A DNA stretch of 64,000 bases, from positions 37,429,976 to 37,493,975 of the forward strand of contig JAOWCC010000019.1 of the NCBI GenBank assembly GCA_030867875.1, given 5' to 3'. The stretch's first letter is position 1. Each line of letters opens with the position of its first letter. The position numbers were made by a program, and so were the translations under genes. The notes under the pieces were generated by a model that saw nothing but the letters and a program-made list of their open reading frames with translations, was not told the origin of the DNA and did not search any database. Below are positions 1-64,000 of the stretch, piece by piece. This DNA is from Actinernus sp. WN-2022 (lineage: Eukaryota > Cnidaria > Anthozoa > Actiniaria > Actinernidae).

Positions 1-351
1 TGTTGTACCTGATGTACTAAACTTGATAATCAGTTGCATTGAGTCCAGTCATTTATGACAATCCCTAAAAATATTTCATATATAATTATATATATATATT
101 TGTTACAACTACAGCATTTTGTGAGTGGACGTAATTGACACAATTAATTGAATCTTTTATTTTTTTCAGCAGTGCATGTGATAAAGAAAATAGACCTTTT
201 GAGAAACGTCTACCTGCTAAATGGTAAGAATTAGACAGTGAAAATATATACGGCATTGTATATTTCAATCTGTAACAGTATAATTTTATCTAGCTATACT
301 GCGAGTATGCATGTACATACTAATTAAGGGGCCAAGGGAAAATATTGCAGT

Positions 352-640
352 GCAAGGGTGGCCAAGTGGTGTGAGCACTCGGCATATCGCCTCTCACCTC
401 TCTGGCCCTAGGTTCAATTCTCAAACCCAGTGTCGTACAGTACATGTATGTACATGTATGTATGTGAGTTGAGTTTGTGGTATCTTAATTATCCTTGCTT
501 TGAGGATTTTTCTTTGGTTTTCCTAAAACTAACCTAAATTCCTATTTGATTCTGGAGTTCATTGGAGTACTTATTAAATAATCATAAGCCTCTGGCTGAC
601 TCGGTAACGGCTCCCTGTATCTGCGATGCAAAATAAACCA
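352..640 (+). repeat. tRNA-derived SINE
   Basis: A pol III-type head is visible: an A-box-like TGGCCAAGTGG at 359-369 and a B-box-like GGTTCAATTC at 411-420, about 42 bases apart. The body that follows (GTTGAGTTTGTGG, then TTTTTCTTTGGTTTTCC) is similar, in reverse, to 48.89-49.06 kb. The 3' part ends near AAATAAACC. The spacing suits a SINE; no cloverleaf acceptor stem was found, so it is not called a working tRNA. The flanking bases 1-351 and 641-1126 show no gene. Confidence 0.6.
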
Positions 641-1126
641 TTATTTTGGCTTTTCCCCCCTTTATTAAATATGCATGGTTAAAATATTCAGTGCAAACTG
701 GTGCCATAAAGAATCAATCAATTAATCAAACAATCAAACTTGATTTAAAGAGGGTGACACTAAATAGTACAAAGTACTATAGTAAACTTGTGGCGCTCAA
801 CATATAAATACAGACGATACGATTAAAATACAAGATCAATAAAATAAAATGTCATTCACTAATTAATACACTAGTTTATTAATACATGATCAGGAAGGTG
901 TAATAGCAGAGCTCCTATGCGAGCCCGCATGAGTGGTCAGCACCTGCAGATATGCATATAGGATGAGAGTAAAAAATGGCTGACTTAATTCAAGTTTCCC
1001 TCATGCCCAAACCCCGACACGTGCAGTGCAGTACTGAGTGACGTGTCTGGAAAAGTTCTGCATGTGCACGTGCACTGTCGAAACCAGGTGGCCCTATATA
1101 CCTATGTGCTTGCATGTGCAAACAAG

Positions 1127-1304
1127 CAGGGTTTTCAATAACATTTGAAGTAAGTGGCAAAACTTGAAGAGTAGGCGGCGAGCATTGAGCGCCATTGGCA
1201 CAAATATCTAATTTTTACGGGAATTTTTCAATCAAAGTAGGCAGCGATTTCATGTAAAATACCCGGCGAGATTCGCCGGCTGCCGGCTTCTATTGAAAAC
1301 CCTG
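1127..1304. mobile_element. MITE with CAGGGTTTTCAATA TIRs
   Basis: The element opens CAGGGTTTTCAATA and closes with the exact reverse complement TATTGAAAACCCTG. The six bases AACAAG precede it (1121-1126) and follow it (1305-1310), which looks like a target-site duplication. It is 178 bp with no coding capacity. A related element with CAGGGTTCAAAATA ends lies at 51.55 kb. Confidence 0.75.
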
Positions 1305-1409
1305 AACAAGCACCACCAATTCATACTTATTCATTTTTTGTTATAACATAATTATATATGTGTTACTAAACTAGTGTGTAATACATCTATATGCTTGAAC
1401 ATTATGTAT

Positions 1410-1492
1410 AATAATACCTAATAATCTACTAATATAGTATCCATCAGCTGTCAGCTGATGGATACTATATTTGTAGATTATTAGGTATTATT
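1410..1492. repeat. Near-perfect palindrome (hairpin)
   Basis: Two arms of about 40 bases, AATAATACCTAATAATCTAC and its complement, meet at CAGCTGTCAGCTG with almost no loop. It would extrude as a cruciform. It could be a very short foldback element; no target duplication was found. Bases 1493-2928 hold no recognised gene, only a T-tract at about 1766-1783. Confidence 0.8.
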
Positions 1493-2928
1493 AAAGGACG
1501 ATTGTAGAGAGATGGTGTTGGTTATGATAATGGTGATTGTTATCAACGATAATTATTATAGTGCTATTTGCAATGGCACTATTTTCAATGCTGAAATCTG
1601 AAGTACAGTACCGATCAGAACTAGAATCGAACTGCGAAGCATGTATTTCTGAGTAACAGACCCCTTCCTCGGGGATTAGGAAGTCTGTTAGGACCTAAAT
1701 CCCAGAGGTGCTCTGAGACGGTCGCATGTTTCTGCCTCTGGCTTGGATCAAAACCTTGGCCTTCTTTTTTTTTTTTTTTTTTCCGTATGTTCTTTTTTCT
1801 TCTAAACCTTTTGCACGGATTCCCCTTGATTCTACCAGGTATTTTTGTGTTCTTATTTCTGAGGTCATTACCTCAGTTCAGATAATTGGGAGCTCTGTAT
1901 TTAGGCTTGCCTAATATATGTATTAAATGGGTATGTACGTTGTGGTTGATTGAAACGATTGCCAGTAACAGACATTTATATTTTAACTGTTATGTAATTT
2001 ACCAAGTGTGTGGTTACAAATAGAAGTTGTAGTTGTAGCTGGTACAAATATATTTGAACCAGTACCATTTTTTTTGAACCAGTACAATTATTTTGAACTG
2101 GTTGATTTTTTCTAAAAAGGGTTTTCTAAATAATTTTTGTCAACCCACCTCTCCCCTCTACTTTCTACCCTCCCTTCCCCAGTCCCATCATCGCTTTTTC
2201 CCTTGTTCCCCCTAACACAGAGAAGGGTAAACAAAACAAAATCCGAAAATCCAAAAACATAGACCCATTTATAATAGGTTTCTTGGTATTTCTAATTCAT
2301 TACCTTTGAAATCCTCAAATTATATATTTTTGAATTACCCACTTGCTGGGAACAAACTAATAGAAAACCCGGTTTCGATTGGTTAAGAGGAAGAACAGTG
2401 TTTAAATGTTGGTAATTTGGCAATAAGTAAGCAACATAAAACAATTTACATCATTATTTATTCAATTAACTTTAAGAATTTAGCAAACGTTTGCATAGTA
2501 TTCTAGGAACTGGGAGAATGGGAGAATTTTTTTCAGATGAAATACTAAAAAATTGACAGAGAATAAGAAAAAGTCAAGGAGATTTTTGGAATCTCGTAAG
2601 TGACTTAATTTTTCAACTCACATATTGTTGTTATCCAAAAACAAGTGAACTTTACCTTTGCTTATACCCATTCTGTTCGCTATCTTTATAAAGCGCCCAA
2701 ACTGGGGGTTTCTCAGTGTAAGCATGTCCTGAAATTGTTAAAGCAAAAGTGCACTTGAAAACACTTGAAAACTTCGCTAAATTCTCCATTAAGTTCAGGT
2801 GTATTTAGACTCGTTCTATTAATGATTTGGGATTTAAAATGGTTAGGTTTTTTTCAAATTTGGGGGTTAGGTTTTAGAAGGTTTGTATGAAAATTCGACA
2901 AAATGAATTATTAATAATTTATGCTTAC

Positions 2929-3042
2929 ACTGAGAAAGCGCCTCCAAACTTGAGATTTCTTGTTTCTGTCTTTAAAATCTTTGCATTCTTTGTCATACAA
3001 TACTGGATAGTCACGAATCTCAGAAAACCTCTCTTCCTCCAT
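2929..3042 (-). CDS. First coding exon of a MADF-domain protein
   Basis: The minus strand starts ATGGAGGAAGAG at 3042 and is open to a good splice donor (GTAAGCAT, complement of 2921-2928). The short peptide has the start of a MADF / Myb-SANT-like domain: FSEIRDYPVLYDK followed by KDFKDRNKKSQVW, the spacing of the first two MADF helices. MADF proteins bind DNA and many are transcription factors, some of them transposase-derived. A CCAAT-like ATTGGCCAA lies upstream (about 3096-3104). The continuing exons, at lower coordinates, were not identified. Confidence rests on the motif and donor site together. Confidence 0.5.
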
Positions 3043-3231
3043 CTTGTTTTTGCACCATAACGCGCGGGTGGAACCCAGAACGAGTGTTTTGATTGGCCAA
3101 ACGTAATCAGTAGCTGTCAAAGACTCCCTTGTGCTTGTGCTATGTTCCGTTTTGACGAACACAAGCATAAGAACATAGGGCCCGTAAGGGCAAGTCGTGG
3201 ATGGTCAGTGAGCTATTTTGGCATATACTAC

Positions 3232-3460
3232 AAATCACGTGACTGATGACGTCATCGTTACGTCAGCACCACTAAGTGAATCGTGGGGAAACAATAGCAT
3301 ATCTGTCCAAGTTTGAACTGTGTGGCATTAGAAATGAGGAAGATATAGGCATGTACTTAAAATCACATGACCGATGACGTCATCGTTTCGTCATCACCAC
3401 TAAGTGATTGATAGGGACCCACTAACATGTCTGTCCAGGTTTGGAGTATCTGGCATTAGG
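3232..3460. repeat. Two direct repeats of about 100 bp
   Basis: Copies at 3232-3331 and 3360-3460 share AATCAC, GATGACGTCATCGTT, ACCACTAAGTGA and TGGCATTAG in the same order. The TGACGTCA core is a CRE-type palindrome. No coding function is visible. Confidence 0.7.
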
Positions 3461-3797
3461 AAGGCACCGGTCAATACATCTTCTCCAGCATGACCAAATC
3501 TTTCAATTCTTGGACGCGTACCATAAACATCCGTCAATATATCTTCGGAAAATCAAACGTCAATCGGAAAGGCAACGGCGAGTTGTCGATCCACACCAAA
3601 GAACGATGAATAAATTATCTCGCCCGATGTGGACACCATAAAATGATGAATAAATTACCTCTAACCCCAATAACTGGTTCTGCGTTTGTGCGCATCCACG
3701 AGTTAAAAAAGTAAATTTATTGACCTTATGCTTGCGCTTGCATCGAGCCAGTAGAGACTTCAAAGCTGCCCCGATCAAAAACGTATTGCTTGTCGAT

Positions 3798-4794
3798 TAG
3801 GCTCGGTTTCCAGCCGTGGGGGTTTCGGTGAGCCTGCGATCCTCTCACGGCTGTGCGCACGAGCTGAGACATTGTCGGTTTTTAGCCAATCACAAACTTG
3901 CTACTAAATTCCTGTCGCTGAATTGATTTGCATAATTTACATTGTAAACTCAAAGCCAAAGGCTTTCGATTGCTGTTCCAAAATGCGTTCAAATTTGCTC
4001 TGGGAAAGTTTGGTTTCGAAGAACTCAAGGATTCACACAAAGAAGCAGTTAGAGAGTTAGTTTTCGGGTGAAGACACTTTGTCAGTAAACGCACCGGCTC
4101 TGGAAAGTCACTTGGGAAGGTCGCGAAGCTCGTAAAATGTTGAGTCATTTCTCATTTAATTTACCTATGCAAGACCAGGTTGCCCGGCTATTCTCACTTC
4201 AAAGAAAATTAGTGCTGCCTTTATCGGAGAAGAAAAGCCTTTATCGGAGAAGAAAAGACGGACGACTCCATATTAAAAGAATGTATATAAGAGAGGAAAT
4301 CACGTCTGACGCAGGCCATGTTTACGCTTTTAACTCTGCGATCACAATTCACTTGAAAATCGCTGCATCAAACGAGTTTTACAATTCTTCAAGTCCTATG
4401 TACTAAGTTTGTACAAATTGTCAATGTCTCCAATACATACTCTATACAAATACTGAGCGGGATATACTCGACTCTAGCTCAGAATAGTTCCGAGATAACA
4501 TCTGAACTTTATCCCCGTAAATTTCGGTCAGTCAGCCTGGTTTATCAATGATTTTAAATGGCGTTTGTTCTTGAGAATTAATTTCACACTTGGAGTTTTA
4601 GTCCAATGTGTTTTGAAAGTTTACGCGGAATCTAACCTACGCTCATGACAGGGTAAACAGAAACACTCAAATAAATGAATAATTTTGAATTTTAATCAGC
4701 AGACGTCACGGACACGGTGTGTTGACCGCGCGCTCAGCCGTTAGTGGGGGGAGGCTTTGGAGAAACGACACCCCAACGGCTGAAACCGAGCCTA
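3798..4794. mobile_element. Non-autonomous DNA transposon, 9-bp TSD (Mutator-like)
   Basis: The ends are inverted copies: TAGGCTCGGTTTCCAGCCG on the left, and on the right the complement of TAGGCTCGGTTTCAGCCG. CTTGTCGAT occurs at 3789-3797 and again at 4795-4803, a 9-bp direct duplication. A 9-bp duplication suits Mutator-like elements (established family trait); assignment is inferred because no transposase is present. The short ORFs inside are on both strands and resemble nothing recognised. Confidence 0.8.
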
Positions 4795-5094
4795 CTTGTC
4801 GATGTGATCACATGCATTATTTCAAACGTGTTTCGAACGGAGATTTTTACCTTATTAAAAAGAGGTCGTGTATTATGACATCACAATAACGTCATTATGC
4901 AAGACTGATTAATGTTTAAAGGTAATCTCGGCTGAAAAACAATGTTTGCTCTCAAATAATTGTTATGCATGCCAGTAGTATGAGAGGGACCGAATTATCC
5001 TGTTTTTTAAGGTGTTATGCTAATTTTTTAAGGTGTTATGTTAATTTTTGGTGCGTTTTCATTAATTCAATGACATCACGGTTCTATTGTCTTA

Positions 5095-5235
5095 GACTCA
5101 TGAATAAAGTGCGGTGGTATCTCATTATCTTTTGTCTGAAGCTCATGAATAAAGTGGTGAGCTCATGAATAAAGTGGTGCGCTCATGAATAAAATGTGGC
5201 GCTCTCATGAATAAAGTGTGGCGCTCTCATGAATA
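5095..5235 (+). repeat. Minisatellite, unit about 21-27 bp
   Basis: Five or six imperfect copies of CTCATGAATAAAGTGGTG with variable spacers. A shorter pair (TTTTTTAAGGTGTTATG) precedes it at about 5004-5045. No gene is seen in 4804-5985. Confidence 0.7.
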
Positions 5236-5985
5236 TCTATTGTTCCTTTGGATGAGGTCATCGATCTATTCGGGCATGTTTGGGCAAAGCCTATTGTTTG
5301 GAGCAGCTATAAAGCTAGAACCGATCGGTCCTGAATCCATTCGAAGTTGAATGAAAAAAGTAATAAATACCTCGCAATATCTAAACCCCTTTGTAGCGTA
5401 AATAGTAAGAACAAACTACTCGTGATAGGCTCTAAACTGTCTTTATTATTTTCCTTTACAGTTAATAACTCATAAGATAATTGTATACAAAATCCACTGT
5501 GACTCATAAGAGAAATTTTGCTATTGTCCTTAGGGATTAACGATAACTGAAGAGCCTATTGTTTGGAGGAAAACTCTTGTGATGCAAATTCTTCTCGAAA
5601 AACTGAACTAAATTACCATACGAATATAAACAAACCAGATAATTAAACAAAGTTTATTCAATCTCAAAAACACCAATTTTAAAAACAGTTCGTTTTCCTT
5701 ATCCTCGCGGAGTTGATAACTTTCTTATTTCTCAGTTCTTGGGTTGATATAATGTACCGTGTTACAAGATTACACTGATTTATGTTTCATTGATATTTTT
5801 CTTGTTGACAAATGCTACAGACAGTTGTGTTTTTACCGAGGATGAGGAAAATTAATGACCTAGGTAGTCTGGTCTAGTCTAAAACTATACTTCAGCTATC
5901 ATTTTCTAGTCTAGTCTAGAAATTGAAATTAAAACGAGGACAAGAGGAAGAATATTTTAAGAGACGTTTATTAATAGAAATCGAC

Positions 5986-6498
5986 TTAATAAAACTTATT
6001 TCTAAAAGGTACGAATGTATTATTCATCGCGGAATCACTCTGTTCCGGAATAGGTTGTTTTTGGAATTGTTTATTCAACAAGAATTTTCGGTGGTGAATT
6101 GCAGCCTCGGTCGCTTCTTGCCATTCATAATCTTCCGTGTTCATCAAGTTTTGTTTTGTTTCCAAGATTTTTTGGAAATCAGGATCTTTTCTTAATCTGT
6201 GAATCCATTTCATATCTTCGAACAACACTTCTCTTAGGTCTTTTCTATAGGTAGGAACCAAAGCGTTACTGGCTTTGATTTCAGCAACTTCATGACTATC
6301 CCCATCGTGTTCATACTTTTGAACCAACGCTTCCCAATCTTCCTGGTGCCGTTCTTTAGCTTCGTTACGAATTCTTTCCCAAACATCCTCTTCTCCGTCA
6401 TAACTATCATCTGTGGAGTCCGTGCTCTCCTGAGAATCAGAGCTTTGATAAGAATCTTCAGTCATTTCATCATCTGAGTTGGAACGATTAGCAGCCAT
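5986..6498 (-). CDS. Acidic 170-aa protein, unrecognised
   Basis: An intact 170-codon ORF. The first ~40 residues are Ser/Asp/Glu-rich (low complexity, likely disordered). The rest is charged and helical, with a WERIRNEAKERHQEDWEAL segment and a C-terminal block with W-x-x-EA-x-x-AI and RKFLLN. No catalytic motif was seen. A TATA-like GATATAAACG sits just before the ATG. It lies close to, and on the same strand as, the zinc-finger ORF at 6661-6864, so the two may form one cassette of a mobile or viral element. I recall similar acidic/zinc-finger pairs in cnidarian genomes but cannot verify this. Function unknown. Confidence 0.5.
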   Translation of the reverse strand: MAANRSNSDDEMTEDSYQSSDSQESTDSTDDSYDGEEDVWERIRNEAKERHQEDWEALVQKYEHDGDSHEVAEIKASNALVPTYRKDLREVLFEDMKWIHRLRKDPDFQKILETKQNLMNTEDYEWQEATEAAIHHRKFLLNKQFQKQPIPEQSDSAMNNTFVPFRNKFY

Positions 6499-6660
6499 CG
6501 TTTATATCTTTACTCTTCAAGGATCGGGAGTATAATGTCAGACCCTTAAAAGTTTCCAACTTTATAGAAAACGAATTGGCGTGGTCACTACGTTTAACAA
6601 ATGTCGATTAGCTGATTTAGCTAAGGTCTCTCAGTTAGACCAACATTATAAGTAGGATTC

Positions 6661-6864
6661 CTAACCAACATATTTTCCATTATCAACAACTGGATTTACA
6701 TTCCGCGACAAAAACTTTCTTTTTTGAAGTTTTGCTTCTTGTAAATAGGGTTTTCGTTCTTGAGTTGATAACCTATGGACTTGTGCCAAGTGGTTGGATA
6801 ATTTAACAAGATACTTTGATGCACAATTCGGTACAGGGCAGTTTTTTAAAGTCCGATTTTCCAT
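6661..6864 (-). CDS. Small C2H2 zinc-finger protein (left palindrome copy)
   Basis: About 67 residues starting MENRTLKNC. It has one C2H2 finger, C-x4-C then H-x4-H (CPVPNC ... NHLAQVH), followed by a basic tail ending QKRKFLSR and a unique C-terminus. A single finger in so small a protein suggests a DNA-binding accessory protein, for example from a mobile element. Its first ~50 codons lie in the left arm of the 6.7-7.75 kb palindrome, and its last ~17 codons lie outside it. The left version has a proper end and may be the parent copy. Confidence 0.5.
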   Translation of the reverse strand: MENRTLKNCPVPNCASKYLVKLSNHLAQVHRLSTQERKPYLQEAKLQKRKFLSRNVNPVVDNGKYVG

Positions 6865-7752
6865 GTTCACTCGTTGAAAGTTAGTATCAAATAGCACAAA
6901 TCTACTTGATCGTCCCTTTTATCTCCTTTCGTCCCTTTTGTCACCTCTTGTCCCGCTTTTTTCGTTTTGAAATTTAAAAAAAGAGGGATAAAAAAAGAAA
7001 AAAGCGGGACAAAAGGAGACAAAAGGGATGAAAGGGATAAACGGAGATACCTATATCTGAATGTGAACACATCTCTTGTCAGTAGTCCCTCTCGTCCCGT
7101 GTGTCTCCTTTTGTCCCGCTTTTTTCCGTTTTGAAATAAAAAAAGAAGCATAAAACGAAAAAAAAAAAGCGGGACAAAAGGAGACAAAAGGGACGAAAGG
7201 GCCTACTGACAAGAGACGTGTCCACATTCGGATATAGGTATCTCCGTTTATCCCTCTCGTCCCGTGTGTCTCCTTTTGTCCCGCTTTTTTTTTTTCGTTT
7301 TATGGTTCTTTTTTTATTTCAAAACGGAAAAAAGCGGGACAAAAGGAGACACACGGGACGAGAGGGACTACTGACAAGAGATGTGTTCACATTCAGATAT
7401 AGGTATCTCCGTTTATCCCTTTCATCCCTTTTGTCTCCTTTTGTCCCGCTTTTTTCTTTTTTTATCCCTCTTTTTTTAAATTTCAAAACGAAAAAAGCGG
7501 GACAAGAGGTGACAAAAGGGACGAAAGGAGATAAAAGGGACGATCAAGTAGATTTGTGCTATTTGATACTAACTTTCAACGAGTGAACATGGAAAATCGG
7601 ACTTTAAAAAACTGCCCTGTACCGAATTGTGCATCAAAGTATCTTGTTAAATTATCCAACCACTTGGCACAAGTCCATAGGTTATCAACTCAAGAACGAA
7701 AACCCTATTTACAAGAAGCAAAACTTCAAAAAAGAAAGTTTTTGTCGCGGAA
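6713..7752. repeat. Large palindrome, arms about 0.5 kb
   Basis: The left arm (about 6713-7200) is repeated inverted at about 7260-7752. For example, CTACTTGATCGTCCC at 6902 mirrors GGGACGATCAAGTAG near 7537. Similarity stops abruptly at the GTCGCGGA boundary at both outer ends. Inside each arm are AAGCGGGACAAAAGG blocks and an AGATATAGGTATCTCCG unit, the latter present three times (left, centre, right). Near-identity of the arms indicates a recent inverted duplication or an assembly foldback. Translations across the arms are low-complexity and are not genes. Confidence 0.85.
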
Positions 7753-7822
7753 AGTTGCGCGCACTCTTGATTTACGTTTTGATTACCAAATTGAACAAAC
7801 CGTTTTGTACTTTGTGTCTTAA
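7589..7822 (+). CDS. Small C2H2 zinc-finger ORF (right palindrome copy)
   Basis: Mirror copy of the 6661-6864 ORF, near-identical for about the first 50 codons including the C2H2 finger. After the palindrome boundary the frame runs into unrelated sequence (VARTLDLRF...) and stops, so the natural C-terminus is replaced. It is probably a duplicated partial gene. Confidence 0.4.
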   Translation: MENRTLKNCPVPNCASKYLVKLSNHLAQVHRLSTQERKPYLQEAKLQKRKFLSRKVARTLDLRFDYQIEQTVLYFVS

Positions 7823-8145
7823 GTTATAATAGGAAATAGAAAACATTTTTCTCTGAGTCTGTATAGAAACACTTGTTATAGAAACACTGGTGGAAGTTTG
7901 GGAGAACTATATATATAGTTAGTAGACTCTTTATAATGGCTTACGCGCGTGGCGTATTTCATGTCATTGCAACCACAGCTGTAACACTTTTGCCGCGTAA
8001 ATGCGAATAATTTTGCACCCTTTACACGCATAAATATGCGTTAACGCGACCTCTCCTGGGGTATATTACAGCCGGCTGTGGAAGCCATAGGCCATGGGTA
8101 CTTTTATTTTACTCAGTTACTCCTATTTCTTGAAAATCTCCTTAC

Positions 8146-9951
8146 ATGCATCTATTATGTTTTAGTCATGAGGTGGTCAACCCTAATGAGGAGATGACGT
8201 TAAAAGTGGAGTTCCCAGGATTCCTCCCCACACCCGTTGTGTTGGGAACAACGTTCGGGAGAGAGACCATCGCCAGGTTCATCGAAAGAACCCTGAAGAA
8301 ACACTTTCCCCAGAAAAAACCTAAATTTGATACCATGTTTTTTTATAACAAGAGATGCGACTGCTCCGTAAATATAGGGCTTCCCACTGGCGCACTGAGC
8401 GGAAAAGATGAATACAAATGTGTTTTTAATCCAAATGAACTGAAATACAGCACAGCCACTTATTGTAGAGACTACGATGTAGAAAGCTTTAACAAGGACT
8501 GCTGGAAATTGGATTGCTTCTATTTGGATTTTGGGAAAGGACGGAAACCAAGCTCAAAGGTCAGTCCATTTGTACTAGAGGGCTTTATAAGAGTGGACTA
8601 CCTTCCCGAGGAGACTGTTTATGAAGCAATATCCAGAGATAGACGATTTGGCAAAGTTGTTGCTAAGGGAGACCTATCAGTAGAAATAGTTCGCCGATTC
8701 AGATTGACAAGTGACAGCTGTAACATCGCCCTTTCTGACAAGGCCAACATTATTAAAGGTGAAACATTACGAGTGAGTGTCAAGTCCAGTCCTGACCTTA
8801 ATCTACCAACTGAAGTTCACCCTTTGCGCAAGCCACGGGAACCCAAGCTTGAGTCTGAGACTTTGAAGTCACAGAATCCACAGAATGAAGCCTCGGTGCA
8901 GTGCCATATTCATGTTACAACTGAAGATGCTAAGCCAGTGCTAGTACCACAAGCAACAAGTACCCCGATTAATAAGACATTTGTAACATTTAAGATATCG
9001 TCTGAGGAAGACTTCAGACTCTTCTTGGGGAAAACATTTGACTTTCTCCTGGAAAAAAAGAGTGCAGCGAAGAGTAAATTTATAAGAGACAATTATAACA
9101 AATTTGCATTGAACTACCGAGACAGTGTTCCCGTCCTTTCAATGATGAACTTGATGGAGATGTCAAATTCAGTTGGATGTATTTTTGCAGTTGATGCTAA
9201 CGGGATCAAGTACCCATGTGGAACTTGCTTCCGCATAGGGCTGCGTTTTGTGATGACGAACTTGCATGTTAAAAGTATGATCGAGAAGGGAGGTATATCA
9301 TTTATGGATTGCTTCGTGGATTTCCAATTTTTAGGAGATGAAAGAACGTCTCGGTGCCGTTTTACAGAGTCACCATTTGTTTCCTGGTCAGAAGAGCTGG
9401 ACTATATAATACTGACACTTCGCAAAACACCCACTCCTCCACCGTGTGTGACCACATATGGATACAAAATTACTTACGATTATTATGCCTCAGATTCTGT
9501 ATTAACATTCATTGGTCACCCCGATGGAGGGCTGAAACAGATGGATGTGTGCTGTCCAGTTGCACTTCCAGAATCTCTCCACCCGAGTTACACTCTGGCT
9601 TTGTGCCGTAAGGGGGACAACAAACGTGACCTCCAAGATAGCCGACGCATGACATACCACGTCAGCAACTTCTTTTATGGTTCATCTGGTTCTCCGGGAG
9701 TGCTAAAGAATCAAAAGATTTTAAAGGTGCTCCATTGCAGAGGCTTTCCTTTGGACGACCCTAATCACAGTTACCTTGAACAGGGTATATTGATATCGGC
9801 CGTCCTGGATGACGTCCGGACGAAGATTGCCAGTGGATCGTCGTTGAAAGGATACACCTTGCAAGACTTATTCACTAACGTTCCAGATGAACAAATGGAC
9901 ACTAGCGATAGCATGTTCAGTATGCAGCTCAAATCTCCCGATGAAGACTGA
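8146..9951 (+). CDS. FAM111-like trypsin-type serine protease
   Basis: A 601-aa intact ORF. The C-terminal ~270 residues form a chymotrypsin-fold protease. His374 is in TNLHV, Asp419 in ELDYIILTL and Ser514 in YGSSGSPG; order and spacing match FAM111A/B (established family: nuclear proteases that clear DNA-protein crosslinks and restrict viruses). The N-terminal ~200 residues have two compact domains (one starting LKVEFPGF) in place of the vertebrate ubiquitin-like region, then a ~70-residue polar linker. TTTTAG at 8160-8165 is a plausible splice acceptor, so an upstream exon may supply the start and the ATG at 8146 may be intronic. There is no signal peptide. The catalytic triad is intact, so activity is plausible. 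Confidence 0.8.
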   Translation: MHLLCFSHEVVNPNEEMTLKVEFPGFLPTPVVLGTTFGRETIARFIERTLKKHFPQKKPKFDTMFFYNKRCDCSVNIGLPTGALSGKDEYKCVFNPNELKYSTATYCRDYDVESFNKDCWKLDCFYLDFGKGRKPSSKVSPFVLEGFIRVDYLPEETVYEAISRDRRFGKVVAKGDLSVEIVRRFRLTSDSCNIALSDKANIIKGETLRVSVKSSPDLNLPTEVHPLRKPREPKLESETLKSQNPQNEASVQCHIHVTTEDAKPVLVPQATSTPINKTFVTFKISSEEDFRLFLGKTFDFLLEKKSAAKSKFIRDNYNKFALNYRDSVPVLSMMNLMEMSNSVGCIFAVDANGIKYPCGTCFRIGLRFVMTNLHVKSMIEKGGISFMDCFVDFQFLGDERTSRCRFTESPFVSWSEELDYIILTLRKTPTPPPCVTTYGYKITYDYYASDSVLTFIGHPDGGLKQMDVCCPVALPESLHPSYTLALCRKGDNKRDLQDSRRMTYHVSNFFYGSSGSPGVLKNQKILKVLHCRGFPLDDPNHSYLEQGILISAVLDDVRTKIASGSSLKGYTLQDLFTNVPDEQMDTSDSMFSMQLKSPDED

Positions 9952-10029
9952 ACGAGACCATTCAATCTAAACTGTGACAAGTACAATGTATATGGATTAA
10001 ACGTGTTACTGTGCGACTATACTATAATT

Positions 10030-10202
10030 GGGGCCACTTAGACGACGAGAACCAATCACATTTCGAAACGGAAACAGCATTCCAACTTCAAGCAAGTTCA
10101 ATGATCTTGTATTGTACTGGACAGTGATTGGCTCAAATAACAAAGTTGGAATGCCTTGTTTTTGTTCTGCGATGTGATTGGTTCTTGTTGTCTAGTGGCC
10201 CC
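10030..10202. mobile_element. MITE with GGGGCCACTTAGAC TIRs
   Basis: The left end GGGGCCACTTAGACGACGAG is mirrored by the right end CTTGTTGTCTAGTGGCCCC. CATTCCAACTT and AAGTTGGAATG form an inner inverted pair. A shorter relative with the same terminal and inner motifs lies at 17.47 kb. Bases 10203-10750 and 10957-11300 show no gene. Confidence 0.7.
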
Positions 10203-10750
10203 GGTTAAAGTAGCTGCATAGTAATACGTTAGAAACAGACCTAAAGGGTAAGTTAGTTTTGCATCTGCACAAGTGTTTATTAGTGCCCACCAGAGTTATA
10301 CCACGAAATATGCAATAAGTTTATTTACAACTTTCTTCAAGACTTGAATTAATGAGTCCGGCTGAATTTAGGTTCAAAAAGTAAATGCATCAAATTACTT
10401 GGCTAATTAAACCACAGCAGGCAAACTGATGTCAGAATGTTGATTTGAAACGGGGAAAAACCTACACTTCATTTAGATATCTTTTTCGCGTATTGGCCAA
10501 ATAGCAACGAATTTTCCGTCTGAAACAATTCAATCGTCTGAGCCGGATAGCTAATTCTTAATGTATTAAATTCCGATTTTTGAGGAATATAGTGGGGCAT
10601 TGTCTCAAAATGCAACTTGATTGAACAAAATCATGATTATGTGAAAACTGAAGGAGAAATGCATGAATAATAACAATAAGATGTGATTAACAATAGGTAT
10701 AATGATACCGGTAATGATTTTGATAATAACATTGATGAGGATTATAATTG

Positions 10751-10956
10751 GTACTTATTGACTGAGTGGGAGGGCCCGACTGGAGAATGAGGTCGTGACG
10801 TCGTACAAATAGCCCACTTCCACGATATGCTTTACTTGTCACGCACAAAGGTTTCAACCTTTGTGCGTGACAAGTAAAGCATATCGCGGAAGTGGGCTAT
10901 TGACCGAGAGCCAACTATTTTCTCGTCCGGCCCGACCTTACTCAGTCAATAAGTAA
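10751..10956. mobile_element. Foldback MITE
   Basis: Outer TIR GTACTTATTGACTGAGT mirrors ACTCAGTCAATAAGTAAC. An inner ~45-bp perfect stem (GCTTTACTTGTCACGCACAA / complement) closes on a few bases. It is fully explained as a hairpin-type non-autonomous element. Confidence 0.75.
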
Positions 10957-11309
10957 CTATTATTATCCTCCGTCAACGTAATTAGGTCTTCATAGATCCG
11001 ACTTTTCCTGTTTTATCATCATATCATGCTAGTTTGGCCAGCAGATATATTAGCTCTCTTTGGCACTGATACGATTAGCTGAGATTCGCTTGGTTTTTTG
11101 GCCTTTTTGCACACGAATCAATGTGTGATACCGGATAACCAAGCCCATATCGAAAGCCTTGGCATTTTCAGCCACTAAGTTAGCAAATTGAGAGAAAGGA
11201 ACGTCGTCAGTCAGTCATTTAATTTCATTCTTGTATTCTCTGAGCTCGCCACTAGAGTATTATTAGCGTTACGAGCAGTAGTTACACCAAAACGCATAGT
11301 AATAATAAT

Positions 11310-11935
11310 AATACAATTTCTATAGCGCTTATACATTAATGTTCTAAGCGCTTTACAATCTAAACAATTATCGAATGCTTAACCTATACATTGCAATATA
11401 ATAATATAGCCTATAATACTAATAACAAAAATAATAATCATAGCTAAAATTGATATAACGAGTTAAAAAAATTAACACAAATCATAAGCAATCTTAAAAA
11501 TGTATGTTTTAAGCCTGGATTTGAAAGTATTAACATTCTCAGAAGATCTGATGTTTAGTGGAAGATCGTTCCATAACTTGGGAGCGTGCACAGAAAAAGC
11601 TTGGTGTCCATAGTTCTTTAATTTATAAGATATGCAATTTAGGCGCAAAACAGACTTAGACAAGAGATACTAGGAACGCAGTAGTCTTGGTTTGTGCAAT
11701 TCCAACAACTCTTGTAGGTAGAACGGAGCTAAATTATGTAGGGTCTTGCAAGTAAGTAAATTAACCTTAAAAATATCCTATATTGAATTGGTAACCAATG
11801 GAGCTTTCTGAGTGAAGGACTAATATGGTCATGTTTGCCTAAACATACCATAAATACAATAGTACGCTGACGAGTCCCAATAAGGACAAAGGACAAAATA
11901 GCTGTCCATGGCTGCATTCTTTCTTTTATTTATTT
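11310..11935 (-). mobile_element. 3' end of a non-LTR retrotransposon
   Basis: Minus-strand translations match the end of LINE reverse transcriptase ORFs: LRKLHWLPIQYR (11729-11917 frame), then APKLWNDLPLNIR (11472-11663 frame). It is broken by frameshifts and stops. The 3' tail is an AT-rich ATT-type repeat at about 11303-11320. The element is 5'-truncated and dead. Confidence 0.7.
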
Positions 11936-12401
11936 TTTCATTTTGCTATAAGCAGAGAGCATCTGCTGATGCACCATTTACTGATTTATACTTGTTTGTT
12001 TTCTTTTTGTGTGTCCTTGCCTCCCGCCTCGAATAGTTTTTTAACTAACTGCGGGTTTGGCAAGTTAATTGTTGTAGTCTTCGGACTTGTTATTGTTACT
12101 CAGTCGATAGGTTTTTGACAATAGGGCCACTTTGAAATGGCAAAACAACAAGCACAAAATAGAGCTTTTTCCGGCTCGTCACGTCAACCAGGTACGGCCC
12201 GCATCACGTGACTTTTGTAAATGGTTTTGAAATGAAAGCGCGGGGGGTAGGGGGGGGGGGGGTGTGGGGTGGTAACGTACGGGTTATGATAAATATACGT
12301 CATTATCGATTTTTTTTTTTGTTAAGCTTCGCCTGAAGGAAAATATACGGTGGCCCCAAAGGGACATCCTAATGACACTCTACTTTTTTATGCATTGCGA
12401 C

Positions 12402-12790
12402 TTACGTTGCGGGTTACGGTGCGAGTTGCGACTTACGGTGCGAGTTGCGGTGCGAGTTGCGACTTACGATGCGACTTACGATGCGACTTACGTTGCGACT
12501 TACGATGCGACTTACGTTGCGACTTACGTTGCGACTTACGTTGCGGGTTACGTTGCGGGTTACGTTGCGGGTTACGTTGCGGGTTACGTTGCGACTTACG
12601 TTGCGACTTACGTTGCGACTTACGTTGCGACTTACGTTGCGACTTACGTTGCGACTTACGTTGCGACTTACGTTGCGACTTACGTTGCAACTTACGTTGC
12701 GACTTACGTTGCGGGTTACGTTGCGGGTTACGTTGCGGGTTACGTTGCGGGTTACGTTGCGGGTTACGTTGCGACTTACGTTACTGGTTA
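12402..12790 (+). repeat. 12-bp minisatellite TTGCGACTTACG / TTGCGGGTTACG
   Basis: About 32 head-to-tail 12-mers with two main variants arranged in blocks (GACT and GGGT forms). Because 12 is a multiple of 3, several frames stay open; those translations are artefacts. It ends about 30 bp before the DDE gene's first ATG. The stretch 11940-12400 holds only a G-run and no gene. Confidence 0.9.
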
Positions 12791-12820
12791 CGCTCGCGGG
12801 CTCGTGCTGAAACAAGCAAC

Positions 12821-14092
12821 ATGATGGGAGCTGTCTGCATGATCTATTTTGTATTTACCCTTGTAGTTTCGTCGGGAGCAGTGCTTCCAATCTATTCTCC
12901 TGCAAGTGCAAGTGAAAACGATGGTTCGACGCGGAATGAAGTTATTGAAAGATATTTTAATCTTGGTCTTAGTGGACCAGAAATTATTACATTTCTCACA
13001 AACGTCCATGGCATCGTTCTAAGTCTAAGGCAATTGAAAAGAATACTGAGAACTCTAGGCTGCCGAAGACGACAAGATCAGAACAGCATACAAGACATCG
13101 TAGAAGCGATTGAGGAAGAACTCGGTGGTAGCGGAAGTATCATTGGCTATCGTGCAATGCATCAAAGGCTCATCAGTCACCATGGTCTAGTTGTAAAACG
13201 AGATGTGGTGCGTAGAGTATTGAAGATTCTTGATCCGGAAGGAGTTGAAATGAGGTCAAGACATCGTTTACGCAGAAGAATCTATAGCGCAAAGGGACCA
13301 AACTATTTGTGGCATATAGATGGCTATGATAAGTTGAAACCATTTGGATTTTGTATACATGGTTGTATTGATGGCTTCAGTCGCCGGATCCTGTGGCTAG
13401 AAGTTGCATATTCAAATAATGACCCTTTGATCGTGGCGCGATATTTTTTGGACTATTGTAGGCAACTCGGAGGTACATCAAGGATTATACGTGGTGATCG
13501 GGGAACTGAAAATAGAAACATCGAATTTATACAGCGCTTCTTTCGCAGGTCAGCAGTAGACGTTTTCGCTGGAGACAAGAGTGTTATATACGGTAAATCA
13601 ACTTCTAACCAAAGGATAGAATCATGGTGGGGTAGTCTAAGAAAAGGGTGCACTGATTGGTGGATAAAATACTTTAAAGATATGAGGGACAGCGGGCTAT
13701 TTCGTGATGATGACCACATTCACCGGGAATGTCTTCGATTTTGTTATATGGACGTGTTGCAAAGAGAGTTGCACAGAGTTGCTGTGCAATGGAACACACA
13801 CAGAATAAGGCTGTCTTCTAACACCGAATCACCTTCGGGTCGACCAGATATCAACTATTTTGTTCCCCAGTCAGCTAACACCCGCGATTATGTTACACCT
13901 ATTGACATTGAAGATATCGACATAGCTGAAGAAATTTGTGCTGAGAGAGTGTATGCGAATGGTTGTTCTAACCACTTCACAGAGCTGGTAGGAATGATTA
14001 TGGAGGACGAAGGTTTGGAGCTGCCGACCACACCCAGCGAAGCACAAGCTCTTTATATCGCATTGCTTTCTTCGATTGATAACTTAAACTAG
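12821..14092 (+). CDS. Integrase-core (DDE) protein
   Basis: From the ATG at 12821 the ORF encodes about 423 residues. A helix-turn-helix-like segment (RNEVIERYFNLGLSG... LRQLKRILRTLG) precedes an rve-type catalytic core: Asp167 in LWHIDGYD, Asp226 in IRGDRGTE and Glu267 in NQRIESWW. The triad is complete, with about 40 residues between the last two. Such integrase-core genes are common in cnidarians and fish, either as transposon remnants or host-adopted genes. The first ~25 residues are hydrophobic, odd for a nuclear protein, so the true start may be further downstream or in another exon. No TIRs were identified around it. Confidence 0.7.
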   Translation: MMGAVCMIYFVFTLVVSSGAVLPIYSPASASENDGSTRNEVIERYFNLGLSGPEIITFLTNVHGIVLSLRQLKRILRTLGCRRRQDQNSIQDIVEAIEEELGGSGSIIGYRAMHQRLISHHGLVVKRDVVRRVLKILDPEGVEMRSRHRLRRRIYSAKGPNYLWHIDGYDKLKPFGFCIHGCIDGFSRRILWLEVAYSNNDPLIVARYFLDYCRQLGGTSRIIRGDRGTENRNIEFIQRFFRRSAVDVFAGDKSVIYGKSTSNQRIESWWGSLRKGCTDWWIKYFKDMRDSGLFRDDDHIHRECLRFCYMDVLQRELHRVAVQWNTHRIRLSSNTESPSGRPDINYFVPQSANTRDYVTPIDIEDIDIAEEICAERVYANGCSNHFTELVGMIMEDEGLELPTTPSEAQALYIALLSSIDNLN

Positions 14093-14281
14093 AAAAAAAT
14101 GCTGGAGAACAGCTTTACCAAGTCTGGTTGGGACGCAAGAGTTGTTTACCATATTTCTTTTTTTTGGGGGGGGGGGGGGGGGGGGGAGGGGTGAAGAGAA
14201 AGACAGACAGACACATTTTTATTGGTGTTTTGTACTTGCAAGTACTTCGACATGGATCCAATAAATTTTAATAAGTTGGGG

Positions 14282-15190
14282 AGAGGAGGGGATTGTCACT
14301 TGAACTGGAAAGACCACGTTTTTCATGTCTCCAAAAAACTATCAAGGAGTATAGGCATCCTATGCAAACTTAGACATTTTGTTGATACTAATACTTTACT
14401 CCTGCTGTACTATGCCATCATTTATCCATTTCTCACTTATAGCTGCCTGGTATGGGGGAGTACCTACAAATCCAATATCAAACCTTTAGAAATCTTACAA
14501 AAGAAAGCAATTCGCATAATTACTTTTTCAAAATTTGATGCCCATACCAGTCCGCTTTTTAGTCAGCTTAAACTTCTAAAACTTCATGATATAATTACTT
14601 TTTATACTGTATCCTTTATGCACCAGTATTCTATGGGCAATCTTCCTAACGTTTTTGACACTTTCTTTCAAGCTACTAGCAGTAAGCATAAGTATAGGAC
14701 TCGCCTTGCATCTAAATCCACCTTCTCATTTCCAAAGATTCGTACAAATTATGGAAAATTTAATATAAGATATCTTGGCCCCAAAGTTTGGAACAATGTT
14801 GATGAATCTATAAAATCTTTGAGCTTTCGCTGCTTCAAGCGAAAGTTTAAAGACAAACTTCTAAATCTTTATTAATAATCTAAATAACTGTTTTGACCCA
14901 CATCCTGCTTACTAATAGTAACTTTGTTTGTTAGTGTGTATATTGTGTGTTGCGTGTGTATTTATTATCACCTTCATTAGTTATTCAACGTATTTAATGT
15001 TATGTGCTTGCTGATTTTTCGCCTTTTTCTGACTTGTAAAATTAACTCTATCATTTAATGGACACCCGACTAGATTAGCTCCTTATAGTTATTTCGGGTG
15101 CCCGGTTACTTTATAACTTGTTTACTTTCATCCGACCCATGTAATCTGCCACTGTAAGTACAAATAACATTGTTGTTGTTGTTGTTGTTG
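14282..15190 (+). mobile_element. 5'-truncated LINE, RT C-terminal region
   Basis: The reading frame to 14875 encodes the end of a LINE ORF2: LNWKDHV, KKLSRSIGIL, LTYSCLVWGS, QKKAIRIITFS and IRYLGPKVWN in canonical order. A 3' UTR and a (TTG)n tail at about 15170-15190 follow. A related copy is at 53.78-54.86 kb. A G-run (about 14167-14186) lies just upstream. Without the RT catalytic region it is not mobile. Confidence 0.75.
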
Positions 15191-15945
15191 GGGAGAGAAG
15201 AGAGGGATAACCTATTCCCGCGTAGTTTTGCCAATATGATTTGGCTTTGTTTTGCCACTTATGTCCATATCTAGCCTTAAACTTTTTGCCAGTAGAGGTA
15301 TCAAACAGCAAATGTCTCATAAACATGCCTGGTTACTAAGCTACGGGAAGCTATGTAAAATTCAACCAAAAAGTGACCTGAATGAAAAAATCTGTTAAAC
15401 AAATACTATGGAAAGTTCGGATATTACACGTTTATAAACAGGTAGACATGAAGTTTCCATAATTTCCCAAGCTGTCTTCAGGTTGAACATTTGATTAGTT
15501 CTGATTAGTTACGTTCGATGGTTTCTCAACCAAGTCCTCGGGGTGTGGCTTATGTACGGGTGCGGCTTATCTATGGGTTTTTACAGTACTCCAAATAATG
15601 TTTAAAATAGATTATGAAAACATGTTAAGAAAATTATATTTCCAAGTGCAAAAACGTTTTTCTCAAAAATACACGTTGTCTTACAGAATTTTAGTTTTCC
15701 TTCTCAGATTAAAGATAATGTAAAACTTTGTGATTTTTAGAAGAACTTCACCGAAATTAAAGGAAAGTAAAGGGTCTCGTTTGCGAGGCTGTGTTGCCAT
15801 GGCATCTGATCAATTCATTTAAAAAAATCATATCATTTAAGTAGTTTTGATATGGCAAGCTGGTTCAGTTATACATCTTCCACACTTGGACACAAAATCC
15901 ATAAGTTAAGAGAGTACCGATCTTATCATTACTCATTCGAGCCTC

Positions 15946-16652
15946 GTTAAAGTGGTCCTAGCACTTATCTTTGATTTAAAGGTCAAACTGGAAAACAAAA
16001 TGACCAACATAGAAAATGATTATTGTCTGCCATTTAATTTTTATTTATCAAGGATCAAACTTCATCATAACCGAATTCCTTTTCCTGTTTTTGTCAGCTC
16101 CACTTATTAAAATATCTTTCTCTCAGATTGTAATATTATTATCAAATGCCTGACACCTGAAATACAACTGAAAAAATGGACAAATTTAATGTTATGACTC
16201 AATTCATGTTTAATCACTAGCATAATGTACCTTAAATGACGTCATTTCAAGGAATTGCAAGCATTAAAAGCAATTGCACCTTTGATTGGCCAACAAATGT
16301 TGAACAATATTTTTAACACTTTACTGCACCTAAATCAATGATTTCTGCCTATGAAGTGAAAAACCCACCTCCTGTATATTTCATTTTATTAAAATTTGGG
16401 TGTTATCATAGTTGTGCGCAAGTAGAAATTCAGTTTGGATTATGCAAATCATTATTTTTCCTGACAATTTCTGATCAGCTAATAATATGGTAATTACATG
16501 CATGACTGCCACATCATTTACAATGCATGCAGTCAACATATCGTTAGCTGCTCAGAAATTGTTGCACATTTCAATATTGGAAAATAATGATTCTTATCAA
16601 AATTGCCGAGTATGCAAATGTAAGGGCTCTGACATGTCACAACCCCTTTAAC
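15946..16652. mobile_element. Possible non-autonomous element with inner hairpin
   Basis: Weak terminal similarity: GTTAAAGTGGTC on the left and the complement of GTTAAAGGGGTT on the right. Inside (16440-16610) an imperfect ~70-bp stem pairs ATCATTATTTTTCC / GGAAAATAATGAT and GACAATTTCTGATCAGC / its near-complement. The surrounding 15190-17460 has no recognised gene. Confidence 0.35.
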
Positions 16653-17463
16653 AATGAAAGTCTGAGCTCGTATTTGGTCAAATAAGTAATTACGGTGGAT
16701 GTTAAGCCCCTTAAATAACCAATCTTTAAAAATGACAAGAGTACAACATCATCAATACTTTATTTCTTATTATCAATGCATAACATTTTCTTTAAAGGTA
16801 CTGGATGCACCAACTGTAACTGTAAACAATGAAATGTAACTGTAACTGAGACCAATTAACGGGCTAATGTAAACATGTGGGGCCCAAGTTTTTCTGTACA
16901 TTTTGAACTCCAGGCTGGTACAACTTTCAGTGTGAACACTGTTGTGCTGGGCCTACATGTAAGTTGAAAACTGAAATTAGCCTGAACACTAGCACTATTA
17001 TAATATAATTACTTTCTATATTGCTGAATACATAACAAACAAACTTTTTGCATCATTGAAACTGGTTTAGTATTTTCATCCACTAAAGAACCATATCCAT
17101 ATGCTATTGGGGGGAATTTGTTCTAAAACAAGAAATCCAAATACCACTATGTTCATGCATGGATTAGGTTCATTTGTACACTCCAAAAGACCCACCACCT
17201 AGTCCATAAGTATCGGCTTCAGGAATACAATACTCTTATTTGTCTGCATATTAGAATTTTCTAATTTTAACACGGCTGACATTGCTCCCCCCTCCCCCCA
17301 AAAAAACCTTTTGTGCCCAAAAAATGGCATACAAATGAAATTAAAAAGGTATAACTGGCATATCAAGATCAATTTCAAGGCAATCCTGTCATTTTTCATT
17401 GCACTTAATATAAACAAATAGAATGAAGTGCTCAATTCCTTTACTGTGCAAGAACTGTAACTG

Positions 17464-17575
17464 GGCTGGGCCACTTAGATAACAAGAAACAAAGCATTCC
17501 AATTTGCTCGAGTTTTGGAATGCTTAGCAAGTTGGAATGCTTTGTTTTTGTTATGTGATATTCTTGTTGACTCCT
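17464..17575. mobile_element. Short relative of the 10.03-kb MITE
   Basis: It shares GGCCACTTAGA, AACAAGAA and CATTCCAA with the 10030-10202 element and has the mirrored TTGGAATGCTTTGTTTTTG. It is shorter, and the right end is degraded (CTTGTTGACTCC). Confidence 0.6.
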
Positions 17576-17727
17576 GCAGTTAATAACGGGCTTTGATGAG
17601 AATAAGCAAAATGTCAAATATTTACCAGTGATAATTAAGCTGAGTGAGTTCAGCCAAAAGAAGTTGCAACAACAACCTTGTATTATGTGCCTGCAAGTGT
17701 ATACATTCAAGAGTACACATAATAATG

Positions 17728-18784
17728 TTACAGAACTCCCAGTTCAAATGAGATGTCTTCTGTCAAGACGAGGTTGAACTCTTTCTTAAACTCGGTGTAT
17801 GATAAATATGAAGATGATAGGAAAAGAATGTTGGAGCAGGTCGACGTCGAAGGGAACCGCCGAGCACCAACAGTTGTGTTGAAAGCAACCGTAATTGGCT
17901 TCTGTGGAGCAGCTGGCGAGCCTGTTATAAATCTAAGAAATCTGTCAAGATGATAGTCATCCATTGTTCCGACATACTTCCTCAAAAAAGAAAGTATTAG
18001 GCTCTGTTCTGTTGTAAGATCTTCACAGTACGTTAGCTTTGCCAAAACTTTCTCGCAGGATGGCAGGAGGGCCTCGTAAAGCTTCCTTACTTCGTCTACA
18101 GGCAAACTTCTCTGCAAAGCTGCAAGGTTGTTACTTGTGATCCCATTTCTCATCCACATCAAGGTTGACATTGGCTTGTACACAAAGTGGGATCTAGCCA
18201 TTACGATGACATGGTTACGAAGCTGTTCTTTAGTGGTTGCCGGGATACAGGACATGTTGTATTGCTGATATATTCCAAACACAGCATCTTGTTGGTAAGT
18301 GGCAAGGTTAGTTGATGTTAGAGCTTTCATCAGCACTTCTCTTTCAAACTGGGTTAAATACAGTAGGAAGGATCTTTCAAGCATGCTCTCATCAACGGCA
18401 TCCCCATGTAGCAAGAAAAGAAACGATGCCTCACAGAAACGGACTGGAATTTGCTTTGTCAGCAACCAACCATGACAAAGTATCCGTCCTAGTTTCTCGA
18501 ACACTGCCTTCTTTTCCAGTTGCTGATAGGGAGGAACAAATGAATCTTGACAGTATCACCTTCGAAGTAAGTTTCAAAAGCTGCATCCCAAAAAGAAGTA
18601 AACAAATCCATTGTCACACCTCCAAAGTCCAAGCCAACCTCTCCCTTAAACTGAACGTTCAGATTGCAGCATGCAATGGATTCATCATCATACAAATGCA
18701 GCATATCCTTGAGAACATCATGACGACTGACAATGATACATCGTACATCACGATCAATGGGTTCAGTGGGTTCTTCGTGCACTT
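17728..18784 (-). CDS. HECT E3 ubiquitin ligase, terminal exon (one frameshift)
   Basis: The minus strand opens at a clear splice acceptor (CTCTTTCTCATCAG, then AAGTGC from 18784). The first part has VGLDFGGVTMDLF and a TSFWDAAF motif, typical of the HECT N-lobe. The second ends with GARRFPSTSTCSN, where the Cys codon at 17836-17838 is in the position of the HECT catalytic cysteine. HECT enzymes pass ubiquitin from E2 through this Cys to the substrate. The two parts lie in different frames meeting near 18,500-18,545, consistent with one missing base (mutation or assembly error). The N-terminal domains lie in unseen upstream exons. Confidence 0.7.
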
Positions 18785-19093
18785 CTGATGAGAAAGAGGT
18801 TCAATAACAAAAAAAAACTGTCAAGACAACTGAGATATGTTAATCATAAATGTTAAGACACGTACCCCAATAAAGCAATAATATTAATACCACCCTCAAT
18901 AACATCTATATTTGTAAAGAATTACAGTTTGTATAATTGACACAGAAACAGGGGGAATATACCATTTATGATAATAACATGGGAAAAGAAAGAGGTTATC
19001 AGTTTCATGGAAAGTTGTGTAATATGGCTGGATATTTTTACAAGTCAGTTTAATTAATGATATTGATGAGTAAAAATTCCTAGCCATATATAA

Positions 19094-19545
19094 CAGTGCT
19101 TGACCTTAGCGGTAGTCCACTAGTCCTGGACTAGTAAGAAATGCTTCTGGACTAGTAAAAGAAATAGAGTCACTAGTAACAGGACTAGTAACTATTCTAT
19201 AATTTGTAATGTTTAATGAAAGATAAAAACAAAAACATGTCCTGTGATTGTTGTTTGAACAGGTTTCTTCGCAAACGTTCCGAAAACAATCGCGAAGGTC
19301 GAGAAGACTGAACAAGGGTGAGGCGAGAACTGGGCACTAGTCAGCCCCAGGAGCTCCCGTGAAGGTGGCTATCGCCGCCATCTTTGTTTCGACTTGTTCA
19401 CTCATGCGTGTATCATGAAAGGCTTATAGATCAGCAAATATTGGCATGCAAGAGTCGGGACTACCAGGAATTTTCTCTGGACTAGTAAATTTTCAGCTCT
19501 ACTAGTCCCAGGACCAGTGATTAAAAAAGTTAAGGTTGAGCACTG
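19094..19545. mobile_element. Non-autonomous element with CAGTGCT TIRs
   Basis: The left end CAGTGCTTGACCTTAG mirrors the right end AAGGTTGAGCACTG. The body is rich in ACTAGT palindromes (GGACTAGTAA repeated). CAGTG termini are seen in hAT-like and some other superfamilies; no clean target duplication was found, so the family is open. The flanks 18785-19093 and 19546-20540 have no recognised gene. Confidence 0.6.
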
Positions 19546-20544
19546 AATATATTACATAACTTTCAATGGAATAATATTGTTTAATATACAACTAACACGG
19601 GCCAGCTCTGTTAGAAGAAACAAGTGAGCTTCACATTCACATCTGTGGGTTACAACATCTTGAACCAAACTACAATGTACATGTATCTCACTCGCAAGGA
19701 AAGGAGGGATCTACCGGTACATTTGTACCAGTTCTTCCATTTCTTCCTGGAGACATGGGAGCATGCTACTTGCAGTATTTGTTTGCATTCCTCAAGTAAA
19801 GTCATACTCCTATTTGTTGTTGCACTCGCAACTGAAACTCACTGCTATCTTGAAAGCAAAAGATATTAGCCATTTTTGAATCCGAATCATGGTGAGGCGC
19901 TTGAGCCGAGAAAATATGTTTTCCCACACTAAAAGCTGATTGGCCTGTGCACTTTCAAAACTTTTTACAGCAATAATCGTTGTACATGTATCGCGACCCA
20001 CGTTTTCCAAACTTCACTTGAATTTTGGGTTTTTCTGTTCTGCTAATCATCCCAAGTAGAAAATCAGCCCTTCAACATGCTCGTCCAGATTCGCCCGCTC
20101 TCTGCTTTTTCGATTTCTTCGAGACCCAAGGATAAAAATGACTTAAGAATATCCTTGAGAGTTATGAGGGATGGCAGATATTGCCCGAGTTTTACACGTA
20201 GGCAAGACTTTCGTGAAAAAAGATTAAAAGAACCTTGAAAGTAAACCATACAGTCAGTCAGTTGAATACCAACAGAGGCTGAGAAATCTGAGAAGCCTAA
20301 TCTCGAGTCTTGTGTTTACTGTTGAATATTCTCGGTTTTCAGAGTGATACGTATCCCCTGAGCGAGTCTCTTGAAAAGAATGTTGTGCTATAAGCTTACT
20401 GCTGACCAAAGGATCCTTTGATAGTTTTGATAGCAAGAAACTGGCTGTTTTTGAGGGAACATTTTACAAGAAAAAGAACTAGTATAAAATTTTGCAGTCA
20501 GTCACCACGGTCACACAGTTGTGCTCTACATGTACATGTACCAA

Positions 20545-21769
20545 CAGAAGAGCAGATCGTTAATCTTGCTGACGATTCAGACGTGGGATACATTCTCGAA
20601 GTCGATCTTGAGTATCCTAAAGAACTTCACGACTTACATAACGACTATCCAATAGCTCCCGAGAGAATGCAAGTAAATAGAAGGTTAATTGTTATCACCT
20701 CATCAAATCCATCTATATGATGAACTGTACAAAGGTAATGGATCTTTGAAAGTGGAAAAGCTCGTACCTAACCTATACAACAAAGAACGATATGTGCTCC
20801 ACTACCGTAATCTACAACTGTATCTATCTCTTGGAATGCGCCTAACGAAGATTCACAGAGCACTACGATTCGACCAATCACCATGGATGGAACCATACAT
20901 ACGAATGAATACAGAACTACGAAAACAAGCGAAGAGCCCTTTCGAGCAGGAACTCTACAAACTAATGAACAATAGCGTTTTTGGTAAGACAATGGAGAAC
21001 CTACGAAAACGTGTAGATGTCAAACTAGTGCGATCTTCAGAAGGAGTCAAACTACAACGTCTCTTGAATAAACCTAATTATGCCCGATCCACGATCTTCG
21101 ATGACGATCTAGCTGCTGTACACAACTACAGAAGTAAGCTACTTTTGAACCGTCCAGTATATGTAGGAATGGCGATTCTAGATCTTTCGAAACATCTGAT
21201 GTACTACTTCTACTATAATGAGATAAAGAATCAGTATGGACAACGTTGTAATCTACTATATACTGACACCGATAGTCTATTACTTCACATTGAAACGGAA
21301 GACATCTATACAGACATTGCCACCAATAAGCATCTATACGATAGTAGCAACTACAGCAAGGATCATCCTCTATGACATATCCAACAAGAAAGTACTTGGT
21401 AAAATGAAAGACGAATGCGGAGGTATTCCCATCGTCGAATACGTTGGACTACGACCTAAGCTATACTCGATCCTGAAAGTAGGTGGTAGCGAGATTAGGA
21501 AAGCCAAAGGTACCAAGAAGGCAGTTGTCAAACATTGTATTCGCCATGAACAATACAAAGAGTGCATACGAGATGAGAAAGTATTTCGCTATGGAATGGA
21601 TATGCTTAGAAGTGAAGGTCACAGGATGTATGGTATTCATATGAATAAGATATCTCTCTCACCATTCGACTCTAAGCGTTGGATCTCATCAAACGGAATT
21701 GATACATTAGCCTATGGACACAAAGACTTAGACATAGATGAGCTTATTTGCGAGATACTATCTTCTTAG
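20545..21769 (+). pseudogene. Protein-primed family B DNA polymerase, C-terminal half
   Basis: This corresponds to the palm, fingers and thumb region of the Polinton/adintovirus pPolB (family known for protein-primed replication). Motif A region: EVDLEYPKELHDLHNDYP. Motif B: LMNNSVFGKTMEN. Motif C: YTDTDSL at about 21261. The exonuclease domain and upstream part are missing: viral similarity starts abruptly at about 20,545. Frame changes occur near 20,685 and 21,370, each consistent with a 1-2 base indel. The 3' end overlaps the convergent integrase by 26 bp. It is non-functional as it stands. The flanking 20.25-20.54 kb shows no viral sequence. Confidence 0.8.
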
Positions 21770-22778
21770 ATCGGTTGGGTACGAATAGGATTCCCTTCGG
21801 TGGTAGTTCAGTATTTGGTGGAACTACTTGTAGCTCTTCGCGTACGAACCCTCGCTTCGGTGCATCTCCTTCCAAATAGTACAGAACTGGCTGGTTTGAA
21901 GATATCACACTACGTGAAATAATATACGTCTGTAAACTCCACACGGGATCAGTTGCTCGTTTAGATCCGTCTTCCAATTCTCCAGACGCATAGAGATATC
22001 GAACTTGAACGTCGAATGGTAGCCGCTTTTCTTTCAATCCAACAGTACGCGAATACGTAGGAGTCTTTACGTTGACTTGCTGTACCACTACGGAATTCGA
22101 AGGCTCTTTACCAGTAAGTCGAGTGACTTCATTATTCATGGCTTCGATAACTTCTGGAAGCCGCAATACCCATTCTCTACTGCGCGCATCCGATCCTTCT
22201 GAAGTAAGTACCATCTCTTGTGCATATTGATATCCAAACAATCTCTCCGCTAGCGTTCTATTTGCTCGCTCGACAAAACTTTGTGCTCTATGATTACCAG
22301 CTTCACCTCGTTGAACTTTAGTACCACGTAGTTCTAAGGCTTCAGACATACGTCCCATGAATTCTCTACCAGGATCTACTTGCAACGTCTTTGGCCATTT
22401 GAGTGGACTACGCTTGTAGATTCGTTCAAAGGCTGCAGCCACTTCACCGCTATCTTTCGATGCTAAGGGCTCAGCCTCTTTATATCTAGAAGCTACATCG
22501 ATTACCACCAAAGCATACTTATATAGTTTCCTTCCACGTCCAGGCCGATCGTGAGGTAGGAATATCAAATCAGCTTGGTGAACTTCATTAGGTTTCGATA
22601 CAGTCCAATGTGGTCGTGGTGTATATCGTGGTGGTGGTAAGTAGATCTGCCATAGTGCTTGTTTCTCTAACCAACTCCTAGCTGCGTCTTCCGATACTTT
22701 TGCTGCCGCCGATAGTTTACCAATTGCAGAGTGGCCTTTCCAGTATCCTTCAGGGCCATAGAAGATAGCATCCATCAT
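21744..22778 (-). CDS. Polinton-type retroviral-like integrase (rve)
   Basis: An intact 344-aa ORF. The rve core has Asp70 (HQADL), Asp135 (QVDPGREF) and Glu170 (FVERANRTLAERLF), about 34 residues between the last two; YKYALVVIDVASRY is also typical. The C-terminal part (FDVQVRYLYASGE... REELQVVPP) resembles the SH3/chromo-like DNA-binding tail. No N-terminal HHCC zinc site is visible. In Polintons/adintoviruses it inserts the viral genome into host DNA. The ATG follows a TTATATATAT stretch. It is convergent with the polymerase fragment. All catalytic residues are present. Confidence 0.85.
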   Translation of the reverse strand: MMDAIFYGPEGYWKGHSAIGKLSAAAKVSEDAARSWLEKQALWQIYLPPPRYTPRPHWTVSKPNEVHQADLIFLPHDRPGRGRKLYKYALVVIDVASRYKEAEPLASKDSGEVAAAFERIYKRSPLKWPKTLQVDPGREFMGRMSEALELRGTKVQRGEAGNHRAQSFVERANRTLAERLFGYQYAQEMVLTSEGSDARSREWVLRLPEVIEAMNNEVTRLTGKEPSNSVVVQQVNVKTPTYSRTVGLKEKRLPFDVQVRYLYASGELEDGSKRATDPVWSLQTYIISRSVISSNQPVLYYLEGDAPKRGFVREELQVVPPNTELPPKGILFVPNRSKKIVSRK

Positions 22779-22784
22779 ATATAT

Positions 22785-23215
22785 ATAACACCATAACGAG
22801 GCTTCAATACGAGCCTAGTAATTGCCAGTAATCTTACCAGTAAATTCCTAGTAATTGCCAGTAATTGCCAGTAACCTTCCTAGTAATTGCCAGTAATTGC
22901 CGGTAACCTTCCCAGTAATTGCCAGTAACCTTACCAGTAATCTTACCAGTAACTTACTAGTAATTGCCAGTAATTGCCGGTAACCTTCCCAGTAATTGCC
23001 AGTAATTGCCGGTAATTGCCGGTAACCTTCCCAGTAATTGCCAGTAATTGCCGGTAATTACCGGTAACTTCCTAGTAATTGCTAGTAATTGCCAGTAATC
23101 TTGCTAGTAATTGCCAGTAACCTTACCAGTAATCTTACCAGTAAATTGCTAGTAATTGCCAGTAATTGCCAGTAATCTTACCAGTAACTTACTAGTAATT
23201 GCCAGTAATCGTCTA
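22785..23215 (-). repeat. Short-unit minisatellite within the provirus
   Basis: Dozens of ~10-12-bp variants on AGTAATTGCC, AGTAACCTTCC and AGTAATCTTACC, in higher-order runs. It lies between the start of the integrase and the end of the next gene, the longest gene-free stretch in the viral part apart from the insertion. It could be a replication or packaging element, or simple expansion; no direct evidence for either. Confidence 0.85.
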
Positions 23216-23267
23216 ATAAAAAAAAAATCTCACCAAGCGAAAAAAAGCTCGTTTTTAAAAAGCATAA

Positions 23268-23705
23268 TCATATCAAACGACTAATGACATATCCAGCGGT
23301 TAGCATTCCACCTCCAACAAAGACCAACTCACCAGTCCTCTGCGAACTCGATGGTCGATAGTAGTCTGATAAACGAGGTTCTTTCATTTCTTTGAGATGT
23401 TGTAATTGCTTACGTAATTTGTCGGATCGTACGAAAGCACGGTTAGTATCGTTTTCAGAATCGTGCGCATTACGCTCCAGACCTTCCTCTTCTTGCGCGT
23501 TGTCGTACAGTCTTTGTCGTTGTTTATTGTAGGCAATAGTGGCAGCCGTCATTTCCTCTACTGCCCTGTTGTGTCTTTCTCGTTCTATAGCAGCCCTATC
23601 GCCTCCTCCAGAAAGCATCCTAGCGAGTACGTTACCACCAGTGAATGCTGCCGCATTTAAGACAGCTCCGAAAATTACCATCCCAATTCCCGCCAACGTT
23701 GCCAT
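23268..23705 (-). CDS. Viral membrane/coiled-coil protein, unrecognised
   Basis: About 145 residues from the ATG at 23705 (MATLAGIGMVIFG). An N-terminal hydrophobic segment (~residues 1-25) is followed by a strongly charged helical region (ERERHNRAVEEMTAATIAYN, RSDKLRKQLQHLKEMKE) and a second hydrophobic C-terminal segment. This looks like a structural or membrane-remodelling protein. It is last in a minus-strand run, 9 bp after the preceding gene. Confidence 0.6.
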   Translation of the reverse strand: MATLAGIGMVIFGAVLNAAAFTGGNVLARMLSGGGDRAAIERERHNRAVEEMTAATIAYNKQRQRLYDNAQEEEGLERNAHDSENDTNRAFVRSDKLRKQLQHLKEMKEPRLSDYYRPSSSQRTGELVFVGGGMLTAGYVISRLI

Positions 23706-23714
23706 GAGCACTCA

Positions 23715-23948
23715 CTAATCAGTTGGTACGTACTTATTGTCCTCGAGATATTCCTTTGCAGCTAGGCTACCAGCCAATACTGCTATCCACTTCACGCTAT
23801 TCAAGATAGAAACGGAAGGATCGTTAAGCATTGGTTCTTTTGCCACTTTTCTTACGCCCCACCCAATACCTGTAGCTAGTCCAGTAATTATTGCGGCATC
23901 GGTGACCGTTTTCTTTAGGTCGATTGATTTCTTCTCCACCATTGTCAT
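23715..23948 (-). CDS. Small viral membrane protein
   Basis: 77 residues; starts at 23948 or 23942 are both possible. Two hydrophobic stretches (DAAIITGLATGIGWGV and VKWIAVLAGSLA) are separated by a short polar loop, a hairpin-like two-helix layout. An AGTAGTATA stretch precedes the ATG. Small membrane proteins of this kind are frequent in Polinton-like viruses; no named family was recognised. Confidence 0.55.
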   Translation of the reverse strand: MTMVEKKSIDLKKTVTDAAIITGLATGIGWGVRKVAKEPMLNDPSVSILNSVKWIAVLAGSLAAKEYLEDNKYVPTD

Positions 23949-23978
23949 TATACTACTTATGATTCCAATCTCTAAATG

Positions 23979-24197
23979 TTACTCCATATCTGGTAATGTC
24001 ACCTTCCTAGTCTCTACTGGACTTGCAGGTCGTATCGTACTTGTGTCGCGCCTATATCTTTTATATTGGTAGTATACACCCACCAATGCAGCACCTACGC
24101 CAATGGCCGTTAGAGTAGTATTAGTAGACACATCTAGTAGTGGTCTAGTAGCTTCCTCTACGTTGGTTTCTTTACACGATTCTCTTTCGCGTTCCAA
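23979..24197 (-). CDS. Small viral protein with one membrane segment
   Basis: 72 residues with a charged N-terminus (MERERESCKE), one hydrophobic helix (TLTAIGVGAALVGVYY) and a basic stretch KRYRRD behind it. It overlaps the preceding gene's 3' end by about 40 bp. Unrecognised; the compact overlapping layout supports it being real. Confidence 0.45.
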   Translation of the reverse strand: MERERESCKETNVEEATRPLLDVSTNTTLTAIGVGAALVGVYYQYKRYRRDTSTIRPASPVETRKVTLPDME

Positions 24198-24337
24198 CTC
24201 CCGCTTTGGGCCTCTCTGCTAAGTTTAATGCTTGCCGCAAGTGCTTTTCCAGCAGCAACGCGCTTTGGATTCTTTTCTTTTTTCTCAGGTGCAGTCTTCG
24301 GAGGATCCGCAGTTATCCGATCCGTCTTTTCCTCCAT
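24158..24337 (-). CDS. Small basic viral protein
   Basis: About 59 residues from the ATG at 24337. Lys-rich with Pro (KTAPEKKEKNPKRVAAG), no membrane segment; it could bind DNA or the virion core (inference from charge only). The ATG is preceded by CTACTATATCGAAGCAAG, nearly the same as the sequence before the F-box/ankyrin gene (CTACTATATCGAAAAATC), which supports this start. Confidence 0.5.
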   Translation of the reverse strand: MEEKTDRITADPPKTAPEKKEKNPKRVAAGKALAASIKLSREAQSGSWNAKENRVKKPT

Positions 24338-24830
24338 CTTGCTTCGATATAGTAGATATATACGAATGTTCAATAGATGTGGGAATGGCTATGTGATTAG
24401 TTACGTGGAATAAGACGCTAGCTAATGCTACGAAGCGACCTGCTTTAAGCGATAACAGACCAGTCGCAGCACTAATCTCATTGCGGATTGTTCGGTCTTC
24501 TTGTAGGTCTAGCATCAGTGCTTCTTGAGAATCTATAGGTATTAGATACGCAACTAGACGGGTAGCTAAACGCATAATACCATCGACTAGATTCCCCGTT
24601 ATTTGCTGAGCTAGGACGGCCTGGTATCTCCTATATAACTTACCTACTTCTTTTCCAGATAGTCTAGCAACGTCTCCTAGAGATAAGTTCTTCCCTAGGT
24701 ATTCTTTTGTTGTACCAGTTGCAGCTAAGATGGAAAGTGCTTCCCGGTCGTCTGTTGCATCGTCATCTATTTTCGGTGGTGGACCTGTTACGTCCTCACC
24801 AAATTGCTCAAGTATTTCTTTCTCGCTCAT
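24285..24830 (-). CDS. Conserved-looking viral helical protein, unrecognised
   Basis: 181 residues, intact. Acidic N-terminus, then LSLGDVARLSGKEVGKLYRRY and a largely alpha-helical body with LMLDLQEDRTIRNEIS; the C-terminal part is moderately hydrophobic (GRFVALASVLF). It overlaps the end of the ATPase gene by 23 bp and the following small gene by about 50 bp, so it is likely co-expressed. Function unknown; a structural role is possible from position. Confidence 0.55.
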   Translation of the reverse strand: MSEKEILEQFGEDVTGPPPKIDDDATDDREALSILAATGTTKEYLGKNLSLGDVARLSGKEVGKLYRRYQAVLAQQITGNLVDGIMRLATRLVAYLIPIDSQEALMLDLQEDRTIRNEISAATGLLSLKAGRFVALASVLFHVTNHIAIPTSIEHSYISTISKQDGGKDGSDNCGSSEDCT

Positions 24831-25446
24831 CGTGATACATAATAGGTGCGGGTAACTCTAACATGACCATGAAAGGATGTCGTAAACAAAAGCATATGCG
24901 AGCGAACTTGTGGGACCGAAGTACTGCTCGTAACTCATTACATTCTTGTGATCCTCCGTAGTCTTCAAATATCCTCTTACTATCTATAATCGATGCAGTA
25001 TGAAAGGCAACTACAATCGCTACGTTCTCGCGGAAAGGTTTGCATATGCTCGTTAATTGTTGGGATAGCACCCAAATAGATAGTCCTATATGTCGAGCAG
25101 AGAATGCTAGATCTACTAACTTGTCAGTTCTTCTTTTTACATCTTTCGAGGCGGCGCAATCATCTAGAATCAATAGCGTATTGGTCCCAGACCAGTAGGT
25201 TGCGCAAACCTCCAGTGCCGTATTGATAGCATCCTGCGATGGCGACATAACGTGGAAGTGTGGATCTCGATTGGCAAATCCACGATAGGTCTTGTTGTGA
25301 GCATGCGTAGGACATATTAATACTATATAATCGAACTTACCGCGAAATGCTCCACGAAGTTGCTCTACGAGAAATGCGGTCTTTCCACAGTTCGTTGGAC
25401 CTACTATGAGTGCGTTGAATGGTATGTGATCTACCAAGGAATCCAT
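24808..25446 (-). CDS. A32/FtsK-type genome-packaging ATPase
   Basis: 212 residues. Walker A GPTNCGKT at residues 16-23; Walker B LLILDD at about 91-96 (Asp95, Asp96); a sensor-like LSQQLTS follows. This is the pattern of the packaging ATPase in Polintons, virophages and large DNA viruses, which pumps DNA into the capsid (established role). Length fits the family. Its start overlaps the capsid gene's stop (TAATG), so the two are tightly coupled. No disruption seen. Confidence 0.85.
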   Translation of the reverse strand: MDSLVDHIPFNALIVGPTNCGKTAFLVEQLRGAFRGKFDYIVLICPTHAHNKTYRGFANRDPHFHVMSPSQDAINTALEVCATYWSGTNTLLILDDCAASKDVKRRTDKLVDLAFSARHIGLSIWVLSQQLTSICKPFRENVAIVVAFHTASIIDSKRIFEDYGGSQECNELRAVLRSHKFARICFCLRHPFMVMLELPAPIMYHDERERNT

Positions 25447-26671
25447 TAGTATGTTATACTCTGCAGTTCTCTGTTCAATATAGTGAGTTGAGCATCCGCG
25501 AGAACATAGATATGCATGTTTACGTTTCCACTGCCTTTTGCGGATCTATGTATACGAAGATCGATGTCTTTCCCACCACCCGTTTGTGCCATACCATCGC
25601 CGTGAACAGCGGAATCTTTTGCCGTACGACAATCAACTAGGATAGCAAATCTATTATTATGAAATTTGATAGGAGTCATAGAAGTATTGGATGTGGCAAA
25701 CCATCCCTTTGCAGCCTCCCAGAAATCTGGTGGTAGCATACCTCCTGGAAAGAATCTATTTGGGACTCCATTGACATCTACCTCTATCTTAGAAATGCCA
25801 GGATTTGAGAATGCTTCGCTATATCGCGTACCAGCAGTAGGTGGATCTATAAATAGTAGAAGTAGTCCAGCGAATGATCGTCGTGGAACATTGATATTCT
25901 GAGATATCAAAGTATCCGTTGCCTTGGCGATAGTTACTGTCTTGAAATGGACAGCATGGTTGTATAGGAAAGCAGTGCCTCTTTCATATGCGTTAAGTGC
26001 GTCCTTAGCTAGAGTTTCATTCTTGATCGCTTCATATTCTAACTGTATGTTGGTAAGCTTGTACGTACCTATCTTCGTCCAACTATTATTTCAACAGCAG
26101 GCGCTGGAGTCAACTCAAACGATATAGTGTCTTCTAGTGCGTGAGGATATAGGACGCCATGTTGCGTTAGGATATCGACGTCTAACGGAATTCTATATTT
26201 AGAACCATATGCGGCTAGTAGAGCGTTCTCACCGGCGTTTGAAGTGTCTTTATCGCCAGCCTTAGATCGTAACTTGCTTGCGTTCTCCGATTGGATACCT
26301 TGTTGCATTCTAGATTCTCTTTCTTGAGTAGATAGGTATACATCGGAATATGTCTGTAGTAGATCTGACCTAGCGATGTCCTCTACTATTTCAGCTCCCA
26401 TCTTACAAACTCGATGTATAACCAAGCAACGCCCAACATTGGAAACGACATGATTATTAGCGTGTCCACCAGACAATACAATATCGCCTAATAGTGCTAA
26501 GCTACCAGGTACCAATACGATGTTTTCTCCTAGCGTTGGTACTTCCACATATAGCGTCTCTCCAGGGTTGGCCGATGACGGGGTGAAAGTTTTCCTATAT
26601 AGAGTTCGTGGAGCCTTGAGTGCTCGAGGTTCTCTTTGCGCTTTTGCAGGAACTAACTTCGACGCTATCAT
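25446..26671 (-). pseudogene. Double-jelly-roll-like major capsid protein, one frameshift
   Basis: Two abutting frames form one protein of about 408 residues. The upstream part (26671 to about 26070) has LVPGSLALLGDIVLSGG and RIPLDVDILTQHGVLYP; the downstream part ends KDIDLRIHRSAKG and NMHIYVLADAQLTILNR. These match the beta-rich organisation I associate with Polinton-type MCPs (recognition by eye, not a search), and the gene lies next to the packaging ATPase. The upstream frame stops at 26069, while the other frame is open through 25,910-26,075. One base gain or loss near 26,070-26,080 explains this. It is shorter than many Polinton MCPs (~500-650 aa). Confidence 0.65.
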
Positions 26672-26705
26672 ATTGAATATACGTAGATATATAGTTATGT
26701 TCAAT
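26672..26705. promoter_or_regulatory. Divergent viral promoter (MCP / 26.7-kb gene)
   Basis: Only about 25-34 bp separate the two divergent ATGs. On the plus strand it carries TTGAATATACGTAGATATA, then TAGTTATGTTCAAT. The same order of blocks (TTGAA, TATACGTA, TAGTTAT, TTCAAT) occurs between the other divergent pair at 29463-29505. Confidence 0.55.
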
Positions 26706-27798
26706 ATGGAAGGCGAGGCCGCAGAGGAAATACCCGATGAAGCCGCGGGAGGCGAAGACTATAAGGATGAGGATGAGGATACTATCAATGCAGGGGAATG
26801 GAATGCAGATTTTCCAGATGACGCTACTGCATCAGGAGAAACGATCCCAATGGAAAACAGGCGCGACTATACTAAAGAAGGTGCTATACCAAAGAATCAG
26901 GAAACCTCATTTTCTATGAGCGATTACCTCGATTCGATAGGTGCCTCGAAAGACTCGAACGTTTCTAGATATCGAAAGATCCTGGAAAAAGTGAAAAATT
27001 TTAAAGCTCCTAACTTTATCGATAGAAAGGTAATCTTCAAACGAGGCTTATCAGACGACGCAAAACAAATGCTATTTGAGACTGTCTGGGAACAATACCA
27101 TGACGTAGGAGTTCGAGGCACGCTTGAGATAGCAACCATGTCTGATGGTAGAATAGCTATACGCGAGTATGGAAGTAACAAACCCCCTATCCCTTTGATC
27201 ACTAAGAAGGGTGAGTTATATAAGGTGAGGGGAAAAGGTCTCAAAATAGTTCTAGGATCTACATTAGAAGAATCGGTAAAAGAAGTCATAAAAGCTGAAG
27301 ACCAAATGATGGAGATTATCAAGCAAAACGAAGAAATACTCAAAGACCCTACGTCTACTGAATCTCAGAAAGAAGCGATCATTAAAGAAATAGGAACTAA
27401 CAAAACAGAAATGGAAGTCCTAGGACAAATAGAAGAAGCCATAACAGAACGTATGCCCCTTAGGGATCGTATAAGATCTATCTTCAAGAAGTATGGAGTT
27501 AGTATAATTAGTGTGATGGCTGCAGCAGGTACAGTGATCGGTGTAATAGTTTCCAATCTGACAAAGGCAGTTCCCGCGGCGGTAGACGCTGCCAAAGCCA
27601 CAGCTAAATACGTTGTTAAAGTGTTAAAAGAAGTAGGGAAAAAGTTAGAGGAGATCTTACCTAAGATGATTGGACCAATTGCGAGTTTCATATTTAGTAT
27701 GGCTGGTGACGTCGTTGGAATCTTAGCAAATAATGTTTGGTTGTTAATCGTAGCAGCAGTGGTATTCGTTCGTAGTAGAGCGATACAAACGACGTTAA
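26697..27798 (+). CDS. Viral coiled-coil/membrane protein (frame slips near end)
   Basis: Starts at 26697 or the second ATG at 26706. An acidic N-terminus (~80 aa) is followed by a mixed domain (RKVIFKRGLSDDAKQMLFE), a coiled-coil (EDQMMEIIKQNEEILKD), a hydrophobic helix (GVSIISVMAAAGTVIGVIV), an amphipathic stretch, and a final membrane segment (VWLLIVAAVVFV). The open frame runs on to 28097, but that tail is antisense to the next gene and W-rich, so probably spurious. In the adjacent frame a short basic end (VVERYKRR) stops at 27796-27798, overlapping the convergent gene's stop. A single-base indel near 27,765 would explain this. Function unknown; probably virion-associated. Confidence 0.6.
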
Positions 27799-29462
27799 CG
27801 AAACAACGCCCATGCGATTCCAGCTGCGGCAATAGATATCACTGCAAGATTGATCTCATGTTGTGGGATGGACTTTGGTACGTAAGTTTGTGGTACTCGT
27901 TTATTGTGTGGTACTTGTTTCTTATAAGGTGGTACTCGCTTCTTATCGGGTGGTCCCTCCATGGGAGGTGGGCGGTACGTTCCTTTAACTTCCGTATTGA
28001 TATCATTATTACCATACACCATATCTTTAGTGGCTTTCGGGGATGGATTTATATAATTATCTTTCTTTCCGAGGTAGTACACCAGATTGCTTGGTAGTAA
28101 TCGTACACCTACAGCTATCGCTAGATCAAGCCTCTTATGTGTTTTCGTTATAGCGATAAGGTAGTTATTGTAACTTGTCGTTAAGTTGTTTACCTTAATA
28201 GCGACTTCAACCAAGCTCTTGAACTCTCTTCTAACTCCATAGCTATCTACGATGGATTCATTCATATCTACTTGTGCACCAAGCATGCAATATCCAAAAG
28301 CCTCGACAGATCTATTCAACCTACCCAATCCAGCGTCTGTCAAACCTTTTCCGATTGGTGGCGTAAACCAATTGTATTGTTTTCCTCCGTGGTCATCGTT
28401 CCGAATAAAGGATACGAGATCTCCCATGTCCTCCTTACCTCCTTCATCTTTAAACAAATTATTGTGATTTGGCCACTTATCTGCTTCTTTGTCGTAGCCT
28501 CTGATTACGTGGACGTTTTTGTAACCATCGCCGTACAAAAGGAATACGTCGCCAAGTCCGTTATTCCTACCTCCGTGCCATCGGAAGTCTGGCGTTCGAG
28601 ATATACCAAACTCGATGCACAATTTCTCTAGTGCCGCTTTGCTATAGAGGTTATCGGTTTGTTTGAAGGTAGAGCTGCCGGGTAGAGGAACTCCATGAGC
28701 GCCGCCAAGTTCATGTAGGATTCTTCGTATTGTGAAATATACGTGAAATCGAAGGAAACCTTGAATGATGGGTGGATACGTTTTGAAAATAGGGTCGAAC
28801 AATGACACTCCACATCCGGAAGTTGCGCACCACGTTGCGAAATTCAATTGTTGGGGCCAGTATTTAAAATCCGGACCTGATTTCCACGCATAAGACTCAT
28901 GTGATGTTTCATGTACCACGACGGTCTCCTTAAATATATTCGGAACGCCTGCTTCAAACTTTTTAGTAGGTGTAACGTATATCCATAGATTGGTGAGATC
29001 TATATCTTGTGCCGGCTCGTTAAAAGGAACTGCTTGAATAGGATAGTTCGCACTTTTGTCTAGTGTCATCGTAGATGGGAAACCTCCCTGCACACCCCAT
29101 AGCGCGTGATCGATACGCCTTCGAATTGTAGTAGGTAACTTTGAGACATCATCACCGTAAACGACATAACTAGAATCTCCATCTCTAAACCAAATACTCG
29201 TCGAATATTTGCCTGGACCATTTATTTCCGTAGAGGCATAGAACTTGTGAAGATCCACGTGTGAGTATCTTTTCTTGAACTTCGCTAATAGATCAGCATT
29301 CAGGGTTGCGATCTTCGCGTTTTCCTTGGCCTTCGATGCTTCGATCTTCGCGTTTTCCTCAGCTTTTGGCCGTAAATTAGCATTCCGTATTGGGGTCTCA
29401 TCATCTCTCTCGTCGTCTCCCCCCTCATAATGGTAGCTGAAATTACCTCCGTGCCTCCTCAT
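27795..29462 (-). CDS. Large unrecognised viral protein, C-terminal membrane anchor
   Basis: About 555 residues from ATG 29462 (MRRHGG; starts at 29483 and 29531 also possible). A charged Ala/Lys/Glu-rich helical stretch near the start; a globular middle with NLWIYVTP, KYWPQQLNFATWCATSGCG and RFHVYFTIRRILHEL; then a Pro/Lys-rich repeated linker (PPYKKQVPHNKRVPQ) and a terminal hydrophobic helix (INLAVISIAAAGIAWALF). HETSH fits HExxH, but no third zinc ligand is clear, so a protease role is not claimed. The topology (globular head, flexible stalk, C-terminal anchor) suggests a virion surface or inner-membrane protein (inference). Intact, and the longest uninterrupted gene of the provirus. Confidence 0.65.
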   Translation of the reverse strand: MRRHGGNFSYHYEGGDDERDDETPIRNANLRPKAEENAKIEASKAKENAKIATLNADLLAKFKKRYSHVDLHKFYASTEINGPGKYSTSIWFRDGDSSYVVYGDDVSKLPTTIRRRIDHALWGVQGGFPSTMTLDKSANYPIQAVPFNEPAQDIDLTNLWIYVTPTKKFEAGVPNIFKETVVVHETSHESYAWKSGPDFKYWPQQLNFATWCATSGCGVSLFDPIFKTYPPIIQGFLRFHVYFTIRRILHELGGAHGVPLPGSSTFKQTDNLYSKAALEKLCIEFGISRTPDFRWHGGRNNGLGDVFLLYGDGYKNVHVIRGYDKEADKWPNHNNLFKDEGGKEDMGDLVSFIRNDDHGGKQYNWFTPPIGKGLTDAGLGRLNRSVEAFGYCMLGAQVDMNESIVDSYGVRREFKSLVEVAIKVNNLTTSYNNYLIAITKTHKRLDLAIAVGVRLLPSNLVYYLGKKDNYINPSPKATKDMVYGNNDINTEVKGTYRPPPMEGPPDKKRVPPYKKQVPHNKRVPQTYVPKSIPQHEINLAVISIAAAGIAWALFR

Positions 29463-29505
29463 ATTGAAGCTATACGTATACATAGTTATACCTTCAATAT
29501 ATAAG
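29463..29505. promoter_or_regulatory. Divergent viral promoter (578-aa gene / penton gene)
   Basis: A 43-bp spacer reading TTGAAGCTATACGTATACAT, then AGTTATACCTTCAATATATAAG on the plus strand, directly followed by the penton ATG. Compared with 26672-26705, both have TTGAA, TATACGTA, TAGTTAT and TTCAAT in the same order. Confidence 0.55.
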
Positions 29506-30171
29506 ATGGTTCTCTTATATGTCACCACCACATCGGCTGCCCATACTGTCTACTTCGATCAACCTATTCTTATCAATAATATTTCACTAGTCGAGGTCAC
29601 TTTCGAGAACAGTTGGTGGAACCTAGAAACGGAGGCTACGTTTGAGTGGGATACTGGAGGTGTAGGGTTCCCATACAAGATCTATCCGGGGTCTCATAAT
29701 ATACGTACACTCAAGCCCTTCTTCAATGAAGCTGTATTGAATAAAGTCGTAAGCTTTATAAATAGAGGCAGTAAGAGAGATTGGATCCTAAAGGTACAAA
29801 AGCCAATCAAGTTCAGTAAAAATCTCTGCGAACTATTTGGTATAGAAGTAAATGAAGATGTGGAGGGAAACACATCGCTAGGAGTGGGACACCATGACCT
29901 GGTGGTCAAAGATATCAACACAATGTATGTCCACTGCAATGTGGTGGATTCCAGTTTCTCGCTACTAGAAGGAAAGCGATCGTATGTACTGACTAGCTTT
30001 AAAGTACGAGGTAGCTGGTTCGATGTAAATACCTATTCTATAACACCACCACGACCTGTCCGAGCTCTAGGAACAATGCGTAACAGCCTTCGCCTGACAG
30101 TTTGCGATGAGAAAGGCAACGTGGTAGACTTTCGTGGTCGACCTATACGATACGTATTGAAGATTGAGTAA
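29506..30171 (+). CDS. Penton-like minor capsid protein
   Basis: About 221 residues from the ATG at 29506. Beta-rich throughout, with no membrane segment. The C-terminal pattern LRLTVCDEKGNVVDFRGRPIRYVLKIE (cited in parts: LRLTVCDEKGN, VDFRGRPIRYVL) is the repeated feature I associate with the single-jelly-roll penton (PY) of Polintons and virophages. YVLTSFKVRGSW is also typical. It would form the capsid vertices. It is flanked by a divergent promoter and followed 19 bp later by another plus-strand gene. Assignment is by motif recognition; an HMM search would decide. Confidence 0.6.
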   Translation: MVLLYVTTTSAAHTVYFDQPILINNISLVEVTFENSWWNLETEATFEWDTGGVGFPYKIYPGSHNIRTLKPFFNEAVLNKVVSFINRGSKRDWILKVQKPIKFSKNLCELFGIEVNEDVEGNTSLGVGHHDLVVKDINTMYVHCNVVDSSFSLLEGKRSYVLTSFKVRGSWFDVNTYSITPPRPVRALGTMRNSLRLTVCDEKGNVVDFRGRPIRYVLKIE

Positions 30172-30190
30172 GTTATATGCATAATGTACG

Positions 30191-30820
30191 ATGGATGGCG
30201 ATTCAATTCATCCGTTTCCAACAGCACCAGATCTCTATCCATCAGGAGCTATAAAGGAACTTAACGATAATGGAGCAAGCTTTAGACTGCGAACGATCCG
30301 AGATACTCTTTCAGATATCGAAACTCAAGAAAAGCACTACGAAGGCGTGCGTAAGAAATATGCCCGTATGCAAGGAATAGTTCATGGTGTCGCTGTGGTG
30401 ACAGGAGGTCTATCTGTACTCTTATCAAGTTCTGGATTGGCAGTCGCCTTAACTGGTATTGGAGTAGTGATTGGTCTACCACTTGGTGTTATCGGTGGAC
30501 TCTGTGGATTAATTTCAGCATCTACAACTGTGGGGACTAAGAAGCTCGGAATGAAAGTTTCTAAACATGAGAAAACCACTATGCTGGCTAAAGCTAAAAT
30601 TAATACGATTCGTGATCTAGTATCGAAGGCCTTACGCGATGAAAAGATATCCGACACTGAATATGGTCTCATCCTCGCCGAAGCAGATAAGTACGAGATT
30701 ATGAGGTCTGAAATTCGCCGAGAGACTTCGATGACCGCAGGTGGTAAAAAAAGTATGGAACGAATTCGAACCGAAGTGCGAAAGGAAATGCGAGAAAAAA
30801 TTGGCAGTCTAATGGAGTAA
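30191..30820 (+). CDS. Viral membrane protein with glycine-rich hydrophobic hairpin
   Basis: 209 residues, intact. N-terminal coiled-coil (SDIETQEKHYEGVRKKYARM), then a long Gly/Ala/Ser-rich hydrophobic double segment (VAVVTGGLSVLLSSSG... GIGVVIGLPLGVIGG), and a charged helical C-terminal half. I recall proteins of this type as recurrent in cnidarian Polinton-like elements (not checked). The Gly-rich hairpin could act in membrane penetration or virion assembly; this is inference. Same strand as the penton and zinc-protein genes. Confidence 0.6.
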   Translation: MDGDSIHPFPTAPDLYPSGAIKELNDNGASFRLRTIRDTLSDIETQEKHYEGVRKKYARMQGIVHGVAVVTGGLSVLLSSSGLAVALTGIGVVIGLPLGVIGGLCGLISASTTVGTKKLGMKVSKHEKTTMLAKAKINTIRDLVSKALRDEKISDTEYGLILAEADKYEIMRSEIRRETSMTAGGKKSMERIRTEVRKEMREKIGSLME

Positions 30821-30947
30821 GAATAGATATCTCCTATGAAAGGAACTCACGTGGATTTTATTTTAACTAAGCTAAGAGCGAAATCGTATAAATTCCAACA
30901 TCAGAACACCAATTAGAGATAAGCTAGTATAAGGTATATATCGCACT

Positions 30948-31370
30948 ATGGCTGAGACGATAACTTGTATTTGGTTGATGCGAGGTAAGGACACGAATTG
31001 TGTAAAGAAGCGTTCGAAGATATCAGAATACTGTTCTCAACACAACTATCAAATGCGAAAAGGGTGTACCTTATATGTTCCATGTACGCAGTGTGGCCGT
31101 GGTTGTCGTACTAGTCACGGACTTTGTGGTGTGGGGTGTGGCGAGCCAGAGCTCCGTAGAATTTACAAAAAGAATAGCCTCAATAAGAAACGATCTAAGG
31201 AGTTGACGAAGGAATCGGAGAAGGATCCCCCAGAGGATAAGTGTTTAGTTGTGGAAATCAATGATGAGTGCGAAGTTGCGAAATGTCAAGTTGTGGAACT
31301 GAATAAGATATTGGCGGACCTCGCAATCAGCGAGAAAGATCTAAATGTGGTAGAATCGGAGGATGAGTAG
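30948..31370 (+). CDS. Cysteine-rich zinc-binding viral protein
   Basis: 140 residues. The first ~65 contain two clusters: C7, C18, C29-x2-H32 and C46-x2-C49, C53, H57, C60, C64, likely two or more zinc sites. The remainder is acidic and charged with two further Cys. It has a TATA-like GGTATATATCGC just before the ATG. It precedes the TFIIB-like gene, so a role in viral transcription or DNA binding is a reasonable guess. No named family recognised. Confidence 0.55.
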   Translation: MAETITCIWLMRGKDTNCVKKRSKISEYCSQHNYQMRKGCTLYVPCTQCGRGCRTSHGLCGVGCGEPELRRIYKKNSLNKKRSKELTKESEKDPPEDKCLVVEINDECEVAKCQVVELNKILADLAISEKDLNVVESEDE

Positions 31371-31381
31371 AATCGTGGTAT

Positions 31382-31452
31382 AAAAAAAGAAAGAAAAAAT
31401 GAAGGAAGGTCGTTAGTGTGACCTCTCTCCATTTTTCTCTTCTTTTTTTTTT
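31382..31452 (+). terminator. Candidate 3'-end hairpin between viral genes
   Basis: Directly after the zinc-protein stop, an A-rich arm (AAAAAATGAAGGAAGGTC) can pair with GACCTCTCTCCATTTTT, followed by a long T-run. The stem is long with mismatches. Large DNA viruses such as mimiviruses use hairpins to end and polyadenylate mRNAs (established); its use here is inference. Confidence 0.45.
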
Positions 31453-31493
31453 ACAATTAGACGATAGATAACCCTACTGTATACGCTACTAGT

Positions 31494-32298
31494 ATGGACG
31501 ATCTTCTTAGATTGCTTGGTCCTGAAATTTGCGCAAGTCTACATATCAATCCTCTTACTCCACAGTTACAACTTAACCCAAGGGAAACATGCTCCGAGTG
31601 TCTCTGCTCGATGGAAGTGCAAGGAACGGAATTAGTTTGCTCTACGTGTGGTTTCGTTTCTGAGATTGAACTGTGTGAAGAAACGGTTAACGTTACTACT
31701 CGGCTGCGTATGGTAGGTCCGGATAACTTTAAGTATCAACATGATCTAGATCGTACGAACCCCCAGAAATGGAATAATCAAGAAGCGCAACTACAAACGA
31801 TTATGCGAGAATTGCAAACGTATAACGCTGTTTATAAACATAATTATGGTCTATCGTTTCCTATGAACATATTGGGAATCGTAGCCGATGCATTCATCCA
31901 AGCGAAGAAAGTTTGTCCTATGCGTGGTCGAGTTAAGAGAACTATCCTAGCTGCACTACTTTACCATGCGTGTATACAATGTGGGTTCGTTCGCTCTAAG
32001 GGTGAGGTCGCTAATTTCGTACAACTAAATAATAAACGCATCCATCGTGGTAATGACTTTCTACGATCGCTACATGCAGATGGTAGGATTGATATGGATG
32101 TAGATGCCGATAGTATGACTCCTCACATCGTAACGACTCTTGCTAAACTCGATCCTCAAGGAGCATTTAAGGATATCCAACGAATAGTCCATGAGATCGT
32201 TCATATGGTAATAGAAAGGAACATAGGTGCCAGTTCCATGCTTCGGACTAAAGTCGTTGGGGTAAGCTACGAGGTGCTACAACGTTTAGGATTACATA
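31494..32298 (+). pseudogene. TFIIB-like transcription factor, 5' part (interrupted)
   Basis: Residues 33-52 form a CxxC-x12-CxxC zinc ribbon (CSECLCSMEVQGTELVCSTC). A B-reader-like linker and cyclin-fold helices follow (PMRGRVKRTILAALLYHAC, then SKGEVANFVQLNNKRIHRG). TFIIB recruits RNA polymerase II to promoters; TFIIB-like or VLTF3-like factors are known in large DNA viruses. The frame is native to 32298, where the 6.7-kb element begins; the next ~15 codons come from the TIR. The rest of the gene is at 39030-39217. TFIIB genes are not standard Polinton cargo. Confidence 0.7.
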
Positions 32299-32499
32299 TA
32301 ACACGTTCATTTTTAAAACACGATTTTCAAAAGTTAGAAAAATAGGTCAAAATATTCATGTTTGCCAGAAAAAATTGCCTTACTTTCTGGATCGAGTCAA
32401 AACAATATTGTTGTTTCAGATGAATTTGACCTTGGAAGTAAAAGAAACCCAGATAATAACAAAACATTACTGAAATTTCAAAATACATTTTCTGAAATA

Positions 32500-33335
32500 G
32501 TGCTTAAGAATGTTCTTGGTACATTGCAGTCAAGATTTGTAGGACGCACAGATCAACTGAAAACGTACTCAGGAAATTCCGGAGTACTTTCTAGGCAAGA
32601 TTTGTTTCCACGCTGAGATCAAATGAAAAAGTACTCAGGAAATTCCGGAGTACTTTCTAGGCAAGATTTGTTTCCACGCTGAGATCAAATGAAAAAGTAC
32701 TCAGGAAATTCCGGAGTACTTTCTAGGCAAGATTTAATACCATTCTGAGATCAACCGAAAAAGTACTCAGGAAATTCCGGAGTACTTTCTAGGCAAGATT
32801 TGTTTCCACGCTGAGATCAAATGAAAAAGTACTCAGGAAATTCCGGAGTACTTTCTAGGCAAGATTTAATACCATTCTGAGATCAACTGAAAAAGTACTC
32901 AGGAAATTCCGGAGTACTTTCTTGGCAAGATTTGTTTCCACGCTGAGATCAAATGAAAAAGTACTCAGGAAATTCCGGAGTACTTTCTAGGCAAGATTTA
33001 ATACCATTCTGAGATCAACTGAAAAAGTACTCAGGAAATTCCGGAGTACTTTCTAGGCAAGATTTGTTTCCACGCTGAGATCAAATGAAAAAGTACTCAG
33101 GAAATTCCGGAGTACTTTCTAGGCAAGATTTAATACCATTCTGAGATCAACTGAAAAAAGTACTCAGGAAATTCCGGAGTACTTTCTAGGCAAGATTTGT
33201 TACCACTCTGAGATCAACTGAAAACGTACTCAGGAAATTCCGGAGTACTTTCTAGGCAAGATTTGCTACCATTCTGAGATCAACTGAAAAAGTAGTCAGG
33301 AAATTCCAGAGTACTTTCTAGGCAAGATGTATTAC
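32500..33335 (+). repeat. Left subterminal 66-bp tandem array
   Basis: About 12-13 copies of a 66-67-bp unit. Each includes GTACTCAGGAAATTCCGGAG followed by TAC, an imperfect palindrome, then TTTCTAGGCAAGAT. Two variants alternate (TTGTTTCCACGCTGAG and TTAATACCATTCTGAG), showing higher-order structure. Confidence 0.9.
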
Positions 33336-36300
33336 CACAATATAAATGCCGACTTGTATTAATAATCGAAGCAATAACAAAACGTCTTTACCTGACGACA
33401 GTACTCAACTATGCACAACAGGAGAGCAAGAGGCTAAAATCTGAACATGTGTAGAAAGCTGAACTTTAAAGCATGCATGCTATTAATAAATATGGATAAC
33501 ATTGTTCGTTTTCATTCATACATTTAAAAACGACTAAGAAAAACCAAATCAACTTTAGCTTCATCAAAAATGTATGTATGCTAAAAGTATCTAATTATGA
33601 CATTGCGTTGCTTCACCTTGAAACAATCTACATGTATTAGCAAGTAGAACAGGGTTTTACAGGGCTCTACAGCTTCACTGTATATATTTATCAGAGTACA
33701 GACCAAAGAAAACCCTAATCTACTTGTTAAGTAGAAGCTGCAAGTGCTTCTTCAAAGTTTCAGTCTCCGAATTTTTAAGTGATACAGGATACCTATTTCG
33801 AAATATTTGGAACATGTAAACTGGACCATTTTGACTTATAATTTGAGGTACTCTTTTAAAGTGTCTAATTAAAACTACTGTACAGATTCTTTTTCAAGCG
33901 ACCTGACTGAGGTAAAACTAAAAAAATACCCATAACATATTAACTAGATCCTGCTTTAATTTCCAACAATTTGACTCTTTTACAATAAAAACAGCTATCA
34001 AAGCTGCTCTATATGTACAAAATTTATCGTGCTTTATCAAATGGTATTTGAAATGTTCTTCTTCCTGCCTTCCTGATATAAGCTATCTAGTTTTTATTCT
34101 CTTTCATCTCTGCTCTACAGCAACAATTCTCTGAAAAGAAAATATTCGTTTGTACATTAATGTGAGGCATCAATAGTGATAGAGTGGGATTATGAGATTA
34201 AAAGAGACAGAGCTCTCGTTTAGTGTTGAAGCAATGTAAGGCGGCTATAAGGCTATTTCATAAGAGGTCAAAATTCGTTACTTATTAAAGAACAACACAT
34301 GTAATAAAAGCGCTCGTGCGACCATTAAAAATATTATCGGGCTGTTTGAGGCAAGCGAAACTGATACCAATATCGCAACATAAATGAGATGCTGTTTTGA
34401 TTAAATAGGAAATGCCATGACAATTGACAACTCACAGAACTCGAGATAAATTTTCTCGAGTTGAATCAGTATGCCGCTATAAAAGAAACATGAATGGGCA
34501 TTAGCCAGACACCGAATCTTATACCAGTATCGTACACATCGATTAATTTACACACATTAATCTAACTTTAGTTCTTAAAAAAAATAACTAGTATTGATCG
34601 GCGTTGGCGGGGAAGATAAATATAGCGTGGCAAAAAAAGCTGGAAGTAGTAATATTTGAAACTTAACTACGAAATTGTAGTACGGAGTTTGGATTTAACT
34701 AATGATTTGTATCGCAACATTCGATTTTAAAATAGAGTTTTGATTTAATGAGTTTGTCATCTGAAACAGATTATAAACATTGTTTTCAAGATTTCCGCCT
34801 TTCAAATTAATCGGGTCGGTAATTTACGGCAGTCTTTCAATTAATTGGGCTATTCGGTGGCCCGCTGTTCACGCTCTAGCGTTTAGAGCGTCAACTGCTT
34901 ACAAAGGAAAACAATTAAAAAAATTACTCAAGGGACTAAGAAACCGTGAGTATGTTTATACGTAAACCGTCGGCGCTCAATTCAAACCACCTTAAAGTAA
35001 GAAAACGCAAGACACGGGGAGTGCAATTTTTATTGCTAAGGGGGTGAAATTTCCTAGGCAAAATGTCTAGGAAATTTGCACCGGTAGTGCAACTTTCCCG
35101 GGACATCGGAATAAATGGAGCAAGTTTGTGGGCGAGTCTGCATTCGAAACTAACAACAGCACAACATAAAAATGTTATTCGCCTGCTGTTCAATAACAAA
35201 AAAAAAGAAAAGTCCGAATTTGAATGACATTTATTTGTGGCATGCTTGTTGACAGTTCCTGGATTTGTCAATGGCGGATTTACGCAATTTGGAACCTACG
35301 CTTACATGGTGAATGATATGCCGATATATTATTAAATGCTAAAGCTTTCTTTAACACATCACTGCACTACTTTGAAGCCTGAGCGTTAAAGTTGTAGTTT
35401 AACCAAAGTCGGTAAACACAAGAGGTTAGCAGGCAAATATTCGGCACTGAGATTAAATTGAATAAATTTCTTCAGTTCAATAAACCTTGATTGACTGCTA
35501 TTTTCAGAACCATACTATAATAGCTGCACGTACTTAGTACTAATCGTAGGTAATCGGTGCTCCAAATATCTTGTGAGTTGACTTTGCTTTGATTTTGCTT
35601 AGTTTGGTTTTGAGAGCTTGATCACTCGATCGTCGCGGAAAGTGAAAGTAATCTTGATCTATAAATCACACTACACGCGCTTTCTTATTAGTAATTTGCA
35701 CAAATATTGTTTTTCAATGTCAAAACAAAAGCTACGAATTCTTACCTTCGACATGCGTGTAATCCCAAGGCATTCCTATGAGGAACTAGAGCGCCATATA
35801 CTTTTATATCCTCGTACGTCATGCCAAAATGACGGTTAATTAATTATAAATACGGTTTGTGCTACTGGTATTCAAATTTTCAGAATCATAAGATCAGTCC
35901 GTGATCCGATTGGTTAAAGTTGACACTTATCTTGACACGTCAAGTTGTGGGGATATTCAATTTCTATCCACGGACAGAGAAACACCATGGATATGCAGAG
36001 AACAAGAATACACAATTTCCTTTGATCATTGATCCAACAACACGAAAAACGAGAACATTATAGGACCACAGATCTTTATATCGGAGATTCCAAACGTACT
36101 GTAACAGACGACACTACTTCACATGAAGATTGAAGGAGTCGATCATTAATGGATGGACATTCCACTCAAAATGACTGAGTGGAGCCGAACAATCAGAGCA
36201 GTCTCATAACTGTTTGATGCATCCCCTTGATGCATCACAAGACTGTGTAAAAGTACATCCAACAAGGCAGAGGACAAGCTTTCCAAAGGTAGAAAAGTAT

Positions 36301-37879
36301 ACCAGTAATTGCACTTTGAGTTATACATTTCTCGCTCATGTACTCAGACTGCCAGATTTCACGTGGTCACTTCTGTAAATCGATTCTCAGAAGTCATTTG
36401 GTTGCACTGCCAGGAAAAACGTAAACACAGGAAAAGCTGCTAGCAGTCTACAAATCAAAGAATGTGTGAAGTCTAGGTTCACTTGGCACCCGAAACGCCA
36501 GTGAATTAGTTAGATAATAATCACCAAGTTCGAAAATGTTATACTTCAAAATTTAAGGCCGGGAGGGCGGGCGGCAGCAACAATGCTATGGGATCACGGC
36601 TGAAATGTTTGAGGCGAGTAATTAACCTTCCTTTCCGTTATCAAGTACTCGAGTTTCTAAATTGAATAGATTTAGCAACTTAATAGAATACCCGGCCACT
36701 TTTGAAGACATATTACCTAAAATTAACTGCCACCGTGGTCGTCATCGGTCTGAAGTCGATGAATACGAAAAATACCCCGTGAAAATAACTGCAAGCGTGA
36801 CTACGACCGCGGTGGCAGTGATTCTATGACAACGTGGAGTGGACGGGTATGCTAAAGTGCAGCCTCCATTAGGTTTTGAAAAAGTGAATAACATTAGTTA
36901 ATTTAAGAAGAAAATAAAATATATATCTGCGGACAATCGAACATGAAAACTAATTTTCTCTTCATAGATGCACAATACATCTCTGCTTTTAGGGTTTGAC
37001 AGCTTCCTTTAAGGAGTCGATTAACCAACAATTATTGAATATAATAGACTGTTGGTCTTGCTTTACAAGGCGGCCAAGCATTAGTTTAAGAAGAATGCTC
37101 ATATACAATGTATTATCGGTTGTTTCCAAACTTCCAAAATATTACTTATAGTTTGCTGGCGTTCTGCTTTGCTAAGATCAGTAAAACTTGGCTGCTGCTA
37201 ACATGATCGAGGTAATACACCTAGTCGTACAGTATTGTGTGGCTCCAAAAAAAATTATGGAGAGTTTTGTAATTACGAGCAAAATATAATAAGTTTATTT
37301 CTTAGCCAGCCTAATTGGTATTTTGGAGGTACACTTCAGTGATGGCCCGCATTGTGAGGGCAAATTTATTTTTTATTTACCTACTACATTAGCTTGTTCA
37401 TGGCGGCTGAGACTTAGTTGTTATGGAAATGTTAATATTAGTGAACGCGGCCTTTGTAAGTAAATGGAACCACATGTTGATGGATTCAATAACACAATGA
37501 CAAGATTCACACAGTCATGGAAAGTCATTAAATTTGAAAATTGCTTTCCTGTAAGTCTGGAAAAGTAGTGGAATAAGGCATTACATCATGGAGGATTCAT
37601 AGAAATTAGGATTTTGGCCCATATTATTTTAAGCTAATGATTGGAAAATAAACAAGTTTGGATTATTTGTGTCAAACATCAAACTTTTGGCTGCAAGAGC
37701 CATAAACTTTGCTTACAGCTTAGAGCAGTACTTTTGTCAGTGGTCGTGGCTCTGCATTTTGAGGTCATGGACATTGTTTATCAATTTAAGCCTTATACCA
37801 CATATATGTGCGGAATACTGAATGAGTTCCAGAGTGTAAGAAACGTTTCTAGAGAGGTCCTTGTAATTTTATTTTCAGT

Positions 37880-38690
37880 TGATCTCAGAATGGAATTAAA
37901 TCATGCTTAGAAAGTACTCAGGAATTTTCTGAGTACTTTTTCAATTGATCTCAGAGTGGTAACAAATATTGCCTAGAAAGTACTCCGTAATTTCCTGAGT
38001 ACTTTTTCAGTTGATCTGAGACCGGTAACAAATCTTGCCTAGAAAGTACTCCGGAATTTCCTGAGTACTTTTTCAGTTGATCTCAGGGTGGTAACAAATC
38101 TTGCCTAGAAAGTACTCCGGAATTTCCTGAGTACTTTTTCAGTTGATCTCAGGGTGGTAACAAATCTTGCCTAGAAAGTACTCCGGAATTTCCTGAGTAC
38201 TTTTTCAGTTGATCTCAGCGTGGAAACAAATCTTGCCTAGAAAGTACTCCGGAATTTCCTGAGTACTTTTTCAGTTGATCGCAGCGTGGAAACGAATCTT
38301 GCCTAGAAAGTACTCCGGAATTTCCTGAGTACTTTTTCAGTTGATCTCAGGGTGGAAACATATCTTGCCTAGAAAGTACTCCGGAATTTCCTGAGTACTT
38401 TTTCAGTTGATCTCAGCGTGGAAACAAATCTTGCCTAGAAAGTACTCCGGAATTTCCTGAGTACTTTTTCAGTTGATCTCAGGATGGTAACAAATCTTGC
38501 CTAGAAAGTACTCCGGAATTTCCTGAGTACTTTTTCAGTTGATCTGAGACCGATAACGAATCTTGCCTAGAAAGTACTCCGGAATTTCCTGAGTACTTTT
38601 TCAGTTGATCTCAGGGTGGTAACAAATCTTGCCTAGAAAGTACTCCGGAATTTCCTGAGTACTTTTTCAGTTGATCTCAGTGTTTTAAAA
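37880..38690 (-). repeat. Right subterminal 66-bp tandem array
   Basis: About 12 copies of the same unit in the opposite orientation (GTACTCCGGAATTTCCTGAG). The unit is the reverse complement of the 32.5-33.3 kb array, making this part of the element's inverted ends. Confidence 0.9.
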
Positions 38691-39029
38691 ACTGCCTTCC
38701 ATATTTCTGGCAGAACAGTGTAACGTTGGAGTGAAGTTTCACTAGGAAAATAAACGTGCAGTAAGGACTTTTATGTGAACCATTACATATTGACCTTCCA
38801 CGATGATGTAGTCAATAAAGTACTAGTTGATTCTAAAGGCTGTCTTGGTGTGTGTGTTTATTAATTATCAATTCGCCAATGTTTATGACCAAAATTTTCA
38901 TGGAATGGCAACATGCCCTATAACTAAGGTATTCTTTGCCTGATCACCGGCAAAATATATCAGTAAAGACAATGTCCTTGCCAATTTTCAAAGTTTTGAA
39001 AATCGTGTTTTAAAAATGAACGTGTTATA

Positions 39030-39217
39030 TGTCTCTTAATGATGCAGTAAAGCGATGTGGTACACATAAGACCTCGGTCTCGCGTTTTCTCGATAAGTTG
39101 TTTGCTTACGATTCCTACTTCAAACCCATATATGAAAAGCATGGTCTATCTAGTTATTCTTCTTACTCACTGTCGGATTCATCATCTCCGGATCCTTCTG
39201 ATTCCTCAATATCATAG
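39030..39217 (+). pseudogene. TFIIB-like transcription factor, 3' part
   Basis: Open from the element boundary to the stop at 39215-39217. It encodes DAVKRCGTHKTSVSRFLD, which reads like the recognition helix of a second cyclin fold, then a Ser/Asp-rich tail. Its phase agrees with the 5' part at 31494-32298 when one TA is counted once. It overlaps the convergent F-box/ankyrin gene by 55 bp. Confidence 0.6.
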
Positions 39218-39942
39218 TAGCCACTTCCCCAATGGTATCCTTCTTCATCAAAGGCAGAGTAATCGTGTCTGTGATAATTTAGTATGGCATAGAGAGCATC
39301 TTCATCCACTATGGGGAGCCGGTAGTGGTTAATGAGCCACTCGATGAGCCACCTAGCAGTAGCGAAATGATCGTTTTCACAGGCATACGTTATAGTATGA
39401 TAGACGTATTCATCTCTTATGGTGAACTGAAAGCGTCGAGCAAGCCACTTAATGGTATTAAGATTGCCATCCGTACCAGCACCTAGTAAAGCAACCCCAG
39501 CGGCTCTATCCTCTTTGGTGAACTGAAATCGCTTAATGAGCCATTCAGCAATATCGAGACGGTTATCCTTACAGGCAGCGTATAGAGCATAACCGGTGTG
39601 TTCATCCTCCTTGACAAACCGTAAGTGTTTAACGAGCCACTTAATGATATTAAGATTACCATCTCTACTGGCGTAGGCTAGTGCGAAACTATCGTCTTTA
39701 TCGTTTGCTGAAATACCAAAAGTCCTAGCCAAATTGTCTCGATCGTCATCGTTGCGAGTAACCCTAAACCTTAAGGTTAGTACTAGGTGTCGGAACTCTC
39801 GGTCTACGTTTTCATAGCGTGTTATGGATGCTGCATCGTTTAAACGTTTTGAAGTCAAAGCAATGCTTGCAAGCGATCTAGGGCCTGCATGCTCTACGAT
39901 CTTAGTCAAGATTTCTAGGGGGAGGCATGATAAGTAATCCAT
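39163..39942 (-). CDS. F-box plus ankyrin-like repeat protein
   Basis: 259 residues, intact. An F-box at about residues 3-37 (LSCLPLEILTKIVEHAG... LTSKRLND) is followed by at least four ankyrin-like repeats of ~34 residues (DGNLNIIKWLVK, DNRLDIAEWLIK, DGNLNTIKWLAR, NDHFATARWLIE) and an acidic C-terminus. F-box/ankyrin proteins of poxviruses and giant viruses redirect SCF ubiquitin ligases (established there); a similar host-interaction role is inferred. CTACTATATCGAA precedes the ATG. Unusual for a Polinton. Confidence 0.7.
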   Translation of the reverse strand: MDYLSCLPLEILTKIVEHAGPRSLASIALTSKRLNDAASITRYENVDREFRHLVLTLRFRVTRNDDDRDNLARTFGISANDKDDSFALAYASRDGNLNIIKWLVKHLRFVKEDEHTGYALYAACKDNRLDIAEWLIKRFQFTKEDRAAGVALLGAGTDGNLNTIKWLARRFQFTIRDEYVYHTITYACENDHFATARWLIEWLINHYRLPIVDEDALYAILNYHRHDYSAFDEEGYHWGSGYYDIEESEGSGDDESDSE

Positions 39943-40105
39943 GATTTTTCGATATAGTAGCTATAAGGTGTGATTTTCGATATAGTAACTCATTTATGGG
40001 GTGTGATTTACCTTATACTAACCTCTCCTCTAATAGGGCGTTGAAATGCAATAAATGCACTATAGTAAGGCCTAGGGTATCAAAATACAATAATGCACTA
40101 TAGTA
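39943..40105 (-). promoter_or_regulatory. Repeat-bearing upstream region of the F-box/ankyrin gene
   Basis: On the gene strand, TTACTATATCGAAAATCACACC, given as TTACTATATCGAA then AATCACACC, recurs as CTACTATATCGAA. Another TAGTATAAGGTAAATCACACC-like block lies further up, and AATGCACTATAGTA occurs twice at 40,050-40,105. CTACTATATCGAA also precedes the 24337 ATG. This probably marks the right side of the provirus; no terminal repeat was matched to the left side. Confidence 0.4.
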
Positions 40106-40113
40106 GAATAAAC

Positions 40114-40226
40114 AATGGCGGGACTGGCTGCAGTACCAAGGATTCTCCCCGCGCTGGGGTAGGGGGTGGGTGGGGGGCGGGAGGGGGTGCGGGGAGAATC
40201 CTTGGCGCTGCACCAGTCCCGCCATT
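40114..40226. mobile_element. GC-rich hairpin MITE
   Basis: AATGGCGGGACTGG and CCAGTCCCGCCATT are exact inverted ends. The inner CCAAGGATTCTCCCCGC pairs with GCGGGGAGAATCCTTGG. A 40-bp purine/GC loop lies between. No clear target duplication. Confidence 0.7.
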
Positions 40227-40375
40227 TTGTATACTACTACATGTATGTCGGAATTTACCGCGAACTAGTCTATGCTCCATTTGTTACTCAGCTTTGATGA
40301 ATACTTTCATTCATTCAAATCGTGCTTTTATAATATTAGATCCTGATTAGATGGGTATATGATGGCCTAAGTTAA

Positions 40376-42063
40376 GGTTACCGTATACCTTCGCGGGTGT
40401 CTCTCGCAAATAAAATCGCACGCGCATCATTTTAAAGGAAAGTATAGAAACCTATATATCACTGGAAAGGTTATATAATGTAGAATGCGCTGAAATGTTT
40501 TTTTTTGCACAAATATTACATTTTCAGTAAATGCTAAGGCAACAAACGCAAAAAAGACGAGTCTCACAGAAGTGAATTTATGTCCCTCCGCGTTCGCGCC
40601 TACGGACGATTCCGCTGCATAATGTCAATCAGCACATGATGGCCTGTCAAAGGGTGTGAGCGTTTTTTTATATTTTACTTTGTTCAAATGCAATTCATCT
40701 TCAAAGTTTCAATCGAAATAGTTTCTCTGTTTCATCACGGCAAGTACTCTTATAAGAAAAATAATTAAAATATCGCTAAACGCTCAAACACTTTGGTTCA
40801 TATGTAGCTCCTCTAACACTAGGCCAAGTTTCATCAAGATCTGACAAGTCTTCATACCCTATAAATTCACCCAAAGACAGTGAATACGCATAAAAATCTA
40901 TCGGCGTTTTTGGCTTCTGAAGGTTAGGAAACACATCACACCTCATCAAAGCAAACGTCAACACTTAAACCAACCAGCCAATTATATGTAAGGATCCCCG
41001 AAGCTTATGAATTCGCGGGAAATTAGTACGTGGCTCAAATTGCATAAGAAACATACATACTAGTGTCGTGTCACAAACATTCAAAAGAGCGTTGTGTTAT
41101 GGCCAAAACTAGAGATAATGCGCAAAAGGGGAAAAAGAAAGGTAAATCAACGGGTTGTACCAAGAAGGGAACTTCTAGGGCCGGATATCGAAAACTAAAT
41201 CGCGTCGAAAGGCAATGCCGCAAACAAGGGCGAAGGGAAAAGCGAGTGGCAGGCAACCTCGTGCTCCGAACGTTGATGTTGATCCTAAACCTGCTATGTT
41301 AGCTGCGATGATTCCTTCAGTTCCGCAAAATCGACCGGCTGAACTTCGCTCAAGTTCACGATTTAGAACTCCTGGATTGACCACGGCCCAGGTTGGAAAC
41401 TGCGAGTCACCCAAGACATCAGTTAGAATCGGAGTCGGATGCGGACTCGCTGCGTGACTCTCTGAATCTTCCGTCTCTTTTCTTGTACCTGGCAAACGTT
41501 TAAGCCTACTAGCTGAGCAGTTTTCCATCGGAGTTGTAGCAGTACTAATAGAACTCGAAGTGGGAGTCGTCGAACATGAAGGCTGTTCGAACCACGAGCC
41601 TTTGTCGCTTTCCGCGAGCATCACTTTCTTCTCCGTATTGAAACTTTGCTCCTTCTCGAGCTCATTCTCTTGAATCTTCTTGGGGCCTGTCTTCTTATTT
41701 TACCTTTTATCCAAGGATTATTATTTTCTCTTCTGGACATATCCACGATCGATATACCGGTAAATGAAACGCTATAAAATCACTGAACTCACGAGTCACG
41801 GCTCACTGTGAGTCTGAAGCTCCGGATGTAGTTTCCCGCAAAAATTCAGCGGGGTGCCTTGGCACGTAATGGGATCAGAGGGATTTATCACGCCTAAGTG
41901 ATTTATTTACTTTCCTTCAAATTACGTTTTTTTCTAATATCTCGCAAACTTTTGCATGTTTAAAAATATTTTTTTGAGAAAGATGAAGATCAATCCATCA
42001 ATTTCAAAATAATTACAATTTTTTTTTTTAAAAGAAAACATGCCACGAAGGTATACGGTAACC
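40376..42063. mobile_element. 1.7-kb TTAA-flanked DNA element
   Basis: TTAA at 40372-40375 and 42064-42067 flank TIRs GGTTACCGTATACCTTCG and its complement CGAAGGTATACGGTAACC. A TTAA duplication fits piggyBac or Kolobok elements (established). The inside has short open stretches at 41063-41302 (+, Lys/Gly/Arg-rich) and 41175-41624 (-), neither with a DDE core. It is probably a non-autonomous or decayed copy. Confidence 0.8.
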
Positions 42064-42174
42064 TTAATACATGGCTTAGATTCTAATCAATTGCTACTAT
42101 ATTCGCTCGACAGCATGTCACTTTCAATTTGAAACTACTAGTTATAGTATATATATAATATAAGTCTATTTAAT

Positions 42175-42600
42175 GAAGATCGGTAATGAGAGGGGTATTT
42201 ACGACTTCTTTTTTAAAGGCAACTAGAGACTTCATTTCGCGCACTTTGGTTGGAAGCTTGTCCCACAGCTTAGCCCCATAAAATAACAAAAGCTCGTCTT
42301 CATAAATTCGGTTTTTGGTTGGGGCAAGCACAATTTCGAGGTAGATCCTCTTTTAAAAATTTTAGTCGACCGAGTCTCCAACTGTATAAAATAGTTCAGT
42401 AAGCTAATTGGTACACTGCAACCGTTTTGAATTTTGTCAGAAGTCCATGATTTTGTGCATTAGAACTGCTTTGCGCTTGGCTCTCCTTTACTTTTCCGTC
42501 AAGTCGTTCCCAATCTGAAATATCAAGTACTAATTTCGAGCTCGTTTTATATTCAGGACTTAGGATCAGCCTATAGCCGCCCTATTTTCGAACTTTTGTA
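42175..42600 (-). mobile_element. LINE 3' fragment (probable)
   Basis: The minus strand around 42,195-42,300 reads GAKLWDKLPTKVREMKSLVAF, cited in part as GAKLWDKLPTKVR, the typical end of a LINE RT ORF. It is short and decayed. The following 42.6-44.1 kb has no recognised gene; a pair of inverted ~20-bp blocks (GCCGCCATGTTG / CAACATGGCCGCC) occurs at 43.03-43.12 kb. Confidence 0.4.
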
Positions 42601-44136
42601 GTTTACCGGAGAGGATATTAGCGAACATGTACACACTTAACCTGTTCAAAAGGCACTGCCTTATAAACCATGCTTTTCACTGTGTACCTTAGGGTATGTG
42701 TAATACATTTACCCTTTTCTTTCCGAACTAAAATGCTAAACGAGTATTCGTCAGATTCATGTGATTTTAATATACACTAAAACTTGTACCGAGATACCAT
42801 CGTTGTTTCCGTGTCGCATTATTTTGTCTCGTGCACCGTACACCGAAGGTACAGGGTTCAACTTCCCACCTACATGGCGTTTTTGATTTTTGTTATTTAA
42901 TTTAAACTGGAGGGGGCTGGAAAGTATTTCGTTACTTGTTTACGAGGTTGCTGTGGGACGGAAATTTCCAAGCTTACCTTGGAATAGAAAAATTGTCACC
43001 CATATGGACCCTTTGCACGTGACGTCATAGCCGCCATGTTGATGTACAGTTCAGTTAGTTCAGTTAGTTCGTTAGCTTCTTTTGTTCTGTACACCAATTG
43101 CAACATGGCCGCCATGCCCTTTGTCGTTTGAATCTCTGGGGATTGAGTGCAAACCATCTATTGTTCGTAGGACTCCATGGTCTAGTGGAGTGTCCTGAAC
43201 CCCCTATCAGGGTAATTGCTCTTTTTTCATTTGCGAATTTTGTCTAAGTCTTATTTTTCATTTATTTTTAATTCTTTAAAATTCTCAGGCTAGTTATGTT
43301 CTAGGTATAGGTTAGATAATGAACGCGAGTGGTTTATGGCATTTAGAATGTCTTGGCGGCTGTATTTCAGACTAGTTATGTTCGTTTCTCTTGGAAAAAG
43401 AAAGCTTTTTCTGGCAAAATCAACTAAAACTTGAGAAAAACAACGCTATTTTAGGGAGATGGTGGCTTCGCGGCGTGACCTTCTGCGGAGAAAATAATTT
43501 GCCAGTTTTCTCCACGGGATGAAATCAAAGGCAAAAAACTAAATAGTTATCAAGAAATAAGGTTTTCTAGAAGTTCAAGCATGCTTTTTGTAGAATTACT
43601 CAAAATAAGCAAGTTATGAAGAAAATTGCTGCCACGAAGGCACTTTTTTAAATGTCGTCGAAACGCAAATTCAATGCTTGATGTTTAAAATAAGCGAGTT
43701 AAACATTCTGCAGTGGTATAATATGTTTTATCATTACCTGCACTTGTTAAATAAACATAATATGAAGTGATACATGCACATCCATTTATTTGTGTCTTTA
43801 AAGGGTTGTTGCTAATTTTTGGTGGTTGAGAAAGGGGCAATTAACATAGTTTATCAATTATCAATGTATTTATGCATTTGCAAAGGTAAACGATAAAGAA
43901 ATAGCTGGCTCGATCAATTTCTTCATCAGCAGACATGCGTAATGATTCAAATAAGCGGCCCCTCCCAAATAAGTGCCCCTTTTCTCAAAGGAGACTGCCA
44001 TATGTAAATGATTGCCCAACCATGTGAATATCGGTCCTCTGGCATTTATTTTTTTGCCTTAAATCCTTGTTAATGTTTTTGTTCTTATTAAGATCGTTAT
44101 TAAAGTTCGATCTGCTTTTTGTGCACTCGTGGGAAA

Positions 44137-45000
44137 CACGTACAGTAGAATACAGGGGAACACAGTAGAATACAGCTAGGGAACACACTAGTACAACACA
44201 GGGGAACACTAGTAGAATACAGGGGAATACAGTCAGTAGAATACAGGGGAACACAGTAGAATACAGATAGGGAACACACTAGTACAACACAGGGGAACAC
44301 ACTAGTAGAATACAGGGGAACACACTAGTACAACAGGGGAACAGTAAAATACAGGGGACAGTAGATAACGGGAACACGGTAGAATACAGGGGGATTACAC
44401 AATTTACAGGGGAACACAGGATACAAGGGGACAGTAGAATACAGGGGAACACAGTAGAATACAGGGGAAAAGTAGAATGCAGGGGAACACTGCAGGATAC
44501 AGGGGAACGCAGTAGAATGCAGGAGAACACAGTAGAACACAGGAGATCACAGGGGAACACAGTAGAATACAGGGGAACACAGTAGAATACAGGGGAACAC
44601 AGTAGAACACAGTAGAATACAGGGGAACACAGAAGAATACAGGGGAACGCATTAGAAAACAGGGGAACACAGGAGAACACAGGGGAATACAGGGGAACAC
44701 AGAAGAATACAGGGGAACGTAGTAGAATACAGGGGAACACAGCTAGGAGAAAACAGGGGAACACGGGGAATACAGGAGAAGACGGGAACACAGGAGAAGA
44801 CAGTAGAACACAGTAGAATACAGGAGAACACAGTAAAATACAGGAGAACACAGGGGAACACACTAAATTGTATTTAGGGAACACAGGAGAACGTAGTAGA
44901 ATACAGGAGAACACTGGAGAACACAGTAGAACACAGGGGAACACAGTAGAATACAGTAGAACACAGGAGAATACAGTAGAACGCAGGAGAAGTAAGGCGA
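44137..45000 (-). repeat. Minisatellite GGGGAACACAGTAGAATACA
   Basis: Several dozen ~10-20-bp units built from GGGGAACAC and AGTAGAATACA with heavy variation. Long ORFs rich in Phe/Pro/Cys/Ser/Leu on the minus strand are artefacts of the repeat. Bases 45,000-46,480 hold no recognised gene. Confidence 0.9.
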
Positions 45001-46479
45001 ATTGTTAATTATTTTAACGAAAATATTCAACCCAATTTTTCTCGAAAACGCTCTCATACAATTTTTTTAAACTTTGCAGTCTTGAAGGCCTACACTTAGA
45101 CTACAAGGGACACTAGGTCGTTTTAAAAGTTTAGGTCTAGATTTCGAGAAAATTGATGATATGTAAAATACATGACGTCAACGCTGCGTTGCTATGGTAA
45201 CACCGATGTCAAACAAACCTACATTTTTGGAATGTTTATTCTATTTCTGGTAAATGGTTGAAGTGGCTTGCCCGACCAAGCTCTGACAGTGGAGTATCAG
45301 CCGTTCAAAGTGGGTATGGTGCATCCCTGGAAAATCCAGGCGAGCCACCTTAACATGGGGATAAGCCCATGGCAAGGCACCTATCCAGTAACACATTCTT
45401 GTACAGGTAATATAGGGAAGTAAACCCCCCCCCCCCCACCCCAAGGTGATGGATGAAAATTAACTTGTTTATTGAAGCGTTTAATCTGAGTAGTTGTTTG
45501 ACCAGTAGGCAACATAACAGGTGTCTTTATTTTTCAGACATGAAAGGCAATTATGACCTAGCCTTTCTAGTTTTTTTTTTGGCCCAGTTCGCTCAAACAC
45601 CACAGGGAAATGCCTGCATTGCAGGCTAATCATAACCTTAGCAGTATGCCCCATCAACAAGATCTTGGATTTTAGGGCTTGCTGTGGTGAATATGGTATA
45701 CAGGTCTACTCTTGTCCTCGAATGTCTTGAACAGTCCTCTTTGGAAGGCCTGAAAAATATTCCAATCACTATTTTGGGTAGCCTTTTTGTCTCCCATGCA
45801 GCTTTGTAGGTCCACTGAGTCAATGATACATGTATATCATAAGAGTAAAGACAGAAGAAACAGAACAATAAGATATAACACATCAGTTCCTTTGACATAC
45901 AATCACAAGCTTTCATGTGAGAACAAAGCCAGAATAGGCCTAGAGTATTGGAGGCCAGTAGAGTATTGGAGTCCTAAATTTAAATAGTTAATCTTAAACA
46001 GATACATGTATGGAATTTCCAAATTTATTGTCTTAACATGGTCAGGGTTTGTCCTCTACCCAAATTTGGCAGAGAACCCTTGGGATATATACATGTATCT
46101 TGGCTTTCTGAACTTCAGGACAAAGTAAACCAGGATTATATCAATAACTTTCTAATTGCAAAAGACTTTCAAACATCAAGTTATCCTCAATATAAACAAT
46201 TTGAAGCTACAGATACTACAAAGATTGTCTTGTGAAGAAAGTGGAATGTATCATTTTTGTTTATTCCTCATTTAATACCTACATTGTACATGTATAAATA
46301 CATTGTCATAAAGGATACTGAATTACAAATACTTTCCTCATCAATTTCATTGTTCTGTTAACTAAATATAAAAAAAACTGTTTAAATGTTATTTTGAAAC
46401 AATGCTGATATTTAATGCCATTATGATAATGATTTGGTCTTTGATTTATAGAAACGGCAGTGCCAGGCTTTTGTCCTAC

Positions 46480-47050
46480 ATTTGTCCTGAGGAATAGCCC
46501 AGGATCCTATAGTATCCTATAGGAATAGCCCAGGATCCTATAGTGTCCTGTAGGAATAGCCCAGGATCCTACAGGAATAGCCCAGGATCCTACAGGAAAT
46601 ATAGCCCAGGATCCTACCAGGATCCTACAGGAATAGCCCAGGATCCTATAGTATCCTATAGGAATAGCCCAGGATCCTATAGTATCCTATAGGAATAGCC
46701 CAGGATCCTACAGGAATAGCCCAGGATCCTATAGGAATAGCCCAGGATCCTACAGGAATAGTCCAGGATCCTATAGGAATAGCCCAGGATCCTACAGGAT
46801 AGCCCAGGATCCTACAGGAATAGCCCAGGATCCTACAGGAAATAGCCCAGGATCCTACAGGAAATAGCCCAGGATCCTATAGGAATTGTGTAGGATCCTG
46901 AGTAGGATCCTGTGTCAGGATCCTACAGGATCCTACAGGATCCTACAGGATCCTACAGGATCCTACAGGATCCTACAGGATCCTAAACAAGATCCTAACT
47001 AGGATCCTATGCCGGATCCTGTCAGGATCCTACTCAGGATCCTGTCCAAG
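46480..47050. repeat. AGGATCCT minisatellite
   Basis: Tandem ~20-22-bp units (AGGATCCTACAGGAATAGCCC) that change to 10-bp AGGATCCTAC units at about 46,915-46,985. AGGATCCT is an 8-bp palindrome, so every unit contains a small dyad. Bases 47,050-47,990 show no gene. Confidence 0.9.
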
Positions 47051-47989
47051 TTTTCTACCTGGGCTACCAAATTGATGCCTTTTATGATTCAATCAAATTT
47101 TATCTGCTGTCAATGGCTTTTCTAGCATCAGCTTTTCTACATATCCCAAATTACTTATTTCACCTTTCTTGACTTAGCAATCTGCTTGGCCTAGCTTGGA
47201 TTGTTCATACATTATATAGTAGTGTCTTAGTGTTATCTGTAAGTATCACTACTTGTTGCTTTCTTACAGTATCTGTTTTTTGTAATACCTTACTTTTGGC
47301 ATCTTGAATAACTATGTACATGTATGTATGTATGTCATTCCTTTATTAGTTGGCAATATAAATCCCAAAAATGGAAGACTTCAGGAATTAAACTGGCTCC
47401 TCAGCTACAGTGACGATGGGAATGTTCCATGCAAGGGACTTGATTCTGACTGCACTAGCTGCCTGCTGCCTATAAAGAAAGACAGTAAAAAAGGTTATTA
47501 CACAGAAAGTTATTAATACAGCAAGGTATTTTTACGAGTTTGGCAGTTATATAAGGCACTAACAAACACTCGTGATTGTAAACTGCATGGCAGCACTTTG
47601 CACCACCATAGCAGTCTGTATGTCAAGTCCTCCCTTGTGAAGAGCATTTGAATATGTATCAATAGAATTTGTACCATATAAATGAATATATGTAGCTTTA
47701 CCCTTTTTTAAATTGAGAGTATTTTGATGAAAAAAATTAAAGCAATTTGAACTGGAATAAGCTTCAATACATAATATAATCCAATGCACTCATGTCAATG
47801 CCTTCAGTGCATAATGGGGGATTTCATCATTCCATCCCTTCTCCCATGGACATGCGGAAGAATTTGACATGAGAATTTTGCAGCAGAATCTCTGTATCAT
47901 AGATCTCTAGAGAGTATCTCTTCTCGGTGAAGGTCAAGAAAATTTGACAAGAAAAGTTGTCTCCTAGGTAAGAATATGAGGTGAAATGT

Positions 47990-48750
47990 GAGATTCCAAA
48001 TCAAGTACTAAGCCTTAAATTTAAGGGTAGAGCTGTTCAAAATTAAGTGGTATCCCATACTTGATTGTAAGGGTAGAGACTCAAAATCAAGTGGTGTCCT
48101 TACATTTAAAGGTAGAGATTCCAAATCAAGTACTAAGCCTTAAATTTAAGGGTAGAGCTGTTCAAAATTAAGTGGTATCCCATACTTGATTGTAAGGGTA
48201 GAGACTCAAAATCAAGTGGTGTCCTTACATTTAAAGGTAGAGATTCCAAATCAAGTACTAAGCCTTAAATTTAAGGGTAGAGCTGTTCAAAATTAAGTGG
48301 TATCCCATACTTGATTGTAAGGGTAGAGACTCAAAATCAAGTGGTGTCCTTACATTTAAAGGTAGAGATTCCAAATCAAGTACTAAGCCTTAAATTTAAG
48401 GGTACAGCTGTTCAAAATTAAGTGGTATCCCATACTTGATTGTAAGGGTAGAGACTCAAAATCAAGTGGTGTCCTTACATTTAAAGGTAGAGATTCCAAA
48501 TCAAGTACTAAGCCTTAAATTTAAGGGTACAGCTGTTCAAAATTAAGTGGTATCCCATACTTGATTGTAAGGGTTGAGACTCAAAATCAAGTGGTGTCCT
48601 TACATTTAAAGGTAGAGATTCCAAATCAAGTACTAATTAAGCCTTAAATTTAAGGGTAGAGCTGCTCAAAACTAAGTGGTATCCCATACTTGATTATAAG
48701 GGTTCAGACTCAAAATCAAGTGCAAAGCCCTTAATTTTAAGGGGTACAGG
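47990..48750. repeat. 119-bp satellite with internal hairpins
   Basis: About six tandem copies of ~119 bp. Each contains CCTTAAATTTAAGG (palindromic) and paired CTTGATT / AATCAAG blocks. Copies are near-identical at the left and more divergent at the right edge. Confidence 0.9.
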
Positions 48751-48889
48751 CTGGCGTAGGTTCAGGTGAAAGTTTTTGAGCAAGAATCTAGCCCACATAT
48801 CATATGAAAGTTTCCATCTTTGTGCACAATGTAGAAGTGAGTTAAAAGATGCTTCAGAAAAAAACCACTGAATTTCTAATGGGACAGAG

Positions 48890-49065
48890 GCTGATCAAAG
48901 CCAGGGTGACCCGGCTAAATCACAGATCGAATTGGAATTTAGCATGTTGGTTTGTGGAGGAAGGAAAATCAGAGAACCCAGAGAAAAACACTCGGAGCAA
49001 GTTTGAGATACCAACAAACTCAACTCACATATCAACCTGGATCACAGAGGTGAGAGGACTCTGAG
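48890..49065 (-). repeat. SINE fragment, reverse orientation
   Basis: GGAGGAAGGAAAATC, AGAGAAAAACACTCGG and CCAACAAACTCAACTCACAT are related, in reverse, to the body of the SINE at 352-640. The pol III head is not preserved. Confidence 0.5.
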
Positions 49066-49234
49066 TTGGTGCCATCTTGGATCACTGTGGCTCTCCAGAA
49101 GCAAATGGAACGTTTGACCTAGTTTTCTTTGTCTCCATTCGGAACCAATCACATTGCCAGTTTTCATCAGGACCTACCAATCACAAGGCATGCACTAGTC
49201 AGGTGACTAAAGGCCATTTCTCATCAGCATCAGC

Positions 49235-49335
49235 ATGCCGAGTGTGTCGGAGGTACGTGAACTTGTCTCCGAAGAATTATCAGATTTAAATGAGAGAAGA
49301 AGGCCTTTCTCCCCTAATCATGGACATGATTACGG
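49235..49335 (+). CDS. Candidate first exon of an unidentified host gene
   Basis: ATGCCGAGTGTG opens a frame (MPSVSEVRELVSEELSD...) ending at a strong donor, GG|GTAAGTAG. A possible second exon follows at 49724-49803 (acceptor TTTATGCAG, donor GTAAGAG) and a third at 50436-50567. Phases between exons 1, 2 and 3 do not join cleanly, which may reflect a base error or a wrong exon choice. Protein unrecognised. Confidence 0.35.
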
Positions 49336-49723
49336 GTAAGTAGCATTTGTGTTTTCGTTTGGGCTGACTTCCTAATAGGAAAACATGCGGTTTTATGCAT
49401 TTATTTGTTCTTTTCATATCAACTCGTTTGGCCCCCAAAAATAGTGTGGGCCGAACTCTTGCTGCTGAACTCTCTAAGCTTTTCGCTTGCTTATTATTCG
49501 GACGACTTGGTATAGAAACTCACTCATTTATTTTAGCAGTTCACATGTAAAACTTTACGAAAATCTAAGGCGAAGAATAGAAACTTCCCCTGGGAAAATC
49601 TCATCGCTCTCGTTTCAGCCGGCCGACTGTTAGCTACATTGTATCTTGGCGGGAAAGTACTAACTAATTATTGGCTCAAACCGTTTGGTAATCGGTTCTT
49701 CAAAACACTTTATATTTATGCAG

Positions 49724-49803
49724 GTATGGAATAATTATATTGATGATGAGTGGAGGACGTTCAACCTGAATTTAAAGAGTGTTCTGTTTCGGACCGATGC
49801 GAA
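49724..49803 (+). CDS. Candidate internal exon of the same gene
   Basis: Bounded by TTTATGCAG and GTAAGAG. One frame is open across all 80 bases (NNYIDDEWRTFNLNL...), but its phase conflicts by one base with the neighbouring candidates. Confidence 0.25.
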
Positions 49804-50039
49804 GTAAGAGCTTTTCTGGAGAAAGTGGTACTGTCTAAAAAATTCGAATGATTGCATGTTTTGGGGCAATCAACCTTTTCCATCCTTGTTCTTCTGCGAG
49901 CTCTTTTCATTGCTCTACCAGTTTTGTACTAACCCAGGCTTCAGGCAAGCTTTTTAATTTTTTAGTCGCGCCCTGTAAAAGTTAGAAAAACATTTTTTGT
50001 TTTACTTTATCTAACCTGATGCCTGATGGCAATTGATCT

Positions 50040-50410
50040 TTGGAAAGACCTCCCAACCAACATGAAGGATTTAAGTGCATTCGCCTTTTCAAAACAACTG
50101 AAACGTTATATACTGTCAGAGCAGCACTCATAATTTCTATATATCATTACTCTCTCTCTAATTCTCTAAAATTACTTTGTTAACTCTTAAATTCCTTCTT
50201 TTTTTTTCTACCTGTTATCTGAACACTTAACTAAATATGGCTGGGGGCTAACTAGAAAACCCAGTGGTTAACTTAGCCCCCAGGCTCACACATTTCTTAT
50301 TATTTATTATATTACTCTTAGTCTATCTCCGTTCCCTGTCTGTATTTTATAATTATTGAATGTATAAAAAAAAAATGAGCAAAATAAATTGAATTGAATT
50401 GAATTGAAAA
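50040..50410 (+). mobile_element. LINE 3' end with (TTGAA)n tail
   Basis: IDLWKDLPTNMKDLSAF and KQLKRYIL are the typical last residues of a LINE ORF. After a 3' UTR the element ends in AATTGAATTGAATTGAA, a short tandem tail. It sits in an intron of the candidate host gene. Confidence 0.6.
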
Positions 50411-50435
50411 TGTGATCTTTTTGCTCTTTTTCAAG

Positions 50436-50567
50436 CTTGAAAAAGAATTATGTAGAGTATTGGTACTTCAAGGAATAACATCAGAAACAACTGCAGACAA
50501 GTTGCTCAGCTGTCCCCAAACTTGTCACAATGGCATCAAGGATGAATCTTCAGAAAACTGCCCAAAG
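50436..50567 (+). CDS. Candidate internal exon of unidentified host gene
   Basis: A 132-base open exon between CTCTTTTTCAAG (acceptor) and AAAG|GTAATA (donor), coding LEKELCRVLVLQGITSE and a Cys-containing segment. It is in phase with the terminal exon at 51026-51136. No domain recognised. Confidence 0.4.
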
Positions 50568-50806
50568 GTAATATAATTTACTTTTTAAGTAACAGCTCAA
50601 GTACAATATTAGACCAGCATGATAGCTATTGGGAGGGAACAGGCAGGCAGGCCTGGGTTAATGTAATGTTTTTTAGGAAATGTATGGCTATAATTATATG
50701 TAATTAAGTTAATAGTAAATGTATGTTTATAGTACTAGTATAGTGCCATTTAATGCCCCTGAGGCTCAGTCAGCACCCCACCTGATCATGATGGCAGATT
50801 AATTAT

Positions 50807-50963
50807 CACAGGGAAAAATTTCAAAAAAACAATGTGAATTCGCCAAAACCCATCTGACATTAATGGGAAGAGTTCAACTTTTCCCGGGAAAGTCTTCCCA
50901 TTAATGTCTGATGGGTTTTGGCAAATTACCATTAATGTTTTTTTTTTGAAAATTTTCCCTGTG
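50807..50963. mobile_element. Hairpin MITE, CACAGGGAAAA TIRs
   Basis: CACAGGGAAAAATTTCAAAA mirrors TTTTGAAAATTTTCCCTGTG. An inner pair, CCAAAACCCATCTGACATTAATGGG in complement, is cited as CAAAACCCATCTGACATTAA. TAT flanks both ends. Confidence 0.75.
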
Positions 50964-51025
50964 TATGGTGAAATCTAATGTAAATATTCATGACTAGTAA
51001 TGTACTTTCATTCTTCTATTCAGAG

Positions 51026-51136
51026 TTTGAGGATCAAGATCAAGAGGTTGTGATGCATCTCTGTCAGCTCTCCATCATCCAAGAAGTGCAAGAAAGCACA
51101 GGAGTTCAAAAGTCAGTTGCAGTGTTCTACATTTAA
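51026..51136 (+). CDS. Candidate last exon of unidentified host gene
   Basis: After CTATTCAGAG the frame reads FEDQDQEVVMHLCQLSII and ends VFYI and TAA. It is in phase with 50436-50567. The predicted product is small, acidic and helical. Not recognised. Confidence 0.4.
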   Translation, partial: FEDQDQEVVMHLCQLSIIQEVQESTGVQKSVAVFYI

Positions 51137-51545
51137 AGCTTTAATTGTGAGCTAGCACATGGTGCAGCTTTTTTGAACTTTCATTGACATGTCAGATTTT
51201 GATGAATTAAATGTACTCTAGCTCTTTGAAGCATTCATACTACCGAAACCTACTAAGCACCACTTTAATGCAGTGACCGCTTTAACAACTAAAGCATAGC
51301 ATGGGATTAACATAGCTCAGGTGTGACATATGCAACCTTTGTAGAACTGCATGGTGCTTATATAAGCTCTTACATATACCAAACATGCTAGAGCAAAACA
51401 ATTGTTTAAGCATCTTCCTCTAGCTGTTATAATTGAGTCACAGTTAACTACAATGTATATAAGTGTCACTGCTTGGTTTGTTGGGGCAGTTAGTTATACA
51501 TGTATATATCTTTTTATGTCATTTTGATTGGGAACTATATATCAG

Positions 51546-51777
51546 GGTTCAAAATAGCTGCCAGCAGTGATATAGCCAACAATTTTGTCACCCTTGTCAG
51601 TGATTTTTGCAGAAAAAATGCCAAATAATTATAACATGTCCTACATGTATAATCGGTGAAATCACTGCTGTCCATTTCATTTCTCTAAACTAAAATAAGT
51701 GAGTGATCCGGCAAAAAAAAAAACATACGAAAAAAGCCTAGAAAATCACCCTAAAAGTTATTTTATTTTGAACCCTG
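51546..51777. mobile_element. MITE with CAGGGTTCAAAATA TIRs
   Basis: CAGGGTTCAAAATA at the left mirrors TATTTTGAACCCTG at the right. TATAT lies on both sides. Related in its termini to the 1127-1304 element. No gene in 51,780-52,190. Confidence 0.7.
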
Positions 51778-52189
51778 TATATTATATTTAGTCGAACCCT
51801 CAGAATGTATAATTTTATAGGGCCAGTCTGCTATTTGTACAGGAGCAATTTATTGTGAATACTTCATTTATAAGGAAATACTATCGAATGAACATATTGC
51901 TGCCCGCGATGCAGCTTTGTCGGTTTAATACCATATGATATCAATTGTAAGCTACATGTATACTGTGACATGTGACTGTGTATTTTGGGGGACATTACAC
52001 AATAATTGATATACATGTATGTATGTGCCATCAGTAATTTCAAGTAGCATGCAGCAGTTAATTTACATATAGTGTAAGTAAAAATATAATAAAAGAAACC
52101 TTCAGTTGATATTGAGAATTCACTGTTTTTGTTTGGGTGGCTCACAGGTTTGCCTTAAAATAGGGTTTCCTCAATATTATTTTACATTC

Positions 52190-52620
52190 TAAGCAGGTCT
52201 ACCCCTTACATAAGGGGTAAAGAGGTCACTTAATATGAGGATAATATTGCTCCCTGGAATTTTAAATTATTTTCATTCCCTTAAAATAAGGGGAAATATA
52301 CCCTTAATTAATGAGTTTTTAGGTCCTTAGAAATGAGGACATTACCTTGAATTTGAAATGTTATTTCCTTAAATTAAGGGCAAACTACCCTTACATCAGG
52401 TATTTTGAGGTCCCTAAAAATGAGGGCAATTCCCTGAAATTTAAAATCTTATTTCCCTAAATTAAGGGATAAAGTACCCTTACATATTGACACTTTTTAA
52501 GGGGCTTAACCCCTTAAAATTAGGAGAGGACACTTTAACACAAGACCTGACTTTTTACAGTGCCTTACAACCCTGAAATCAAGGGAAAACAGATTTACAT
52601 TTTACAGTGATTACTGCGTT
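52190..52620. repeat. Hairpin-rich CCTTAAAATAAGG region
   Basis: Repeated small palindromic blocks (CCCTTAAAATAAGGGG, CCTTAAATTAAGGG, CTTACATAAGGGG) spaced about 40-60 bp. It is similar in style to the CCTTAAATTTAAGG dyads of the 48-kb satellite. No gene is seen here or in 52,620-53,220. Confidence 0.6.
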
Positions 52621-53780
52621 AAAACCAAAATGTAATCACAAAACTGAATGAAAAGAAGAATCGATAAGTCTTAGCTTTTTTGACGTGAACAAGTACGATG
52701 CCAAACATCTCACCGGGACCGCAGAGAAAACTTCGGAAAGAGCAAGAAAACAAATATAAATACTCGAGATTTTGATTAAGACTATCGAAATGGATGTTGA
52801 TTTGTTTCTCTCACATGAGATAGCAATTAGTATAAGTGCGTATTCAAGTGCAAATATTGATCTAAACTTACCTACTTTTCTGTGCCCTCTTTGCTGTTCG
52901 CCATTATTATCTGGACCGCGCTACAAAAGTAGAGGTCTGGTGATGGGAGCCGTCGCGTCCGACCGGATCATTCTGGATACAACTTAACTGGCAGCTGCAG
53001 GCAGTACGTGAACTGACAGGCAGAGAAGTTGAGCGAGGAGCCACCATACTCCATAGAGACTAAGATATTCAAACAACTTTGCTGAGCTAGCTACTTGTCT
53101 TTGTACAAGTACAACTCTGCCACGCGACGAGTGAATTGGAATCCTCCGGCATTCTAGGTACGTACATGACTGTTATGAATTTTCATTGCTACAATGTAGT
53201 TGATCGAAAAACGAAAGTTGTTTAACTCTTTCGGGTCCGAGCCGAGTACGAGATGAGAAAAAAAATATTGCATCACATCTAGATATGCTGGAAAGACGAT
53301 GTTGCGATATTATGTGAAGGGATGAATGGCTTCAAAGTCAGAGCTAAAACAGCGATCGCTTGACTCTTTCACTATGGAGAAAAGCTCATTTGTTTTCATT
53401 GCCATTGGCATTGCCCGTTGGCATTGGCGATCGTTTTTGTTTCCTCGATTTTCACGAATTTCCTAAGGAGCTGAAAATCGGCTCAAAACACCCTTCCCAT
53501 TCGCACTTGAAATCAAGAGCAAACACAAAATCAGCACTCTGTCGTTACAGTACCTTAATTCTTTAATCTTTCCAACCACCAGGTTTGTTTGCACAAAACA
53601 CACCAAGCGACTGTGAACCATGAAGCTACTTTTTTCTAGTGAGATAATCTACACTGCAAGAAGTAACCCACACGACATTTTGGGTATGTTTTTGTTATGC
53701 TTAAGGTTTGCCAAAAGTATAGTTGAACATAGCTAAAAGATATCAGTAACATACATCAGTAACATACATCAGTAACATAC

Positions 53781-54865
53781 ATCTCTTAATATTGACAAGA
53801 CAAATTTTGTTATTTTTCACCCACCTCAAAAAAAACTCATGCACTCAGTTAATTTGCACATTAATAATAATGTTATAAGGCAGGAAAATACTGTTAAATA
53901 TCTTGGCCTTTGCTTAGACTGCAACTTGAATTGGAAATGTCAAATTCAACAAGTAGCCAAGAAAATCAAACGAAGCATAGGAGTCCTGTATAAAATCCGT
54001 AATTTTGTAGCTCCTAAAATCCTTACTCAGCTATATTATTCTTTAATCTATCCTCATCTAACTTATGGCCTGATTATTTGGGGAAACACATATAATTATA
54101 ACTTGAATCCAATTGTTATACTACAGAAAAGAATTGTGAGGATAATTACATTTTCTAAGTTTGATGAGCATTCAAGTCCTCTATTCAAACTTCTTGGTAT
54201 CCTAAAATTTACTGATTTAATTTCTTTGTATAATTCATTATTTATGTATGACTATTATAACCAATACCTTCCACCAGTCTTCAATAGTTTTTTTACACCT
54301 GTAAATAAAGTGCACAATTATAATACAAGACTAGCCTCAAAATGCACATTTTATTTGCCCTCCATTAGAACCAACTTTGGAAAGTTCAATATTCGCTATA
54401 TAGGACCTAAAAGCTGGAATACAATACATGAAAATACTAAATCATTGAAAAAATCAGGCTTTAAAAAATGGATTATATCTTCTTTCTTAAATACATATTG
54501 ACATGATTGACTTTCAACTGTTGCATGACTTTCTTTTTCTAACTATTAGTACTATATTTATCTATATTTATTGTTTATTTATTTCATTTTAGTTAAAGTT
54601 ATCCTTATTTATTTAATTAGTAATATAATATCACTTTTTTTTTTGTCCCACATTATTAATATTAATATAATGAATGTATTTAAAAATGTCCTTATAAAAT
54701 GCTATTTTAAATAATTTTGTTAGTGCTATTTAGCTCGATTAGCTTTAGCTATTTCTAAATAGCCAGTACTCTAGGTTTAGTTTTAAATAATAATAAAAAA
54801 ATGTTTTTAAATTATGTAATACATAAGGTACGAAATAAAGTTATTGTTGTTATTGTTATTGTACC
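53781..54865 (+). mobile_element. 5'-truncated LINE, RT C-terminal region
   Basis: Open to 54501: TVKYLGLCLDCNLNW, KKIKRSIGVLYKIR, LTYGLIIWGN, RIVRIITFSKFDEH and IRYIGPKSWN. It is the same family as 14.28-15.19 kb and longer at its 5' end (IDKTNFVIFHPP). The 3' end is a TTATTGTTGTTATTG tail. Its left junction abuts four copies of AGTAACATACATC. Confidence 0.8.
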
Positions 54866-55479
54866 TGAAACATACGTAGAACATACCTAGAAGATACTCC
54901 ATTTGTTGTGCCATATGTATATCATAGATACATGTATGTCATTCAGGTACACTGTATGTTTGAGGTACCTCAGACATACTAAAAAAGTAGCATAAAGTAT
55001 CATTTTTGGAACAACATTTAGATACCTAAAACATACTATTTGTGAAGTACCTAAAACATCCCTTACCAAAATTTTAATATGGCCCATATATGGGCCAAAT
55101 ATGGAAATAATATGGAACAAAATATGGGCAAAATATGGATATTATATGGTATTATGTGGCCACATTAAACCCACATATCCAAATTCAGTAGAATTTATGA
55201 GACCCATATAAAGGCCACATATTTTCCATATATGGCCCACCTGCAAGGTGATTTGGACTCAAGCCGTTGCTTTAAAGTGACAAAAACACATCCTAATAGG
55301 TTGCATTTGAGCAGGGGTAAAAGACTGCCAACTGCATGATTTCTAGTATTTCATTGAATAATTTTTTCCTGTGTCTGCATGAAAGCACAAACACAACAGA
55401 AAAACCAGGGTGTGAAATGCCATCACAAAGCCAGTACTACAGAAGCAAACCAAGTACTTTTCAGCCATCCTCACACTTA

Positions 55480-55862
55480 ATTCTTAATTCAATTCTTAAT
55501 TCTAAATCTAGATTTTTCTCTCCCAAACTTCACTTTGCAGCCTATATTTTGCACTCGTTTATCCCTATCTGCATTACGGTAATATTATTTGGGGCAGTAC
55601 TTAATATATATGCTAGTACTCTAAATCGGGTAGTGGTGTTGCAGAAAATAATTATTAGAATAATTACAAACTCAAGTTTTGATGCCCACACTGCACCACT
55701 TTTCTCAGCCGGCAATCTCTTAACTTTATCGAATATATACAAATTACAAGTAGGTGTATTTATGTTTCTTATGAAAGAAAGTTACTACCACATGTTTTTC
55801 AAGAAATGTTCAACACTAACTCTAGCTTTCATTCCTACAACACTAGGAGAGCTCATGAGTAC
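55480..55862 (+). mobile_element. LINE fragment, left half (interrupted)
   Basis: Degraded RT C-terminal region with QKIIIRIITNSSFDAHTAPLF and, in another frame, YNTRRAHEY at the break, cited separately from its continuation. The right half resumes at 60541. Confidence 0.65.
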
Positions 55863-56039
55863 CCCAGGCACCAAAAGCCCGGTAATTCCGGGGTTTACCG
55901 GGGTTAAAGCTTGGTTAAAATACCGGGGTAGCCCGGTAAGTTTACCGGGCTTTACCAGGCTTTACCCAATGAGAAATTTACCGGGGTTACCTGGCTAACC
56001 CAGGTAACCCCGGTAGCCCGGTCAATTTAAAAGAAAACC

Positions 56040-56490
56040 TGGATAACCTCGAGTAAGGCTTGATAAAACCCTGGTTAAAGCTCGGTAAGCCCGGTAAAAC
56101 CCTGGTTAAAGCTCGGTAAGCCCGGTAAAACCCTGGTTAAAGCTCGGTAAGCCCGGTAAAACCCTGGTTAAAGCTCGGTAAGCCCGGTAAAACCCTGGTT
56201 AAAGCTCGGTAAGCCCGGTAAAACCCTGGCTAAAGCTCGGTAAGCCTGGTAAAACCCTGGTTAAAGCTCGGTAATCCCGGTAAAACCCTGGTTAAAGCTC
56301 GGTAAGCCCGGTAAAACCCTGGTTAAAGCTCGGTAAGCCCGGTAAAACCCTGGTTAAAGCTCGGTAAGCCTGGTAAAACCCTGGTTAAAGCTTGGTAAGC
56401 CTGGTAAAACCCTGGTTAAAGCTTGGCGGTAAGCCTGGTAAAATCCTGGTTAAAGCTTGGTAACCCTGGCAAAACCCTGGTTAAAGCAGG
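56040..56490. repeat. 31-bp tandem array, AGCCCGGTAAAACCCTGG
   Basis: About 13-14 copies of a 31-bp unit (AGCCCGGTAAAACCCTGG then TTAAAGCTCGGTA). The unit contains parts of the element's terminal repeat. Confidence 0.9.
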
Positions 56491-57847
56491 CTACTTTTAG
56501 TGATCATTACTGCCCATTTAATTTTAACCCTGGTTGAAGCTAAGCAGTTATATAATGTACAATTCCTCAGTATAATAATAAAAAAGTTTTAATCAGACAA
56601 TTATACAGCAGCCCTTAACCAAGATACTTCAATTAAAATGCTTATATGTGAAAATATTAATTAAATAACTATTAAATTGCTTTATACATAAGTTTACTTT
56701 TTGTTTTGCTTCAACCTCGCATCTTCTGTATTTCAGAAATTGATGAAAACATTTCTAAAAACATTTTCTACAATAAGAACCGAACAGAACTTTCTTGACT
56801 GCTTTTTACAAATTTACATATATATACCTTGCCATCATTTGCTGACACACACAGAAAATACTAATGCAAATTGTTTCCTATGACGCATTTTGTAAGTACG
56901 TTCAGGTTCCTGAGCTCTACTTAAGTTGCCAGAAGGCTGGCAGCCATGATTGCAAGTATAATCATTCCCAGGCACCAAAAGCCCGGTAATCCACCAGATT
57001 AATCCAACTCAGTAGTTTTGTGTTTCTGTCCCGCAAACCGAGCTCAACATTGACAGCAGGTCCATCATATATAATCACAATTCAGGGAAGGACATAAAAC
57101 CAGTTTGTTATAATACGCGATAAAATTGAGCTTATAAGCTGTTCTGGTATGATTTATAAAACACCTGGCTACAGTCTGGCAACATAAAATCTAATAAAAG
57201 ACCTCTACCATATAACATGGCAGAATTAAAATAATTGCAAACTATTTTAAAAATATAATAATAATAAACTTAATTGCTATTATAAATTATTTAATGTCAA
57301 TTAGATTTCATAGCCTCATAGTGGCTCACTAAAACTGAATCCACACATAATTTCTACATGCAGCTCATGTCTTGATTTGATCTGCAATTGATAGACCTCT
57401 TCCTGTTCAAGCACTTGCAAGTGACATAAAGTGCTGTGCCTATAATAGAAGACAGTTAGATGTATAGTTTACTAAATATGAGGGATGAACAATGTACATA
57501 GCAACAGTTATTTTCCAAAATTGTATAGTATTCTATTTCTACACATACTTTTCGAAAAGATTGTAAAGTGGTGAACTAAAATAATTTATCCCTTAAAAAG
57601 AGAAATTTTACTTCTGTCAAGTTTTGAAGGTGAAATTTTATTTCTCCTAGACCTAGCTATAAAGTGAAATTTTACATGCACAAAGTGCAACTTCACAATG
57701 TCCACGAATTTACAGAAACGAAAACTTGAAGAATTTTAAAGTATTGACTGAATTTGTTTGAATTGCAAATAATTTCTTATGTATAAACATGAAATTTTCT
57801 CTTTTGCTGTATAAAGTGAAATTTCAGTTAAAATACCAGTCTTTATG

Positions 57848-58094
57848 CACCTATCAATGTTAAACCCAAGGGGGAAGGGAATTTTGACATTTTCTCCCTT
57901 AGGAATGTCAAATTCCCCACCCTCGGGACAACACGTTTGGTCAAAAATATCAAATACCTGTACTGTATCTGTCCCATCTTATGTTTGCTATAAATATCCC
58001 CACCGTGGGCAGGCAGAGTCTGTCAAAAATCCCAATCCTCAGGGTAGCCCTGCCTGTCAAATCCCCCCCCCCCTCGGTCTAACATTGATAGGTG
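57848..58094. mobile_element. MITE with CACCTATCAATGTTA TIRs
   Basis: CACCTATCAATGTTA at the left mirrors TAACATTGATAGGTG at the right. Internal G/C-rich blocks (CCCTCGGG, CCCCACCGTGGGC) recur; a similar block occurs at 62.94-63.02 kb. It is nested within the 55.86-60.54 kb element. The short ORF across it is not a gene. Confidence 0.75.
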
Positions 58095-58390
58095 TGAGAC
58101 ATTTCACTCTCTACGAAAAGTAGTCAGTAATACGCGATTTTGATCGATCCTTTTGCTAAAAGATTCACTCTACATAAACATGGTAAACCTTTTTGTATGG
58201 ATTTGGTATTTGGTCATTAAAATGGATAAGTCACAAGTTAAAAGCTTTCAAATAATGAAGACCACAAGGCACAATCGAAACCATTGACATTGTTTTCGTT
58301 CAAACAACAGCTGAACTAAAAGTATGATAACTTAGCGCGATATTCCCTTTTCTTGTTACAATCCACAACAATTGAATGATCACATCTTAC

Positions 58391-58501
58391 CTTTATAGTT
58401 TTGTTATCTCCCATATGTTTTGAAAACCCTTTGCTCAGTCTGGAAGCCATAATATACAAGACACGCCGAATCAAAGTCGTTAGTTTCGAAAATGGCGCCA
58501 T
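58391..58501 (-). CDS. First exon of an unidentified host gene
   Basis: ATG at 58501 (MAPFSKLTTLIRR...) or 58450 (MASRLSKGFSKHMGDNKTIK), open to a strong donor (AAG|GTAAGATG at 58391/58390). From the upstream ATG the peptide is basic and lacks acidic residues for ~35 positions, which could be a mitochondrial targeting signal (inference). The ATG sits in ATGGCGCCAT, a palindromic start that also opens a plus-strand ORF at 58492. No later exon was found. Confidence 0.4.
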
Positions 58502-58600
58502 GTGCCCGAAATCTGTGCCCGCACAATTCACGTCAGCGGTCTTTAGATAAGCAATGCATCCTGGGATCAGTTCGTGGCCGCCATCTTTGTTTGTTGTTGA
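58485..58600. promoter_or_regulatory. Probable bidirectional host promoter
   Basis: A locally GC-rich block in AT-rich surroundings with GGCGCC, CACGTCAG, ATGCATCCTGGGA and a YY1-like GCCGCCATCTT. It lies at the start of the minus-strand exon and a plus-strand ORF. The remaining 58.7-59.8 kb shows no gene. Confidence 0.3.
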
Positions 58601-60540
58601 GAACTTTACCAGAGCTGGCCGGATCAGTGCTTTATCTCAGGATTAATTTGCGAAATGGTCTGGCTATGTATTCGAGGAATCTTATACGCCAATTAACTGG
58701 TTAACCAACTCCTCTTCAACTGTTTTCCTGTGTCTACCTTGCACGTAAGAGTCTGGGCCTGTCAGAACTCAGAACTGGTTCTCACTTTTATTCCTGTGAC
58801 GACCCACAAACTTTAACACCAACCTATATCATATGTTTTCTGGTTGCATGAAGCCTTGACATTGCAACCAGCAATGATTTGTATCAGGACTTTGCTGTTT
58901 CTAGCGGAAATTATATGTAAAGTCGAGTCCATTCGATCGATCGCAGCTGAGCAATGATGTTCCTCATGGTTTTTCCTTGTGGACGTGAAGTTTAAATATA
59001 CTGCCGGCCAACTCATGTAACTGGTAATTTGTACTTCATTTCTGCATAAGTCTCATAATGTTTCAGCCAGTCACCAAAGTTCCTCTTTCCCGGAGAAAGT
59101 TATGAAATCTACGCTTCTGTGAGTGGAAGTTCAGAACACATGACATGGTTATTATGATGTATTAAGGTAAACACAAGTGTACTTTTCATATTTATTTTTA
59201 TCAATATTTAGCATTAATAAAATTTTAATAATTATTATTTCTTGCATTTATTAAATACCATTTATAGGAGATTTTAAACTATATTGTTAAAAGGATTTAG
59301 ATATTAAGTGGAAGAAAATTGGAAACAATGAAAGTTTTGAGGACAATAAATATGCCATGGGTATGAAACATCTAGCATATAGCACATGTTATTCTTCGAA
59401 AGAAATGTTATACCAATTAAATTTATAATAACTGATTATTATCTTTTATAGGATGGCTAAACATGTAGTATACATATATAGATATATATACTCGGGGAAG
59501 ATTTGTGTTGCTGTGTAGTATATTCGAAGTTCAAGAAATATATAGAACAGTTTTACGGTTAACCCATAATGCACCCGATATAGTTGCTGAGGGGTCAAAG
59601 TTTTTGGACTTTGATTAGGTACTCCCAGAGAAAGTTACACAAAAATGATATTGCACAAGTTAATGTGCATTTACTTATCTGGCATATTCTCAGAAGTCAT
59701 AAGAATTTCAGCCTTTGTTGTTTTCCTGTACTAATAATGTTGTCGTGAAAAGCAAGGTCTGTACGTGAAATTAGATATTCCAATTAAGTTCTGGCTTTTT
59801 AGTTCCATTTTTACTGTACCAGGCTTTACAGCTGTAATATTTGAAGGAAATTGTGGAACTTTAAATTCTCATTTCAAACTCAGCATTTTAAACCTCAGCT
59901 CAAATGCATGCATTTTGCAGTTTTCCAGTATTCCGGACTATCTTGAGGAAAGCAGAGTCAAAACTTGGAGTATAGAAGTGTTTTTGGGGGCTAATATATG
60001 TTAACCAGGCTTTTACAGTTTTCCAGTATACTGGACTAACTCCAGGATTCAGCAGGGTCATTTATATTAATTGGAATGAAATTAATGGGACTTCGTACCA
60101 GGCTTACCAGGCTTATACGGTTAAACTGTACCGGGCTCACCAGGAAAGCCGGGTCAAAACTTGAAATAATTGCAATCAATAAAATAATCAAAATCAGGGT
60201 TTTCTAGTAAACCAGGCTCTCCAGGAAAGCTGGGTGAAAACATCCCAATTTTTTTTTATGGAACTTCATCACCAGGCTTACCAGGCTTTTACGGTTAAAC
60301 TGCACCAGGCTCACTGGGAAAGCCGGGTCAAAAATTGGAATGATGCAACCTGTCTGCAGCAACTCCAAGTTGACCAGGCTTTTATGGTTTCCTGAACTGC
60401 AGTCACCGGGAAAGCTTGGAATTTCTGACTTTTTCAAGCATATCTTAACCGGCCTTTCAGGGTGAGCCCGGTTAAAGCCTGGTTAAACCGGGGTTAACCG
60501 AGCTTACCAGGCTTTTTACCAGGCTTTTGGTGCCTGGGAC

Positions 60541-60840
60541 AGGCCTGAATTTTGTAGAACCAACACCAGGCAATTCTCCATAATTTATCAGGGTCCCAAG
60601 TTTTGGAACTCTCTTCCTAATGAACTGAAATGCTGTACTTCCCTTATAAACTTTAAATATTTATAAACTGAAAAAATATTTGATTAATTCATAATCCTCT
60701 TGTTTGAATCTCCTCCACTTATAATTGCATACTTCATTTTTTTCTTCCTTTTTCCTTTCTCCATAATACTTCTTTATCTGTATTAAGTTAATCTTATTGT
60801 ACTATTAAACACAAAAAGTACAATCTAAAGAAAAAAAGAC
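60541..60840 (+). mobile_element. LINE fragment, right half
   Basis: Begins RPEFCRTNTRQFS and continues YQGPKFWNSLPNELK, the expected next motif after the left half at 55862. After the stop it has an A/T-rich 3' UTR. Confidence 0.65.
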
Positions 60841-61919
60841 AGTCTAAATAATAATTATAATAAGCTTTCAGCTTCTATTTAGACTATTTCTCCACCGCTA
60901 GTTTTTATTGTTATAATACGGCATCTATTTAATTATTTCTAATTATGTGAAGTTGTGTATTGGTATGTAGTGTAGTGTAGTGTAGTAGTGCCTTCTCATG
61001 TTTGTAATTGGTGGTTTTTCGTAATAAATGATGATTGCAATTCTGACAGTGGGATTTTTCTCCAAAATTAGAGCACATTTAATTGGAAACCCGGCCTACA
61101 AAAGTAGCGATACCTACCTTTGACGAGTATGTAGAATTCTCCCGAATGGCATTGTGGGGAAACTTTGAGCCCTCAGCTTAAAAAGTCAGTAGTATTTAAC
61201 TACCCCGGGCTAGCCAAACTTGACCTGAAGGGGGAGGGTTGAGTTAGCACTCAGGATTTCACCAATATAAATTGAGCTCACACAAAATCAGACCCGAAAG
61301 AGTTAACAAATTAATATTCCAGCGAGTGAAATATATATGGAATCTACGAATGTTTTAGATCCTGCCTCATGCCTAGGCGGTAGAACGACAAAGACTTTAA
61401 TCTATCTCTTTTATAAAAGGGTTTTATATTTAGATCCTGCTTAACTCATTATTCACTGTTAAAATTCCTTATTTGTTTTTGTTTTGAGTGAAATAAACGT
61501 AAGGTAAGTCAACAATCCGTCCTGTGGTCGAATCCAATTTTCCATTCCTTTCGACAACAACGACAACACATATATTTATTTACACTCATTTTTACAATAT
61601 AAAACATAAACAGAGATTTTTGAGAAGAGAGAGTGCTAGAAGTACATGTACATGTACCTTTAGGAAAACTAAACGAGCCAGATACCCTAAGACATGTGAT
61701 TGTTTTAATAAATACATTTTATTACTAGAAGTTAAATCCTTGATTATTAAACTGCGTTCGACATAATGTTTTTGGCTACCTGTGGTAAAACAGATTGCTT
61801 CAGTGTTCTGTACTACACTGTTGATATTAACAGACTGCATGACTCTATTGTGGGTGTAAAGTTTTGAATGTTTTCACTACTGAGTTATACAACTTGTATA
61901 AAAAGGGATGCAGCTCATC

Positions 61920-62260
61920 AATAATAATAATAATAATAAATAATAATAATAAACTTTATTTAAGTGTCAATATGAACATAGCTGACTATACAGTCTACTA
62001 ATTGGGGACACTATTTATACCTATAAGAATAATAAATAATATAATATCCTAACTATTATCATATAGATTGTAAAATATGCTATACTAATTAAAATGCTGT
62101 GATCCTATATACAATAATAAAGAATTCAATGTAAGCAAGAAAACGTCTGTAACTCTAAGTTAAACTTATATATTATATAAAATGTACGGAGTAATGGAAT
62201 AATTAATGTGCTAAAATGGGATAATTAATATGTACTAAATGTATATTACCAATCTAGTTT
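61920..62260 (-). mobile_element. LINE/SINE-like 3' fragment with (ATT)n tail
   Basis: A (TTATTA)n tail at 61,920-61,950 is followed by AACTTTATTTAAGTGTC and AT-rich sequence. Coding similarity is not visible. A similar (ATT)n end in the opposite orientation, with GAGCGCTGTATAAATAATGC, is at 63.46-63.55 kb and relates to the 11.3-kb LINE tail. No genes in 62,260-64,000. Confidence 0.4.
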
Positions 62261-64000
62261 GAACATAGAAAGCAATTGTCACAGTTATCTGTCAGGAGGT
62301 CAGCGATGTCAATTTTCCTAATACATTTACGAAATTGCTGAGATATTAAGGAAAACATTTTGGGTTGTACTAACACTCCCGGGTAACACTCACTGTGTAT
62401 GCTTGTTGTAGCTCTAGAATAGGGTTTTGGAAATGGCCCAGAAGTAGTACACACTTTTCTCAGGCTTTGATAATCGTACAATTGTACCTACATACTTTTT
62501 AGACAACATTGCATTTCATTGAAGAAATATTATATTACTTACCGAGTGATCAGCGCAACAACCGAAACGACTCTAAACGACTGCATGCGCATTTTCACAC
62601 GCCAGAACGAGGTTAATTTATTCAAAATGGCAAAAAAGATGATACATGGCAACACCAAAATTCTCGAATTCTCTTGCCTGTGAGACACAGGGAACCCAAC
62701 GGACACCAGATTAGGATGCCGTTCTCCAATGCGGAAGAAGGCAAAACACACAAATTTGTATTCTATAATGTAATATACATGTATGTAAATATAAATAAAT
62801 CTAGATAATCATATAGAAGTCCGAAAATGGATATCAAATCCCTTGAACGAACCCGAGTAAGGATTCAAAGAATTCAATCCAAACCCGGATTCTTTGGATT
62901 GATATGGTGGGGATTTGTTTTTACCTTTGACCAAATAAATCCCAATTCCCCACTACCTGGGGCAGGATGTCCTCTACAAAATCTGCAAATACCCCCACCC
63001 CAGGGGGAGGGGGCAAAAATAATGAAAATAAATTAACTGAGTAAGGTAGTACGATATTGCCGTTGAAGCATTTATCTTTTGCACACCTGTACTCAAACTG
63101 TGAAAGGACTGGGGATTAACCTGAAAAACAAAAATACTTCAATCAACTGTAGTATCTTTTATTTGTGTCAAGAGCATATATAAAATTAATGTAATAAATT
63201 CTTGTAGTTGTTCATCAAGATCTCTTTCAACTGTGAAATCAACAGCATTGAGGTGACACGTCTGTATGGAAATGACCTGTGTAAAAAATAACATATTGGT
63301 TCAACTAAAAGTTTTCCATTTCTAACAAACAGATAAAATCAAACTTGCAAATTACCTTTAGAGGGCTAAAAATAACGGCTGGTCAGTCTTTTCTTTTTAA
63401 ATAGCTTGCTCAATATTACTAGAACACGTGGAAGTAGATAGTTAATTTTTATCATTGATATTGTAAGAGCATTGAGCGCTGTATAAATAATGCTCCTAAA
63501 ACGTATGTACATGTATGTATTATTATTATTATTATTAGTTATTATTATCAACCGCAGTCTACTTGTTGACATGATGACGCGTTGACATGAATAAAGTGTA
63601 CTCTATATAATTATTACTACCTTCGTTCTACAATCAACCGCAGTCTACTCGTTGACACGTTGACTCGACATTCAGCTCTCTACGTTGGCTGTGTATTCCA
63701 CCCAAGTTAATGCGTTGAAATTTGTACAATACAGCTTGCTGTGGTGGGGTATTCTGCAGTCGTTCCGAGCACCTGTTGTTAATGGTTTATAGGGTGTTTT
63801 TAAATGTAGGGGTAGGGTTTGGATTAGTTCACAGGACAATTGAAGAAGTATTATAGTTTTCTGTGTTCAGTGATCTAGCTAGCCCTAAAAGCCGGCCTGA
63901 TTTACTGACTATAGCTCTAAAAACCATAAATTAGTTGGCACCCGTTGTTGACGGTTAGGGTGTTTTGAAATATAGGGGTAGGGTTTGGATTAGTTCACAG

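Follow-up and report, generated by a model that had tools for sequence, protein, structure and literature searches.

A degraded Polinton-type provirus with a recurrent TFIIB-like and F-box/ankyrin gene module in Actinernus

The window (the whole stretch of 64,000 nucleotides analysed) contained a degraded provirus; the Polinton-type virus lineage to which it belongs is multicopy in the host. The right arm of the provirus carries a recurrent regulatory module, consisting of the Cys-rich gene p145, a TFIIB-like factor and a convergent F-box/ankyrin gene at the element end. The block comprises remnants of PolB, genes for an rve integrase and an A32-like packaging ATPase, the virion-module genes, the TFIIB-like gene and the F-box/ankyrin gene (Table 1). 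Gene content and order, the right terminus, recurrence across the 1.39 Gb of host genome searched, dN/dS below 1, two classes of upstream motif and an inserted transposon were all observed directly. The left end was missing, and about 13 kb of provirus remained once the insert was subtracted. The full explanation, in which such a provirus carried a recurrent regulatory module, a two-stage promoter switch and an F-box/ankyrin protein directing an SCF ligase, is in our judgement probable.

Table 1. Features of the provirus and of the transposon inserted in it (window positions).
Feature	Position	Strand	Basis or remark
PolB remnant, C-terminal third only	20556..21769	+	tblastn of L001 PolB; Pfam DNA_pol_B_2 below cut-off
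rve integrase	21747..22778	-	Pfam rve E 7.8e-10, above cut-off; convergent with PolB as in L001
Class-1 TATTGAA, integrase	22803..22809	-
Minisatellite, 10-bp unit	22817..23209	n/a	between integrase and next gene
p147	23271..23705	-	ORF; no Pfam family above cut-off
p190	24288..24830	-	ORF; no Pfam match
A32-like packaging ATPase (FtsK/HerA-type)	24811..25446	-	Pfam Pox_A32 E 2.8e-11, above cut-off
Major capsid candidate, 3' piece	25449..26087	-	at least 150 listed genome matches
Class-1, ATPase	25474..25480	-
Major capsid candidate, 5' piece	26072..26671	-	ORF; relatives in L012, L026, L027
Class-1, p364	26671..26677	+
Class-1, capsid candidate	26700..26706	-
p364, virion-module gene	26706..27794	+	adjoins in many related copies
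p563, virion-module gene	27798..29483	-	adjoins in many related copies
Class-1, p244	29462..29468	+
Class-1, p563	29493..29499	-
p244, candidate minor capsid	29506..30168	+	adjoins in many related copies
Class-1, p211	30155..30161	+
p211	30191..30817	+	adjoins in many related copies
Class-2 CAATTAGA, p145	30910..30917	+
p145, Cys-rich, two presumed zinc-binding modules	30948..31367	+	conserved Cys/His; adjoins TFIIB
Class-2 CAATTAGA, TFIIB-like gene	31454..31461	+
TFIIB-like gene, 5' part (zinc ribbon and first cyclin repeat)	31494..32299	+	Pfam TFIIB
Target-site duplication ATAT, left copy	32296..32299
Inserted transposon, presumed non-autonomous	32300..39026	n/a	inverted ends, dispersed genome copies
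Target-site duplication ATAT, right copy	39027..39030
TFIIB-like gene, 3' part, overlapping F-box 3' end	39027..39214	+	contiguous with 5' part in uninterrupted copies
F-box and ankyrin-repeat gene	39166..39942	-	Pfam; at least 147 listed genome matches
Class-2 ATTAGAG, F-box gene, farther upstream (-92)	40028..40034	-
Right terminal palindrome of element	40102..40238		terminus at 40238 (...ATACTACT)

The initial annotation had assigned the locus a Polinton core set of PolB, integrase, packaging ATPase and jelly-roll capsid proteins. The integrase and the ATPase matched their Pfam families above cut-off and a PolB remnant was present; the jelly-roll folds of the capsid candidates stay putative. 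The PolB remnant lay in three pieces in three different frames (20556-20690, 20749-21366 and 21371-21721), which were 41-62% identical to the PolB of the IMG/VR contig L001 (IMGVR_UViG_3300028392_002905). Its DNA_pol_B_2 match (20689-21375, + strand) had an E value of 5.7e-4 and 19.3 bits vs a Pfam cut-off of 25.8, and the N-terminal two thirds, where the TP/vOTU part of a protein-primed PolB would lie, were not found in the window by tblastn of the L001 protein. PolB and integrase are arranged convergently in L001, just as they are in the window element. Over the 13.2 of its 17.4 kb that were compared, its capsid-like ORFs differed from those of the window, and no TFIIB or F-box was recognised by eye among ORFs of at least 90 aa. 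The packaging ATPase had 1606 relatives and at least 150 listed matches in the host genome. As had been remarked, no adenain/Ulp1-type protease was found among the Pfam-scanned ORFs; the element's left end is missing.

The major capsid candidate fell into two pieces where its frame broke near 26.08 kb, and in many other copies among the matches listed it formed one frame of about 440 aa. Its two pieces and p244 had no significant match in Pfam or NCBIfam. Nor did the two pieces match any PDB sequence significantly (best E 0.79 and 0.77), and a structure model of one of them, built without relatives, reached a mean pLDDT of 38.7. The capsid roles are those of candidates, named for their position beside the ATPase: we take p244 to be a candidate minor capsid protein, and the major candidate may resemble cnidarian Polinton capsid genes.

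Contrary to the initial annotation, the locus is not compact, since a 6.7-kb transposon interrupts the TFIIB-like gene. The inverted ends of the insert were identical at 46 of 48 positions, flank counted, and inside them were inverted 66-bp arrays (32550-33338 and 37872-38680). The host genome has about 40 copies of its interior, the window's included, which are 90-100% identical. A scan of frames of at least 100 aa detected one, without a Pfam match. The insert is a dispersed inverted-repeat DNA transposon, separate from the provirus, and it is young. Because it sits in the TFIIB-like gene, the ORF at 31.5 kb ends in transposon-coded residues. The inverted arrays could suggest that the 31.5- and 39.2-kb proteins belong to two joined elements, with the arrays as Polinton terminal repeats of two copies. 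This reading is refuted, and we give it next to no credence: the unit bearing the arrays has ends of its own and is dispersed as a transposon, and the 3' part of the TFIIB-like gene resumes beyond the insert and is contiguous in other copies. The right end of the element, placed at 40105 in the initial annotation, was corrected to 40238; several related copies share this junction and differ in their flanks. The provirus in the window is a dead copy: frames are broken in both the truncated PolB and the capsid candidate, and the TFIIB-like gene is split by the transposon.

Pfam confirmed the proposed presence of both a TFIIB-like and an F-box/ankyrin gene in the locus. The TFIIB repeat of the window copy scored 24.4 bits vs a cut-off of 23.6, and the first cyclin repeat matched Pfam TFIIB in 17 of 21 relatives at E <= 0.01. 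The best PDB match was TFIIB itself (E 1.8e-4, residues 106-189). Zinc-ribbon cysteines C33, C36, C49 and C52 were invariant in all 21 aligned ORFs; the profile match of the ribbon was not above chance (2.9 bits). A second cyclin repeat was undetectable by sequence (hhalign probability 1.9%; A3 without a TFIIB match), and the tail has room for one and gave a weak helix-turn-helix match (E 0.16). A search of 5.8 billion proteins gave no relative at E <= 1e-3. The host genome had at least 143 listed TFIIB-like matches; most lay in open frames roughly 300-370 aa long, and a stop interrupted some of them. Codon usage of both parts was proviral. Judged from the intact copies (median dN/dS 0.30), the gene evolves under constraint. 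Related copies keep it adjoining the Cys-rich gene and the virion-module genes; p145 adjoined it in 20 of 20 fetched genome stretches, and eight Cys and one His of p145 were invariant in 12 of 12 selected copies.

Both domains of the F-box gene exceeded the Pfam cut-off (F-box-like E 1.1e-6, ankyrin E 2.7e-12), and its intact copies had a median dN/dS of 0.51. It lay within 5 kb of 29 of the 143 listed TFIIB copies (chance, 0.15). In 13 of the listed pairs the F-box gene was convergent and downstream, and in 16 it was upstream on the same strand. The ATPase was within 20 kb of 27 of the 143 listed TFIIB copies (chance, 0.62). Among the matches listed, only 35 of 150 ATPase copies had a TFIIB or F-box match within 20 kb; Polintons lacking the regulatory module may coexist in the same genome.

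An exploratory motif search separated the genes into two classes. Class 1, [AG]TATTGAA, preceded seven genes (integrase, ATPase and virion module), and class 2, ATTAGA, preceded p145, TFIIB and F-box. TATTGAA occurred in 7 of 12 upstream regions, a count reached by no 7-mer in 100 shuffles, and its offset was -32 to -37 in five of the seven genes. ATTAGA lay at -36 and -38 before p145 and TFIIB and at -92 before F-box. The partition into seven and three genes was clean, no gene having both classes, and it was largely repeated in relatives. Conservation of class 1 is partly confounded because several motifs lie in neighbouring coding sequence. Class 2 was looser: AATTAGA was present in 0 of 21 F-box copies and ATTAGAG in 0 of 27 TFIIB copies.

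The two classes lend support to the original proposal of promoter recognition set by the virus itself, although that step is one we infer. Under the programme envisaged, the host machinery would at the outset read the ATTAGA promoters of p145, TFIIB and the F-box/ankyrin gene, whose products would be the first to appear. Host RNA polymerase II would next be redirected by the TFIIB-like protein, possibly helped by p145, to putative [AG]TATTGAA promoters, which lie some 35 bases in front of the integrase, ATPase and virion genes. The early F-box/ankyrin protein would bind Skp1 and direct host proteins to an SCF ubiquitin ligase; its F-box suggests that it may hijack the host protein-disposal system. 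Such a two-stage programme without an RNA polymerase of its own, with a TFIIB-like and a zinc protein retargeting the host enzyme from ATTAGA to ATATTGAA and host proteins remodelled early, is a tentative proposal to which we give slightly less than even chances.

Several other explanations bear on these genes. Both could be host genes or unrelated repeats that are chance neighbours of a Polinton fossil, as hosts commonly have ankyrin and F-box domains themselves, the scanned viral contigs contained no relative and F-box codon usage was only intermediate, in poor agreement with either model (P 0.013 for proviral usage). A host origin or absence from related elements was checked and not borne out: both genes recur beside the same virion-module genes genome-wide. 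The repeated linkage at similar spacing in related copies largely refutes chance proximity, and the F-box gene sits inside the terminus common to several copies, the ORFs are single-frame and an upstream motif is shared with p145. We therefore regard chance neighbourhood as very improbable.

The function of the TFIIB-like protein could also differ from activation of viral promoters. It might act on host transcription as a decoy or repressor, or be an accessory of DNA replication or packaging, given that the match to TFIIB is weak outside the ribbon cysteines and the first repeat, with the second repeat undetected. Retention of those cysteines and that repeat under constraint argues against such roles, which we consider unlikely, and the two motif classes are compatible with a switch. 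It is similarly doubtful that the motifs are host-type promoter or start-context signals, the virus needing no factor of its own for late genes. Host TFIIB could read nearby TATA-like stretches, and the motif often overlaps adjoining coding sequence and start codons. However, the narrow offset and the clean partition speak against this, as does the absence of the motif upstream of the HECT ORF (one non-proviral ORF, with a putative start).

Vertebrate Mavericks (PMC8097293) resemble the window element in PolB, rve integrase, A32-like ATPase, intronless ORFs, genomic dispersal and a sharp terminus. The figure legend there names ppolb, atp, pm, pz, pro, Mcp, pw, mcp, int and accessory genes; TFIIB and F-box/Ank are absent from it, whereas the window element has both and no protease was seen in it. 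Among cnidarians, capsid genes outside the main Maverick-Polinton cluster are reported in PMC10120064, whose main text does not contain the terms TFIIB, ankyrin or F-box. A Stylophora Polinton is described in PMC11071308, whose main text lacks transcription, ankyrin and F-box as terms. In the open-access listings and passages covered, no paper reported TFIIB or F-box/ankyrin genes in Polintons.

Giant viruses (Nucleocytoviricota) have TFIIB among their marker genes; the window element has only TFIIB, ATPase and PolB in common with them by kind, and the initially proposed link by descent stays speculative. Megamimivirinae likewise encode a TFIIB (PMC11464507), and their early motif AAAATTGA has ATTGA in common with ATATTGAA of the window, possibly a chance resemblance. 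They also encode RNA polymerase subunits, whereas none occurred among the Pfam matches of the window ORFs. Mavirus-like EMALEs (PMC8547959) are also small dsDNA viruses in integrated form, and each type has promoter motifs of its own. Their motifs are read as implicating different giant viruses, whereas the window element carries its own TFIIB-like gene.

The recurrence of TFIIB in a Polinton lineage makes gene passage between Polintons and giant viruses testable and, together with the motif partition, makes a transcription programme belonging to small viruses directly testable. If true, the two-stage programme would be a minimal giant-virus transcription strategy in a small, genome-amplified virus, and even small DNA viruses of Polinton type may control the timing with which their genes are read.

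An annotation made from the sequence alone had read this locus as a Polinton-like provirus carrying a TFIIB-like factor and an F-box/ankyrin protein. We surveyed stop-to-stop frames of at least 100 aa within 15-46 kb and scanned 19 ranges with Pfam, which placed the PolB remnant, the rve integrase, the A32-like ATPase, the TFIIB repeat and the F-box/ankyrin gene where the initial annotation had put them. PolB was represented by three pieces in three different frames. Aligned to the PolB of L001 (the IMG/VR contig IMGVR_UViG_3300028392_002905), which is 1286 aa long, they correspond to residues 893-936, 958-1161 and 1164-1281; a search with that protein did not find the earlier part of PolB in the window. 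Integrase and PolB were convergent, as in L001. Since p364, p563, p244, p211, p145 and the capsid candidate had no Pfam match above the cut-off, the Polinton assignment rests on PolB, the integrase and the ATPase. The capsid role remains a candidate one, based on position and on a presumed similarity to the capsids of cnidarian Polintons; an AlphaFold model of one capsid piece, made without relatives, was poor. In its present state the provirus in the window cannot be functional; the single genes have intact ORFs elsewhere.

Features of the window, with the motif upstream of proviral genes and its offset
Feature	Position	Strand	Upstream motif	Offset
Inverted repeat	6698-7755
588-aa frame	12326-14092	+
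Similar DNA segments	14298-14633; 53924-54259
HECT domain	17728-18800	-	neither
Minisatellite, 10-bp unit	22817-23209
Integrase			[AG]TATTGAA	-32
ATPase			[AG]TATTGAA	-35
Capsid candidate			[AG]TATTGAA	-36
p364			[AG]TATTGAA	-36
p563			[AG]TATTGAA	-17
p244			[AG]TATTGAA	-45
p211			[AG]TATTGAA	-37
p145			ATTAGA	-36
TFIIB-like gene, 5′ part	31494-32299	+	ATTAGA	-38
Insert	32300-39026
Insert interior used as query	33400-34600
TFIIB-like gene, 3′ part	39027-39214	+
62-codon frame of the 3′ part	39029-39214
F-box/ankyrin gene	39166-39942	-	ATTAGA	-92
p147, p190			neither
Palindromic Polinton end	40102-40238

Several other features were seen in the window. The minisatellite (about 37 copies) lies within the provirus beside the integrase start. 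To the left of the provirus remnant, at a distance of 2 kb, two overlapping frames encode a HECT ubiquitin-ligase domain, which may represent a host gene or a pseudogene. Judged by eye, the 588-aa frame resembles an integrase-type transposase except at its start, which is a 12-bp minisatellite. The two similar segments (65% at the DNA level) lie inside frames judged by eye to be reverse-transcriptase-like fragments, and the near-perfect inverted repeat (504 bases, 99% complementary) has a 50-base spacer.

The TFIIB-like gene was split by an insert bounded by a 48-base inverted match, 46 bases of which were identical, including the palindromic flank. ATAT flanked both sides; a TA target duplication fits equally well, since the site is palindromic. 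The insert interior matched 44 places in the host genome, with 40 of the 138 candidates scored. These amount to about 40 copies (the one in the window included), of which 36 are nearly complete in length and four fragmented; at 90-100% identity, with six besides the window's own shown at 100%, they indicate that the insert is a young dispersed transposon. The repeat search found 66-bp arrays in inverted orientation, as might be expected of two elements brought together, a reading ruled out by the insert ends, the contiguous TFIIB in relatives and the dispersed copies. From end block to arrays the two sides were not inverted copies (best score 23 vs a shuffled mean of 19 and maximum of 27), and the interior halves, compared without a shuffle control, gave a best score of 25.

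The 62-codon frame beyond the transposon matched the sequence directly 3′ of the TFIIB 5′ part in 20 of 20 TFIIB-centred stretches of the host genome, L029 being counted by its second copy, its first being cut. This tail was also contiguous with the 5′ part in seven of eight further stretches, the eighth (L045) having no TFIIB match. Uninterrupted copies were single frames: 28 were found and 21 aligned (306-322 aa), leaving out four duplicates, one frame cut at a stretch end, L019 and L020. The L043 frame had a different N-terminus with no start Met there. Two near-identical stretches, L035 and L036, held the tail beside F-box with no 5′ part within the 3.7 kb examined, which tells against a simple split-gene picture.

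The assembly holding the window (1.39 Gb, 1772 contigs) contained at least 143 matches to the TFIIB-like gene, 147 to F-box, 150 to the ATPase and 150 to the capsid candidate; the first-look candidates (2830, 2685, 4561 and 4413, respectively) are loose seeds and not copy counts. In the same assembly, contig G000:C144 had two complete matches to COX1 at a spacing of 15,968 bases, each a 460-aa open frame, and a partial third, and is probably a repeated mitochondrial contig. The 20 TFIIB-centred stretches were selected by us, most of them among the best-ranked matches, with identities as low as about 65%. In all 20, p145 adjoined TFIIB, and in 15 (L010-L024) F-box was convergent and downstream, about 1.6 kb off in L023; it was not detected in L025-L029. 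A second architecture, with the p145-TFIIB block inverted vs the virion genes, was found in L026-L029 and also in L038-L044, and this module may move as one block. Across these stretches, F-box lay upstream, downstream (L038) or was not detected nearby. Eight further 5-kb stretches were taken around listed copies whose partner gene was not listed, four of TFIIB and four of F-box. The former all had the tail, p145 and p211, one with F-box too; three of the latter had TFIIB and p145, and the fourth had p145 and p211 but no TFIIB.

Among the matches listed, F-box lay within 5 kb of 29 of the 143 TFIIB copies, with 0.15 expected by chance. Thirteen pairs were convergent downstream with 151-189 bp between matched ends (three in one tandem array), and in 16 F-box was upstream on the same strand, at 829-1954 bp. 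The pair in the window does not count among the 29, since the transposon keeps its two genes apart. An ATPase lay within 20 kb of 27 of the 143 listed TFIIB copies (chance 0.62; three share the tandem array's one ATPase). Only 35 of the 150 listed ATPase copies had a listed partner within 20 kb, and hence some Polintons may lack the module. At G000:C240:855-13620, TFIIB and F-box occurred thrice, head to tail, with a 5,560-base period; either the right end of the element was amplified in tandem here or the assembly is at fault. The initial annotation would have been refuted had either gene been host-derived and absent from all related elements; both in fact recurred beside p145 and virion genes in the host genome.

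By BLAST, the match to the right part of the window broke off at 40238 or 40239 in L010, L022, L009/L008, L021, L016, L023 and L012, not all independent (L009 and L008 belong to a single tandem array; L022 forms a near-identical group with L033 and L034). In these copies it ended after ATACTACT each time, with differing flanking DNA. The alignment ended earlier in other copies, such as L011 (40037), L014 (40147) and L018 (39942), and the terminal 26-mer was also present in L015, L017, L020 and others. As this shared terminus lies beyond it, the F-box gene is inside the element. Within the palindromic end, the last 26 bases recur almost unchanged in inverted orientation, and inverted pairs about 250 bases long were seen in L005, L006, L012, L013 and L017.

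A codon model of 13 proviral vs five other ORFs (three of the five resemble transposon genes) placed 13/13 and 5/5 on their own side when each was left out, some narrowly. Both TFIIB parts fitted proviral usage (under the other model, P was 0 of 2000 and 0.004), and F-box was intermediate, with P 0.0005 under the other model and 0.013 under the proviral one. Across 209 of the 210 pairs among 21 TFIIB sequences, median dN/dS was 0.30; for F-box it was 0.51, across 203 of 210 pairs, likewise from 21 sequences. These values come from intact ORFs only, with pairs of dS <= 0.02 dropped and with duplicate copies in the sets (e.g. L010/L031 and L016/L032 for F-box). Four zinc-ribbon cysteines were invariant in all 21 aligned TFIIB ORFs, 17 of which matched Pfam TFIIB at E <= 0.01. 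In the PDB the profile matched TFIIB best, with E 1.8e-4 and an alignment that covers the first repeat at residues 106-189; by itself, the ribbon gave 2.9 bits. The profile search returned no significant match for the C-terminal part, the window's tail alone matched a helix-turn-helix weakly (E 0.16), and internal repeat comparison did not recover a second cyclin repeat. The protein is thus TFIIB-like, its second repeat unproven. All 12 selected copies of p145 shared eight invariant Cys and one invariant His.

Outside the host genome, the search of viral contigs yielded one locus, L001, and the ATPase alignment search of genome contigs no relatives. The TFIIB-like protein search found none at E <= 1e-3 among 564 candidates; the F-box search found one of 997, P0121 (E 1.9e-11), by eye F-box-like at its N-terminus and then ankyrins. 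Literature matches for polinton and TFIIB did not include PMC10120064, PMC11071308, PMC11071296 and PMC8097293. TFIIB is named as a giant-virus marker (PMC12638062; PMC13037468), PMC11464507 concerns TFIIB of a megavirus, PMC6211774 a yeast virus-like element, and PMC10120064 places cnidarian capsid genes outside the main cluster.

TATTGAA, found by trying word lengths of 5-8 and not fixed beforehand, stood in the 90-base upstream regions of 7 of 12 proviral genes; in dinucleotide shuffles any 7-mer reached seven genes in 0 of 100, and 5- and 6-mers in 1 of 100. The three genes with ATTAGA lacked [AG]TATTGAA. For the HECT ORF, the start used may not be the true one. Among distinct sequences of relatives, TATTGAA was upstream of p244 in 16/19, p211 in 20/21, the capsid candidate in 3/3 and p563 in 4/6, and of p145 in 0/29, F-box in 0/21 and TFIIB in 2/27. 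AATTAGA preceded p145 in 22/29, TFIIB in 12/27 and F-box in 0/21; the looser ATTA[AG]A[GC] preceded them in 23/29, 18/27 and 17/21, and also p244 in 3/19 and p563 in 2/6. Because the relatives share common descent and the motif overlaps coding sequence (ATPase, p211, divergent pairs), the partition within the element carries more weight as evidence. In Megamimivirinae, the early motif AAAATTGA (PMC11464507) has five letters in common with [AG]TATTGAA, which could be chance.

From these sequence patterns we infer a two-stage transcription switch run by a provirus-encoded factor. The early genes would be the ATTAGA class, to which the TFIIB-like factor and p145, a presumed zinc protein, belong. 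Transcripts of p145, TFIIB and F-box would start just 3′ of ATTAGA, and those of the virion genes 3′ of ATATTGAA. The TFIIB-like factor and p145 would then open the structural genes. Placed in the early class, the F-box gene would fit a host-directed role, such as that of an SCF adaptor.
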